50,819 nt of DNA, from assembly GCA_002698985.1 (NCBI GenBank), contig PAAY01000072.1, positions 1 through 50,819 on the forward strand. The letters are read 5' to 3'. This DNA comes from Saprospirales bacterium. GTDB lineage: Bacteria; Bacteroidota; Bacteroidia; Chitinophagales; Saprospiraceae. The number at the start of each line of letters is the position of its first letter. Positions within the stretch are counted from its first letter, which is position 1. Shown one piece after another: positions 1-50,819 of the stretch. The translations under genes were made by a program, and so were the position numbers. The notes beneath the pieces are model-generated. The model did not search any database and was not told the origin of the DNA. It saw only the letters and a program-made list of their open reading frames with translations.

Positions 1-1
1 C

Positions 2-526
2 GGCATCGTTCTCGCTGCCGTAGGGCTCTGGTACGACGACTTCGACGGCACCAACCCCGTCAGCCAGGACCTGCTCGACGTGCTCACCTACACCACCGGC
101 GTGGAAGCCAACGACAAGCCTTTCCGCAACCGGTTCCCATTCGTCAACCTGCCGTGGAGCGGTGAGAGCCAGTGTGCGGGCACCCTTGCCAATGCAGTAC
201 CCGATCAAAACCTGCCGCAGGCCAGTGCCCTCGGCATCCAGTCGCCCCTGTCCACCGGTCAACAGGTGACCATGGTGAATTACCCCAACCCCTTCAGTGC
301 GTCGACGACCCTGCGCTTCAATGCAGAAAGGGAAGGTAAAGTGCAAATCCATGTCTTTGACATGAGCGGTAAACTGATCGCCACGCCCGTCAACGGTGTG
401 TTTGCGAAGGGAATCCACGAAGTGACCATCGATGCCTCGGATTGGACTCCGGGCACCTATTTCGCAAGAGCAATGGATGACAATGGTCAGATGCTGCAAG
501 TGTTGAAGCTGGCAAAAGGCCGCTGA
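2..526 (+). CDS. C-terminal part of a DUF4331-like secreted protein with T9SS sorting domain (5' end outside window)
   Basis: The frame is open from the left edge, so only the last 174 codons are present. The N-terminal part contains a stretch with GVEANDKPFRNRFPFVNLPWSG, which resembles the end of DUF4331 proteins (cell-surface proteins of unknown function, where an ANDxPF...FPY/F...P..G pattern recurs). This family call rests on memory of the pattern and is moderate. The last 80 or so residues are a clear Por/T9SS type A C-terminal domain: a YPNPFSAST start, a beta-strand with VQIHVFDMSGKLI, a PGTYFARA strand and a short basic end (LKLAKGR). The mature protein should therefore be exported through the outer membrane by T9SS and anchored or released. 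A strong terminator follows within 15 nt, so this gene ends its transcript. Confidence 0.75.
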   Translation, partial: GIVLAAVGLWYDDFDGTNPVSQDLLDVLTYTTGVEANDKPFRNRFPFVNLPWSGESQCAGTLANAVPDQNLPQASALGIQSPLSTGQQVTMVNYPNPFSASTTLRFNAEREGKVQIHVFDMSGKLIATPVNGVFAKGIHEVTIDASDWTPGTYFARAMDDNGQMLQVLKLAKGR

Positions 527-875
527 TCTACTTGCCCAGGAACGGGGTTCGCCCCGTTCTTTTTTCCCCAAAAAAAGACCACGGGATTATCAAAGTCAAA
601 AGGCCTTCATTGCCCGAAGCAATTGGAAGGCACATCCAAACTGACAGGGCAACGCCCACCGCCCGACCAGGGAAACAGGTTCATTCCGCCCCGATGTCAT
701 CGGAGCATACCGTGCCGAGAGAGATTTTGAATATGGAAAGGCACGGCTGACACAACGGCCATTGCTGATGGCTAAAACCTAAACCGGCGCCCATTCCACA
801 GGCTTGCCAACAGGCATGTGAAACGACCATGCCCGACGAGCACAAGGAACTGGGCTGCCTAAACAAATTTCAACC
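527..875. other. Intergenic region, 349 nt
   Basis: Apart from the terminator at 541-565 I see no gene, RNA or clear promoter here. Short open frames exist on both strands but lack recognisable domains. Confidence 0.6.
541..565 (+). terminator. Rho-independent terminator with UUCG tetraloop
   Basis: Seven-base perfect stem AACGGGG/CCCCGTT (541-547 with 552-558) closed by a TTCG loop (548-551), followed by C and six T. UUCG closed by G-C is an exceptionally stable tetraloop. It lies 15 nt after the stop of the DUF4331-like gene. Confidence 0.9.
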
Positions 876-2090
876 ATGACTAAGCTGACTTGCTTCGCAA
901 CGATCTGGACGCTCGGCATTCTCTTGCTGCTGTCCTGCAACCAACAACCCACCGGAAAATCCACTGCGGAGGCCAACTCCGAGGTGGCCACCCTGCTCGA
1001 CCGTCATCCGGCCCTGCGCAACGGCGTGGAATGGGACAAGGTTCAAAATGCCTATGGCACCGCTCGGGCCGCCGTCCAACAAAATCCGGACGACGCAAAG
1101 AGCTGGTTGCTTTTGGCCGAAGTCTTCATGCAGGAAGCCAGGGTTACCGGTGAACACCCCTACTATTATCCCGCTGCCTTGAAAGCAGTGGAAAAAGTGC
1201 TCGAAAAGCCGTTTTCCGAAGGAAATCCAAAGGATCAGGATTTGAAGTTCCAGGCGCTGAGCCTGAAAGCCGGCGTGGAAATGTCCTTGCATCAATTCGA
1301 CAAAGCCTTTCAAACGGCACAGGAAGCCGTAGCCATCAACCCCCACAACGCAGCCATTTACGGGGTACTCACGGATGCTTGCGTTGAGTTGGGTCACTAC
1401 GACGAGGCCGTGGACTTTGCAGACAAGATGGTCGGTATCCGCCCCGACCTCAGGTCATACTCCAGGGTATCCTACCTACGGGAAATTTTTGGTGACCTGC
1501 CGGGTGCCATCGAAGCCATGAAGCTGGCAGTAAGTGCCGGTTATCCCGGCTCGGAACAAGCCGCCTGGGCAAAGCTCAACCTGGGGCACCTGTACGAAAA
1601 AACGGGCGATTTCGACAAAGCCCGGGAAACCTTTGAAAGCATTTTGAATGAGCGCCCCGACTACCCCTTCGCCATCGCTGCCCTGGGCAATCTGGCCCTC
1701 CAGCAGAACGACTACCAGACGGCTGAAAAACTGCTGAACAGGGCCATCGAAATTGCACCGGAAGTCGGGTTTTACGAAAACCTCGCCAGGCTGTACAAAC
1801 AAACCGGCAGAATGGAGGAATTCGACAAGACTTTCGAGACCATCATCGCCATGATGAATGAAGATGCCGAAGCGGGCCACGTCATGGACCTCGAAATGGC
1901 CAAGGTCTATCTGGAATTGAAGGAAGACCCTAAACTGGCCTTGCAATACGCCCGGAAAGAGTACGAACTCCGGCCCCAGAACAAAGATGTCAATGCCGTG
2001 ATGGCGCAAATATTCCAAAAAGCAGGTCAGCCTGAAGAGGCAGCCAAATACGCTGCCGCGGCCGTTGTGTCAAACCGGAGCAAGGGTTAA
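876..2090 (+). CDS. TPR-repeat lipoprotein
   Basis: 404 residues. The N-terminus is a lipoprotein signal: a hydrophobic stretch followed by LLLLSC, with the lipidated Cys at residue 21, so the protein should be anchored in the cell envelope. The rest is helical tetratricopeptide repeats, seen as recurring A..N.G.....Y..A...F..A....P patterns (for example around residues 125-170, 230-290 and 350-395). TPR lipoproteins act as scaffolds for protein complexes; no partner can be named from context. The ATG at 876 places the signal peptide correctly. No Shine-Dalgarno site is apparent, as is usual in Bacteroidota. A terminator overlapping the stop codon ends the gene, which therefore appears monocistronic. 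Confidence 0.85.
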   Translation: MTKLTCFATIWTLGILLLLSCNQQPTGKSTAEANSEVATLLDRHPALRNGVEWDKVQNAYGTARAAVQQNPDDAKSWLLLAEVFMQEARVTGEHPYYYPAALKAVEKVLEKPFSEGNPKDQDLKFQALSLKAGVEMSLHQFDKAFQTAQEAVAINPHNAAIYGVLTDACVELGHYDEAVDFADKMVGIRPDLRSYSRVSYLREIFGDLPGAIEAMKLAVSAGYPGSEQAAWAKLNLGHLYEKTGDFDKARETFESILNERPDYPFAIAALGNLALQQNDYQTAEKLLNRAIEIAPEVGFYENLARLYKQTGRMEEFDKTFETIIAMMNEDAEAGHVMDLEMAKVYLELKEDPKLALQYARKEYELRPQNKDVNAVMAQIFQKAGQPEEAAKYAAAAVVSNRSKG

Positions 2091-2106
2091 TGCCCTTGCT
2101 CTTTTT
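2078..2106 (+). terminator. Rho-independent terminator overlapping the stop codon
   Basis: Nine-base perfect stem GAGCAAGGG/CCCTTGCTC (2078-2086 with 2093-2101), loop TTAATG, then five T. The TAA stop codon of the TPR lipoprotein lies in the loop, so the last codons form the ascending arm. Confidence 0.9.
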
Positions 2107-2358
2107 CCGTCAGGCCCTGAATCAGAAAGTGTTCATTCAAAGTGGATCACCGGACCTGGATCTTATTCCTGAATCGTGTTCCAACCATTGTCGGCCTCGC
2201 CGAGGTTGAACTTGCCCAGCTTGTGTGAGCGATCGGTTGCTTGCCACATAGACCGTCACTCATTTGGCATTGCAAGCCCATGCAAACTTCACGGTGTAGG
2301 GCATGGTCTGTATGCAATGGCTGCAACAGGAGGGCAAAAAGCAGTATGGTAATCGAAC

Positions 2359-2402
2359 ACTTGAACTGTGTCAGGCTCACACTTGAACTGTGTCAGGCTC
2401 AT
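2359..2402. repeat. Two perfect tandem copies of a 22-nt unit
   Basis: The unit CACTTGAACTGTGTCAGGCT plus CA occurs at 2359-2380 and 2381-2402 without a mismatch. It contains GTCAGGCT, which also appears in the inverted repeat 280 nt downstream. It may be debris of a mobile element, but no transposase remains. Confidence 0.85.
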
Positions 2403-2620
2403 GCAGGCATCATCCCGTATCTCTGCACCAGTATGGCGGGTGCCTGTTTGCCGATCACACCGTAAAAGAATCAGTCTGCTCCAGAAGTGCTCCACCTGGC
2501 CACCGGCAATGTAACATTTTGAAAAGGTCACACTTTGTAGGCCAAAAAAATTGTCAACCATCGGTCATTCCCAAATTCTATTCCCTACCTTTGGCCACTC
2601 AAAGGCTACCTTCACGCCCG

Positions 2621-2695
2621 AAAAGCCTGACAGGCTGGAAAAACTTGCCGGATGTTCTCACTCCACACTTAATTCCCAGGTCTGTCAGGCTTTTT
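2621..2695 (+). repeat. 13-base inverted repeat with 48-nt spacer and T-tract
   Basis: AAAAGCCTGACAG (2621-2633) is the exact reverse complement of CTGTCAGGCTTTT (2682-2694). The right arm runs into five T, so on the + strand it resembles a terminator with a long loop. A TACCTTTG box lies 27 nt before the left arm, which would fit a short RNA of about 95 nt; that reading is speculative. Confidence 0.7.
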
Positions 2696-2852
2696 CATTG
2701 AATCGGAGAGGTGAGCCATAAATCATTGATTGCTGACGACTTACATCTCTGATTTCTCCTCTCATTAACAACCCCAGCCAATTAATTCAGTGGACCAAGT
2801 GTGCACCTGATACCCGTAATGATCGAAATCACCTTGTACCAAAAGAACTTGT

Positions 2853-5800
2853 ATGAATCGGAGCTTTACCCTGTATTTGACACTCATCGCTTTTGTCTCT
2901 CTTGTTTCCCAGAAATTAAATGCGCAGTGTAACCAGAACATCTGTACCACCTTGCCGCCTCCCGGCTTGTGTGCCGAAGATGCCTGCATCATGTGCGACC
3001 CATGCCTGTTGGATGGTTACATGGGCTCCACCGTACCCGGCTCGAACACCTGCGATGTTCCCGGACCCTTTTGCGGTTCCATCGAGAACAACCAGTGGTT
3101 TGCCTTTATGGCGCCACCTTCAGGAACGGTAACCTTCAACTTCACCGTTACCTCTTGCCAGGGAGTGCCCAACGGCTCCGGGATACAGGCAGAAGTGTAT
3201 TCCACCGCTGATTGCAATTCTTTCGTTTCGGTGTCCAATTGCTGGAGCCCCGGCTCCCAGCAAAACGGTGCGGTAACAGCCACCGGGCTGGATCCCTACT
3301 GTACTTATTACCTGATGATTGACGGCTGGGCCGGCGACTTTTGCGATTTCATCATCAATGTGACCGATTGCCAGGTTCCGCCAACACCCACACCCATCGT
3401 AATCAGCGGACCCACGCCGGTTTGTCCGGGTTCCATCGTTCAATACACCATGAGCCCTCCGCCTTCGGCCAATTGCCAGAACAATTCCAACAGCATCATC
3501 TGGAGTGGGGTGGAGCCTTTCGGAACCATCATCGGGCCCAACGATCAGCCCACCATCACCGTTCAGTGGAACAGCGTTGGTGCAACGGTGCTCAACGTAA
3601 CCACCAACAACGTCTGCTTCGGCGGCAATACCAGCATACCTTTTCCCGTAACCATCGAGCCCATTCCTCCGACTGTAATTGAACAGGATGTGTGCCTCGG
3701 CGAGTGTACCACCTGTGCCGGACTGACCATTTGCGATCCCGGCCTCACCGTGGTGAGCCTGCAAAGCTGGCTGGGCTGCGACAGCGTCATCAACTGCATC
3801 GTCAATCCCATCGTGCCGGTGGTCAACGATCTGGGTGCGGTGACTCTCTGTGCGCCGGCCACCTTCAGCATTTGCGGGCAGACCTACTCTGAATGCGGCG
3901 TTTTCTCAAATACCTGCGACAACTGGCAGGGCTGTGACAGTACCGTCATCGTTGACCTGGCTATTTTGGATCCACAAGCCAGCATTGCCCCGCCCGCCGT
4001 GCTGGATTGTGCGCCCGGCTCCACAGTGACCTTGGATGGTTCGGGTTCCAATTCGGGCTCCGATTGCCTGCCCAACGTGGTAACGGCTTACGCCTGGGAT
4101 GGACCTGCCGGTGGCATTGTCGGCTCCGCCAATGGTCCGACAGTCACCGTTGACGAACCCGGTGAATACTGCCTGACCCTGACTTTCAGCAGGGGCGGGG
4201 TCTCCTGCTCCGACACCCGCTGCGTCACCGTTGTGCAGGACGATGCCGTTCCGCAAACACCGCAGATTACAGGCACCAATCAGATTTGCCCGGGCGACAC
4301 CGCCATGTATGTGGTCATGCCCGTCGGGGCTCCCGCCCCAACAGGCTACACCTGGAGCACCTCCAACGGCACGCCCATCATCGGCAGCGGCGACACCGTT
4401 CAGGTGGTATGGCCTGCTTCGGGCAATGTGCAGGTATGTGTGACTGCCGATAACATTTGCGGATCATCCAACGAAGCCTGTATCAACGTGAATGTGGTGA
4501 CGCCGGCCACCGCCACCCTTGACGGCAGCGGAACGGTATGCACCGGCAGCGGTGATCCCGTTGATCTGACCATTACCCTGACCGGCGGCGCACCCTGGAC
4601 GGTTGAATATACCCTGGACGGCGTGGCTCAAACGCCATTGAACGTGCCTGCCAGTCCCTATACTTTCACGGTTACAGCTCCCGGCACTTACGAGCTCACA
4701 GGCGTTACCGGTGCCACCGGCTGTCCCGGCACTGCCTCAGGCACTGCTGTGGTGGATGAGTTCCCCGTACCAACGGCTGACCTGAGCGGCTCGGGCTCCA
4801 TTTGCCAGGGCAGCGGCCAGACGGTTGACCTGACCCTCAACTTTTCCGGAACGGCACCCTGGACCGTGGTGTATGCAGTAAACGGAACGGCACAGGCGCC
4901 CGTCACCTTCAACAACAACCCCGATGTGCTGACCCTCGGCCAGGCACAGGCCGGCACCATTACGCTGGTCAGCGTTACCGATGGCAACGGCTGCCCCGGC
5001 ACCGTTTCAGGTTCGGGTCAGATCACCATCAACACGGCGCCGACGGTGTCCAACATCCAGGCTTTTTGCGATCCTACCAATACCACCTATGTGGTCTCTT
5101 TTGATGTCAATGGCGGCGATCCTGCCACTTACAGTGTGACACCCCCCAACGGTGCTTTCCTCGGCAACAATTTCACCAGTGACCCCATACCCAGCGGGCA
5201 GGGCTACTCCTTCGTGATCACCGATGCCAATGACTGCAACCCCGTCACCATTGCCGACACCGTGTTGTGCAATTGCACCACTGCTGTCGGTGATATGGAT
5301 AACAACCCCATAGAAGAATGTGGCGACGGCCCCGTGACGGCCGGTTATGACAACGGCCACGTTTTCGACGGAAACGACACCATCGTCTTCATTCTGCACT
5401 CCGGCTCCGGTATCAGCATCGTGGCGCCGGTCATCGGAACTTTCCCGACGCCGACCGTCAGCTTCGACCCGGCGACCATGACCTACGGCACCACTTACTA
5501 CCTGTCGGCCGTGGTGGGTGACCACAACGGCAATGGCGGTGTGGACCTCAGCGACCCCTGCCTGGCCATCGCCCAGGGTACGCCCATCGTATTTTACGAA
5601 GTGCCTACGGCTACCCTGAGTGGAGACCCCGTCATTTGCGAAGGCGATGATGCGGTGTTCACGGTAGAATTTACCGGCGTTGGGCCGTGGAGCATCACTT
5701 ACGACGACGGCTCCGGTCCGCAAACCATCAATGGTATCAATGCCAACCCATACAGTCTGGTTTTATCTCCTTCGGCAAACGCCACTGTCTGCCTGACGGA

Positions 5801-8774
5801 CATGTCCGACAGCAATTGCCCCGGCACCGCCGGCGGTTGCGGTGATGTGACGGTAAACACCGCCGTGCAGGTTTCAACGCCCACCATCGAGTGCAACGCA
5901 CAGGGTACTGCTTACACGGTCACCTTTACCATCAGCGGTGGGGACCCGGCCAGCTACTTTGTGACGCCACCGGATGGCACCCTCACCGGTGCCACCTTCA
6001 TGAGCGATCCGATTCCCGATACCCTCGGTTTCAGCTTTGTGGTGGACGATGCCAACGGCTGCGACCCACAAACCGTGGCACAGACCGAGGTGGATTGCAG
6101 CTGTACCACCACCGTAGGCATGATGACCTCCGCCCCCATCGAGGAGTGTGGTGACGGGCCGGTTTCCGCCACTTACGACGATACCAACCAGGTGCTGGAC
6201 CCCGATGACGTGCTCGTCTTCATCCTGCACACGAACAGCGGAACCACCCCCGGCAATGTCATTGCGACGAATGACCAACCGAGCTTTGGATTCGTAACTG
6301 GCTCCATGAATTACGGAACGACTTACTACATCTCTGCGGTGGTCGGAAACGGCGACGGCAACGGTGGGGTAGACCTTAGTGATCCCTGTATGCAACTGGC
6401 AGCAGGTACTCCGGTGACATTCTACCGGATTCCGACCGTTACGCTGAACGGCGGCGAAGACATCTGCGTGGGCGACAGCAGTGAACTGGAGCTGGTGTTT
6501 ACCGGTGTGCCGCCTTTCGAGGTGACCATCAACGGCCAGGTAATTTCCGGTATTCCGGCGCTGAATTACAGCTTCAATGTTGGCCCCGCCACAACGACCA
6601 CCTACGCCATTACAGACCTCACGGATAACCATTGCATGGGCACCATTTCCGGAACGGCCGACATCGTGGTGCACGATGCTCCTTCCATTGTGAACGGAAT
6701 GGACTTCTGCATCCCCGATACCAACGTCTATGGCGTCAGTTTTGAAATTGCCGGAGGCGACCAGGCGACCTACAGCATCGTGCCCATGGACGGCACCTTG
6801 ACGGGCAATACCTTCAACAGCAACCCGCAGCAAAGCACCGTGCCATACCAGTTTGTGGTCAGTGATGCTTGGGGTTGTGGAACCGACACCATCGCCGGCG
6901 TGCTGGATTGCAACTGCACTACTGACGCTGGTATCATGAGCCCTGTGGCTGAAGATGCCTGTGTAAACGAGGGCATTGCCGTTGATCCTGCTACTGGAAC
7001 GGTGCTGGACCCCGACGATGTGCTGCTCTACTACCTGCACACCGAACCTGGCAACCAGCTGGGCGACGTCATCGCCACCAACACGCTGCCCGGCTTCAAC
7101 TTCGATCCGAATACCATGCAGGCCGGCGTGACTTATTACATCAGTGCCGTGGCCGGCAACAACGACGGCTCCGGAGGCATCGACCTGAATGACTTCTGTC
7201 TCGACATTGCGCCGGGAACACCGGTGCTGTGGCATGCCTTGCCGGAGGTGACCATGATCGCCAACGATGCCGTTTGCGAAGGGCAGGCCGCCAATGTGAC
7301 TTTCACCATGACCGGCACTGGGCCTTTCAATGTGACCTATACAGTGGATGGCAACCCGACCAGCCTCTCCAACATCAACAGTCCGCACACCTTCCAGATC
7401 ACACCCACCGGTGAAACCACCCTGGAACTGCTGGCTGTGACGGATGTGGGAACAGGCTGCTCCAGCCCTGCTTCGGGTACGGCTACCGTCTTTGTGACGC
7501 CAAGGCCGGATGCGGGTATTCCTTCGGGCAATGCCCAATTCTGCGACAGCGACATTGCGACGCAAAACCTCTTTGACCTGCTCGAAGGCGAAGACCCCGG
7601 CGGAACCTGGACCGACATTCAGGGCAACCAGATCCCTAACGGCCTGCTGGATGTTGGCCCGCTGGAGCCTGGCTTGCATGTGTTCCGTTACACCCTGCCA
7701 CCGGTTACACCCTGCCCGGGTGATTTCGAAGATGTGGAAGTGCTCATCTTCGAAAATCCCGTGGCCGATGCCGGACTGGACCGGGAACTGGATTGCGACG
7801 CAACAGAAGTGAGCCTGGGCGGACCCAACACGACCCTGGGTGCCGGATACGAATGGACCGGCCCCGTGCTGAATCCCAACCAGCCCATCACCACCACCAG
7901 CACCCCAGGCACCTATGTGCTGACGGTGACCAACCAGTTTGGCTGCTCAGCTACCGATGAGGTGGAGGTGATTCAGACCATCACGTTGCCAGAGCCGCAT
8001 GTGACTGTTTCAGGTGTGAGTTGCTTTGGTGAAAACGACGGTTTCATCCACGTGGACAGCGTGACCAACGGCATTGCTCCGTTTCTGTACTCTTTCAACG
8101 GCGGTCCGTTTACGGAAGAAAACTGGTTCCTCAACCTCTCGCCCGGGCAGTACTCCGTGGCCGTGATGGATGCCAAAGGCTGCGAGCGAACCCTCACTTT
8201 CGTCATTGCGGAACCGGAACAGGTTTCAGTGGAGATCGTCCTCAACTTCGAGGGCGATGACAACACCATCGTTTTGGGTGATTCCATCCAACTGGCGGTG
8301 GTCGTCTCTCCGGCCTGGGATTCGCTGGATCAGATCATCTGGACGCCCGAAGGAGTGGTGCCCTGCGACACCTGCCAGGTGCAATGGGTGTCGCCCGTTC
8401 AGGAAACCACCTATTCCATCATGGTGGATGAGGGTGGCTGTACGGATTCCGACCAGGTCACTGTTTATGTGTCGAAAGACCGGGCCGTTTACGTTCCCAA
8501 TGCCTTCTCGCCCAACGGCGACGGCACCAACGAAAGGTTCATGATCTTCGGTGGATCTGGGATCAAAGAGATAAAGTCCTTCCTGGTCTTCAACCGCTGG
8601 GGCGAAACGGTGTATGAGTATCACAACTTCCAACCCAATAATCCGGCTTACGGATGGGATGGCACTCACAGGGGTAAACCCATGGATCCTGCCGTGTTTA
8701 CCTGGTTTGCCGATGTGGAATTCATTGACGGAAAGATCATCCACTTTGAAGGCGACGTGACCTTGATGAGGTAA
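2853..8774 (+). CDS. Giant secreted protein with gliding-motility-type (CHU_C) C-terminal domain
   Basis: 1973 residues. Signal peptide at 1-24 ending ...KLNAQ. The body is a chain of Ig/PKD-like beta domains rich in Cys, Thr and Gly. Three long homologous units start near residues 807, 1082 and 1353, each beginning C(N/S)CTT..G with I(E)ECGDGPV or a diverged version, followed by (F/Y)(I/Y)LHT.(S/P)G, (T/V)TYYISAVVGN.(D)GNGG(V/I)DL.DPC. The period is about 273 residues. The last ~95 residues (from 1879, VPNAFSPNGDGTNERF, then FNRWGETVYE, GWDGTHRG) are the gliding motility-associated C-terminal domain that directs type B T9SS export, ending in DVTLMR. In this family such proteins are large cell-surface or matrix proteins. 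The exact role is unknown. The ATG at 2853 gives an intact signal peptide. Confidence 0.9.
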   Translation: MNRSFTLYLTLIAFVSLVSQKLNAQCNQNICTTLPPPGLCAEDACIMCDPCLLDGYMGSTVPGSNTCDVPGPFCGSIENNQWFAFMAPPSGTVTFNFTVTSCQGVPNGSGIQAEVYSTADCNSFVSVSNCWSPGSQQNGAVTATGLDPYCTYYLMIDGWAGDFCDFIINVTDCQVPPTPTPIVISGPTPVCPGSIVQYTMSPPPSANCQNNSNSIIWSGVEPFGTIIGPNDQPTITVQWNSVGATVLNVTTNNVCFGGNTSIPFPVTIEPIPPTVIEQDVCLGECTTCAGLTICDPGLTVVSLQSWLGCDSVINCIVNPIVPVVNDLGAVTLCAPATFSICGQTYSECGVFSNTCDNWQGCDSTVIVDLAILDPQASIAPPAVLDCAPGSTVTLDGSGSNSGSDCLPNVVTAYAWDGPAGGIVGSANGPTVTVDEPGEYCLTLTFSRGGVSCSDTRCVTVVQDDAVPQTPQITGTNQICPGDTAMYVVMPVGAPAPTGYTWSTSNGTPIIGSGDTVQVVWPASGNVQVCVTADNICGSSNEACINVNVVTPATATLDGSGTVCTGSGDPVDLTITLTGGAPWTVEYTLDGVAQTPLNVPASPYTFTVTAPGTYELTGVTGATGCPGTASGTAVVDEFPVPTADLSGSGSICQGSGQTVDLTLNFSGTAPWTVVYAVNGTAQAPVTFNNNPDVLTLGQAQAGTITLVSVTDGNGCPGTVSGSGQITINTAPTVSNIQAFCDPTNTTYVVSFDVNGGDPATYSVTPPNGAFLGNNFTSDPIPSGQGYSFVITDANDCNPVTIADTVLCNCTTAVGDMDNNPIEECGDGPVTAGYDNGHVFDGNDTIVFILHSGSGISIVAPVIGTFPTPTVSFDPATMTYGTTYYLSAVVGDHNGNGGVDLSDPCLAIAQGTPIVFYEVPTATLSGDPVICEGDDAVFTVEFTGVGPWSITYDDGSGPQTINGINANPYSLVLSPSANATVCLTDMSDSNCPGTAGGCGDVTVNTAVQVSTPTIECNAQGTAYTVTFTISGGDPASYFVTPPDGTLTGATFMSDPIPDTLGFSFVVDDANGCDPQTVAQTEVDCSCTTTVGMMTSAPIEECGDGPVSATYDDTNQVLDPDDVLVFILHTNSGTTPGNVIATNDQPSFGFVTGSMNYGTTYYISAVVGNGDGNGGVDLSDPCMQLAAGTPVTFYRIPTVTLNGGEDICVGDSSELELVFTGVPPFEVTINGQVISGIPALNYSFNVGPATTTTYAITDLTDNHCMGTISGTADIVVHDAPSIVNGMDFCIPDTNVYGVSFEIAGGDQATYSIVPMDGTLTGNTFNSNPQQSTVPYQFVVSDAWGCGTDTIAGVLDCNCTTDAGIMSPVAEDACVNEGIAVDPATGTVLDPDDVLLYYLHTEPGNQLGDVIATNTLPGFNFDPNTMQAGVTYYISAVAGNNDGSGGIDLNDFCLDIAPGTPVLWHALPEVTMIANDAVCEGQAANVTFTMTGTGPFNVTYTVDGNPTSLSNINSPHTFQITPTGETTLELLAVTDVGTGCSSPASGTATVFVTPRPDAGIPSGNAQFCDSDIATQNLFDLLEGEDPGGTWTDIQGNQIPNGLLDVGPLEPGLHVFRYTLPPVTPCPGDFEDVEVLIFENPVADAGLDRELDCDATEVSLGGPNTTLGAGYEWTGPVLNPNQPITTTSTPGTYVLTVTNQFGCSATDEVEVIQTITLPEPHVTVSGVSCFGENDGFIHVDSVTNGIAPFLYSFNGGPFTEENWFLNLSPGQYSVAVMDAKGCERTLTFVIAEPEQVSVEIVLNFEGDDNTIVLGDSIQLAVVVSPAWDSLDQIIWTPEGVVPCDTCQVQWVSPVQETTYSIMVDEGGCTDSDQVTVYVSKDRAVYVPNAFSPNGDGTNERFMIFGGSGIKEIKSFLVFNRWGETVYEYHNFQPNNPAYGWDGTHRGKPMDPAVFTWFADVEFIDGKIIHFEGDVTLMR

Positions 8775-8780
8775 ATTATG

Positions 8781-8869
8781 TTGTAAGTTGTAAGTTGTAG
8801 GTTGTAAGTTGGGGGGCACCTCCTACAACCTACAACTTTACAACCTACAACCTACAACCTACAACCTAC
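8781..8869. repeat. Self-complementary heptamer array between two genes
   Basis: The first half repeats TTGTAAG/TTGTAGG (8781-8810); after GGGGGGCACCT the second half repeats the complement, CCTACAA (8822-8868). The two halves can pair into a long hairpin in the 98 nt between the CHU_C protein stop and the next ATG at 8873. Copies are imperfect, so copy number may change by slippage. Confidence 0.85.
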
Positions 8870-8872
8870 GAC

Positions 8873-11800
8873 ATGAAACTGAAATCTCACCCACTGCTGG
8901 TGGCCATTTTGGCCATGCCCTTTTTCCTTTTCGGGCAACAACTCAACCTCGACCATTTTCAGAACATGAAACCCCGGAACATCGGCCCTGCCGGAATGTC
9001 CGGGCGGGTTACTTCCATCGATGTGCTGCTGAGCAACCCGGATGTGATATACGTCGGAACGGCTTCCGGTGGCGTTTGGCGAAGCAAAAGCGGCGGCACC
9101 GACTGGGAGCCCGTTTTTGACGAAGCGCCGGTGCAATCTGTTGGTGCAGTGCGCATCAACCAGAACAACCCCGACGAGATCTGGGTAGGCACCGGCGAGG
9201 GCAACCCCCGCAACAGCCAGAACAGCGGAAAAGGTATCTACAAAACCATAGATGGCGGCAAGACCTGGAAGCTGATGGGGCTGGAAGGCACCAAGACCAT
9301 CCACCGCATCATCATCCACCGGGACGATCCCAACACCGTCTTCGTAGGTGCCACCGGCTCTGCCTGGGGGCCCAACCCCGAGCGGGGCGTATTCAAAACC
9401 ACCGATGGCGGCAAAACCTGGCGCAAAGTGCTCTTCGTCAACGACAGCACCGGCTGTGCCGATCTGGTGGTGGACCCCTCCAATCCCAACAAGCTCATCG
9501 CTGCCATGTGGGAGTACGGCCGCAAGCCCTGGACCTTCAACTCCGGTGGAAAAGGCTCCGGCATCTGGGTGTCTTTCGACGCCGGTGAAACCTGGGAACG
9601 CCGCACGGCCAAGGACGGCCTGCCCAAAGGCGATCTCGGGCGTATCGGTTTGGCCATTGCTCCCAGCAAGCCCAACATCGTTTACGCACTGGTGGAGGCC
9701 AAAGAGAACGCACTGTACAAAAGCTATGACGGCGGCTTCAAATGGACCAAGATGGCCAGCGCCAACTCCAATCGCACCAACGTTAGCAACCGGCCATTCT
9801 ATTACCACGAACTGTATGTGGATCCGAAAAATGAGAACCGCATTTTCAGCCTGCACAGCACGCTCACAAAAAGCGAAGACGGTGGCAAGACTTTCGAACC
9901 CTGGGTGGGCTGGAAGGTGCACCCCGACCACCACGCCTTCTGGATTCACCCCGAAGACCCTTCTTACATGATGGAGGGCAACGATGGGGGGCTCAACATC
10001 AGTCACGACGGCGGCGCCACCTGGCGTTTTGCCGAGAACCTGCCGCTGGCCCAGTTTTACCACATCGACATTGATATGAGCACCCCTTACCGGGTTTGCG
10101 GCGGCATGCAGGACAACGGTTCCTGGGTGGGACCTTCCGCTGTCTGGAAAAGCGGTGGCATCCGCAACAGCGACTGGCAGGAGGTCTATTTCGGCGATGG
10201 TTTCGACGTGGCCATCAGGCCGGACGATCCCCGTTACTGCTATGCCATGTCGCAGGGCGGCAACCTGGCCTACATTGACATGCTGACCGGCCACACACGC
10301 AGCATCCGTCCGGTACATCCGGATGGGGTGGAGCTGCGCTTCAACTGGAATGCCGGTTTTGCGAAGAACCCTTTCCACGACTGCGGCATTTACTACGGCA
10401 GCCAGTTTTTACACAAGAGCCTCGACTGCGGCAACAGCTGGGAGATCATCAGCCCGGACCTGACCACCAACGACAGCACCAAACAGCAGCAGGACAAAAG
10501 CGGCGGCCTCACCATCGATGCCACCAATGCTGAGAACTTTACGACCATCGTCGCAATAGCCCCCAGCCCCATGGATGAAAATGTGATCTGGGTAGGCACC
10601 GACGACGGCAACGTGCAGGTGACCCGCGACGGCGGCAAGACCTGGACCAACGTGGCCGCCAACATGCCCGGCGCCAACCCCGGCAGCTGGATTCCCTACA
10701 TCGAGCCCAGCAAGAAGCGGGCAGGGGAGGCCTTTGTGGTGGTGAGTGATTATCGTCGCAATGACTGGCGGCCTTTCGTTTACCACACCACCGATTTTGG
10801 CGCCACCTTTACCCGCATTGCCGATGAAACGCAGGTCAGCGGACCGGCTTTCTGCATCGTGCAGGACCCCATCGTTGAGAACCTGCTGTGGATGGGCACC
10901 GACCACGGCTTGTGGGTCAGCATTGACTTCGGAAAGAACTGGACGAAATGGACCAAGGGCTTTCCTTCGGTAACGGTGACCGATCTGAAAATCCATCCCC
11001 GGGAGCACGATCTGGTGATCGGAACCTTTGGCCGTGCCGCCTGGATCCTGGACGACATTCGCCCCATCCGTGAAGTTGCCCGCAGCGCGGGCGAAGTGCT
11101 GGAGAAGCCTTTTGCGGTCTTTCCCGCACCGGATGCCTGGCTGGCCGAGTTTGCCTCTGTGAGTGGTACCCGCTTTGCTGCTGATGCCATTTACCAGGGC
11201 AACAACCGCTGGCCCAATGCCATGATCACCTGCTGGGTGCAGCCTCCTTCGGTAAAAAAAGCGCTGGAGGAAAAAGCCGAAGCCGAAAAGGCCGCCGCTG
11301 AGCAGGGCAAAAAGAAAAAGAAAGGCAAAGCCGTTGCTGGTACCCGTCCCGATACCTCGGGAGGTGAAAAGAAGGAAGAAGAAGTTGCCGCAGGCGAAGG
11401 TGAAGAAGAAGCTGCGGAAGAAGTTGCCGAAGGTGAAGAAGAAGAACGACCCCGCCGGGGCCGCCGCGGTAAGCAAAAGGTCAAGGTAAGGGTGGTGAAC
11501 ATGGACGGCGATACCATCCGCACCTTCAGCCAGGAAGTGGACACCGGCATGGTGCGCATCTACTGGAACCTGAACCAGGATGGGGTGCGTTTCCCCAGCC
11601 GCCGGCAGCCACGGCCGGATAGCGATCCGCCACAAGGTTATGAGGTGCTGCCCGGCACTTACAAGCTCTACCTGACCCTCGGAAAAAATACCGACAGCAC
11701 GGAAGTCGTCGTCCACGACGATCCGAGGATGGGCTTCCGCATGGAAAAGATGAAAGCCCAGCACGCTGCCTATGACGAACTGGCAAAAGTCGTCACCGCT

Positions 11801-12223
11801 GCCACCGAAGGTTTCGACCGCCTGCAGGATGCCCGCAAAAACATCGAGGTGGTCAACGAAGCCCTGGCTTATGTGCCCGACAGCCTGAAAAAGGAGGTGC
11901 AGAAAATGGGCAAGGAATTGCAAAAAAGCATTGATTCGCTGGAGCGCCGTTACATGATGCCGGAAGGACTCAAAGGCATCCAGCGGGATCCGAACACCAT
12001 CACCGGCACGCTGTGGCGGGCGCGTAGTTACATCGGAGCCTCTGACGGCGCTCCCAACCAGGCCGCCCGGATCATGATGGAGCAGGCCCGGAAAGAAGTG
12101 TCGGCAGTGGTGAAAGACATCAATGATTTCATGACCGGTCCTTTTGCGGAATACCGTCAAAAGGTGGAAGCGCTGCAGGCCTCGTTGTTCAAAGAATACG
12201 AGCCGGTGGAGCTGAAGGAATAG
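8873..12223 (+). CDS. Secreted Asp-box (BNR/sortilin-like) beta-propeller protein
   Basis: 1116 residues. Signal peptide 1-21 (hydrophobic, ending FFLFGQQ). About ten Asp-box motifs of the form S/T-x-D-x-G-x-T-W are visible in residues 60-720, for example KTIDGGKTW, KTTDGGKTW, VSFDAGETW, VTRDGGKTW and VSIDFGKNW. They mark a sortilin/VPS10-like multi-bladed propeller, a fold also found in sialidases and xyloglucanases. No sialidase catalytic set was identified, so an enzymatic role is not claimed. Residues about 796-870 are a charged low-complexity insert (Lys-rich, then Glu-rich, then RPRRGRRGKQK). A helical segment follows (residues 960-1116). There is no recognisable T9SS sorting domain, unlike its neighbours. 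The start sits directly behind a heptamer repeat, and a very strong terminator follows. Confidence 0.8.
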   Translation: MKLKSHPLLVAILAMPFFLFGQQLNLDHFQNMKPRNIGPAGMSGRVTSIDVLLSNPDVIYVGTASGGVWRSKSGGTDWEPVFDEAPVQSVGAVRINQNNPDEIWVGTGEGNPRNSQNSGKGIYKTIDGGKTWKLMGLEGTKTIHRIIIHRDDPNTVFVGATGSAWGPNPERGVFKTTDGGKTWRKVLFVNDSTGCADLVVDPSNPNKLIAAMWEYGRKPWTFNSGGKGSGIWVSFDAGETWERRTAKDGLPKGDLGRIGLAIAPSKPNIVYALVEAKENALYKSYDGGFKWTKMASANSNRTNVSNRPFYYHELYVDPKNENRIFSLHSTLTKSEDGGKTFEPWVGWKVHPDHHAFWIHPEDPSYMMEGNDGGLNISHDGGATWRFAENLPLAQFYHIDIDMSTPYRVCGGMQDNGSWVGPSAVWKSGGIRNSDWQEVYFGDGFDVAIRPDDPRYCYAMSQGGNLAYIDMLTGHTRSIRPVHPDGVELRFNWNAGFAKNPFHDCGIYYGSQFLHKSLDCGNSWEIISPDLTTNDSTKQQQDKSGGLTIDATNAENFTTIVAIAPSPMDENVIWVGTDDGNVQVTRDGGKTWTNVAANMPGANPGSWIPYIEPSKKRAGEAFVVVSDYRRNDWRPFVYHTTDFGATFTRIADETQVSGPAFCIVQDPIVENLLWMGTDHGLWVSIDFGKNWTKWTKGFPSVTVTDLKIHPREHDLVIGTFGRAAWILDDIRPIREVARSAGEVLEKPFAVFPAPDAWLAEFASVSGTRFAADAIYQGNNRWPNAMITCWVQPPSVKKALEEKAEAEKAAAEQGKKKKKGKAVAGTRPDTSGGEKKEEEVAAGEGEEEAAEEVAEGEEEERPRRGRRGKQKVKVRVVNMDGDTIRTFSQEVDTGMVRIYWNLNQDGVRFPSRRQPRPDSDPPQGYEVLPGTYKLYLTLGKNTDSTEVVVHDDPRMGFRMEKMKAQHAAYDELAKVVTAATEGFDRLQDARKNIEVVNEALAYVPDSLKKEVQKMGKELQKSIDSLERRYMMPEGLKGIQRDPNTITGTLWRARSYIGASDGAPNQAARIMMEQARKEVSAVVKDINDFMTGPFAEYRQKVEALQASLFKEYEPVELKE

Positions 12224-12610
12224 GAATTCAGCTGCCATGAACCGGTTTTTGATAACATTTGATTTCCGGGTTCCGGCGCTTTGTCCGGAACCCGGAAATT
12301 TTTTCCCGGAATTGGAATCCCGTATTTTCTGCCTTCTTCCAGAAATTCTGTGACAGGGTAAAAATGAAAGGCCCGCTTGACACAATTTCTGACTACCTGG
12401 ATGCTTGGAAATGTTTTGTTAGGATCCAAGCCTTCAGGCATTTTCAAAACCACATTTAATTCACCGAAGAAATTCCATTTCTTGGTAATCCAAACTGGCT
12501 CTTGTGCTTCGGCACAGGATAAACCTGTGTGGTTCTTGTTGAAATCCTCAGAATTCCGGCAAGAATAAACCACATTGATTCACAACCCCCCGGTTGTAAA
12601 GAAAGTCCAC
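12224..12610. other. Intergenic region, 387 nt
   Basis: Holds the terminator at 12262-12304. Nothing else is recognised up to the signal-peptide ATG at 12611. Confidence 0.6.
12262..12304 (+). terminator. Strong Rho-independent terminator, 15-base stem
   Basis: ATTTCCGGGTTCCGG (12262-12276) pairs perfectly with 12285-12299 across an 8-nt loop (CGCTTTGT). The T-tract TTTTTT (12299-12304) begins with the last paired base. It ends the Asp-box propeller gene. Confidence 0.93.
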
Positions 12611-13678
12611 ATGAGAGCACAGGTCATTCTCTCTCTCCTGGTGCTTATGAGCACCGGTCACCTCTGTGCGCAAACGTGTCAGAATGGAAGTCCAGCCACC
12701 GTGGTGAGCGTTGACTTGTCAGGTAAGCAATCCTGGGATGCACTCCACGATCCGGACAACCAAACTTTCTCGGTTTGCGGCTTCCCGGCCAATGCCAATA
12801 TGGTTGGTTTTGAATGGTCGGGTATCGACCTTTCACCCATCGGGGTGAGTTGGTGTTCAGAGGTCGCATTTGAAATCCACTCCTCGCTCATCTTCCGGCC
12901 TGCTTACAATGAGCGGCACAAGGCCCCGTGTAACAATAATTACGCGGGAGGAAGCCCCAGCTATTTGCAGGACAACGGCCTGACATTTACGGCAGGAGCT
13001 GACGGATGCGTGAACATCGAGATTTATGAAACATACAATGATTTCAACAACGCAAAAGATGCGGATATCACCGCCGGAACCATGACCTTCACCGGTTGTC
13101 CTGTGGGACTGGCCTTGCCCATTGAACTGGTTGCGTTCAGCGCCACTGCCGAAGCAGATTACAACCTGATTCGTTGGCAGACGGCCTCCGAGTTGAACTC
13201 GGCCTGGCACATCCTCGAGCGTTCTGTTGACGGCAAAGATGACTGGGAGGAGGTTGGCAGGCTGGCAGGTGCCGGCACCACCAACGACGACCAGGAATAT
13301 ACTTTGCAAGATTACGAGCTATTCCCACTGGTTTATTACCGCCTTCGGGAAATAGCCTACGATGGACAGGAGCAATTCTCTCACGTCATTGCCCTGGAGC
13401 GGCCGTCGGAAAACTTCCGGCTGTTGAACATCGCTCCCAATCCAAATGACGGGCAGTTTCAGCTCCATATCGATACACCTGAACAGGGACCCGTTTTGAT
13501 CAGTGTTTTTGATCAGATCGGACGTCGGGTCTGGGAAGAAGAACGAACCCTGGACCCAGGGCTACAACAACAAGCATTGAACCTGAATTCACTCGGCAAT
13601 GGCCGGTACGCCATTGTATTGCAAAAAGACTATGAAACGATTGTTGAATCGCTGATCATCAGCAAACAAAAACCGTGA
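12611..13678 (+). CDS. T9SS-exported surface protein of unknown function
   Basis: 355 residues from the ATG at 12611, which begins the signal peptide MRAQVILSLLVLMSTGHLCAQ; a longer frame from a TTG at 12575 would bury the signal and is not favoured. Residues about 25-175 are a Cys-containing secreted domain I do not recognise. Residues about 180-270 are the common Bacteroidota module that precedes sorting domains (LPIELVAFSA, WQTASELNSAWHILERS, YYRLREIAYDG). The type A sorting domain starts at about residue 274 (IAPNPNDGQFQLHID) and ends with LIISKQKP. Expected location is the cell surface or outside. Function is unknown. Confidence 0.85.
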   Translation: MRAQVILSLLVLMSTGHLCAQTCQNGSPATVVSVDLSGKQSWDALHDPDNQTFSVCGFPANANMVGFEWSGIDLSPIGVSWCSEVAFEIHSSLIFRPAYNERHKAPCNNNYAGGSPSYLQDNGLTFTAGADGCVNIEIYETYNDFNNAKDADITAGTMTFTGCPVGLALPIELVAFSATAEADYNLIRWQTASELNSAWHILERSVDGKDDWEEVGRLAGAGTTNDDQEYTLQDYELFPLVYYRLREIAYDGQEQFSHVIALERPSENFRLLNIAPNPNDGQFQLHIDTPEQGPVLISVFDQIGRRVWEEERTLDPGLQQQALNLNSLGNGRYAIVLQKDYETIVESLIISKQKP

Positions 13679-13774
13679 ACGGAGCCATTCACAGGCTTGC
13701 TTTTCAGTCAGTACAGCGGAACCATTCCACCGGATCAAACGACAAATATCCACAACAACTTCACCTGAAGATCC

Positions 13775-13801
13775 GCCGGTTTCCGCTTACTGGCTTTTTT
13801 T
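13775..13801 (+). terminator. Possible short terminator
   Basis: GCCGGT (13775-13780) and ACTGGC (13789-13794) form a 6-bp stem with one G-U pair and an 8-nt loop, followed by seven T. It is short, but placed about 100 nt after the stop of the T9SS protein. Confidence 0.45.
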
Positions 13802-13812
13802 ATTGTTGAATT

Positions 13813-13840
13813 GTTGATCCCGAAAGCTTTCGGGAGTTGA
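13813..13840. repeat. Dispersed palindromic repeat, copy 1 (exact reverse complement of 19662-19689)
   Basis: The core TCCCGAAAGCTTTCGGGA (13818-13835) is a perfect 18-base palindrome. The flanks GTTGA and GTTGA make a 28-nt element that recurs exactly, inverted, at 19662-19689. Similarity to TCAACA-type flanks extends further on both sides. Confidence 0.9.
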
Positions 13841-13915
13841 GATTGTTAACGGGCTCAGTTCAACTGTACGATCCAGGAATTTAGTTCAGGCATGACCTCA
13901 GGTCAATAAAAACCA

Positions 13916-13948
13916 ACAGCTGACAGCACTCGGAGTGCTGTCAGCTGT
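13916..13948. repeat. 33-nt palindrome, copy 1 (second copy at 40123-40155)
   Basis: ACAGCTGACAGCACTC (13916-13931), a single G, then its exact reverse complement (13933-13948). It is followed by AAAAACCTAAAAACC. The copy 26 kb away differs at one base and is also embedded in AAAAACC-type runs. It lies downstream of two converging genes (ends at 13678 and 13966) and could serve as a bidirectional terminator. Confidence 0.9.
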
Positions 13949-13965
13949 AAAAACCTAAAAACCCC

Positions 13966-14808
13966 TCAATCAAAAACCTTCAAAAACCGCTCAGTCTGCA
14001 CCACTTGCCCATCGGTTTCGATGGTGATCAGGTAAGTGCCCGCCGGTAGGTTCTCGATGTCCATTTCCGCTTTTTGATCGCCTGAAAGATCGATGCTGCC
14101 CATTTGGATCATGTTGGAATTCCAAAGCCTGGCAATGGCCTTGTTCAGGATGGCATTTTCGGCTTTCAAGATCAGCCGTTTAGAGGCAGGATTGGGATAG
14201 AGCCGGAAAAGGTAAGCGGATTCCGCTTCCTTGGTGGCCGTGGTGGTATTGCCTTCGCCACATTCAACGGGAGTGCCCGCTTCGTAAAGCCCGCTGTAAT
14301 TGTAAAACTCCAGAGGTGATTTCCCAAAGTCCACCACGCTGAGGTCGTTGCCCGGATTTGTACCCTCAGAATTGGGCAGTTGGGCAAAAGGATCGGTTTC
14401 GTTATCGATCAGGTAAGGCGGGCTGCCGTCCTGGTTGGTCATTTTGAAAGTGAAAAGCAGGGTTTCTTCGCCAGGGGTGTAAACGATGGCCGGCATGTCA
14501 GCTACGAAGCCCATGGTGAAGTACATCATACCCGGATTTTCCTCCGGTGAGTACACAAGGGCATTGTCGTCCCATGCCCCGCTTATGCTGGTCAATTCTG
14601 AAAAAACAGACCCCATTTTGGCCACGATGGTAACTTGCCCGCCACCAGTGATGGTCTGACTGGTGGGGCTGATGGTGTCGCATGCCTGCACATACACTCC
14701 CCAGACATTGGCTTGGGGCATTTCTTTCAAAGTCAGGAAAAGCTGGGCTTGAAGGTGGGTAGCGGCTAGAAAAAGCACAGCCAACAGGATGGTGGCAACC
14801 TTGTTCAT
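13966..14808 (-). CDS. T9SS protein sharing its N-terminal module with the giant repeat protein at 43.7 kb
   Basis: 280 residues. Signal peptide 1-21 (...AATHLQA). Residues about 22-184 match the N-terminal module of the giant Asp-rich protein: shared points include VYVQ....TISP, TITG.GQ(V/I)T(I/L)V, SG.W......V(Y/H)SP.ENP, G.ET(L/M)LF..K and a DPF..LPNS.GTNPGNDLSV(V/I)D(F/I)G stretch. It resembles the secreted beta-sandwich domains that precede sorting signals; no enzyme motif is visible. A type A T9SS domain follows (LFRLYPNPASKRLILK, GTYLITIETDG, ending ERFLKVFD). It is encoded opposite to its neighbours. Function unknown. Confidence 0.85.
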   Translation of the reverse strand: MNKVATILLAVLFLAATHLQAQLFLTLKEMPQANVWGVYVQACDTISPTSQTITGGGQVTIVAKMGSVFSELTSISGAWDDNALVYSPEENPGMMYFTMGFVADMPAIVYTPGEETLLFTFKMTNQDGSPPYLIDNETDPFAQLPNSEGTNPGNDLSVVDFGKSPLEFYNYSGLYEAGTPVECGEGNTTTATKEAESAYLFRLYPNPASKRLILKAENAILNKAIARLWNSNMIQMGSIDLSGDQKAEMDIENLPAGTYLITIETDGQVVQTERFLKVFD

Positions 14809-14952
14809 AGTTGTAAGTTTTTTTTTGTCAATAAATGAGCGGGGGAAGGGGAGATGGGCTGTTTCAGGAATGCAAGGAATATGCCACAGCTCCCCAGGTG
14901 GAAATCAAAGGGGAATTACCCACCTTTGCAAGGCATCAACAAAACCACCTTC

Positions 14953-15750
14953 ATGAAATATCTTCTTCCCCTTTTGATTTTGGTTTTCTTCGCTTGCAGC
15001 AATGAACAGGCTGCGGAGGAAACACCCCAACCCGTTGAGGTTATCTCAAAAACTTTGGAAAAGCAAAGCGGCGACTGCGATGACCCCACTCCCGAATCGA
15101 AATGTGCCGAAGTGAAGTTCTCCTACCCGGCCATCAATGACGACAAGCACCCCTTGAAAGAGCCCGTTGAAATGTGGGCTTACAGCTTCATGGCCAGCCT
15201 GCTGGACCCCACCGCCCCGGCTGAAGAGATTCCCGACGATCAGTCACTCCAACACCTCTTCGACGATTTTTTCAGCATGCACAAGGAGCTGGTGGAGGAA
15301 TTTCCGGAGGCGCCGGCCTGGTACACCGTGGAGTCCAGCGACACCGTGCTGCTCAACGATGGCAAGGTGCTTTCACTGGCCATGAGCGGTTACAGCTACA
15401 CCGGTGGCGCCCATCCCAACTATATCCTTGCGGCAGCGAGTTTTGACGCCCAAACGGGCAGAAGAATTGAACTCAGCGATGTGGTTTCCGACCTGGATGC
15501 CCTGGCCAAAATCGCCGAACAGTATTACCGGGAGGAAAAAGCCGAGGCTTTCGAAGAAGGTTTTGATTTTGACCCCGACTGGCCATTCGTGCTGCCCTCG
15601 GCCTCTGCCCTCACCGCAGAAGGGATCTACATGGCCTACATGCCTTACGAGGTGGCCCCCTATGCCGTCGGCTCGGCAGAGTTCGTCATCCCTTTCTCCG
15701 AAATCAAAGACCTGCTCAAACCAGCGTGGCAACCCAAAGTGGTTCAGTGA
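14953..15750 (+). CDS. DUF3298/RsiV-like lipoprotein
   Basis: 265 residues from the ATG at 14953, which starts the lipoprotein signal MKYLLPLLILVFFACS with lipidated Cys at residue 15; the frame stays open further upstream (to 14854), but that extension has no signal character. The central SYTGGAHPNY motif followed by DAQTGRRIEL is typical of DUF3298/DUF4163 (RsiV-type) domains, which in Bacillus bind lysozyme in the anti-sigma factor RsiV and elsewhere occur in envelope lipoproteins of unknown role. There is no transmembrane anti-sigma part here, so a sigma-factor role is not implied. A CACCTTTG box at 14921-14928 is one base from the -7 consensus. A heptamer array follows the gene. Confidence 0.75.
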   Translation: MKYLLPLLILVFFACSNEQAAEETPQPVEVISKTLEKQSGDCDDPTPESKCAEVKFSYPAINDDKHPLKEPVEMWAYSFMASLLDPTAPAEEIPDDQSLQHLFDDFFSMHKELVEEFPEAPAWYTVESSDTVLLNDGKVLSLAMSGYSYTGGAHPNYILAAASFDAQTGRRIELSDVVSDLDALAKIAEQYYREEKAEAFEEGFDFDPDWPFVLPSASALTAEGIYMAYMPYEVAPYAVGSAEFVIPFSEIKDLLKPAWQPKVVQ

Positions 15751-15778
15751 TCAGTTGGCAGTTGGTCCCGGGGCTTCG

Positions 15779-15839
15779 CCCTAAACCCTAAACCCTACAC
15801 CCTACACCCTCAACTCTACACCCTAAACTCTACACCCTA
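15779..15839. repeat. Telomere-like heptamer array (CCCTAAA/CCCTACA)
   Basis: Imperfect tandem copies of CCCTAAA, CCCTACA and CTCTACA fill about 60 nt between the DUF3298 lipoprotein and the subtilisin gene. The resemblance to plant telomere repeats is coincidental; it belongs to the set of short intergenic arrays in this window. Confidence 0.85.
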
Positions 15840-15959
15840 TTTCCCATTCCGCAATCCTCGCAACACTTTGCGCAGGTGCATTTGGGTAAGCTCCCGAAAG
15901 CCAATAACTTGGGGCCTTGTTCAATATTTTAAACCATTCCGGTACCGGAAACAGACACT

Positions 15960-18900
15960 ATGACCAGAACCTTTACCTTACTCGCACTGCTGTTTTTCCC
16001 ATTGTTTCTTTCGTCGCAAAATGCCGACTACACCCGCATTTCAAAAAAGCTGGCCGAGCGGATGGCTGAAGCGCCTGACGACTGGCATTCCGTGCACATC
16101 GTCCTCGCTGCGCAATTGGACTACGCCCAAAGTGAAAGAGACTTTGACGCTGCCGGGGCCACCGCTTCAGAGCGTGCCAGGTCCGTCGTCTTCGCCCTTC
16201 GGGCAATGGCCGAACAAAGCCAACCGGCGCTCATCGAATGGCTCAGGCAGCAGCCCGCAGTCCTGCCCGAAACGGTGAAGGGCTACTGGGTGGCCAACGC
16301 CGTTTTTGCGACGTTAAAAAAAGAGGTGGTCGAAGCGCTCAGCTTGCGCAGCGATGTGCTTTGGATTGGGCTGAACGGCCCTCTGGCAAAAACAAAAGTG
16401 GAAGTGACCCCGCCGCCGCCCACCTGGACACCCGGCGGCCGTGAGAAAGGACTGGAAGTCATCAACGCTCCTGCCCTATGGGCCATGGGCTACACCGGCT
16501 ATGGCCGGGTGGCTTTCACCAATGATACGGGTGTTGATCCGACGCACCCCGCCATTGCCGGAAAATACCTCGGGTTGTACCGCAGCGGCCCGGAGACCTG
16601 GTTCGAGCTGGACCCCGGCACCCTGGAACCCGCACCTGTTTATGAAGCACACGATTGCGGCTCACACGGAACCCACGTCACCGGCACCATCCTCGGCCTG
16701 GATCGTTTGAACGACGACACCATCGGCGTGGCTTTCAATGCCATGTGGGTGGGTGCACCGGTGCTCTGTGGCATCGGCACCGAAGACAATGTGGCTGCCT
16801 TTCAGTGGGCCCTGGACCCCGATGGCGACCCCAACACCACCGCCGACATTCCCGATGTGATCAACAACTCCTGGTACGATCCCAGCCTCGATACCATCGA
16901 CTGTTTCAGCGTGTATGTGCCGGTTGTACAGGCCATGGAGGCGGCAGGCATTGCCGTGGTTTTCTCGGCCGGCAACGAAGGCCCTGACCCCATGACCATC
17001 ACACCGCCTCACAACATCAACCTGAACGAGGTAAACTCCTTTACCATCGGTGCGCTAAACGGCAATGTGAGCAGCTTGCCCATCGCCAATTTCTCCAGCC
17101 GGGGCCCCTCTCATTGCGGCGGCGACAGCTCCCTGCTCATCAAACCGGAGGTCTCGGCCCCCGGTGTCAGTGTGCGCTCATGCGTGCCGGGCAACGAGTA
17201 CGATTTTTTCAGCGGCACCTCCATGGCGGCTCCGCATACTTCCGGTGCCATCCTTTTGCTGAAGGAGGCCTTTCCGGAACTGACGGGTAAGGAGCTGAAA
17301 CTGGCCCTCTATTACACTGCCCACGACCTCGGTGAGCCTGGTGAAGACAATGTGTTCGGCCGGGGCGTCATCGACGTGCTGGATGCCTACAACTACCTGG
17401 TGGAGCAGGGCCATACCCCCGTGTTGCCGCAGGCGACGAATGACATTTTACTGATCGATGTGAATGTTCCAAAATGGGCCTGTGATTCAAAGATTCAGCC
17501 TGAGGTCATCTTCGAAAATGCCGGCCAGGATACCATTTTCACCTTTGCGGCCAAAGCGGAGGTGAATGGCATTGTTGGAGCAGAACAGTTCTGGGGCGCC
17601 CTGGCGCCGGGCGAACGCCAGAGCATGCTGCTGCCGGAAATCGAGGTGCCGCCAGGTGAGCACGACCTGGTAGTGACCTTGAACAACCCCAACCTGCTGC
17701 CCGACGACCGCCCCCTCAACAACCGCCTGAAAAAGCGGGTGCACATTTCGGAACGAAGCCGTTTCAACGCCCACGCTGAGGGCAACTGGGCCGTTTGCGA
17801 AGGCACCCGGGCCCTGCTGCGGGGAGAGCCCACCGCCGCCGTTGCCGCAGGCGAAGGAAGCTATACCGTAAAATGGTACGATGCCCCCGAGGGTGGCAAC
17901 CTCCTGGGTGAAGGCCCTGTTTTCGAAACACCCGAACTGACCGAACCGGCCACTTTTTACGCCGAGGCCAGCTATGTGGAGCACATGGCTCCGGCCGTAC
18001 CGGATTTCGGCGATACGGCATTCATCAACGCCGATGACCTGGGGCTGACCTTTGATGTGAACCATGAAATCGTGCTCAAATCCCTGACCGTTTACGTGGC
18101 TGAAACGGGGGGCAGGTTCCTCCAATTGGTGGACGAGTACGGGCACAACGTAGCCCAGAAAGTGTTCTTCCCTTCGGCCCCCGGGGCCAACGTTGTGGAG
18201 CTGAACTGGAAAGTGCCGGCCGGCAAAGGCTACCAGCTGAAAAAAACGGGCGGCAAGCCTCTGCTGGCTACCATCAGCCAGGCCAGCTACCCCTATCAGC
18301 TGGACGAAATCCTGAGCATCAACGGAACCATCACCGGAGAGCCTGAGACTTATTATTACTTCTATGACTGGGTGGTTGAATACACAGAACCCTGTGAACG
18401 CACCCCCGTGCATGTGGATGTGCTGCCCTTCAGCAGCCAGCCGGAGGTGAGTTTTGACATTTCCGAAAAAGAACTTTTTCTGCCCGACAATGCAACGGCC
18501 AGCTTTACCAACACCTCGCCGGATGCCGTGGCCACCTTCCTGTGGAATTTTGGCGACGGCCAGACAGACACCGCCGAAAATCCTACGCATACCTATACGC
18601 AGGAAGGCTCCTATGTGGTGAGCTTTCAGATGAATTCCCTCGACGGCTGCCCGGCCTATGCACTTGACACCGTGCAGGTGCTCGATGGGTCGTTGAATGC
18701 CGTTGAAAACGGGGAACCGATGGCCGTAAACATGGAGCTGTTTCCCAACCCGGCCGATGGCACTGTGACGCTGCTCCTCGAGCTCGAAAGACCTGCGGCA
18801 GTGCAAATCCTGCTTTTCGATGCTTTCGGTAAAATGGTGAGCAATGAGGCGGCGCAGGTTTATCAGAGCCAGGTGGAATTGAACACAGGCCATCTTCCAG

Positions 18901-18971
18901 CGGGAATGTATTACCTTTCCGTGGCTGCTGAAGGGCAGGTGTTCACCCGCAAACTGGCAGTTATTCACTAA
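15960..18971 (+). CDS. Secreted subtilisin-like (S8) serine protease with PKD and T9SS domains
   Basis: 1003 residues. Signal peptide 1-19. The S8 catalytic triad is visible: Asp189 in TNDTGVDPTHP, His236 in GSHGTHVTG and Ser421 in SGTSMAAPHTSG; the oxyanion Asn lies in VVFSAGNEGP. The Asp motif is slightly unusual, with Asn in place of the hydrophobic residue before Asp. A region with WYDAPEGG and YYYFYDWVVE (about residues 635-825) is shared with the FG-GAP protein at 29.1 kb. A PKD domain follows (831-905, FLWNFGDGQTD), then a type A sorting domain (from about 924, LFPNPADGTV, ending TRKLAVIH). It should be a surface or extracellular peptidase. The stop is 6 nt from the next ATG, so the two genes are probably one operon. 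Confidence 0.92.
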   Translation: MTRTFTLLALLFFPLFLSSQNADYTRISKKLAERMAEAPDDWHSVHIVLAAQLDYAQSERDFDAAGATASERARSVVFALRAMAEQSQPALIEWLRQQPAVLPETVKGYWVANAVFATLKKEVVEALSLRSDVLWIGLNGPLAKTKVEVTPPPPTWTPGGREKGLEVINAPALWAMGYTGYGRVAFTNDTGVDPTHPAIAGKYLGLYRSGPETWFELDPGTLEPAPVYEAHDCGSHGTHVTGTILGLDRLNDDTIGVAFNAMWVGAPVLCGIGTEDNVAAFQWALDPDGDPNTTADIPDVINNSWYDPSLDTIDCFSVYVPVVQAMEAAGIAVVFSAGNEGPDPMTITPPHNINLNEVNSFTIGALNGNVSSLPIANFSSRGPSHCGGDSSLLIKPEVSAPGVSVRSCVPGNEYDFFSGTSMAAPHTSGAILLLKEAFPELTGKELKLALYYTAHDLGEPGEDNVFGRGVIDVLDAYNYLVEQGHTPVLPQATNDILLIDVNVPKWACDSKIQPEVIFENAGQDTIFTFAAKAEVNGIVGAEQFWGALAPGERQSMLLPEIEVPPGEHDLVVTLNNPNLLPDDRPLNNRLKKRVHISERSRFNAHAEGNWAVCEGTRALLRGEPTAAVAAGEGSYTVKWYDAPEGGNLLGEGPVFETPELTEPATFYAEASYVEHMAPAVPDFGDTAFINADDLGLTFDVNHEIVLKSLTVYVAETGGRFLQLVDEYGHNVAQKVFFPSAPGANVVELNWKVPAGKGYQLKKTGGKPLLATISQASYPYQLDEILSINGTITGEPETYYYFYDWVVEYTEPCERTPVHVDVLPFSSQPEVSFDISEKELFLPDNATASFTNTSPDAVATFLWNFGDGQTDTAENPTHTYTQEGSYVVSFQMNSLDGCPAYALDTVQVLDGSLNAVENGEPMAVNMELFPNPADGTVTLLLELERPAAVQILLFDAFGKMVSNEAAQVYQSQVELNTGHLPAGMYYLSVAAEGQVFTRKLAVIH

Positions 18972-18977
18972 AAAGCC

Positions 18978-19490
18978 ATGGCACGAAGCTCCAGGTCTGA
19001 AGCCGAGAACAGTATCATCGCCCGCTCGGTGGTCTTGTCAAGTCTTTTGCTGACAGGGCTGTTCATTGCATTTACCTTTCTGGAAAAACCGCTGAAAAAG
19101 CTCGCCGGCAATTACGCCGACGAATTGGTGGTAGGCCTCATGCTGCTGTCACTCTGGCTGGTGGTCAGCGGTTCAGTACGGAGTATGCATTCGCTTCGCA
19201 AAAAAATGCCCTTGCTGAAACTGGTGTTGGGAGGCGTGCTCATTGCACTCGTGGCAACGGTGCTTTACACCGGCTTTCTGATTTTTTACCCGATGGTTTC
19301 CAGACAGGGCGAAGCCGCCAGCATGATGGGAGCCACCCTGGTGCTGACAGGCCTGTTCACCGGAGCCGGCTTTGTCATATCCATCATTGCGCTCATTCAG
19401 CTGAAAGTGAAAAACCGCACCCTGGCCGGAATCATAGAATTTGCGCTGCTGCTGCTCGGGCTTATTCTGTTCATCTACCTGGTTGGCTGA
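18978..19490 (+). CDS. Small polytopic membrane protein, unknown function
   Basis: 170 residues with four to five hydrophobic helices (about residues 17-36, 48-66, 79-103, 117-142 and 150-168) and short charged loops. The start lies 6 nt after the subtilisin stop, which implies co-transcription and translational coupling. I recognise no family. It could be an accessory of the protease or unrelated; nothing in the sequence decides this. Confidence 0.75.
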   Translation: MARSSRSEAENSIIARSVVLSSLLLTGLFIAFTFLEKPLKKLAGNYADELVVGLMLLSLWLVVSGSVRSMHSLRKKMPLLKLVLGGVLIALVATVLYTGFLIFYPMVSRQGEAASMMGATLVLTGLFTGAGFVISIIALIQLKVKNRTLAGIIEFALLLLGLILFIYLVG

Positions 19491-19533
19491 GGCAGGATTT
19501 CCGGCTCGTTCCGGAAGAATTGCGGAGCATGAC

Positions 19534-19541
19534 TATATTTG
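19534..19541 (+). promoter_or_regulatory. Candidate -7 box TATATTTG for the symporter gene
   Basis: Matches the Bacteroidota TAnnTTTG box, 160 nt before the symporter ATG and just after the preceding gene. No good -33 TTTG is seen at the usual spacing. Confidence 0.45.
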
Positions 19542-19555
19542 GCGCCGGCAATTCA

Positions 19556-19604
19556 GGGATGAGGGATTAGGGATGAGGAATGATGAATGAGGAATGAGGA
19601 ATGA
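19556..19604. repeat. Seven contiguous heptamers (GGGATGA/GGAATGA)
   Basis: Units in register: GGGATGA, GGGATTA, GGGATGA, GGAATGA, TGAATGA, GGAATGA, GGAATGA. The same GGGATGA word, complemented, forms the array at 32033-32060. Confidence 0.92.
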
Positions 19605-19636
19605 AGTGCACCAGCAGAGACTCAGTGCTCATTACA

Positions 19637-19668
19637 TTCAACACTTCAACACATCAACACTTCAACTC
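19637..19668. repeat. Octamer array TTCAACAC
   Basis: Four 8-nt units starting at 19637, 19645, 19653 and 19661 (TTCAACAC, TTCAACAC, ATCAACAC, TTCAACTC), directly abutting the palindromic repeat. Confidence 0.85.
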
Positions 19669-19689
19669 CCGAAAGCTTTCGGGATCAAC
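19662..19689. repeat. Dispersed palindromic repeat, copy 2
   Basis: Exact reverse complement of 13813-13840, with the TCCCGAAAGCTTTCGGGA core at 19667-19684. It ends 12 nt before the symporter ATG, so it lies in the leader and could affect initiation by forming a 9-bp hairpin. Confidence 0.9.
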
Positions 19690-19701
19690 AGCTTCAACAA
19701 A

Positions 19702-21006
19702 ATGAAAAAACTCGAACTACACTGGAAGATTCTGATCGGAATGGTATTGGGCGTGGCATTCGGTGCCCTGGCGGTCAAGTTGGGTTGGAACGGATTCGTG
19801 GTGGATTGGATCAAGCCCTTCGGAACCATCTTCATCAATTTGCTGAAGCTGATTGCCATTCCCCTGATCGTGGCTTCGCTCATCAAAGGGGTTTCCGACC
19901 TGGAGGACATCGCCAAGCTCTCCTCCATGGGTTACAAAACCATCGGCTTTTACCTCATCACCACGGCGGTGGCCATCTCGGTAGGCCTCATCATCGTCAA
20001 CATTGTGGAGCCGGGTTACCTCATCGACGAGCCCACCCGGGCTGAAATGATGGAGAAGTTCGGTTCCGGTGCACAAGCCAAGATTCAATCGGCGGAAGAA
20101 GCCAAAAATGCAGGCCCCTTGCAGCCGCTCATCGACCTGGTGCCAGACAACATCATCGGGGCCGCCTCCAGCAACGGCAACATGCTCAAGGTTATCTTTT
20201 TCGTCTTGTTTTTCGGGGTGGGGCTCATACTGATTCCGAAAGAAAAGGCCCAGCCCGTCAAAGACTTCTTCGACGGGGTGAATGAGGTGGTGCTTAAAAT
20301 GATTGACCTCATCATGCTCACGGCGCCTTATGGCGTTTTCGCCCTGTTGGCAGCGCTCATCGTGGAGTTGCCCAGTGCCCAGATATTCGTGGCGCTATTG
20401 GGTTATGCAGCCTGTGTAGCCGGCGGATTGCTGATTTTGCTTTTCTTTTTCTACCCAACCATCGTCAAAATATTCACCGGCCGTGGCTGGAACTTCTTCT
20501 TCAAAGGCATGGCACCAGCGCAATTGCTGGCTTTCAGCACCAGCTCCAGTGCCGCCACGCTGCCGGTCACCATGGAGCGGGTAGAGGAGCACCTCGGTGT
20601 GGATGAAGAAGTGGCCAGTTTCGTATTGCCCATCGGCGCCACCATCAACATGGACGGCACAGGTCTGTACCAGGGAGTTGCGGCAGTGTTCATCGCCCAG
20701 GCCTTCGGCATGGAGTTGAGCCTCGCTGCGCAATTGGGCATCATCCTGACCGCCACACTCGCTTCCATTGGCTCGGCTGCAGTGCCCTCTGCCGGCATGG
20801 TCATGCTGGTCATCGTGTTGCAGGAAGCGGGAATCCCCGAAGCCGGCCTGGCCCTCATATTCGCAATAGACCGCCCGCTGGACATGCTCCGCACCGTCAT
20901 CAATGTTTCCAGCGATGCCACCGTCTCCATGGTCGTAGCCAAAAGCATCGGAAAACTTGGCGAACCCAAAGAGAAAAAATGGGATGATTTTGTGGAACAG
21001 GTGTGA
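19702..21006 (+). CDS. Dicarboxylate/amino acid:cation symporter (DAACS family)
   Basis: 434 residues from the ATG at 19702 (MKKLELHWKILIGMVLG); the frame stays open to 19594, but that extension is repeat-derived and not supported. Family hallmarks: the serine-rich re-entrant loop FSTSSSAATLPVTMERVEEHLGV, the NMDGTG motif that binds substrate and Na+, and the second hairpin (SIGSAAVPSAGMVMLVIVL), with eight membrane helices. DAACS proteins import glutamate, aspartate or C4-dicarboxylates driven by Na+ or H+ across the inner membrane. The exact substrate cannot be read; a basic-residue change that marks neutral amino acid carriers was not checked. Its leader is almost entirely repeats. Confidence 0.93.
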   Translation: MKKLELHWKILIGMVLGVAFGALAVKLGWNGFVVDWIKPFGTIFINLLKLIAIPLIVASLIKGVSDLEDIAKLSSMGYKTIGFYLITTAVAISVGLIIVNIVEPGYLIDEPTRAEMMEKFGSGAQAKIQSAEEAKNAGPLQPLIDLVPDNIIGAASSNGNMLKVIFFVLFFGVGLILIPKEKAQPVKDFFDGVNEVVLKMIDLIMLTAPYGVFALLAALIVELPSAQIFVALLGYAACVAGGLLILLFFFYPTIVKIFTGRGWNFFFKGMAPAQLLAFSTSSSAATLPVTMERVEEHLGVDEEVASFVLPIGATINMDGTGLYQGVAAVFIAQAFGMELSLAAQLGIILTATLASIGSAAVPSAGMVMLVIVLQEAGIPEAGLALIFAIDRPLDMLRTVINVSSDATVSMVVAKSIGKLGEPKEKKWDDFVEQV

Positions 21007-21012
21007 GGGGGA

Positions 21013-21114
21013 GGATTATAGGGATTATGAGGATTATAGGGATTATAGAGGATTATTGGGATTATAGAGGATTATTGGGATTATTGGGATTATAGAGGAT
21101 TATTGGGATTATTG
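21013..21114. repeat. Eleven-copy GGATTAT array, 9-10 nt period
   Basis: GGATTAT starts at 21013, 21022, 21031, 21040, 21050, 21059, 21069, 21078, 21087, 21097 and 21106, with spacers alternating between AG/GA and TG forms. It fills the gap between the symporter stop and the AT-rich propeller gene. Confidence 0.93.
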
Positions 21115-21204
21115 AGGGGGAGAAGTTATTTTTAGGACCTGGAACAAGTTTGGAGTTATTGGATGTAATGATTCAAGATTTGTGAACCATTAAACGTTAT
21201 TTAT

Positions 21205-24200
21205 ATGCATTACATCCTTGCTTTTTTCTTGATTATGGCCTCGGGGATTACAACTTATTCTCAGGAAGGTGATTGGTCTTTGTTCAATGCTGAAAGGTAT
21301 TTTACAGAGATAAAGATAGATGGAGATTACTTGTGGGCCGGGACTAATTTTGGATTACTTCGCTACAACATGGTCACAGGCGATAGAAAAGTTTTCTTAT
21401 CAACAAACAGCGGATTCAAAGGAGAAGGGGTCGAAGCAATCGAGATAGCCCCCGATGGATCATGTTGGGTGGGTAGTAAAAATGCCGGATTGCTCCATTA
21501 CAGAGATGGAGTATGGAAGAATTACTTCAAATTAGATTCCGGTGAATTCCTTACATGGATTTCGAAATTAAAGTTCGCTCCAGATGGGACCCTTTGGTTT
21601 GTGTCTAATGCTGATTCAAATTGCTCTGGATGCCAACACTTATTCAGTTTCAAAGGAGGTTCTTTTACAAATCATGACTCAAATCTGGGTTCTGATCTTG
21701 GAAGTCTTACGAGCCAGGATTTCGAGATTGATGATGAAGGATATCTGTGGTTTGTAGATGGAGGCAAAGTACTCCGGTACACAGGTAATACCGCTGTAAC
21801 TGAATTCACCAAATCGGACCTGGGGTTGGGCCTTTCAGAGTCTTTGATAAAAATTAAGTTAGGAGAGAGTGGCACAATTTGGCTGGTTGTCAAGAATACA
21901 TCAAATGAAACAAAAATTCTAAAAATTCATAACGGGGAGGTAACACAACAAAGTGATTATATTGCAGGAACTGTGTCTTGGCTTGCTTCGAAAGAGAACG
22001 ATGGGTTGCAGGTATTTTACGCTCCCTCCACATTGTCCGAACCAATTTATGCGACAGTTGATTCTGTGATCAATTATCATTTGATACAAGAATTACCGGA
22101 CTTGCCTCCTCAATTGATTCTTCCCCGAGTTGTTGAAGTCGGTGAAAATGGTGAGATGTTATTGCTTCCTCATTCCAGTTATGGCTATTCGGATATTTAC
22201 AAGCTGCAGAATGGTTCAATTGTGGAATATGAATCTACTGTCTTTGATAAAAATGACCTGCTTGCACTCGTAATGGCTCAGGATTGCCGAGGTAATTATT
22301 GGATAAGTGGAAAGAAGTCCTTTTTTGTTTTTGATGGGCATGAATGGGACAGGTATGATTTGGATTCTTTTGGGATAAATGGTAGTGTTTCTTCATTTGT
22401 TGCAGACGAGAACAGCTGTGATGTTTATGTGATTTTAGAGAATTACTCAAGTGATGTAAGGATATTAAAGTATGATGGATCTGCTTTTGTCCCTATCAGT
22501 GTTCCCGGAAGTGGGGTCGGTTTTTATGATCTGGCAATTGATTCTTATGGAGGTATATGGGTGGCAAAATATTTAGATGGGTTGGCCCATTATGATGGTG
22601 TCAATTGGGAGATATTTGATGAGACAAACTCGCCCATTAGTAATTATGTGACCAGTATTGAAATTGATCAAGACGGGAACATCTGGCTGGTTGATAATGG
22701 CAAGGGTGTTTACAAGTTTGATGGCGTTTCAGGTTGGGAATTCGTTGGGCCTTCTTCTAACCCGGTTGCCTATTGGTTGTTCATAGATGATCAAGGCGCT
22801 GTATGGACCTCTTTTTTTGGAGGAGTTATCAAAATGATTGGTGATGAAGTAATAAAGCTAAACATTCCCGGATTGATTTATCCTGTGCAGGGGATGCAAC
22901 AAGATGAATCAGGGAACTACTGGTTTGCTACTTTGTTCAGGGGAGCTCTAAAGTATGATGGTAGTTCGATTGTCGAATTCAACATAAGAAATTCTCAAAT
23001 TCCTTCAAACTTTGTAGCGAATGTGTTTGTGGATAATTTTCAAAATAAGTGGTTTTTGCATGGTAGATCATTAAGTGTGTACAACGAAAGAGGTTTGATT
23101 TTGCCATCATTATTTGCAAAGCAGGAAATAGTTGGACATGTATTCATAGATGAGAATCAGAATGGTGAATACGACCTCAATGCTGATGTAGGTGTGCAGT
23201 CTGAAAAAGTCGTATTGCTACCTGACTCCCTCATCGCATTGACCAATTTTGATGGAGAATTTCGTTTCAAGGTACCTCCAGGTGACTATCATTTAATGTT
23301 GGATTCCTCTTTTTCATCTTTCGAGCCTGTAAATCCTGCCGGTTCGAGTGTAACTCTTCCTCCTGATACAACAGTAGAACAAAATCTTGCTGTTTATGCA
23401 TCAGGTGAACAGGAATTGTGCGATATGGAGTTGGTCAATGGAATGATAAATTGTGGGAATGCAAGCAATTTTTGGATTCTAATTAAAAACAATTCCTCTT
23501 CCTATTTAGATGGTGTGTTAAATGTAACAGTTGATGACCGAATCCATATCCTTGGATCTACTCCACCTGCAGATATCCTCAACGAAAATAGTTTGCAAAT
23601 ACATTTTGACAGTTTGAAACCTTTTTCGACGCTGGCTGTAAGTGCTGAATTATTTTTTTCAGCAGCCATGCCAGACAGTTCAAAGTTTTACATTGAGGCA
23701 CAATTGAAACTGTTTGAAAACGGGTTGCCTTTTACCGAGATTGACCGGACCACTTGGGTTGACATGGAGTGTAGCATGGTTGATGAAATAAAGCAAGTTT
23801 CATCCTCTATTGATTCAGCCGGAACAGTTGTAAGTGATGGAGACTTCTTGTATTACAAGATTTTTTTTCGCAACACACAGAATGACACTGTTTTTAACTT
23901 GGTGGTAATAGACACATTGGATCCTAATTTAAATTTTCAATCATTGAAATTTGAAGCAAGTAGTCATGACTGTGATATTGTGGTGTCTGATCAAGGAATA
24001 GTAAAGTTTGTTTTTGAGGAAATAAATCTGCCTCCAAAAGTGAAGGACCCAGCAGGCAGTCAGGGTTATGTTGCTTTTTCCATTATTCCAGCGGAGGGAA
24101 TACCCGACTCTTCTTTGATTTTGAATCGGGCTCAGCTGTTTTATGGAATGGATCCTGTGATTTTTACAAATTACACCAACACGAGGCTCATCTTGGATGA

Positions 24201-24465
24201 GGTTAGTGTAACTGTTGGTAAATATCCGGATCATTCAAACATCCTCATTTTCCCTAATCCTTCGACTGGAACGATCTTCATTGATGTGAATCAATCACTT
24301 CAGGGTGCCAACGTAGCTGTATTTGACCTGAACGGCAAAATCGTGCAAAAGGGAAAACTGACCAACGGCAGTGGGTACATTGAAGGTTTACAACCCGGTT
24401 TTTATTTCGTTCGGGTTTTCAATGACAAACATGGCGCTGTGGCGAAAGTGTTAGTGATGCGGTAA
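21205..24465 (+). CDS. AT-rich secreted propeller protein with T9SS domain
   Basis: 1086 residues. Signal peptide 1-20 (...SGITTYSQ). Residues about 25-630 are beta-propeller repeats like the ligand-binding sensor or two-component regulator propeller: G.(L)(L)(R)Y, W.(G)(S/T)...G(L)..Y.G, with IWL and (N)YWF strands. A CNA-B/SdrD-like segment follows at 642-700 (GHVFIDENQNGEYD, FRFKVPPGDYHL). Then comes a DUF11-like region (about 865-1000, YYKIFFRNTQNDTV) and a type A sorting domain (from 1013, LIFPNPSTGTIFIDV, ending AKVLVMR). Base composition is clearly AT-richer than its neighbours: 25 of 60 G+C in 21541-21600, against 35 of 60 in the symporter sample 20581-20640. This suggests a different origin. 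No enzymatic or kinase part is present. Function unknown. Confidence 0.88.
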   Translation: MHYILAFFLIMASGITTYSQEGDWSLFNAERYFTEIKIDGDYLWAGTNFGLLRYNMVTGDRKVFLSTNSGFKGEGVEAIEIAPDGSCWVGSKNAGLLHYRDGVWKNYFKLDSGEFLTWISKLKFAPDGTLWFVSNADSNCSGCQHLFSFKGGSFTNHDSNLGSDLGSLTSQDFEIDDEGYLWFVDGGKVLRYTGNTAVTEFTKSDLGLGLSESLIKIKLGESGTIWLVVKNTSNETKILKIHNGEVTQQSDYIAGTVSWLASKENDGLQVFYAPSTLSEPIYATVDSVINYHLIQELPDLPPQLILPRVVEVGENGEMLLLPHSSYGYSDIYKLQNGSIVEYESTVFDKNDLLALVMAQDCRGNYWISGKKSFFVFDGHEWDRYDLDSFGINGSVSSFVADENSCDVYVILENYSSDVRILKYDGSAFVPISVPGSGVGFYDLAIDSYGGIWVAKYLDGLAHYDGVNWEIFDETNSPISNYVTSIEIDQDGNIWLVDNGKGVYKFDGVSGWEFVGPSSNPVAYWLFIDDQGAVWTSFFGGVIKMIGDEVIKLNIPGLIYPVQGMQQDESGNYWFATLFRGALKYDGSSIVEFNIRNSQIPSNFVANVFVDNFQNKWFLHGRSLSVYNERGLILPSLFAKQEIVGHVFIDENQNGEYDLNADVGVQSEKVVLLPDSLIALTNFDGEFRFKVPPGDYHLMLDSSFSSFEPVNPAGSSVTLPPDTTVEQNLAVYASGEQELCDMELVNGMINCGNASNFWILIKNNSSSYLDGVLNVTVDDRIHILGSTPPADILNENSLQIHFDSLKPFSTLAVSAELFFSAAMPDSSKFYIEAQLKLFENGLPFTEIDRTTWVDMECSMVDEIKQVSSSIDSAGTVVSDGDFLYYKIFFRNTQNDTVFNLVVIDTLDPNLNFQSLKFEASSHDCDIVVSDQGIVKFVFEEINLPPKVKDPAGSQGYVAFSIIPAEGIPDSSLILNRAQLFYGMDPVIFTNYTNTRLILDEVSVTVGKYPDHSNILIFPNPSTGTIFIDVNQSLQGANVAVFDLNGKIVQKGKLTNGSGYIEGLQPGFYFVRVFNDKHGAVAKVLVMR

Positions 24466-24472
24466 GTGTGAC

Positions 24473-25549
24473 TCACTCCGCCAGCGCCCCCCCGCAACTG
24501 GAGCCGGCGCCGGCGGTGCAACCGTAGCAGTGCTGGTTGAGCACGATCTCCCTGTTGCGCAGCGAGGCCATGTCAAAATTGTCGAGGTGGCGGGAGTTCT
24601 CGGGTTTTACTTTCAGGTCCAGCATTTGGTTGAAGTCGCAATCGTACAGGTAGCCATCCCAGCTTACGGAAATGGTATTGCGGCACATGAGCCCTTCGAT
24701 GGTGGCCGGGTTGAAGGCCTCCACCAGGCTTTGCATGTAGGCCTCGTAATTGCCGGAGTCCAGCAGGTATTCCAGAAAGCGGCTGATGGGGAGGTTGGTG
24801 ATGCAATAGAGCTGGTTGAAAACCACTCCGTAACGGTCGGCGAGTTTTTGTTTGAACTGCTGCTCGAGCGATTTTTGTGAGCCCGGCAGGAATGCCCCCG
24901 ATGGATTGTACACCAGGTCAAGTTCCAGGCCGGTTCCTTCTTTTCCATAGCCCACTTCGTTGAGCATTTGCAGAGCTTTGATGCTGTCTTCGAAAACGCC
25001 GTCACCGCGCTGGGCGTCGGTGCGCACCTTGCTGAAATAGGGGAGGGATGAGACGACGTTCACCTTGTGTCTGGCAAAAAACTCAGGCAGGTCGTGGTAC
25101 TTCTTGTTGGCCACGATGATGGTCAGGTTGCAGCGGTCGATGACCTTCCGGCCAAGCTTGCTCACCTCCTCCACGAACCACCGGAAATTGGCGTTCATTT
25201 CGGGGGCGCCTCCGGTGATGTCCACGGTGTGGATGTCCGGATTGGCGGCGATGATGGCCAGGCATTTTTCCAGATGGGCTTTCGACATCTGCTCTTCTTT
25301 GCGGTCGGGGCCGGCATCCACATGGCAGTGAGAGCAGGTCTGGTTGCAAAGTTTGCCAATGTTTATCTGGAAAATCTCGATGCCCGTGGCAGTCAGCGGG
25401 GCATGTCCAAGTTGCTCCACTTTGTGGGAGAAGAGCGGGAAAGCCTCATCTATGAGGTCTTTGTTGTTGAGCACCTCAAGTTGAATGAAGGTGTCAGATA
25501 ATTCACTGCCCCGGGCAGCCAGGGATTTTGATTTTTGGTGGATGGACAT
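24473..25549 (-). CDS. arsS: Arsenosugar biosynthesis radical SAM protein ArsS
   Basis: 358 residues. The radical SAM cluster motif is C68-x3-C72-x2-C75 (CNQTCSHCHVDAGPDR). The ITGGAPEMN motif binds the SAM amino end. A C-terminal Cys set (CYGCTAGAGSSCGG) likely holds an auxiliary Fe-S cluster. This arrangement, with FNQLYCITNLPISRFLEYL in the middle, matches the ArsS family (formerly DUF3641), which acts after arsenic methylation in arsenosugar synthesis by transferring an adenosyl-derived group to methylated arsenic. The peroxidase-like partner gene lies 41 nt upstream on the same strand, so the two form an operon. No arsM methyltransferase is in the window. The gene converges with the propeller gene, with 7 nt between stops. 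A CCTTCGGTAAA motif sits in the short gap upstream. Confidence 0.93.
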   Translation of the reverse strand: MSIHQKSKSLAARGSELSDTFIQLEVLNNKDLIDEAFPLFSHKVEQLGHAPLTATGIEIFQINIGKLCNQTCSHCHVDAGPDRKEEQMSKAHLEKCLAIIAANPDIHTVDITGGAPEMNANFRWFVEEVSKLGRKVIDRCNLTIIVANKKYHDLPEFFARHKVNVVSSLPYFSKVRTDAQRGDGVFEDSIKALQMLNEVGYGKEGTGLELDLVYNPSGAFLPGSQKSLEQQFKQKLADRYGVVFNQLYCITNLPISRFLEYLLDSGNYEAYMQSLVEAFNPATIEGLMCRNTISVSWDGYLYDCDFNQMLDLKVKPENSRHLDNFDMASLRNREIVLNQHCYGCTAGAGSSCGGALAE

Positions 25550-25590
25550 ACTGTAAGAGGTTGTTGCGGCAATCGTTTACCGAAGGAAAA

Positions 25591-25929
25591 TTACATGGTC
25601 AGTTTCTTCACGTGGTCCATCATCTGGACTCCATAAACCAGCGAAGTGCCGGCCCTGATGGCAGCAGCCACGTGCACGGCTTCCATCATTTGTTCCTCGT
25701 CTGCGCCGTGTTGCAGGCAGCCACTTGAATAGGCATCGATGCAATACGGACACTGGATGGCATGCGCCACGGCCAGGGCGATGAGGGCTTTCTCCCGGGC
25801 GGTGAGGGCGCCGTCTTTCATGACCTCACCGTACCAGTCGAAAAACTTGTCGCCCATGCTCTTCTGAAACTCCCGGATGTTGCCGAAGCGTTTCAATTCG
25901 TCTTTGCTGAAGTAGTGCTCTTTTTCCAT
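25591..25929 (-). CDS. Arsenosugar-associated peroxidase-like protein (AhpD/CMD family)
   Basis: 112 residues from the ATG at 25929 (MEKEHYFSKDELKRFG), the length usual for the family; an upstream-extended frame to 26022 has no homology-like character. The AhpD-type core is visible: REKALIALAVAHAIQCPYCIDAYSSGCLQHGA, with redox pair Cys60/Cys63 and His74 downstream, as in carboxymuconolactone decarboxylase/alkylhydroperoxidase proteins. A subgroup of this fold is known as the arsenosugar biosynthesis-associated peroxidase-like protein and travels with arsS, exactly the neighbour here. Its reaction is not established. It is the first gene of a two-gene operon. A 9-base inverted repeat lies 32 nt upstream of the start. 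Confidence 0.88.
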   Translation of the reverse strand: MEKEHYFSKDELKRFGNIREFQKSMGDKFFDWYGEVMKDGALTAREKALIALAVAHAIQCPYCIDAYSSGCLQHGADEEQMMEAVHVAAAIRAGTSLVYGVQMMDHVKKLTM

Positions 25930-25960
25930 GATGGATTCTAAAGTTTTGCCGGCATGGCCA

Positions 25961-25989
25961 CCGTTCATTTGTTTCGTCGCAATGAACGG
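25961..25989. promoter_or_regulatory. 9-base inverted repeat upstream of the ars operon
   Basis: CCGTTCATT (25961-25969) and AATGAACGG (25981-25989) are exact complements separated by 11 nt, 32 nt before the first ATG of the ars operon. It could be an operator or a leader hairpin. No known ArsR box is matched. Confidence 0.45.
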
Positions 25990-26104
25990 ACAACAAGGCC
26001 AGCGTGAGTTTTGCTTCGGCAAAGCAAAGGAAAATCACCGACTCGGTTTAAAGTGTAGTTGGGAGGACAGTTGGTGGAAGTGGCTGTAAGATGGGGTGAT
26101 TGTG

Positions 26105-26148
26105 TGACTGGTGACTTTGAGGCTGTGAGACTTTGAGACTGTGAGACT
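26105..26148. repeat. Octamer array TGAGACTN, copy A
   Basis: TGAGGCTG, TGAGACTT, TGAGACTG, TGAGACTG start at 26118, 26126, 26134 and 26142, with degenerate TGACT copies before. The same word makes the array at 28224-28255 on the other side of the gene. Confidence 0.88.
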
Positions 26149-26169
26149 GGGTGACGAGGTTGCAACATA

Positions 26170-26227
26170 CAGTTGCAGCCTCGCTTGCAAGACGCTGGCA
26201 GCGGTTCGGAACCCTGCCAGCGTTGGG
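26170..26227. repeat. 58-nt hairpin-bearing block, copy A
   Basis: 54 of 58 positions match 28276-28333. It holds a hairpin: ACGCTGGCAG (26192-26201) with CTGCCAGCGT (26214-26223), and an inner GGTTC/GAACC pair around a single G. Confidence 0.9.
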
Positions 26228-26343
26228 GGTTAAGGCCTTCCAACTGACAATGTCTCAACCGGGAACTTCATTTACCGAAGGGAAAGGATAAATTTGATGG
26301 CACGAACCGGCAATGTCCTAAACCACAACCCGTGAATGTTCCG

Positions 26344-26433
26344 ATGAGAAAAACCGGCCTGGCACAGCGGCTTATTAGGAACCTGCAGTCAGAGGGGCTT
26401 ATCCCTGCAGTGGGGAAGGTTCTGAGGGCGTAA
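26344..26433 (+). pseudogene. Relic of a T9SS sorting-domain 3' end
   Basis: The last ~25 codons before a TAA at 26431 read GLAQRLIRNLQSEGLIPAVGKVLRA. The true 3' end of the next gene reads GLASGLYFWNLQSEGRILAAGKVVRE, so GLA, NLQSEG, GKV and R before the stop are shared. DNA identity includes the 13-mer TGCAGTCAGAGGG. The relic stops 15 nt before the ATG of that gene. It is best explained as the remaining tail of an older or duplicated copy. A 29-codon ATG frame covers it but is unlikely to be a gene. Confidence 0.8.
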
Positions 26434-26448
26434 GCTATTTATTTGAAT

Positions 26449-28212
26449 ATGAAAAAGACGATTTGCATTATTTACCTGCTATGTATCAGCACCTTATTGT
26501 TTGCCCAAAAACATGACAATATCTGGGTGATGGGCTATCATGGCCAAACCGCCCACCCGCTTCAAAACACCATGACCATTGATTTTGGCGAAGTGCCACC
26601 AGTCATTACAAATCTTGAATTAAATGATGGTATGTCATTCAATTTTACCAACGCCAGCATCTCTGATGCGGAGGGCAACCTGCTTTTTTACACCAACGGC
26701 ATTTATATTGCAGATGCTTCACATGAGGTGATGGAAAATGGAGAATTCATTAATGATGTAGGAATTTCCCAGCAATATAGCGATTCTGGTCTTCCTGTTT
26801 ATCAAGGTGCACTTATTTTGCCAAAACCTGAAAACGATAGTTTGTATTATATTTTTCATGTTCCTTTAATTCTCGATCCCAATGGTTTGGATGCATTTGT
26901 ATTTCAACTAAATTATTCGATTGTGGATATGAATAAGAATGAATATAACGGTGCTGTTTTGGAAAAAGATGTCATGATTATAGAAGATACTCTTGGGTCT
27001 GGAAAATTAACAGCTTGTAAACATGGGAATGGACGAGACTGGTGGATACTTGTAAGAAAAGAAGAGCGATTTTCCCGCGAAGTTTACCGTCTGCTGCTTA
27101 CCCCCCAGGGTATAATGAATATGGGAAAGCAAGAAGCAGGACCGGAAATTATTTATCCGAATGGTGCGGTTGGAAATGTTGTTTTTTCACCTGACGGTAC
27201 CAGATATATCAGCCACGAAATTCGTTTCAATCCATTCAACGCAATCGATATATACGATTTCAATCGCTGTACAGGAGAATTACAGCACCTGGAACATTTC
27301 ACCTTGGATGATTCTACTTATTTTTTAGGTGGTGCAGTGGTTTCGCCTGATTCCAGGTATTTGTATGGTGTGACAAACCAGACCATTTATCAATTTGACC
27401 TGTGGGGAAATAATGTAGAAGAAACAAAGACACCGATAGCTGTTTACGATGGATTTGTGGGCCTTGCGTTCGGGTCTTTTTTTGGTGCTCCCCAACTTGC
27501 GCCGGACGGCGCTATATGGATAAACACCGTCTCCGATACGGTCATGCATGTCATTCGCACACCTAATCAGCCCGGCATGAAAAGCCATGTGGACCAGCAT
27601 TCCATCCATTTGCCGGTGGTGAATCAAAAATCCATCCCCAACTTCCCCAACTACCGCCTCGGCCCATTGGATGGCAGTCCCTGTGATACGCTGGGGCTGG
27701 ACAACCACCCGCTGGCGGGTTTCTCCTGGTATGCCGAGGAGTTGGAAGTCACCTTTTCTGACAATTCCTACTACCGCCCGGAAGAATGGCTATGGGACTT
27801 CGGCGATGGCAGCGGCAGCACGGAGCGCAATCCCATCCACAGCTACGCAGCGCCAGGGGAGTATTACGTCTGCCTCAGCGTCTCCAACGAGTACGACAGC
27901 GACACGGCCTGCCACTGGGTCAGTGTGGACACTTTGCTCACAGCCACGGAGCCACTCAGCACCGGCGGCTCGGTGCGCCTGTACCCCAACCCTGCTCGTG
28001 AGGAGGTCTGGCTGAGTTTTGATGAGACGCTCACCCACCCGGCCACCTGGACGGTTTTTGATACAGTAGGCCGGCAGGTGGGAGCGGTGGCATTGGAGCC
28101 GGGCAAGTCCAGGTATCACTTTTACACCGGAGGGCTGGCTTCGGGGCTTTATTTCTGGAACTTGCAGTCAGAGGGCCGGATTTTGGCAGCGGGGAAGGTG
28201 GTGAGGGAGTGA
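26449..28212 (+). CDS. Mosaic T9SS propeller/PKD surface protein
   Basis: 587 residues from the ATG at 26449 (MKKTICIIYLLCISTLLFAQ signal peptide). Residues about 22-420 are a beta-propeller-like domain (NIWVMGYHG, ISDAEGNLLFYTNG, FSPDGTRYISH, VSPDSRYLYGVTN). A PKD domain follows (433-500, WLWDFGDGSGSTERNPIHSY, GEYYVCLSVSN), then a type A sorting domain (505-587, VRLYPNPAREEVWLSF, ASGLYFWNLQSEG). Composition changes sharply inside the gene: 16 of 60 G+C at 26881-26940 but 37 of 60 at 27781-27840, with the change near 27470, before the PKD domain. The gene thus joins an AT-rich front to a host-like back. It is flanked by matching repeats on both sides and by a relic of its own tail upstream. 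Function unknown; surface location expected. Confidence 0.88.
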   Translation: MKKTICIIYLLCISTLLFAQKHDNIWVMGYHGQTAHPLQNTMTIDFGEVPPVITNLELNDGMSFNFTNASISDAEGNLLFYTNGIYIADASHEVMENGEFINDVGISQQYSDSGLPVYQGALILPKPENDSLYYIFHVPLILDPNGLDAFVFQLNYSIVDMNKNEYNGAVLEKDVMIIEDTLGSGKLTACKHGNGRDWWILVRKEERFSREVYRLLLTPQGIMNMGKQEAGPEIIYPNGAVGNVVFSPDGTRYISHEIRFNPFNAIDIYDFNRCTGELQHLEHFTLDDSTYFLGGAVVSPDSRYLYGVTNQTIYQFDLWGNNVEETKTPIAVYDGFVGLAFGSFFGAPQLAPDGAIWINTVSDTVMHVIRTPNQPGMKSHVDQHSIHLPVVNQKSIPNFPNYRLGPLDGSPCDTLGLDNHPLAGFSWYAEELEVTFSDNSYYRPEEWLWDFGDGSGSTERNPIHSYAAPGEYYVCLSVSNEYDSDTACHWVSVDTLLTATEPLSTGGSVRLYPNPAREEVWLSFDETLTHPATWTVFDTVGRQVGAVALEPGKSRYHFYTGGLASGLYFWNLQSEGRILAAGKVVRE

Positions 28213-28223
28213 GATGGTGGTTT

Positions 28224-28255
28224 TGAGACTTTGAGACTGTGAGACAATGAGACTT
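28224..28255. repeat. Octamer array TGAGACTN, copy B
   Basis: TGAGAC(T/A) units begin at 28224, 28232, 28240 and 28248 with exact 8-nt spacing; same word as 26105-26148. Confidence 0.9.
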
Positions 28256-28275
28256 GGAGGTGAGCTTACAACTTT

Positions 28276-28333
28276 CAGTTGCGGCCTCGCTTGCAAGACG
28301 CTGGCAGTGGTTCGGAACCCTGTCGGCGTTGGG
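28276..28333. repeat. 58-nt hairpin-bearing block, copy B
   Basis: Copy of 26170-26227 with four substitutions. In the outer stem two C/A-to-T/G changes turn Watson-Crick pairs into G-U pairs (ACGCTGGCAG with CTGTCGGCGT), so the hairpin 28298-28329 is kept at RNA level. A partial copy of the region to its left (28262-28289) recurs at 28355-28382 with 24 of 28 matches. Confidence 0.88.
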
Positions 28334-28399
28334 CGCTCCGCATGAGAACCAGGCGAGCTTGCAACTTTCGGTTACAGCCTCGATGCTGCCGGCGAAGAT

Positions 28400-28426
28400 C
28401 TTATGAGGTTTCCGAAACCTCACAAG
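28400..28426. repeat. Palindrome TGAGGTTT-CCG-AAACCTCA
   Basis: Eight-base perfect inner stem (28404-28411 with 28415-28422), one A/C mismatch, then three more pairs. I recall similar GAGGTTT palindromes between genes in other Bacteroidota, but cannot verify. Confidence 0.8.
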
Positions 28427-28489
28427 GTCTTTAACCCAAACACCAACCTTTATCACCTTTCATTTTTTTCGTATTCTTGGCTGTGCGGT

Positions 28490-28497
28490 TAAATTTG
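28490..28497 (+). promoter_or_regulatory. Candidate -7 box TAAATTTG for the ferredoxin gene
   Basis: Matches TAnnTTTG, 80 nt before the ferredoxin ATG. The -33 position holds only a T-rich stretch (28464-28469). Confidence 0.55.
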
Positions 28498-28571
28498 CCG
28501 CTGCTGAACACAAAACTGCAAACCACGGGAAGCTGAGCCGGCCCAACCGGCGGCCCCCACCAAAACACTGA

Positions 28572-28925
<354 letters not shown>

Positions 28926-28946
28926 TTCAGGTAGGACCTTTTTGAG

Positions 28947-28982
28947 AACCGCCGGTAGCCGTACGTTGCCGGCGGTTTTTTT
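28947..28982 (+). terminator. Rho-independent terminator after the ferredoxin
   Basis: AACCGCCGG (28947-28955) pairs with CCGGCGGTT (28969-28977), with extra pairs inside, followed by seven T (28976-28982). Confidence 0.92.
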
Positions 28983-29074
28983 GACTTGTACTTACCCATT
29001 GGCGCATTTTGAGGCCTTTGCTTTTGCGGGGCTGGTTACCTTTAGGGCTTTCATCATTCACAAACTCCCAAAGG

Positions 29075-31930
29075 ATGCACAGAAGCGCCTGCCTCTTTCT
29101 CGTTTTTCTTTTTTCGCTTCGGGCTGTCGCCCAAATTTCTTTCACCAATCAAACCGAGGACCTGCTGGATGTGGACACCACCTACACCGGCATCGCCGTG
29201 GCCGTGGCGGATATGAATGGCGATGGCCTGGACGACATTGTGCGCATGCACTTCGGCACTAACTTGCTGATCAGCTATCAAAATGCCGGCGGCGGATTTG
29301 TGACTACCGACTACGGCATGAGCCTTCCGGCTCCCTGGGCCGTTGCCACAGGCGACGCCAACAACGATGGTCTCATGGACCTCTACACCGGCGGCTTTTA
29401 CGACGGACCACGGGTGCTCTTCAACCAAAATGCCGGTGCCGCTTTCAACGAATACAACCTGCCCGGAACCAGCATTTTCGTGCAAGGTGCCAACTTCGCC
29501 GACATCAACAACGACGGCTACCTGGATGTGTTCTCCTGCCACGACGACGGCGAAAGCCGCATCTGGGGCAACGACGGCGCCGGTGGCTTTTTCAGCGCCG
29601 ACAACTGGATCGACATGAAGACCATTCCCTCTTCTGACAATTCCGGTAATTACGGCTCCGTCTGGACGGATTTTGACAACGATCACGACCTGGACCTCTA
29701 CATCGCCAAATGCCGCCAGGGAGTCAGCAACCCCGAGGACCCCCGCCGCATCAACGCCCTCTTCGTCAACGACGGGGCCAACAACTACAAGGACAAAGCC
29801 GACGAATACGGCCTCAAAATCAAATGGCAGAGCTGGACGGCAGACTTCCAGGACATCGACAACGACGGCGACCTCGACTGCCTCATCACCAACCACGACC
29901 ACAACCTCCAACTGCTCGAAAACGACGGTGCCGGCCACTTCACCGATATCTCGGACATTGCCGGCCTGGCCGGCTACAATGGCGGATTCCTGCAGGGCCT
30001 CATGCGGGATTTCGACAACGACGGCTGGGTGGACATCCTCACCGCCGAGCCAACCCTGCTGCTGCTCAACAACGGCGACAAGACTTTTAGCAAGGTGAAT
30101 GCACCTTTTGACGGCGCCAACCTCGGCTCCTTTGCCATCGGCGACCTCAACGCCGACGGCTTCCCCGATGTGTACGCCTCCTTCCCTTGCGGCATCAACA
30201 ATCCCTGCAATGTGCCCGACCGCCTTTTCATCAACGGGGGCAACGGCAACCACTACCTGGGGGTGCGGCTGGTTGGAAACATGAGCAACCGTGCCGGTGT
30301 GGGAGCCCGGCTGGAGGCGCACGGCCCCTGGGGCGTGCAGGTGCGGGAGGTCCGGGCAGGGGAGAGCTATGGCATCTCCAACTCGCTGGCGCAACACTTC
30401 GGCCTGGGAGCCGACACGGTGGTTGAGCAGCTCGTGGTGCGCTGGCCTTCGGGCAATGTGGACGTGCTGAGCAATGTGGCTGCCGATCAGGTGATCATCG
30501 TCGAGGAATCAACCACCTGCGCGGCAACCTCCGGGCTCGAGATCGGTTCCGACGCCGGCAACGTCCTCTGTCCCGGCGATACCCTGACCTTGACGGCGAC
30601 AGCCGGCTACGAAAACTACCTGTGGAGCAACGGCGCTTCCGGGGCTGTGCTTTCCGTAGCCCTGCCGGGCAACTACAGCGTGGTGGCCCTGGACAGCAAC
30701 GGCTGTGTGGCCTCCTCAGCGGTGTTTTCGGTGGTCTTCAATCCCGAGGAAGCACCGGTGGTGACGGCCGCCGGAGAGCTGTCGTTTTGCGAAGGAGGCA
30801 ATGTGGAACTGACGGCTTCTGATGCCGCTGCCTACCTGTGGTCAAATGGTGAAACCGGCCAGAGCATCCTCGTGGAAGAACCCGGGGCCTACTTCGTCAC
30901 CGTGCCCGGCGCTTGCGGGGACTTCAGTTCCGACACCGTTTTGGTGGAGGTGTACCAGGCCCCGCCGCCAGTGGTGGAGCAGGTGGTACAGGCCACCTCC
31001 ATGGACCCGCTGCCGCTGGTAGCCCAGGGCGATCATCCGCTGTGGTACGATAGTCCGGCTGGCGGCAGCCTCATTGCCGAAGGAGATACTCTCTGGACCC
31101 CTGCGGTGACGGACACACTTTACTATTACGTTGCTGACCAGCACAGCTATGGCGGCGGCAGCTTCATGGCCGGAATGGAAGCCCACAGCGGCTCGCCGTA
31201 CAGCGGTGCCGGATTCAACGGGCAGGTACTCTTTGACGCCTACCAGGATTTTATCCTGAAAACCGTAAAGGTTTACACGGACATCGCTGCCCCGCGGATC
31301 ATTCAGTTGCTGGATGCCACTGACAACGTGGTGCAACAGGACACCTTCGACATTGCCGAAGGTGAAAGTGAACTCAATTTGAACTTCTCTGTGCCTGCGG
31401 GCAATGGCTACAAACTGACCACCGATGCGGAATTCAACCAGCTTGCCCTCGGAACCATTACGCCCCGCCTCCAGCGCTCCGACCAGGGTGTGAACTATCC
31501 CTACGAGGTGCCCGATGTGCTCAGCATCATCGGTTCAAATTTCGGTGCCGGCTTTTACTATTATTTCTACAACTGGCAGGTGGAACTGGAGGCCGTCCAT
31601 TGCGAAAGCGAGCGGGTGTCGGTGACGGTGCTGCCCGTGCCTAATGCCGTAGTCGATCTTGCTTCCTTCGGCAAAATTGCGCTGAGCCCCAATCCCGGAA
31701 AACCGGGAATTTCTCAGATTTCCATCTCACCAACCGCTCCGGGCAATATGGAGCTCCGCCTGACCGACCAACTCGGCCGGGTGCTGGAAACCCACCAACT
31801 AAGCCTGCTACCAGATGTGGAGCAGTCAGTAACCATAGGAAAGGAAATCCAATTGCCCGAAGGCATTTATTTCATTCAGCTTCGCCAAAATGGCCGGGTA
31901 GCGACGCTGAAGTGGGTGGTTGTTGATTGA
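29075..31930 (+). CDS. FG-GAP/VCBS and ASPIC/UnbV repeat protein with T9SS domain
   Basis: 951 residues from the ATG at 29075, which gives a clean signal peptide (MHRSACLFLVFLFSLRAVAQ); the upstream frame to 29009 is not signal-like. Residues 30-390 carry many FG-GAP/VCBS calcium loops (VADMNGDGLDD, GDANNDGLMDLY, ADINNDGYLDV, TDFDNDHDLDLY, QDIDNDGDLDC, RDFDNDGWVDI, GDLNADGFPDV), predicting a propeller. An ASPIC/UnbV domain follows (about 392-475, GVGARLEAHG, EVRAGESYGISNSLAQHFGLG, VRWPSG). Then Ig-like domains with YLWSNG(E/A)(T/S)G, a module shared with the subtilisin (WYDSPAGG to YYYFYNWQVELE), and a type A sorting domain (from about 867, LSPNPGKPG). It is a surface or extracellular protein, possibly for adhesion or polymer binding. 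ASPIC/UnbV proteins are common in Bacteroidota with unproven roles. Confidence 0.92.
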   Translation: MHRSACLFLVFLFSLRAVAQISFTNQTEDLLDVDTTYTGIAVAVADMNGDGLDDIVRMHFGTNLLISYQNAGGGFVTTDYGMSLPAPWAVATGDANNDGLMDLYTGGFYDGPRVLFNQNAGAAFNEYNLPGTSIFVQGANFADINNDGYLDVFSCHDDGESRIWGNDGAGGFFSADNWIDMKTIPSSDNSGNYGSVWTDFDNDHDLDLYIAKCRQGVSNPEDPRRINALFVNDGANNYKDKADEYGLKIKWQSWTADFQDIDNDGDLDCLITNHDHNLQLLENDGAGHFTDISDIAGLAGYNGGFLQGLMRDFDNDGWVDILTAEPTLLLLNNGDKTFSKVNAPFDGANLGSFAIGDLNADGFPDVYASFPCGINNPCNVPDRLFINGGNGNHYLGVRLVGNMSNRAGVGARLEAHGPWGVQVREVRAGESYGISNSLAQHFGLGADTVVEQLVVRWPSGNVDVLSNVAADQVIIVEESTTCAATSGLEIGSDAGNVLCPGDTLTLTATAGYENYLWSNGASGAVLSVALPGNYSVVALDSNGCVASSAVFSVVFNPEEAPVVTAAGELSFCEGGNVELTASDAAAYLWSNGETGQSILVEEPGAYFVTVPGACGDFSSDTVLVEVYQAPPPVVEQVVQATSMDPLPLVAQGDHPLWYDSPAGGSLIAEGDTLWTPAVTDTLYYYVADQHSYGGGSFMAGMEAHSGSPYSGAGFNGQVLFDAYQDFILKTVKVYTDIAAPRIIQLLDATDNVVQQDTFDIAEGESELNLNFSVPAGNGYKLTTDAEFNQLALGTITPRLQRSDQGVNYPYEVPDVLSIIGSNFGAGFYYYFYNWQVELEAVHCESERVSVTVLPVPNAVVDLASFGKIALSPNPGKPGISQISISPTAPGNMELRLTDQLGRVLETHQLSLLPDVEQSVTIGKEIQLPEGIYFIQLRQNGRVATLKWVVVD

Positions 31931-32032
31931 GGAATAGAGCCCCGTGGCGATAATAATCGGCATCGGGGGAAGAACTCAGGAACTATGGTGAACGCCGCAG
32001 GTACATCAAACGAATTGTAAAAGCTTGCAAGT

Positions 32033-32060
32033 TCATCCCTCATCCCTCATCCCTCATCCC
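32033..32060. repeat. Four perfect TCATCCC heptamers
   Basis: Exact 7-nt period from 32033 to 32060, ending 4 nt before the stop of the OmpA gene. The complement GGGATGA is the word of the array at 19556. It lies between convergent genes. Confidence 0.92.
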
Positions 32061-32063
32061 TTA

Positions 32064-32942
32064 CTATTCCCCCGTTTCCCGGATCATTTGGAGCAGCTTG
32101 TTGTAGCTGGCAGAGACGATGAACTCGACGCGGCGGTTGGCGGCTCGTCCCTCCTCTGATTCGTTGGAAGCGATGGGCTCGGATTCTCCTTTGCCGACGG
32201 GAGTAAGCTGGTTGGTGGGCAGGCCGAACTCTTTGGTCAGGGTGCGCACCAGCGTTGCGGAGCGAAGGGCGCTGAGGTCCCAGTTGTCGGCGTAGGCACG
32301 GCTTTTCGGTGGGCGGTTATCGGTATGGCTTTCGATGGTGATGTGGAGGTCGGGATGCTGGAGGAAGATGGTGGACAGGCGCTCCAGGAAATCCACGGCG
32401 CCGGACTCGAAGCCGATGCTGCTGGGTTTGAAAAGCATCTTTTCGGGCACCCGTATGTGCAGCGCTGTACCTTTCACTTCCAGTGCAAAGTGTTCATCCT
32501 GGATGTCGGTGAACGACACGGTGATGATGTCTTTCAGTTTTTTCATGCGCAATTCCATGTTTTCCACTTCGCTGCGCAATGCTTTCAATTCCTCTTCCAG
32601 GTTATTGATGATGGCATCCTTTTTCTGAAGCGCCAGGTCCAGTTTCTGTTGGGTTGTCAGCGACTGGCTGCTCATGTTTTCCATCTCCTCTTCCAGTTTT
32701 TTGATGGTGCGCTCCTTTTTGTCGTAAAGCTCGCGGAGGGCATTGGCTTCGCCGGTTTTTTCTGCCAGTTGGAGTTGCAGGTTGCCCACCTGCTGGTTGC
32801 AGGAGAAGAGGCGCTGGTTGAGCAGTTGGTTGATGCTATCGCGGGTGGCCATTTCGGCTTCCAGTCGTTTTTTGCTGACACAGCTCGTTGTGGAGCTGAT
32901 TCCGATGATTGCGACGAAAAGAAAAAGGTATGCTTTGTTCAT
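32064..32942 (-). CDS. OmpA-family lipoprotein with coiled coil
   Basis: 292 residues from the ATG at 32942 (MNKAYLFLFVAIIGISSTTSC, lipidated Cys21); a start at 32999 would precede the signal with a polar stretch. Residues 25-150 form a long heptad-patterned coiled coil (KKLEEEMENM, LQKKDAIINNLEEELKALR). Residues about 180-285 are an OmpA/MotB-like peptidoglycan-binding domain: ITIESHTDNRPPKSRAYADNWDLSALRSATLVRTL, LTPVGKGESEPIASNESEEGRAANRRVEF, with the diaminopimelate-binding Asp and Arg positions present. The protein should tether an envelope membrane to peptidoglycan. The coiled-coil membrane protein gene is 96 nt upstream on the same strand, so they are probably one transcript. Confidence 0.9.
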   Translation of the reverse strand: MNKAYLFLFVAIIGISSTTSCVSKKRLEAEMATRDSINQLLNQRLFSCNQQVGNLQLQLAEKTGEANALRELYDKKERTIKKLEEEMENMSSQSLTTQQKLDLALQKKDAIINNLEEELKALRSEVENMELRMKKLKDIITVSFTDIQDEHFALEVKGTALHIRVPEKMLFKPSSIGFESGAVDFLERLSTIFLQHPDLHITIESHTDNRPPKSRAYADNWDLSALRSATLVRTLTKEFGLPTNQLTPVGKGESEPIASNESEEGRAANRRVEFIVSASYNKLLQMIRETGE

Positions 32943-33038
32943 GAGTGATGAGTTGAACCGGTTTGGGTGCAAAGGAAAAAAAGAATCCGAAGTTGCCAAT
33001 TACCGGCAGCTTCGGATCCAGCGGTTTGTTTCGGGGCC

Positions 33039-33950
33039 TTATTGCAGACGGAAGCTGGCGGCACCGAGCAGCCCAATGTCTGTGTAAACGGCTACCCGGT
33101 AATAACCCCGCTTGAGTTTGTCTTCCAGGTCGTAGGTGAAAGACATGCGCTGGTTTTCTTCCACATTGACCTGCTGTTCTTTCACGGCGATGATGTCCAT
33201 GGGGCTGTTGTTCACCGTAATTTTTGCGTTGATCGGATTTTCCACCTTGATGGGCGTGCCTTTGTCGTCGGTAATGACGAGGTAGAGCGGGCGTACACCC
33301 CGGAATTCATTGGCCACACCCGTGAGGTCGAAGCTGACACGGATGCGCCGGGCCCGGCGGGCTTTGGCAGTGGCTTTGGTGCTTTTCTTCTCAACTTCAA
33401 CCCGGAAAGCTGTGGCTTTGAAGTTTTCCCGGGTCAGTTTTTTCAGTTCTTCCTGAATGGTTTTGTTCAGGTTGGCCAGGGCTTCGTTTTCCGAGCGGGC
33501 GGTGGCCAGGTCGGCGGTCAGTTGGCCGGTAAGGTTGCGCAGGGAATCGTTTTCAGCCTGCAGGGAGGCAATGGACTGCTCCAGGTCGGTTTTCACCTTC
33601 AGCAATTCCTGGATCTGTGCCCGCAGGTTGTTCACTTCTGACTGGCTTTGTTTCTGGATCTTGTTCAATCTGGCCTGAGTCTGCTGAAGCTTTTTTTCCG
33701 TTTCTTCGGCAGAACCCCTCAGCGATTCATTTTCAGTGGCCAGTTGGCTGTAGGCAGTTGCCAGACTGTCCACATCGCTTTGCAGTTCATCCCGGAGGGT
33801 GGTCAGGTCAGCAATCTGCTGGTTCAGTGTTTCATTTTCGGAAAGCAGGGTGTTGTTTTTCTGGTGGGTGGAGTAGGCCCAATAGGCCGTTCCTGCCAAA
33901 CCCAACAGCAAAATGACGATCAAGACGGTCAATCCTTGTCTGGAATTCAT
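33039..33950 (-). CDS. Membrane-anchored coiled-coil protein, partner of the OmpA lipoprotein
   Basis: 303 residues. One transmembrane helix near the N-terminus (about 7-26, LTVLIVILLLGLAGTAYWAY), then a coiled coil over residues 30-185 (ENETLNQQIADLTTLRDELQSDVDSL and more). A basic linker (KKSTKATAKARRARR) leads to a beta-rich C-terminal domain (about 205-303, IRVSFDLTGVANEFRGVRPLYLVI, GYYRVAVYTDIGLLGAASFRL). The topology suggests an inner-membrane anchor with a periplasmic part. I recognise the type as common in Bacteroidota but not its function. It is co-directional with the OmpA lipoprotein downstream, and both carry coiled coils, so a joint envelope-spanning structure is plausible (inference). 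Confidence 0.8.
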   Translation of the reverse strand: MNSRQGLTVLIVILLLGLAGTAYWAYSTHQKNNTLLSENETLNQQIADLTTLRDELQSDVDSLATAYSQLATENESLRGSAEETEKKLQQTQARLNKIQKQSQSEVNNLRAQIQELLKVKTDLEQSIASLQAENDSLRNLTGQLTADLATARSENEALANLNKTIQEELKKLTRENFKATAFRVEVEKKSTKATAKARRARRIRVSFDLTGVANEFRGVRPLYLVITDDKGTPIKVENPINAKITVNNSPMDIIAVKEQQVNVEENQRMSFTYDLEDKLKRGYYRVAVYTDIGLLGAASFRLQ

Positions 33951-34046
33951 GGCTTCTGATTTTTGGTGATTAATCGCTTTGCATCAACTAATTGCACTTC
34001 GCAATTATTATCTCACGGAAGTGGAAAAAGTTGAATTGAACAGCGC

Positions 34047-34054
34047 CAAAGATA
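34047..34054 (-). promoter_or_regulatory. Candidate -7 box TATCTTTG for the coiled-coil/OmpA genes
   Basis: On the - strand this reads TATCTTTG, an exact match to TAnnTTTG, 97 nt before the ATG at 33950. No clear -33 TTTG. Confidence 0.5.
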
Positions 34055-34333
34055 GACTTTTAGTGGAATGAGGATTTGAGTCCCGAAATCCATCCCGAAG
34101 TTTGTCGGGATCGGCTTTTGGGGGAGGATATGAGGATTTGAAGAATCGAGGAGGGCAAAGTAAAATAGAAAGGTAGAGCTGGGCAGATAAGCAAGGGTTT
34201 TATAGTTTTTCCAATCGGTTCCTCAATTTCTGAGTTCTGCGGTTCTTCAATGTTGCGGCCAGAGGCCGCTACTTAAGTGCGTCAACGAGCAAAGCTCGTG
34301 ACGAGCCGCAGGTATTCCATAGGCAACAGCTGG

Positions 34334-34357
34334 TTCCTCAGTTCTTCAATTCGTCAG
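34334..34357. repeat. Octamer array TTCNTCAR
   Basis: TTCCTCAG, TTCTTCAA, TTCGTCAG, TTCCTCAA begin at 34334, 34342, 34350 and 34358 (8-nt period). A looser copy with the same word lies at 34219-34250. Confidence 0.8.
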
Positions 34358-34361
34358 TTCC

Positions 34362-34904
34362 TCAAAACCCAAGAAACCCATCGGCTTGCCGTTCGATGAC
34401 CTGGAGGGTTTTGGCATCGGCAATGTTTCCCTGGCTGTCTTTCAGTTGCGGGATTGAGGCGACGTGAACTTTTTCGGGATAGATGATGCATCCCTGGTGG
34501 ATGAGGATGCCGGTGAGATGATCCAGGCCGCGCAGGTTGCCGGCCCTGCCGGAGGCGATGCCCACCAGGGCTGCCTTTTTCCGGCCAAAATTGCCCTTGT
34601 AATCGCGGATGGAGCAGGCGTCGATAAAGAGTTTGAGGACGCCCGGAAAGCTGCCGTTGTATTCCGGAACGACAAATACAAAGCGCTCGGCAGGTAAAAT
34701 GTATTCATCCTGTATGGCAGCAATGGAGCTGCTCTGACCTTCCTCTTCGTACATATCGGGGTGGAACCAGTCGTGCGGAATTTCCTCCAGGTTGAGCAAC
34801 TTCACTTCCTTGGTGGTTTTAGCCCTCAGCAATTCAGCGTAATGCCGGGCGAATTGAAGTGCTTCGCTGTCTCTGCGGTTGGTTCCTGAAATAATGGTGA
34901 TCAT
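34362..34904 (-). CDS. NADPH-dependent FMN reductase-like flavoprotein
   Basis: 180 residues from the ATG at 34904 (MITIISGTNRRDSEALQFARHY), which places the flavin phosphate-binding GTNRxxS loop at the usual position; an ATG at 34928 adds eight residues. VPEYNGSFPGVLKLFIDA matches the PEYN(G/H)S.PG.LKN.ID motif of NAD(P)H-dependent FMN/quinone reductases. GRKKAALVGIASGRAGN is the second conserved segment. It should be a cytosolic flavodoxin-fold oxidoreductase. It lies 97 nt after paaC on the same strand, where paaD/paaE would normally follow; a link to phenylacetate oxidation is possible but unproven. A CCTTCGGTAAA motif lies 52 nt upstream of the start. Confidence 0.87.
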   Translation of the reverse strand: MITIISGTNRRDSEALQFARHYAELLRAKTTKEVKLLNLEEIPHDWFHPDMYEEEGQSSSIAAIQDEYILPAERFVFVVPEYNGSFPGVLKLFIDACSIRDYKGNFGRKKAALVGIASGRAGNLRGLDHLTGILIHQGCIIYPEKVHVASIPQLKDSQGNIADAKTLQVIERQADGFLGF

Positions 34905-35000
34905 GCTGTGCAGGTGGTAATGGTTCAATTGCCGGAAGGACGGCGATGCCCTCCGTTTTACCGAAGGTGAACAGCTAAATTTTGAAGTGGTTGAGGTCGG

Positions 35001-35759
35001 TTACCACTCCAACCCTGGATAGGCCCTTTGCAGAAACTGCATTTCCGCCAGTATGTAGCCCAGGTATTCGGTGTGGTAGCCGGTTTTTCCGCCTTTCTGG
35101 GCCCAGTCGTCCTGTGGGGTGTCGAGCGTGGCCCGTGTAAGGATTTCCTTCACCTTTTGCTCGGTTTCTGACTTGATGGTTTCGGGGTCAGGGATTACGC
35201 CAGCCCCTGCCAGTGTCGTTTCTGCTTCTGAAGGGATGTTGAGTTCGTGGCGCCACATCCACAAGTCATCGATGGCCTGTTGCATTTTTTCGTGGCTGGT
35301 TTCGGTGCCGTCTCCGAGGCGCAGGACCCATTCAGAACTGAACCGCAGGTGGTAGGTGATCTCTTTGAGGGCTTTGGTAGCAAATCCGGCCAGCCATTCA
35401 TCGCTGCTTTGCATCAGGTTTTTGTGAAGGGCGTAGTTGTAAGCATCGAAAAAGAACTGGCGGGCCATGGTGTGGGCAAAATCGCCGTTAGGTTGTTCCA
35501 CCAGCAGGCAGTTGTAGAACTCCCGGGCATCCCGCAGATAGGCGATGTCGTCTTCGGTGCGCCCTTTGCCTTCCAGTTCGGCAAGCCGTTGGTACAGGGC
35601 CCGTGCCTGGCCGGTAAGGTCCAGGGCCATGTTGGTCAGGGCCATGTCGATTTCCATTTCCGGGGCGTGGCCACACCATTCAGCCAGCCGGTGACCCAGG
35701 ATGAGGGCATTGTCGCCCAGTTGCAATAAGTATCGATGGAGTGCTGTCTCAGCGTTCAT
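35001..35759 (-). CDS. paaC: Phenylacetyl-CoA 1,2-epoxidase subunit PaaC
   Basis: 252 residues, close to the family length. A ferritin-like helical protein with the PaaC signature: LLQLGDNALILGHRLAEWCGHAPEMEIDMALTNMALDLTGQARALYQ, RQFFFDAYNYALHKNL and YHLRFSSEWVLRLGDGTETSHEKMQ. PaaC is the structural partner of the catalytic subunit PaaA in the multicomponent oxygenase that epoxidises phenylacetyl-CoA. It is the third gene of paaABC, 28 nt after paaB. No paaD or paaE follows; an FMN reductase does. Confidence 0.95.
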   Translation of the reverse strand: MNAETALHRYLLQLGDNALILGHRLAEWCGHAPEMEIDMALTNMALDLTGQARALYQRLAELEGKGRTEDDIAYLRDAREFYNCLLVEQPNGDFAHTMARQFFFDAYNYALHKNLMQSSDEWLAGFATKALKEITYHLRFSSEWVLRLGDGTETSHEKMQQAIDDLWMWRHELNIPSEAETTLAGAGVIPDPETIKSETEQKVKEILTRATLDTPQDDWAQKGGKTGYHTEYLGYILAEMQFLQRAYPGLEW

Positions 35760-35771
35760 TGTTGCCTATTT

Positions 35772-35789
35772 AAAAACCTCAAAAACCTC
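35772..35789. repeat. Two copies of AAAAACCTC between paaB and paaC
   Basis: A 9-nt unit repeated at 35772 and 35781 in the 28-nt gap. Similar AAAAACC runs border both copies of the 33-nt palindrome at 13.9 and 40.1 kb. Confidence 0.7.
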
Positions 35790-36072
35790 ACATATGCTTC
35801 ACCTCATCGGGCAGGTTGTAAAAAGTGGGGTGGCGGTACACCTTGTCCTTTGCCGGTTCGAAAAGCGGGTCGGCATCGGCGGGGTCAGAGGCGGTGATGT
35901 ATTTCGATTCCACCACCCAGATGCTTACACCTTCATTGCGACGGGTATAAACATCACGGGCGTGTTCGATTGCCATTTCGGCATCGGCAGCGTGCAGGCT
36001 GCCAACGTGTTTGTGGTGCAAACCGCTTTTGGAGCGGATGAATACTTCCCACAGTGGCCATTCTTTTTTCAT
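35788..36072 (-). CDS. paaB: Phenylacetyl-CoA 1,2-epoxidase subunit PaaB
   Basis: 94 residues from the ATG at 36072 (MKKEWPLWEVFIRSKSGLHHKHVGSLHAADAEMAIEHARD is the expected beginning); a longer frame running back into paaA is an artefact. The family signature WEVF.R...GL.H.H.GS.HA.D...A...ARD.Y.RR.EG.SIWVV is complete. PaaB joins PaaAC units in the epoxidase complex. It lies 28 nt after paaA. Confidence 0.95.
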   Translation of the reverse strand: MKKEWPLWEVFIRSKSGLHHKHVGSLHAADAEMAIEHARDVYTRRNEGVSIWVVESKYITASDPADADPLFEPAKDKVYRHPTFYNLPDEVKHM

Positions 36073-36100
36073 ATTCTGAAGATTTTTATTGGAAAACAAA

Positions 36101-37060
36101 TCAGGCAGCTTCTTCGCCGGATTGTTGCAGGCGGCGGGCGGCTTTCTTTTCGGCATAAGCCATGGCGGCTTCACGCACCCAGGCGCCATCTTCCCAGGCC
36201 TTGCGGCGGGTGTCCAGGCGTTGTTTGTTGCAGGGGCCGTGGCCTTTGACCACGTTCCAGAACTCATCCCAGTTGATCTCGCCAAAGTCGTAATGTCCCC
36301 GCTCTTCGTTCCATTTGAGGTCTGGGTCGGGCACTTTCAGTCCGATCAATTCAGCCTGTGGCACGGTGGCATCAACGAAAGCCTGGCGCAGTTCATCGTT
36401 GGATTTGCGCTTGATCTTCCACTTCATACTCTGTTCGCTGTGGGTTGACTCGCTGTCGTGCGGGCCAAACATCATCAGCGATGGCCACCACCACCGGTCG
36501 AGGGCATCCTGAGCCATGGCCTTTTGCTCCGGGCTGCCTTTGGCAAGGGTCAGCATGATTTCGTAACCCTGACGCTGGTGGAAACTTTCCTCCTTGCAGA
36601 TGCGCACCATGGCACGGGCATAAGGACCGTAGGAGGTACGGGTCAGCATCACCTGGTTCATGATGGCAGCGCCATCCACCAGCCAGCCGATGGCTCCGAT
36701 GTCGGCCCAGGTTAGGGTGGGGTAGTTGAAAATGCTGGAATACTTTGCTTTGCCGTTCAGCAGGTCCATCACCAGGTCGTCCCGGCTGGCGCCCAGGGTT
36801 TCGGCGGCGCTGTACAGGTACAGCCCGTGGCCTGCCTCGTCCTGCACTTTTGCCATCAGGATCAGTTTTCGTCGCAACGAAGGGGCCCGGGTTATCCAGT
36901 TACCCTCGGGCAACATCCCCACCACTTCAGAATGGGCATGCTGTGAGATCTGCCTAATCAGGTTCTTCCGGTAGGCATCCGGCATCCAGTCTTTCGGCTC
37001 GATTTTGATTTCGGCGTCGATCTTTTCCTGAAAGCGCTTTTCCAGATCGTGCGTTTGCAT
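36101..37060 (-). CDS. paaA: Phenylacetyl-CoA 1,2-epoxidase catalytic subunit PaaA
   Basis: 319 residues. A di-iron ferritin-like oxygenase with [20 protein letters not shown] (E-x2-H ligands) and [13 protein letters not shown] (second E-x2-H set), plus the PaaA-specific [20 protein letters not shown] and [16 protein letters not shown] segments. It inserts one oxygen atom into the aromatic ring of phenylacetyl-CoA, the committed aerobic step of phenylacetate breakdown. First gene of paaABC. Upstream lies a - strand TACCTTTG box at 37115-37122 and a palindromic operator at 37143-37158 overlapping its -33 region, so regulation by a TetR-type repressor is likely (inference). Confidence 0.96.
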
Positions 37061-37114
37061 GGTCTTATTGATTGGTTGGCTGAAGTAATGTGAGAGGTTC
37101 TTTGCTCACGCTCA

Positions 37115-37122
37115 CAAAGGTA
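37115..37122 (-). promoter_or_regulatory. paaABC promoter -7 box TACCTTTG
   Basis: On the - strand this reads TACCTTTG, an exact TAnnTTTG match, 55 nt before the paaA ATG. The -33 region falls at 37142-37146, inside the inverted repeat. Confidence 0.7.
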
Positions 37123-37135
37123 GAAAACTTTTGAC

Positions 37136-37165
37136 TTGACTCACGAACAGCCGTTCGTAAATTTG
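37136..37165 (+). promoter_or_regulatory. Candidate divergent promoter (TTG-19-TAAATTTG)
   Basis: TTG at 37136-37138, 19 nt, then TAAATTTG at 37158-37165, reading toward the oxoamine synthase 300 nt away. The operator palindrome fills its spacer. Confidence 0.5.
37143..37158. promoter_or_regulatory. Palindromic operator ACGAAC-AGCC-GTTCGT
   Basis: Perfect 6-base half-sites (37143-37148 and 37153-37158) with a 4-nt centre. It overlaps the -33 region of the paaA promoter and lies between the -33 (TTG, 37136-37138) and -7 (TAAATTTG, 37158-37165) of a + strand promoter. It differs at one defined position from CNAACGNNCGTTNG, the box I recall for the TetR-family repressor PaaR of Thermus. Confidence 0.65.
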
Positions 37166-37227
37166 GTTCCGCAAATTTCGTTCTGACTAATAAATGAAAT
37201 TTTTTTTCGATAAAATTCAGCAAAGTG

Positions 37228-37259
37228 CTTGCACGGAAAAAATCTGCGGATTACATTTG
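37228..37259 (+). promoter_or_regulatory. Candidate promoter (CTTG-20-TACATTTG)
   Basis: CTTG at 37228-37231 and TACATTTG at 37252-37259 with 20-nt spacing fit the Bacteroidota -33/-7 pattern. It would give the oxoamine synthase a leader of about 200 nt. Confidence 0.55.
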
Positions 37260-37465
37260 CGACAACTGATTTCGAGAATCGCACGTATTTTTTTTCAAAA
37301 CGCTTAACAAAGACGCACGAGAGGCTGCTGCAAACCAGTAATCTTTTCACAGCCTAACAACAAGTCGGGAAAAATTCCTCCCCTTGCAAAGGCCGTTTGG
37401 CTTGAATTGCTGTTTGTACGCTTCCGTAACAGGTGTTCGCTCCGCCTGTCAAAATCCGTAAAGTC

Positions 37466-38743
37466 ATGAAAGTACCTACCTCCCAGGTTGAATTGGTGAA
37501 CCAATTGGCCATCAAACTCAAAGACATGGGCATCATCCACCTCGAGATGGACGATCAGCACATGCCCAACCGCCGCATCATCCAGGCCAATGGTCAGGAA
37601 TTGCTCAACTTCTCTTCCTGCAATTACGTCGGTCTGGAAACTGATCAGCGCCTGAAAGACGCTGCCATCGAAGCCATCAATCAATACGGTACTCAGTACT
37701 ACTGTGTGAGGGCTTACATGTCCCTGCACCACTACACTGATCTGGAGAACATGCTCCACCAGATCTTCGGCCACCCGACAGTTGTGATGCCCACAACCAT
37801 GTTGGGCCACCTCTCCATCATGCCGGTGCTCATGAGCCCGAATGATGCTGTCATTCTGGACCACCAGGTGCACACCAGTGTTCAGATGACCGCCAAGATA
37901 CTGAAAGCCAACGGCACCCACATCGAGATGATCCGCCACAACCGGATGGACTACCTCGAGAGCCGCATCAAGAAACTCAGTGAGCAGTACGATAAAGTTT
38001 GGTACCTCGCAGACGGTGTTTACTCCATGTATGGAAACATCGCCCCGGTGGAGGACATCCACAGTCTGCTCCAGCAATATGGAAAATTCCACCTGTACAT
38101 CGATGACTCCCACGGCATGAGCTGGACCGGACCCAACGGTTCAGGTGCTGTCAGGGATCGCATTCCATTCCATCCGAGGATGGTGTTGATCACTTCCCTC
38201 GGAAAAGCATTCGGTGCATCGGGTGGGGTAGGTGTATTCTACGATGAGCAAACGGCTGCGCTGGTGCGCAACACCGGCTCACCGCTGATCTTCACCGGCC
38301 CACTTCAGCCAGCTACTCTGGGTGCTGCTGTGGCTTCTGCTAAAATTCACCTGTCTGATGAAATCTATCAGTTGCAAGCCAACCTCAAAGGCAAAATAGC
38401 TTACTTCCAGCAAAAGGCACGCGACCTTGGTTTGCCGATGGTCAGCCGTGAAGGCACGCCCATCTTCTTCCTCGGTGCCGGTAAACCGGAAGTTGGCTCC
38501 AGACTGACGCAACGCCTGAAAGAACGTGGACTTTTCTCTTGCCTGGCCATTTACCCGAGTGTGCCATACAACAATACCGGCATCCGCTTCCTGCTCACGG
38601 TGCACCATACCAAAGAGGATATTGACCTCTTGCTGGATACCGTTGCCGAAGAAATGCCAAAGATCATGGCCGAAGAAAACTTCAGCTATGAGCAGATTTA
38701 CAAGGCCTTCAAAATGGAACCGGAGACGGGCGTAACCGCCTGA
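37466..38743 (+). CDS. Alpha-oxoamine synthase-family PLP enzyme (divergent)
   Basis: 425 residues from the ATG at 37466; a GTG at 37433 adds eleven residues without need. Fold-type I PLP enzyme of the 8-amino-7-oxononanoate synthase / serine palmitoyltransferase group: LLNFSSCNYVGLETDQRLKDAAIEAINQYGT near the start, YIDDSHGMSWTGPNGSGAV with the cofactor Asp and His, and LITSLGKAFGASGG with the Schiff-base Lys. The usual Gly/Ser-rich stretch after YGT (G.GS.R...G) is replaced by QYYCVRAYMSLHHYTDLE, so substrate use may differ. The family condenses an amino acid with an acyl thioester. Possible products include sphingoid or sulfonolipid (capnine) bases, biotin precursor or aminoketone; the sequence alone does not decide. 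Single gene with a strong terminator. Confidence 0.85.
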   Translation: MKVPTSQVELVNQLAIKLKDMGIIHLEMDDQHMPNRRIIQANGQELLNFSSCNYVGLETDQRLKDAAIEAINQYGTQYYCVRAYMSLHHYTDLENMLHQIFGHPTVVMPTTMLGHLSIMPVLMSPNDAVILDHQVHTSVQMTAKILKANGTHIEMIRHNRMDYLESRIKKLSEQYDKVWYLADGVYSMYGNIAPVEDIHSLLQQYGKFHLYIDDSHGMSWTGPNGSGAVRDRIPFHPRMVLITSLGKAFGASGGVGVFYDEQTAALVRNTGSPLIFTGPLQPATLGAAVASAKIHLSDEIYQLQANLKGKIAYFQQKARDLGLPMVSREGTPIFFLGAGKPEVGSRLTQRLKERGLFSCLAIYPSVPYNNTGIRFLLTVHHTKEDIDLLLDTVAEEMPKIMAEENFSYEQIYKAFKMEPETGVTA

Positions 38744-38817
38744 TATCCCAAAAAGAACGCGAGCGAGCGATTCAACCGATTCTTATAGACCGACTCTTTT
38801 TAATGACTTACGTGTGG

Positions 38818-38875
38818 ACTGATGCACACCACTTTGACCGCAAGGTCAGAGCTGGCTGTGCATCAGTTTTTTTTT
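38818..38875 (+). terminator. Rho-independent terminator with an inner GCAA hairpin
   Basis: ACTGATGCACA (38818-38828) pairs with TGTGCATCAGT (38857-38867), followed by nine T (38867-38875). Inside lies a second hairpin TGACC-GCAA-GGTCA (38835-38848) with a GNRA loop. Confidence 0.9.
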
Positions 38876-38976
38876 CTTCCCTTCGGTAAAATTGGCGTCA
38901 TGAGTTTCCTTCACTCACCGTGATGAAGCCAAAGCACTTACTTTTGCTCATCTGCTTTCACCAATGAGTGTCTAAC

Positions 38977-40068
38977 ATGCCCGGCAATTCCTTCGGCCAA
39001 TTATTTCGCATCACCACCTTCGGAGAATCTCATGGTACGGCCATTGGTGTCGTCATCGACGGTTGCCCGGCAGGGCTGCACCTGAAAACAGGCGCTATCC
39101 AGTTGGAGCTGGACAGGAGGCGCCCGGGGCAGTCGGCCATTGTGACGCAAAGGAAGGAAGCTGATAAGGTGGAAATCCTTTCTGGCGTGTTTGAGGGCAA
39201 AACACTCGGAACCCCCATCTTGCTGCTCATCCGCAACCAGGATGCCCGGTCTAAAGACTACAGCCACATTGCCAAAGCCTTCCGGCCCTCGCATGCTGAT
39301 TATACCTACCACGCAAAGTACGGACACCGGGATTACCGCGGCGGAGGCCGCTCCTCTGCCAGAGAAACCGCCGCCCGGGTGGCTGCCGGGGCTGTTGCGA
39401 AGCGACTCCTCAACGAAAACGGGATCGAGGTGGCGGCTTACGTCAGCAGTGTCGGTGATATCGTGTTGGACAAAGACTACCGGGAACTCGATTTTGCGAA
39501 GACAGAAAGCAACCCCGTGCGATGCCCGGACCCTGAAACTGCCGAAAAGATGGAAGCCCTCATCCGTGAGGTAAGAAAAGCCGGCGACACCATCGGAGGC
39601 ACCGTTTCCTGTGTGGTGAGGGGCTGCCCTGCTGGCCTTGGAGAACCCGTTTTCGACCGGCTCCATGCCGACCTCGGCAAGGCCATGCTGAGCATCAATG
39701 CCTGTAAGGGCTTCGAAATCGGCTCCGGTTTTTCCGGAACGGCCATGAGAGGCTCCGAACACAACGATCCTTTCTTTATGGAAAATGGACAGGTGAAAAC
39801 CCGCAGCAACCACTCGGGCGGAGTGCAGGGCGGTATCTCCAATGGAATGGACATCTATTTCAGGGCTGCTTTCAAACCCGTTGCCACCATCGTACAGCCG
39901 CAAGAGTCCATTGACGAAGAAGGAAACCCGGTCAGGATCGAGGGCAAGGGCCGCCACGACCCCTGTGTGCTGCCCCGTGCCGTGCCGGTCGTAGAGGCCA
40001 TGACCGCACTGGTACTGGCCGACCACCTGTTGAGGCATCGGGCATCGAAACTTGATTGTGGTGATTGA
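38977..40068 (+). CDS. aroC: Chorismate synthase
   Basis: 363 residues from the ATG at 38977 ([20 protein letters not shown]); a GTG three codons upstream is possible but not needed. Converts 5-enolpyruvylshikimate 3-phosphate to chorismate with reduced FMN, the last common step of aromatic amino acid synthesis. Signatures present: [23 protein letters not shown] and [15 protein letters not shown]. The C-terminal [13 protein letters not shown] segment is also typical. Cytosolic. A CCTTCGGTAAA motif lies 86 nt upstream, right after the preceding terminator. No other aro genes are nearby, as is common in Bacteroidota. Confidence 0.97.
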
Positions 40069-40122
40069 TTACCCTGATTTTGCAGAATTGATCAACCTCT
40101 CAAAAATCTCCCAAAAACCTAA

Positions 40123-40155
40123 ACAGCTGACAGCACTCGAAGTGCTGTCAGCTGT
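40123..40155. repeat. 33-nt palindrome, copy 2
   Basis: Same element as 13916-13948 with one base changed (G to A beside the centre), leaving a 15-bp stem. Flanked by CCAAAAACCT and AAAAACCCTCAAAAACC runs. It lies between aroC and the esterase gene, 35 nt before the esterase ATG. Confidence 0.9.
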
Positions 40156-40190
40156 AAAAACCCTCAAAAACCTCATCAAATATCCCCATC

Positions 40191-41594
40191 ATGAAAAAAC
40201 ACTTCCTGACGCTACTCACCCTGATTTTCATGGGCTCCTCGGTTTTGGCGCAGCTCACCCTAAAAGTTGTTTCGTTGCCAGCCAACACACCTGCGGGTGA
40301 TGCCATCTACGTTGCTGGCAGCTTTCAGGGTTGGGATCCCGGAGCAGAGGACTACAAATTGACCGAAAATGCCGATGGCAGCTGGCAGATCACCATCGAG
40401 CCGGACCCGGGATTGCTCAAGTTCAAGTTTACCAGGGGCAGCTGGCAAACCGTGGAGGGGAACGCCAACGGTGGCTTCCTGCCCGACCGCACACACAATT
40501 ACAGCGGAGGCCCGGAATTGCTGGAACTGGAAATCCTGGGCTGGGAGGATCTGGGAGGCTCCAACAGCACGGCTGCTGACAACGTTAGTGTGTTGGACGA
40601 GGACTTTTACATTCCCCAGTTGGACCGGTACCGCCGCATTTGGATCTACCTGCCGCCCGATTACGAAGACAATCCCGACCAGCATTACAGGGTGCTCTAC
40701 ATGCACGATGGCCAGAACGTCTTTGACGAATCCACCAGTTTCGCGGGTGAATGGGAAGTGGACGAAAGCCTGAATGATCTTTTTCTCGATGGCGATAAGG
40801 GCTGCATCGTGGTGGCCATTGACAACGGCGCCGATCTGCGCATCAACGAGTACTCGCCCTGGTACAACGCTACTTACCAGGCCGGTGGGGAAGGGGAGGC
40901 CTATGTGGATTTCATCGTCGAAACACTGAAACCCTACATCGACAGCAACTTCCGAACCTTGCCCGACCGCCAGCATACCGGCATCATGGGCAGCTCGCTC
41001 GGGGGGCTGATATCGCATTATGCCATGGTTGAACATCCGGAGGTTTTCGGCAAGGTGGGTGTTTTTTCGCCGGCTTACTGGTTCAATCCGGAGATTTACG
41101 ACCACACGGCTCAAAACCCCATTGCCGAAGATACCCGGCTTTACCTGCTGGCCGGGCAACAGGAGGGCAACGGATCTGTGGTCAACGATGTGAACCAAAT
41201 GGAATCCGTGCTGTTGCAGAGCGGTTTCCCTTCGGATAACATCGAAGTGAAAATTGACGCTGACGGCGAACACCGCGAATGGTACTGGGCCCGGGAATTT
41301 CCAGCTGCCTACCTCTGGCTTTTCGAAGACGTTTCGGTTGGCATCGAAGAGCCGGAAGAGGAGGAAGACCTGACAGTGTTCCCCAATCCCGCTGATTCAT
41401 TGCTGAACATTCGGAATTGCACCGCCTTCAGAAAACCGTCTTACAGGCTGAGCAATTCCGACGGAAAATTGCTGATGAAGGGCAAACTCCGCGACTGTTA
41501 CATAGATGTTTCCGGACTGCCGGCTGGTGTTTACATGCTGCAAATCTGTTCGGGCAGAAAACCCGTTATCGAAGAAACCATCATCATTGAATAA
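40191..41594 (+). CDS. Secreted alpha/beta-hydrolase esterase with carbohydrate-binding-like and T9SS domains
   Basis: 467 residues. Signal peptide 1-20 (...GSSVLAQ). Residues 22-110 resemble a starch/glycogen-binding module (VYVAGSFQGWDPG appears as IYVAGSFQGWDPG, then KLTENADGSWQI). Residues about 130-385 are a putative esterase (esterase D type): RRIWIYLPPDYE, RVLYMHDGQNVFD and nucleophile Ser269 in MGSSLGGL; the likely catalytic His is in DGEHREWYW. A type A sorting domain closes the protein (LTVFPNPADSLLNI, AGVYMLQICSG, ETIIIE). It probably releases acyl groups from polysaccharide at the cell surface. hemH follows after 35 nt without a terminator, so they may share a transcript. Confidence 0.9.
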   Translation: MKKHFLTLLTLIFMGSSVLAQLTLKVVSLPANTPAGDAIYVAGSFQGWDPGAEDYKLTENADGSWQITIEPDPGLLKFKFTRGSWQTVEGNANGGFLPDRTHNYSGGPELLELEILGWEDLGGSNSTAADNVSVLDEDFYIPQLDRYRRIWIYLPPDYEDNPDQHYRVLYMHDGQNVFDESTSFAGEWEVDESLNDLFLDGDKGCIVVAIDNGADLRINEYSPWYNATYQAGGEGEAYVDFIVETLKPYIDSNFRTLPDRQHTGIMGSSLGGLISHYAMVEHPEVFGKVGVFSPAYWFNPEIYDHTAQNPIAEDTRLYLLAGQQEGNGSVVNDVNQMESVLLQSGFPSDNIEVKIDADGEHREWYWAREFPAAYLWLFEDVSVGIEEPEEEEDLTVFPNPADSLLNIRNCTAFRKPSYRLSNSDGKLLMKGKLRDCYIDVSGLPAGVYMLQICSGRKPVIEETIIIE

Positions 41595-41629
41595 CGCTGA
41601 AGCCTGCACCTCCACTAAAACTTGAAAAA

Positions 41630-42661
41630 ATGACGAATCCCCTTCCGGGAAAAAAAGGTGTGCTGCTGGTGAATCTGGGTACGCCCGATGCACCCACCAA
41701 ATCCGCAGTTTACCGCTACCTCAAACAATTTCTACTGGATCCCCGTGTGATCGATTATCCCTGGCTGGGCAGGAACCTGCTGGTGCGGGGCATCATTTTG
41801 CCTTTCAGAACAGGGAATTCCACCAAACTGTACAAAGAGCTGTGGACCGACGAAGGTTCACCCCTGATGGTCTATGGACGGCGTTTGGCCGAAGGGGTGC
41901 AAAAGGAACTCGGAAGCGACTATGTGGTAGAACTGGCCATGCGATATCAGAACCCCTCCATAGAATCGGCTGTCCGGAAGCTGCTGGATGCCGGCGTCAG
42001 AGAGGTGACGGTTTTGCCCCTTTTTCCGCAGTATGCCAGCGCCACCACCGGTTCGGTGCACGAAGAGGTGATGCGGGTTTTTAACAAGGAACAGGTAATC
42101 CCCCGGCTTCATTTTATCAGCTCTTACCACGACTATGCACCGATGATCGAGGTCTTTGCCCGCAATGCCGCAAAGTTCGATCTGGGCGAATACGATCACA
42201 TTCTTTTCAGTTACCACGGCCTTCCGCAACGGCAGTTGCTGAAAGCCGATCGCACCGGGCATTGCACCGGCTCCGGCGAGTGTTGCCGCAAGCTGGTGCA
42301 GAACAACCAGTATTGCTATTCAGCACAATGCTATGACACCACCCGGGCACTCGTGGAAAAGCTGGAGCTGAAGGAGGGGAGCTATACTACTTGCTTCCAG
42401 TCGAGGCTGGGTAAGGAAGTCTGGGCCAAACCCTACACCAGCGATGTCATTGCGGAGCGAGCAGCCAAAGGAGATAAAAAGCTGCTGGTCTTTTGCCCGG
42501 CCTTCGTGGCAGATTGCCTGGAGACCATCATCGAGATTGGGGTGGAATACCAGGAGGAATTCGAAAAACTGGGCGGTGAAAAGGTGGATCTGGTGCCCAG
42601 CCTGAACGACGATCCGCAATGGATCAAAGCCGTGGCGCAATTGGTGAGCAAAGGAGCTTGA
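41630..42661 (+). CDS. hemH: Ferrochelatase
   Basis: 343 residues. Inserts ferrous iron into protoporphyrin IX, the last step of haem synthesis. Signatures: LLVNLGTPDAP at the start, VLPLFPQYASATTGS, FSYHGLPQ with the metal-binding His196, and GKEVWAKPYTSD with the conserved Glu. It is rich in Cys in the second half (212, 218, 219, 229, 234, 255, 289 and 296: HCTGSGECC, YCYSAQC, FCPAFVADC). Some bacterial ferrochelatases carry a [2Fe-2S] cluster; whether these Cys do so here is open. It lies 35 nt after the esterase gene. Confidence 0.96.
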   Translation: MTNPLPGKKGVLLVNLGTPDAPTKSAVYRYLKQFLLDPRVIDYPWLGRNLLVRGIILPFRTGNSTKLYKELWTDEGSPLMVYGRRLAEGVQKELGSDYVVELAMRYQNPSIESAVRKLLDAGVREVTVLPLFPQYASATTGSVHEEVMRVFNKEQVIPRLHFISSYHDYAPMIEVFARNAAKFDLGEYDHILFSYHGLPQRQLLKADRTGHCTGSGECCRKLVQNNQYCYSAQCYDTTRALVEKLELKEGSYTTCFQSRLGKEVWAKPYTSDVIAERAAKGDKKLLVFCPAFVADCLETIIEIGVEYQEEFEKLGGEKVDLVPSLNDDPQWIKAVAQLVSKGA

Positions 42662-42756
42662 AATTGATTTTTCCATTCAACCCATTCGATTTCAGGGCGT
42701 TTGGTATATGCAAAAAGTTCTTCCACCAAATTTTTCCAAAAAAATCCCTCATCAAC

Positions 42757-42786
42757 TTTGTAAAAGTTTGGAGGATTGTATCTTTG
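42757..42786 (+). promoter_or_regulatory. tRNA-Lys promoter (TTTG-18-TATCTTTG)
   Basis: TTTG at 42757-42760, 18 nt, TATCTTTG at 42779-42786, then CACC. A near-ideal Bacteroidota promoter; expected start a few nt later, leaving a short leader before the tRNA at 42805. Confidence 0.8.
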
Positions 42787-42804
42787 CACCCGCTTTAAAA
42801 AGCT

Positions 42805-42877
42805 GATTCCGTAGCTCAGTCGGTAGAGCACTTGACTTTTAATCAAGGGGTCCTGGGTTCGAGCCCCAGCGGAATCA
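42805..42877 (+). tRNA. tRNA-Lys (anticodon TTT)
   Basis: Full cloverleaf of 73 nt: acceptor GATTCCG/CGGAATC with discriminator A, D arm GCTC/GAGC, anticodon stem CTTGA/TCAAG with loop CTTTTAA (anticodon TTT), T arm CTGGG-TTCGAGC-CCCAG. The 3' CCA is not encoded (C, T, C follow). Confidence 0.98.
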
Positions 42878-42881
42878 CTCC

Positions 42882-42917
42882 AAAGCCCTGACGCCTTCCG
42901 GTTGTCAGGGCTTTTTT
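42882..42917 (+). terminator. Terminator after tRNA-Lys
   Basis: AAAGCCCTGAC (42882-42892) pairs with GTCAGGGCTTT (42904-42914) over an 11-nt loop, with T continuing to 42917. It ends the tRNA transcript; the next ATG is 22 nt further on. Confidence 0.9.
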
Positions 42918-42938
42918 CATTGGCCTATCTTCCTGTTC

Positions 42939-43373
42939 ATGAACACTGCTGCTCCGGATTTTCTCTTCGTTTACGGAACGCTCATGAGTTGTTCTTCCCA
43001 CCCCATGTCTCTTTTTCTTCGCAAAAACGCCAGGCTGCTCGGACCGGCGAAGATGCCCGGCAGGATGTACAGTTTGGGTGCTTATCCCGCCGCCGTTTAC
43101 GACGAAAAGGCCGAAACGCAAATCTGCGGTGAGCTGTATGAGCTATCAAATGCCGGGATTTTATTTCCGGAACTGGACCGTTACGAAGGCATACACGACC
43201 AGCCTGAAGCGCCCGATGAGTACTCGAGAGAAGTTGTCCGGGTGACTTTTGCCAGCTCGTCAATTCATTGTTGGACTTATCTTTGCAAGGAAGAAAACAT
43301 TGCTTTGCCGCAGGTGCCTGCCAACGATAGAGGACAAATCTCTTGGTATGGTATTTGTCCAGAGCAGTTCTGA
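42939..43373 (+). CDS. Gamma-glutamylcyclotransferase-like (AIG2-type) protein
   Basis: 144 residues. FVYGTLM (10-16) and the catalytic-type Glu83 in LDRYEGI match the GGCT/AIG2 fold, as do GRMYSLGAYPAAV and GELYEL. Family members release 5-oxoproline from gamma-glutamyl substrates; many bacterial ones have unproven substrates. It directly follows the tRNA terminator, so its promoter may be inside or beyond the tRNA unit. Cytosolic. Confidence 0.85.
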   Translation: MNTAAPDFLFVYGTLMSCSSHPMSLFLRKNARLLGPAKMPGRMYSLGAYPAAVYDEKAETQICGELYELSNAGILFPELDRYEGIHDQPEAPDEYSREVVRVTFASSSIHCWTYLCKEENIALPQVPANDRGQISWYGICPEQF

Positions 43374-43711
43374 AACCTCTCTTTACATCCCCTCCCTCAA
43401 GGCTATACACCCAATCTCCCCCCAGTGACATGCGGATGGCAGACTTTGCGTTTGCCGAAGTTCAAGAAACAAAGACTCACTGAACATGACCAACATTTAC
43501 CCACATGCCTGGGGAGTGTCTCTGCTCCCAACCCGTATATCTGGCTCCGGCCACGGGTTTCAGTTTTCCGACGGAACAAGCATGGTATGCAATGAAGTCA
43601 CAAAGCGCTGAGTGCTTTGCTGGCTTTTCTGTGTTTTGGGTCCATGTGTTCGTGAACAGTGATTTGATAGCTCCAACTCTCATTTAACCACCTCCCTCGA
43701 ATTTAAAGACT
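43374..43711. other. Intergenic region, 338 nt
   Basis: No gene, terminator or TAnnTTTG box recognised. Two opposite open frames in 43477-43687 mirror each other and look non-coding. Confidence 0.55.
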
Positions 43712-46700
43712 ATGAAATCCTGCATCCACTTCACCGCAAGATTGGCACTCACCGCGATCCTGATACTGATCATCGGTGCCCGGGATTCATTCGCTCAACT
43801 CGAACTTCGCGTGGGCAAGCTCTCCGACGGGGAGACTTATGCTGTTTACGTGCAGCCCGATTCGACCATCAGTCCGAGCGGAAGTACAATTACCGGTACC
43901 GGTCAGATCACCCTGGTGGTGCCGGCGGGCTTTACGTATTCCAATTTCACCAATGTCTCCGGCATTTGGTCCATCAACTCGGTTGTACACTCACCCATCG
44001 AGAACCCTGATTACGATTACATCTCGGTGGGATTGTCCGTTGACAACGGCATTAGTTACGTCTCTGGAACGGAGACCATGCTCTTCAAGCTGAAACGGAC
44101 TTCTGATTGCAACGGCGAGGTGCACCTCATTGCCGACGACGATCCTTTCAACATTTTGCCCAACTCTGTGGGCACCAACCCGGGCAACGACCTGAGCGTG
44201 ATTGACATTGGCACTCCCGGTTTGCCTTCCTATTTCTATACTGGAATTTATGGCTATGCCTTTTCCTGTGATGACTCTGACCTCGATGGCATCCTGGATG
44301 AAGTGGAGGATGCCAATCACGATGGTATCGTTGACGCAGGTGAGACAGACCCTTTCAATGCCGATTCCGATGGTGACAACATCGAGGATGGCGTGGAAGA
44401 CGCCAACCACAACGGCCAGGTGGATGCTGGCGAAACGGATCCCACGGACAAGTGCGATCCGAATGCGACGTTTGCCGAATGTGATTTCGACGGCGATGGC
44501 GACAACAACATGACCGACCTTGACGACGACGGCGACGGTGTTGCCGACGTTGATGACATAGATGATTTCAACAAAGACAGCGACAGCGATTTCGACGGCA
44601 TCAGTGATGACGACGAGACCGGCAACGACGGCGTTTACGATGCCGGCGTTGACAGCGATCCGCTGAATCCATGTGATCCCGATCCCAACGCCCTGGCCTG
44701 CACCGGAACCGATGCAGATGGCGATGGCTTTTACGCCAATGTGGCCTCGGGTGATCCGCTTTTCGATTCCGATGATACCAATCCTTGTATTCCCTTAGCG
44801 GCTTCGCCGCAATGCGATTTTGACGGCGATGGCCTCGTCAATGCCGACGACGATGACGACGATGGCGACGGTGTCAGCGATCAATTTGACCTTGATGCCT
44901 ACGACCCCTTGAGTGATTCCGATTCTGACGGTTTGATCGACAGCCTGGAAACCGGCAACGATGGCACTTACGATGCCGGTGTGGACACCAACCCGCTGGA
45001 TGCCGACACCGACAACGACGGCATCGCCGACGGTGTGGAAGACCTTGACCAGGACGGCGAAAAGGGCCTGCTGGAAACCGACCCGCTGGTGGCCGATACC
45101 GATGGGGACGGCCTGCTGGACGGTGTTGAGGATGCCAACCAGAACGGCCAGCTGGATACCGGGGAAACCGATGCACTGGACCCATGTGATCCCGTGGCCG
45201 TCTTCCCAACTTGTGATTTTGACGGGGACGGTCTGATCAACAGCGAGGATCCTGACGATGACAACGACGGCGTGGCCGATGATTACGACGTAAAAGATTA
45301 CGATCCTACCAGCGACAGCGACGGTGACGGAATTTCCGACAATACGGAGACAGGCAATGACGGATCTTACGATCCTGCAACCGATTCAGATCCGCTGAAT
45401 GCCTGCGACCCGAACCCGAGTGTGGCAGCCTGCTTTGAGGAGGATGCCGATGGCGACCTTTTCTACGGCAATTATCCCGTTACCCATCCCAAATACGATC
45501 CGGATGACAATGATCCTTGTAATCCGAACATTGCCGCCGGCAAGTGTGACTTCGACGGCGATGGTATCAAAAACTCTTCAGATTCCGACGATGACAATGA
45601 CGGCGTAGCCGACCTCTACGATGCCAATGCTTACGATCCCACCAGCGACAGCGACGGGGATGGCCTGGCTGACAACGTGGAAACGGGGGGCGACGGTGAA
45701 TTCAATATCGGTGCAGATACCAATCCACTGAACGACGATACGGACAACGACGGCATCAAAGATGGAACGGAAGATGCCAACCAGGATGGCGTCAACGATC
45801 CGGATGAGACTAACCCGCTGGTAAAGGACACCGATGGTGACGGCCTCGATGACGGCGTTGAGGATGCCAACAAAAATGGCGTGGTGGACGCCGGAGAAAG
45901 CGACCCATTGGATTACTGCAGTCCTGACAATACATTGCCGGCATGTGATTTCGACGGCGATGGCCTCACCAACGGCGCCGACAATGACGACGACAACGAC
46001 GGTGTGCTGGACAACTCCGACGCCGATCCATTCGATCCAAACAGCGACAGCGACAACGATGGCATCACTGATGTGGTAGAAACCCACGGCGATGGTGCTT
46101 ACAATCCGGGTGTTGATACCGATCCGCTCAATGACGATACTGACAGCGACGGCATCAAAGACGGCGTTGAAGATGCCAACCAAAACGGCAACTTCGACCT
46201 GGGCGAGACCGACCCGCTCAACAACAATACCGATGGCGACCTCTTGCCGGATGGCGATGAGGACATCAACCACAATGGCCTGGTGGACAGTGACGAGAGT
46301 GATCCCCGTGATCCCTGCTCACCTTTCTCCACCGGTATTCTCTGTAGCAGCGCCGACAACGACAACGACGGCTATTATGCCGATTTCCCGGTTGGCGATC
46401 CACTCTATGATCCCAACGACAATGATCCTTGCGTGCCCTCTGTTTCTTCGCCAACCTGTGATTACGATGGCGATGGCATCGTGAACCAGAACGACCTGGA
46501 CGATGACAACGACGGGGTGAACGACCTGAGTGACGTCCAGGATTACAATCCAAACTCCGACAGCGACGGCGACGGCATTTCTGACAATGTGGAAACCGGT
46601 GGTGACGGACAGTACAACGCCGGAGTTGATACCAATCCGCTAGACAGCGATACCGATGACGATGGCATTGCCGACGGTGTGGAAGATGCCAACCAAAACG

Positions 46701-49700
46701 GTACTGTGGATGCTGGGGAAACCGATCCGCTCAGCACCGACAGTGACGAGGACGGCATTGCCGACGGAACAGAGGATGCCAACCACAACGGTACGGTGGA
46801 CGCCGGTGAAACCGACCCGACTGACAAATGTGACCCCTACACCAATTTTGCTGAGTGTCTGCCAACGGATGCCGATGGTGACGGCTACTTTGCTGACTAT
46901 CCGCCCACAGACCCGGCTTTCGACTCAGATGACGCCAATCCTTGTGTACCGGACATTACTGCCGGAACCTGCGATTTCGATGGCGATGGCGTGGTGAACC
47001 AAAACGACTTTGACGACGATAACGACGGCGTTGCCGATGCAGATGACGAGGATGCTTACGATCCGAACTCTGACAGCGACGACGACGGATATACCGATGA
47101 CGAGGAAACCGGTTTTGACGGAACCTATGATCCGGGAACCGATTCCGACCCACTGGATCCTTGCGATCCAGATCCGAACACCACGGCTTGCATTGGTACG
47201 GACGAAGATGGTGACGGCTACTTCTCCAACTTCAGTTCTGACGATCCGCAATACGATCCGGACGATGCCGATCCTTGCGTTCCAAACCACACCGTAGGTC
47301 TCTGCGACTTCGATGGTGACGGCACCATCAACAGCGTGGACAACGACGACGACAACGACGGTGTGAAGGACATCAACGATGCGGATGCCTATGACCCGAA
47401 CTCCGACAGCGATGCAGACGGCATTGCCGACAATGTGGAGACCGGTGGCGACGCACAGTACAATGCCGGTGTGGACACCAACCCATTGGACAATGACACC
47501 GACAACGACGGCATCTGGGATGGTGTGGAAGACGCCAACCAGGATGGCGTTCACGATGCCGGAGAAACCAATCCGCTGGATTCTGACAGCGATGATGACG
47601 GCCTCTCGGACGGCGCAGAAGATGCCAATGCCAACGGCGTGGTGGATGCCGGTGAGAGCGATCCGCTGGATGCCTGCGATCCGAACTCCACATTCTCTTT
47701 CTGTGATTTCGATGGTGATGGGCTCACCAATGACGTGGATACAGACGACGATGCTGACGGCGTTGCCGATGCGGATGATGTGGACGACTACAACCCGGCC
47801 AGCGACAGCGACGGCGACATGATTGCCGACAGCACGGAAACCAACAACCTTTCCGATCCGCTGAATGCCTGTGATCCGAACCCGTCGGCCGGTAACTGTA
47901 CGCCCGTTGACAATGACGGCGACGGCTATGCGGCCAACTACCCGGCTTCTGATCCAAACTACGATCCGGACGATGCCGATGGCTGTGTGCCTGACCCATC
48001 TGTCGGAACTTGCGACAGCGACGGTGATGGTGTGCCCAACCTGCAGGACACGGACGATGACAACGACGGTGTGGCCGACGTGGACGATGTGGATCCATTC
48101 GATCCCAACTCCGACAGCGACGGCGACGGCATTGTGGACGACGTGGAAACGGGTGGTGACGGCCAATACAATGCCGGCACGGATACCGATCCGCTGAATG
48201 CCGATACCGATGCCGACGGCTTGCCCGATGGCGTGGAAGATGCCAACCAGGATGGTGTTCACGATGCTGGTGAAACCGATCCGCTGAACCCCGACACGGA
48301 TGGTGATGGCGTTAATGACGGCACCGAGGATGCCAACCACAACGGTGTGGTAGATGCCGGCGAGAGCGATCCGCTGGATCTGTGCGACCCGGATGCCACC
48401 CAGCCAACCTGTGATTTCGATGGCGACTTCATCGCCAACAACGTGGACACCGACGACGACAACGATGGTGTGGCCGATGTTGACGATGTGGATCCCTATG
48501 ACCCCAACAGCGATACGGACAACGACGGTGTGGCCGATGTGACTGAAACCGCCAACGACAGTGATCCGCTCAATCCTTGTGACCCGGATATCAATAGCGG
48601 AGCCTGCTCCGCAACCGATAACGACGGCGATGGATATGCCGCCAACTATCCCTCGTCGCATCCGCAATACGATCCGGATGACAACGATGCCTGTGTGCCC
48701 GACCACACCAGCAACGCCTGTGACTTCGACGGTGACGGCATTCCGAACGGAACCGACCCAGATAACGACGGCGACGGTGTGACCGACAACTTTGACATCG
48801 ACAATTTCGATCCGAACAGTGACACGGACGGTGACGGTATCACCGACGTGGTAGAAACCGGTGGCGATGGTGCATACCATGCAGGTATCGACACGAATCC
48901 ACTGGATGATGACACCGATAACGACGGTATTCTGGACGGTGTGGAAGATGCCAATCAAAACGGCCAGCAGGATACCGGTGAAACCAATCCGGTGGATTCT
49001 GACAGCGATAACGACGGCCTGAATGACGGCGTGGAAGATGCCAACAAGAACGGCCAGATCGATGCCGGTGAGAGCGATCCGCTGGATGCCTGTAGCCCGA
49101 ATGCCACATTCACCTTCTGTGATTTCGACGGCGATGGCATCAACAACGATGTGGATCCCGATGATGATGGCGACGGCGTTGCCGATGGCCCGGATGCCGA
49201 TCCTTTCGATCCGACCAGCGACAGCGACAACGACGGTGTTTCCGACATCGATGAGACCACCAACGGCTCAGATCCGCTGAATCCCTGTAGTCCTGCTCCG
49301 ACGGGTCCTGATTGCAACGGCTCTGTGGACAACGATGGTGACGGCTACTTCAGCGATGTGGTTCCTGCCAATCCGACTTATGACCCGGACGACGCCGATC
49401 CATGTGTGCCTTCCAACACCGTTGGCGTGTGCGACTTTGACGGAGACGGGCTGATCAATGACGTTGACCCGGATAACGATGGCGACGGCGTTGCCGACGG
49501 CGACGATGACGATCCTTTCGATCCGCAGAGTGACAGCGATGGCGACGGTTACGCTGACATCACGGAAACCAACCAGGGAAGCAATCCAATGGATGCCTGT
49601 GATCCGATTCCGTCAACGCCTGACTGTGTTGGCTCAACGGACAACGATGGAGACGGCTATTTCTCCGACTCCAACCCGCTGAACCCGACCTACGACCCGA

Positions 49701-50819
49701 ACGACAACAATGCTTGTATACCTGATGCCACCGTTGGGCTGTGTGATTTCGACAACGACGGTTTGGTCAACAACGATGATTCCGACGATGACGGAGACGG
49801 CGTAGCCGATGTTGACGACGCCAATGCTTACGATCCAAACAGCGACAGCGACGGTGACGGAATTTCTGACATCAGTGAAACGAATAGTGGCACCGATCCG
49901 CTCGACGACTGCGATCCGGATGCAACCGCTGCCCACTGTGACTTCGACGGTGACGGGCTGGCCAACAGCGACGATTCCGACGACGACGGTGATGGCGTGG
50001 CCGATGTTGACGACGCCAATGTCTTCGATCCGAACAGCGACAGCGACGAGGACGGCCTGTCCGATATCGACGAGACCACCAATGGCTCAGACCCGCTCGA
50101 TCCGTGTGATCCGGTGCCGACGCAGGCCTACTGCAGCCTCATCGATGACGACAATGATGGCTACATCGCCAATGTTGACCCATCGGATCCGACTTATGAC
50201 ATCGACGACACCGATCCCTGCGTGCCCAACCAGACGGTGGATGCCTGTGACTACGATCAGGATGGCATGACCAATGGTGTGGACCCGGATGATGACAACG
50301 ACGGTGTGGATGACGTGGACGATGTGCAGCCGTTCAACCCGAACAGCGACAGCGACGGCGACGGTTTGTCAGACCTCGATGAGACGACCAACGGCTCTGA
50401 TCCGCTGGATGCCTGCAGCCCCGATGCCACGGGTGACGATTGCGACTTTGACCAGGATGGCACCATCAACAGTGCGGATTCCGACGATGACAACGACGGT
50501 GTAGCTGACGTTGACGATGCCGGTCAGTTCGATCCGAACAGTGATACGGATGGCGACGGCCTGACAGATATAGACGAGACCACCAACGGTTCTGATCCGC
50601 TGGATGCCTGCAGCCCTGATGCTACGGGTGATGATTGCGACTTTGACCAGGATGGCACCATCAACAGTGCGGATTCCGACGATGACAACGACGGTGTGGC
50701 CGACGTTGACGATGCCGGACAGTTCGATCCGAACAGCGACACGGACGGCGATGGTCTGACAGATATAGACGAGACCACCAATGGTTCAGATCCGCTGGAT
50801 GCCTGCGATCCCGACGCCA
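43712..50819 (+). CDS. Giant Asp-rich calcium-repeat (thrombospondin type 3-like) surface protein, 3' end outside window
   Basis: The ATG at 43712 begins a signal peptide (MKSCIHFTARLALTAILILI...SFAQ). The frame then stays open to the right edge: 2369 codons plus one base. Residues 29-190 are the module also found in the T9SS protein at 13966-14808. From about residue 190 on the protein is a continuous run of DxDxDGxxD calcium loops like thrombospondin type 3 repeats: CDFDGDG, DDDNDGVADVDD, DPNSDSDGDGI.D, GVEDAN.NG..DAGE(T/S)(D/N)PLD. About nineteen C-D-x-D-x-D-G headers occur. Spacing is about 400 and 310-330 nt in alternation in much of the array, with two steps near 513 nt, and about 195 nt at the end. 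The last three 195-nt units (from 50354, 50549 and 50744) are nearly identical. Such proteins are calcium-stiffened adhesins or stalks. A T9SS tail is expected beyond the edge (inference). Confidence 0.92.
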   Translation, partial: MKSCIHFTARLALTAILILIIGARDSFAQLELRVGKLSDGETYAVYVQPDSTISPSGSTITGTGQITLVVPAGFTYSNFTNVSGIWSINSVVHSPIENPDYDYISVGLSVDNGISYVSGTETMLFKLKRTSDCNGEVHLIADDDPFNILPNSVGTNPGNDLSVIDIGTPGLPSYFYTGIYGYAFSCDDSDLDGILDEVEDANHDGIVDAGETDPFNADSDGDNIEDGVEDANHNGQVDAGETDPTDKCDPNATFAECDFDGDGDNNMTDLDDDGDGVADVDDIDDFNKDSDSDFDGISDDDETGNDGVYDAGVDSDPLNPCDPDPNALACTGTDADGDGFYANVASGDPLFDSDDTNPCIPLAASPQCDFDGDGLVNADDDDDDGDGVSDQFDLDAYDPLSDSDSDGLIDSLETGNDGTYDAGVDTNPLDADTDNDGIADGVEDLDQDGEKGLLETDPLVADTDGDGLLDGVEDANQNGQLDTGETDALDPCDPVAVFPTCDFDGDGLINSEDPDDDNDGVADDYDVKDYDPTSDSDGDGISDNTETGNDGSYDPATDSDPLNACDPNPSVAACFEEDADGDLFYGNYPVTHPKYDPDDNDPCNPNIAAGKCDFDGDGIKNSSDSDDDNDGVADLYDANAYDPTSDSDGDGLADNVETGGDGEFNIGADTNPLNDDTDNDGIKDGTEDANQDGVNDPDETNPLVKDTDGDGLDDGVEDANKNGVVDAGESDPLDYCSPDNTLPACDFDGDGLTNGADNDDDNDGVLDNSDADPFDPNSDSDNDGITDVVETHGDGAYNPGVDTDPLNDDTDSDGIKDGVEDANQNGNFDLGETDPLNNNTDGDLLPDGDEDINHNGLVDSDESDPRDPCSPFSTGILCSSADNDNDGYYADFPVGDPLYDPNDNDPCVPSVSSPTCDYDGDGIVNQNDLDDDNDGVNDLSDVQDYNPNSDSDGDGISDNVETGGDGQYNAGVDTNPLDSDTDDDGIADGVEDANQNGTVDAGETDPLSTDSDEDGIADGTEDANHNGTVDAGETDPTDKCDPYTNFAECLPTDADGDGYFADYPPTDPAFDSDDANPCVPDITAGTCDFDGDGVVNQNDFDDDNDGVADADDEDAYDPNSDSDDDGYTDDEETGFDGTYDPGTDSDPLDPCDPDPNTTACIGTDEDGDGYFSNFSSDDPQYDPDDADPCVPNHTVGLCDFDGDGTINSVDNDDDNDGVKDINDADAYDPNSDSDADGIADNVETGGDAQYNAGVDTNPLDNDTDNDGIWDGVEDANQDGVHDAGETNPLDSDSDDDGLSDGAEDANANGVVDAGESDPLDACDPNSTFSFCDFDGDGLTNDVDTDDDADGVADADDVDDYNPASDSDGDMIADSTETNNLSDPLNACDPNPSAGNCTPVDNDGDGYAANYPASDPNYDPDDADGCVPDPSVGTCDSDGDGVPNLQDTDDDNDGVADVDDVDPFDPNSDSDGDGIVDDVETGGDGQYNAGTDTDPLNADTDADGLPDGVEDANQDGVHDAGETDPLNPDTDGDGVNDGTEDANHNGVVDAGESDPLDLCDPDATQPTCDFDGDFIANNVDTDDDNDGVADVDDVDPYDPNSDTDNDGVADVTETANDSDPLNPCDPDINSGACSATDNDGDGYAANYPSSHPQYDPDDNDACVPDHTSNACDFDGDGIPNGTDPDNDGDGVTDNFDIDNFDPNSDTDGDGITDVVETGGDGAYHAGIDTNPLDDDTDNDGILDGVEDANQNGQQDTGETNPVDSDSDNDGLNDGVEDANKNGQIDAGESDPLDACSPNATFTFCDFDGDGINNDVDPDDDGDGVADGPDADPFDPTSDSDNDGVSDIDETTNGSDPLNPCSPAPTGPDCNGSVDNDGDGYFSDVVPANPTYDPDDADPCVPSNTVGVCDFDGDGLINDVDPDNDGDGVADGDDDDPFDPQSDSDGDGYADITETNQGSNPMDACDPIPSTPDCVGSTDNDGDGYFSDSNPLNPTYDPNDNNACIPDATVGLCDFDNDGLVNNDDSDDDGDGVADVDDANAYDPNSDSDGDGISDISETNSGTDPLDDCDPDATAAHCDFDGDGLANSDDSDDDGDGVADVDDANVFDPNSDSDEDGLSDIDETTNGSDPLDPCDPVPTQAYCSLIDDDNDGYIANVDPSDPTYDIDDTDPCVPNQTVDACDYDQDGMTNGVDPDDDNDGVDDVDDVQPFNPNSDSDGDGLSDLDETTNGSDPLDACSPDATGDDCDFDQDGTINSADSDDDNDGVADVDDAGQFDPNSDTDGDGLTDIDETTNGSDPLDACSPDATGDDCDFDQDGTINSADSDDDNDGVADVDDAGQFDPNSDTDGDGLTDIDETTNGSDPLDACDPDA
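50354..50819 (+). repeat. Near-identical 195-nt tandem units at the window edge
   Basis: Units start at 50354, 50549 and 50744 (195 nt, 65 codons each), with mostly synonymous differences. Each encodes DGDGL(S/T)D(L/I)DETTNGSDPLDAC..D followed by CDFDQDGTINSADSDDDNDG and VADVDDAGQFDPN. Recent duplication is indicated. Confidence 0.9.

Follow-up and report, generated by a model that had tools for sequence, protein, structure and literature searches.

Short tandem arrays between the genes of a Saprospirales bacterium as possible arms of G-first palindromic insertions

Introduction

Many intergenic gaps on a contig of a Saprospirales bacterium (GenBank assembly GCA_002698985.1, contig PAAY01000072.1; the whole stretch analysed, 50,819 nt, is here called the window) are filled by short tandem arrays, which raises the question of what makes such arrays and keeps them between genes. 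The genome (G000, 4.83 Mb) was sampled as 40 stretches plus the window, 805 kb in all (~17% of the genome; 147.5 kb intergenic, ~658 kb coding). Arrays were called at period 6-11 and score >= 40, with genes taken from a purpose-made ORF/hexamer scorer.

Results

Arrays in intergenic gaps

A total of 214 intergenic arrays was found in the sample against a mean of 0.9 in 10 shuffles, corresponding to 145 arrays per 100 kb of intergenic sequence vs 1.2 per 100 kb of coding sequence. Only 8 arrays were observed in the ~658 kb of coding DNA, 6 of them at gene 3' ends, with the last codons running into the array. In a smaller sample (20 stretches plus the window, 405 kb), 74 intergenic arrays were counted against a mean of 0.3 and a maximum of 2 in 20 dinucleotide shuffles. 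Period 7 was found in 91 of the 214 arrays and periods 8-11 in the remainder, while no array of period 2-6 at score 40 was detected in the sampled G000 gaps. The earlier note had described gaps rich in such arrays and a genome-wide process making and keeping them; both claims are borne out by numbers far above shuffled gaps, by the near restriction to gaps, with far fewer arrays in coding DNA, and by the favoured periods of 7-11.

The features of the window are as follows (TRF, Tandem Repeats Finder).

8780-8811, + strand: G-rich arm GTTGTAA/GTTGTAG, directly past the stop of ORF 2853-8774 (TRF)
8822-8869, - strand: C-rich arm CCTACAA, 3 nt upstream of ATG 8873 (TRF)
15779-15839, - strand: CCCTAAA/CCCTACA array (TRF)
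19555-19604, + strand: GGGATGA/GGAATGA array (AGGAATG/GGGATGA by TRF), past stop 19490
19637-19666, - strand: TTCAACAC array, upstream of the SDF gene (ATG 19702) (TRF)
19667-19688, no strand: small CCCGAAAGCTTTCGGG palindrome interrupting the TTCAACAC array (by inspection)
21011-21114, + strand: GGATTATAG/GGATTATTG array, period 9-10, immediately past stop 21006 (TRF)
26101-26149, + strand: TGTGAGAC/TTTGAGAC array (TRF)
26150-26229, + strand: flank resembling 28260-28339 (blastn of array flanks)
28222-28259, + strand: TTTGAGAC array, past stop 28212 (TRF)
28260-28339, + strand: flank resembling 26150-26229 (blastn of array flanks)
32033-32061, - strand: TCATCCC x4.1 array, adjoining the 3' end of the OmpA-family gene 32064-32999 (- strand)
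34219-34250, - strand: degenerate TTCNTCAR stretch, no array call at score 30
34334-34365, - strand: TTCCTCAG/TTCCTCAA array, at the 3' end of ORF 34362-34928 (- strand) (TRF)
35772-35790, - strand: AAAAACCTC, 2.1 copies only, score 38

Ten arrays of the original list are thus real by TRF, while those at 34219 and 35772 are too weak, the score of 38 at 35772-35790 being also reached within coding sequence of the window and hence chance-like. The further claim, that no array lies within a gene, is right provided that the SDF symporter begins at 19702, from which ATG the Pfam SDF alignment begins at residue 6 of the protein; the alternative ORF from 19594, preferred by the gene caller, would overlap both arrays at 19555-19666. 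The arms at 8780-8811 and 8822-8869 make up one same-word hairpin, with inverted word, a 10-nt loop and the G-rich arm leading. The nearest relative (L025) carries AACCGCC x17 in the gap of the 15779-15839 array, AGGGATG x10 at the site of the 19555-19604 array and TCAACAATC x8.7 at that of the 19637-19666 array. The mutually similar flanks 26150-26229 and 28260-28339 are a small dispersed repeat adjoining one and the same word. Palindromes resembling the CCCGAAAGCTTTCGGG palindrome were also met elsewhere.

Words were said to differ in most places, which is only partly right, as a small vocabulary is reused genome-wide: two random period-7 arrays of G000 share their word with a probability of 0.097 vs 0.010 after composition shuffling. 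Reuse above composition was also observed at periods 8, 9 and 10, and G003 agrees except at period 9. Within the genus, 10 of the 13 relatives contain TCATCCC x3, and none of 46 genomes from elsewhere does. CCGAAAT x3 occurs in 13 of 395 Bacteroidota genomes and its reversed control in 6. Of two word peptides searched by tblastn against plasmids, one gave 0 records and the other 4 (57-74% identical), and six repeat peptides had no match in the open PMC literature. Open PMC titles and abstracts held nothing combining tandem repeats, intergenic and Saprospiraceae.

Same-word pairs share a flank in 6.8% (G000) and 9.2% (G003) of cases vs 1.6% and 2.7% of different-word pairs, and palindromic dispersed repeats surround arrays. 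Among 60 orthologous gaps of G000 and G003, 46 were array-free, 5 carried arrays in both genomes, 7 in G003 only and 2 in G000 only, too few for rates.

Polarity at gene boundaries

The arrays display a polarity, missed by the earlier note, in that the G-rich strand points away from the nearest gene. In G000 this was observed at a ratio of 87:13 at 3' ends and 44:1 at 5' ends, in G003 at 28:8 and 22:1, and in the other sets pooled at 47:10 and 33:4. The array at 15779 is an exception to the rule, one in ten of the window arrays. In gaps with more than one array, those lying 10-100 nt from a 3' end were outward at only 16:8 (G000) and 7:5 (G003), and the 5' arrays of G036 at only 5:3. In convergent gaps of G000, with no 5' end involved, arrays stand 37:2 in G-first order.

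Background skew was rejected as the cause of the 3' polarity, since array-free G000 gaps have no 3' skew (-0.02, first 25 nt); at 5' ends array-free gaps are skewed with the same sign (+0.25 in G000 and +0.21 in G003, first 25 nt), a possible contribution to the polarity seen there. Stop codons in the words explain part of the 3' polarity, because six of the eight G000 coding arrays are gene ends running into the array. Such an effect does not account for the polarity at 5' ends and within ORFs.

G-first order of close inverted pairs

In all 36 same-word inverted pairs with arms up to 100 nt apart (periods 6-11, eleven genomes) the G-rich arm comes first, as it does in 34/34 when only periods 7, 8, 10 and 11 are considered. 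At wider spacing the order is 40:1 within 300 nt and 41:1 within 600 nt, the lone C-first pair being a G000 pair with arms 224 nt apart. These 34 pairs lie in gaps (24) or in sequence classed as ORF (10), the latter comprising 3 at ORF edges and 7 deep within long ORFs (five in L171, all in one gene cluster, and one each in L250 and L030); the deep pairs, from three gene regions, are G-first 7/7. More than 20 words were counted by eye among the 34 pairs, with ATTTCGG/CCGAAAT, or a word close to it, recurring in 6 of the 7 deep-ORF pairs. By eye, no common hairpin foot was evident in the flanks of the 34 pairs. In some arms odd units are mirrored, the letters being identical between arms at 32/32 (L143), 28/28 (L146), 24/27 (L142) and 24/35 (L154).

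A general hairpin bias was rejected as the cause, as plain hairpins in gaps were 38 G-first, 33 C-first and 37 even; within ORFs they were 5, 0 and 3, too few to weigh, yet unlike the even split of the gaps. For iterated hairpins the gap counts were 18:1:0 and the ORF counts 9:0:0, the sole C-first one having period 6. This control census left out N-rich records. With these kept, 59 'even' iterated ORF hairpins appear, those among the matches listed being N runs, and the plain counts are unchanged.

Only 4 same-word pairs were found in G000, which leaves the majority of its arrays lone or mixed-word; none was found in G003 or G036. Opposite-strand neighbours with different words, which form no perfect fold, are nonetheless G-first at 50:12 (G000) and 20:5 (G003), and with all words and a skew filter the ratios were 39:4, 26:7 and, in G036, 6:3. 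Seven cyanobacterial plasmid stretches, an uninformative sample, contained 11 intergenic arrays (score 40) and 0 inverted pairs.

Insertions inside genes

Inverted partners only 8-16 nt apart sit within pheT, an NRPS and a helicase. At one site of pheT, compared as a single locus and without a tree across 11 of the genus's 14 genomes, an in-frame array insertion with differing words is present in 7 of 11 species and missing from the other 4:

G012: ATTTCGG/CCGAAAT
G008: ATTGCGG/CCGCAAT
G006: ATTGCGG/CCGCAAT, with other units in the G arm
G013, G004, G001: mixed or decayed
G011: C arm alone
G007, G009, G000, G002: none

Hairpin, changed-word, one-armed and empty states are all observed at this site, so that the life cycle can be traced in sister species. 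Set against PDB homologues, one hairpin of the NRPS adds ~16 residues and the second takes the place of a loop about as long. For the helicase, the compared part did not extend across the hairpin, and orthologues of the in-ORF cases among the sampled loci gave few matches spanning the hairpin.

Discussion

The best explanation, to which we give about even chances, is that the arrays derive from G-first palindromic insertions, being either their arms or arms left behind as the insertions later slip and decay. An intact insertion would consist of a C-poor, G-rich word of 7-10 nt repeated ~4 times, a loop mostly of 5-23 nt, and then the inverted word, the G-rich arm coming first on both strands as any palindrome requires. 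Insertion would ignore gene positions, the survivors being those that fell between genes or, in frame, into protein loops. Slippage would then alter the copy number of the arms, and both could acquire one new word by copying between arms, a homogenisation that we infer. Loss of one arm would leave a lone array, and we infer that the lone arrays of G000, where these and different-word pairs dominate with G-first order mostly retained, are decayed hairpins. Part of the word sharing stems from small array-carrying dispersed repeats.

As to the manner of insertion, we can only speculate that G-rich repeats are added to 3' ends where DNA is broken and that fold-back or joining follows; this alone would give the G-first order. 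In its widest form, quite improbable at present, this would define an insertion family by architecture and strand order instead of sequence: reverse transcriptase-independent, telomere-like addition of G-strand words (7-10 nt, poor in C) to the 3' ends of DNA breaks, closed by fold-back or joining, the same process lying behind the heptamers of Xanthomonas, cyanobacteria and Beggiatoaceae. If so, every product would be G-first wherever it landed. The strand order itself points to an orderly DNA-inserting process and not to random stutter.

Loops of at least 5 nt escape mismatch repair, and ordinary replication slippage could accordingly expand seeds of 7-11 nt in gaps, with selection clearing genes and no insertion process at all. 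Such a view agrees with the favoured periods of 7-11, with copy numbers that differ at orthologous sites (C47 82313 and C2 92395), where the relative has a short version of the same word, and with the polymerase-footprint idea put forward for heptamers (PMC4692102). It is already weakened, and we consider it unlikely: words are reused ~10 times above composition, and slippage gives no reason for the G-first close pairs or for the inverted partners within pheT, the NRPS and the helicase. That 36/36 close pairs are G-first, in gaps and in genes as essential as pheT and with more than 20 words, speaks against slippage alone, and equally against regulation, as their origin.

Selection on RNA would instead let arrays spread neutrally, only G-sense copies surviving past stops, where they terminate every reading frame, and only C-sense copies upstream of starts, where they bring neither start codons nor G-rich structure. 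Gene ends do run into arrays, and a stop codon is present in more of the G-strand words than after shuffling (168/214 vs a mean of 142 in G000; 101/115 vs 73 in G003), while TAACTGA arrays elsewhere are also described as stopping all frames (PMC4679880). We regard this as distinctly unlikely, the order being kept deep in ORFs, with no start or stop at stake, as well as in convergent gaps.

Regulation by G-quadruplexes formed on the G-strand, as considered for GGGNATC repeats, would fit frequent G000 words (GGGATGA, GGGAGTA, GGGTGTA, GGGTTTA) that supply G3 runs in series. It was rejected as the cause and is highly improbable, since many arrays, e.g., GTTGAATT, GATTTGAA and GAGACTTT, contain no GGG, and words without any GG keep the polarity (21:4 at 3' and 7:0 at 5' ends in G000; 6:2 and 5:0 in G003).

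That a known mobiliser, either a REP-associated Y1 transposase (RAYT) or a telomerase-like reverse transcriptase, spreads the arrays is scarcely plausible: dispersed palindromic repeats do surround them and words such as GGGTTTA resemble telomere repeats, but Y1_Tnp (PF01797) does not track array density in the sampled genomes, with one weak match in G000 (32.3 bits) and 8 in array-poor G009 (57-kb sample), and RVT_1 (PF00078) has no match in G003, which is rated 100% complete and is as array-rich as G000. Both were rejected; neither profile yielded a candidate array-making enzyme, though a divergent one may have escaped both.

Comparison with known systems

Rickettsia palindromic elements are palindromic insertions placed in frame in protein genes and belong to sequence families of ~100-150 bp. 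The palindrome within the pheT coding sequence, with the frame intact and an empty allele in relatives, shares this trait; unlike those elements, sequence is largely free here and the architecture is common, and no such sequence families were met among the 34 pairs inspected by eye. REP/RAYT palindromes and MITEs are likewise small, dispersed and intergenic, REPs having a fixed tag and a linked transposase; similar small palindromes adjoin arrays here, no fixed tag was evident by eye in the flanks of the 34 pairs, and no linked transposase was found for the arrays. Borg elements, archaeal and extrachromosomal, carry fast-evolving, A-enriched tandem repeats of independent origins, both between genes and, in frame, within them (Schoelmerich et al. 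2023, PMC9879509), and differ in that the abstract of that report mentions no inverted pairs.

The arrays had been thought new for Bacteroidota, a claim that does not stand, as TAACTGA heptamer repeats have been reported in five Bacteroidetes, some with other heptamer arrays alongside (MacGregor 2015, PMC4679880), the only such case found in open PMC titles and abstracts. According to the parts of that report drawn on here, they lie in gaps, patchily across phyla (Beggiatoaceae, cyanobacteria, some Bacteroidetes), overlap ORFs at gene ends, provide stops in all frames of one strand and had no mechanism found; in the main genome the single word is mostly forward, just upstream of starts, and the repeats are direct with a single indirect one (PMC4679880). 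Gap location and overlap at gene ends are thus common to both, unlike the many words and inverted pairs described here; TAACTGA was not among the words listed for our ten array sets.

The cyanobacterial heptamer repeats named by the earlier note are indeed a close parallel. Intergenic GGGNATC arrays of 2 to 26 units occur genome-wide in Xanthomonas and Nostoc, vary in length between species, and have the G-rich strand coding just past stops and non-coding just before starts (Rehm et al. 2015, PMC4692102). In the two Xanthomonas genomes, close pairs of 'convergent' orientation number 70 and 75 (PMC4692102), an arrangement that we read as G-first order. Heptamer-class gap arrays far over chance, an outward G-rich strand and convergent close pairs are therefore shared, whereas GGGNATC, which does not appear in the G000 word list, is a single family with G-runs and contrasts with many words here, many without GGG or GG, at periods 7-11. 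In-frame copies in long genes, and differing words with matching arms at one orthologous site, go beyond what those repeats display. The arrays described here belong to a kind already described in Xanthomonas, Nostoc, Beggiatoaceae and some Bacteroidetes, distant bacteria whose heptamer repeats are known without a mechanism, and their strand order sets a sharp constraint for any mechanism to be proposed.

Abundance and distribution of the arrays

Tandem arrays (period 6–11 nt) were searched with Tandem Repeats Finder (score ≥40) in 805 kb of the genome of the window (G000, 4.83 Mb in 102 contigs, of which the window is one complete contig). This sample comprised the window and 40 further stretches, with 147.5 kb of intergenic sequence; genes and gene ends were called by a home-made ORF/hexamer scorer. 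The abundance of arrays in gaps described in an earlier note was confirmed, 214 intergenic arrays being found versus 0.9 on average over 10 shuffles of the gaps, as was their location outside genes, with 145 arrays per 100 kb of intergenic and 1.2 per 100 kb of coding sequence (n=8). Six of these eight coding arrays are gene ends, whose final codons run into the array. Ten of the window arrays listed in that note were recovered at the positions given; at 34219–34250 and 35772–35789 the signal was too weak to count as an array. Sequences are mostly metagenome-assembled, genomes were covered by samples, and P-values assumed that arrays are independent, which does not hold for arrays sharing a gap or a gene.

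By the same measure, the nearest species (G003) showed 155 arrays per 100 kb of gap and, elsewhere in the genus, eleven sampled genomes gave 0 to 184, with many of the relatives' samples being small (6 to 60 kb). A density of 248 was reached in G036, belonging to another genus, and of 0 to 60 in the remaining sampled genomes of the family and order, with the exception of G031 (110). In 29 named Saprospiraceae loci, 28 arrays were detected (44 per 100 kb) versus 0.5 in shuffles; for 50 further named loci, mostly Flavobacteriaceae, the figures were 8 and 3.0. Among relatives belonging to the genus, 10 out of 13 contained TCATCCC in three copies, a pattern absent from all 46 genomes outside the genus; CCCTACT, the reversed control of TCATCCC, is itself an array word and occurs in G000 and G003 only.

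Array words and their turnover

The repeated units (words) are few in number and used repeatedly. For period-7 arrays of G000 the same-word probability was 0.097 versus 0.010 with shuffled words, and at periods 8, 9 and 10 the ratio over shuffles was higher than at period 7. G003 agrees, except for period 9, where the value (0.028) equals the largest one obtained by shuffling. One strand of the word is nearly devoid of C (<5% C in 162 of 214 G000 arrays). Five orthologous gaps contain arrays in G000 as well as in G003; the words were the same or almost so in two of them and altered in the other three, mostly into near neighbours. At the window gap at 15779, the word in a relative (L025) also differs.

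Some arrays are carried by dispersed repeats. In the window, the sequences following the two TGAGACT arrays resemble each other, and flanks are shared by 6.8% of same-word pairs versus 1.6% of the others, approximately four-fold. However, words vary from site to site, which does not fit with spreading by a fixed mobile sequence.

Other features of the analyzed sequences

Neither Y1 transposases nor reverse transcriptases, considered as sources, tracked with the arrays in the genomes sampled. A dispersed element of ≈250 bp (L112:11140–11387, contig C41 of G000), with ends like CTGCAAAAAGTG / CACTTTTTGCAG and adjoining CTCAGTTC words, looks like a MITE and has at least 40 similar places in G003 among the matches listed. 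Another, of ≈130 bp (L117:3892–4019, contig C47 of G000), has imperfect terminal inverted repeats (TATACTCAAAACGAAGT...) and some 30–40 places in G003, again among the matches listed. The gap at 7069 of locus L023, compared with G003 contig C219, contains super-repeats of ≈85–105 nt that have a GCTAGCGC core and carry one array apiece, the words differing between the two species over most of the gap. In the C41 gap at 79006 and other G000 and G003 gaps, CTCTGTG/CTCCGTG repeats with a period of ≈23 (ACTCTGTGGAACTCCGTG) represent another repeated family alongside the heptamers. Small CCCGA-N-TCGGG palindromes interrupt arrays in gaps of both species (e.g., window 19667–19688), and one (CCCGATAGCTATCGGG) interrupts an array inside a PKS/NRPS gene of G012, a genus member (L171, near 645–660). 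Finally, a giant open ORF of 2369 aa (window 43712–50818), continuing past the contig end, contains 90-nt and 195-nt DNA repeats with many GAC/GAT codons and perhaps codes for a repetitive surface protein.

Polarity at gene boundaries

Within 100 nt of the nearest gene boundary, the G-rich strand points outward in G000 at both 3' ends (87:13) and 5' ends (44:1), or 80:11 and 42:1 with a skew filter. The same was observed in G003 (28:8 and 22:1) and in the other sets pooled (47:10 and 33:4); in G036 the polarity was weaker (4:2 and 5:3). Lone arrays of G000 are likewise oriented outward (53:4, four "single" categories summed). By manual reading, nine out of ten window arrays keep the rule, the one at 15779–15839 breaking it. 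Array-free gaps showed no corresponding skew at 3' ends and some at 5' ends. Words without GG behave alike, thus quadruplexes are not needed for polarity.

Inverted pairs of one word

Inverted pairs of the same word (≤1 difference, score ≥34, within 100 nt) were always G-first, i.e., with the G-rich arm preceding the C-rich arm: 34/34 at periods 7, 8, 10 and 11, and 36/36 over all periods 6–11. More than 20 words (counted by eye) and eleven genomes contributed (G000, G001, G004–G008, G010, G012, G019 and G031); such pairs were lacking from G003 and G036 and from the order and Flavobacteriaceae sets. At wider spacing the ratio was 40:1 within 300 nt and 41:1 within 600 nt, the lone exception being a period-9 pair of G000, also the sole C-first same-word case among opposite-strand neighbours. 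Different-word neighbours on opposite strands were G-first in 50/62 (G000) and 20/25 (G003). Most loops (29/34 pairs) measured 5–23 nt. In two of four pairs compared (L143, L146) the arms mirror each other exactly, even in their odd units; in the others the match is incomplete (L142, 24/27; L154, 24/35).

As a control, plain hairpins, whose arms lack a repeated word, were detected by identical code: gaps held 38 G-first, 33 C-first and 37 even ones, ORFs 5, 0 and 3. For iterated hairpins, with arms made of a repeated word, the figures were 18:1:0 and 9:0:0, the only C-first case being a period-6 CCGATT palindrome that encloses a CCCGAAAG palindrome.

Ten of the 34 pairs were classed inside ORFs, three at edges and seven deep within long ORFs (G012: five in a PKS/NRPS cluster and one in pheT; G007: one, in a UPF1-like helicase). 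Selection at the RNA level, proposed as the source of polarity, does not predict G-first order within ORFs, and slippage by itself predicts neither this order nor the reuse of words.

The pheT site

In pheT, compared in 11 of the 14 genomes of the genus (G003, G005 and G010 left out), an in-frame array lies between LFEFGKTY and the motif EPQHL in seven species and is absent in four:

G012: arms ATTTCGG / CCGAAAT
G008: arms ATTGCGG / CCGCAAT
G006: word as in G008, with other units in the G arm
G013, G004 and G001: mixed, decayed or shortened
G011: C arm alone left

It follows from these states that an insertion at this single site was either inherited or occurred repeatedly, that another word can be shared by the two arms, and that a hairpin can leave a lone array behind.

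Proposed origin and comparison with known repeats

The best fit would be an insertion bearing G-rich words at both tips, with arms that may be held alike through copying, slippage altering copy number and one arm being lost over time. G000 and G003 contributed most of the arrays analyzed and have few close same-word pairs (4 and 0); conversion of hairpins into lone arrays in G000 itself is therefore inferred from its relatives. More speculatively, G-rich words might grow on the 3' ends at a break, followed by fold-back or joining, which would yield G-first order without an extra rule. For the repeats of Xanthomonas and Nostoc, Rehm et al. 2015 (PMC4692102) describe the same polarity of the G-rich strand at genes as found here.
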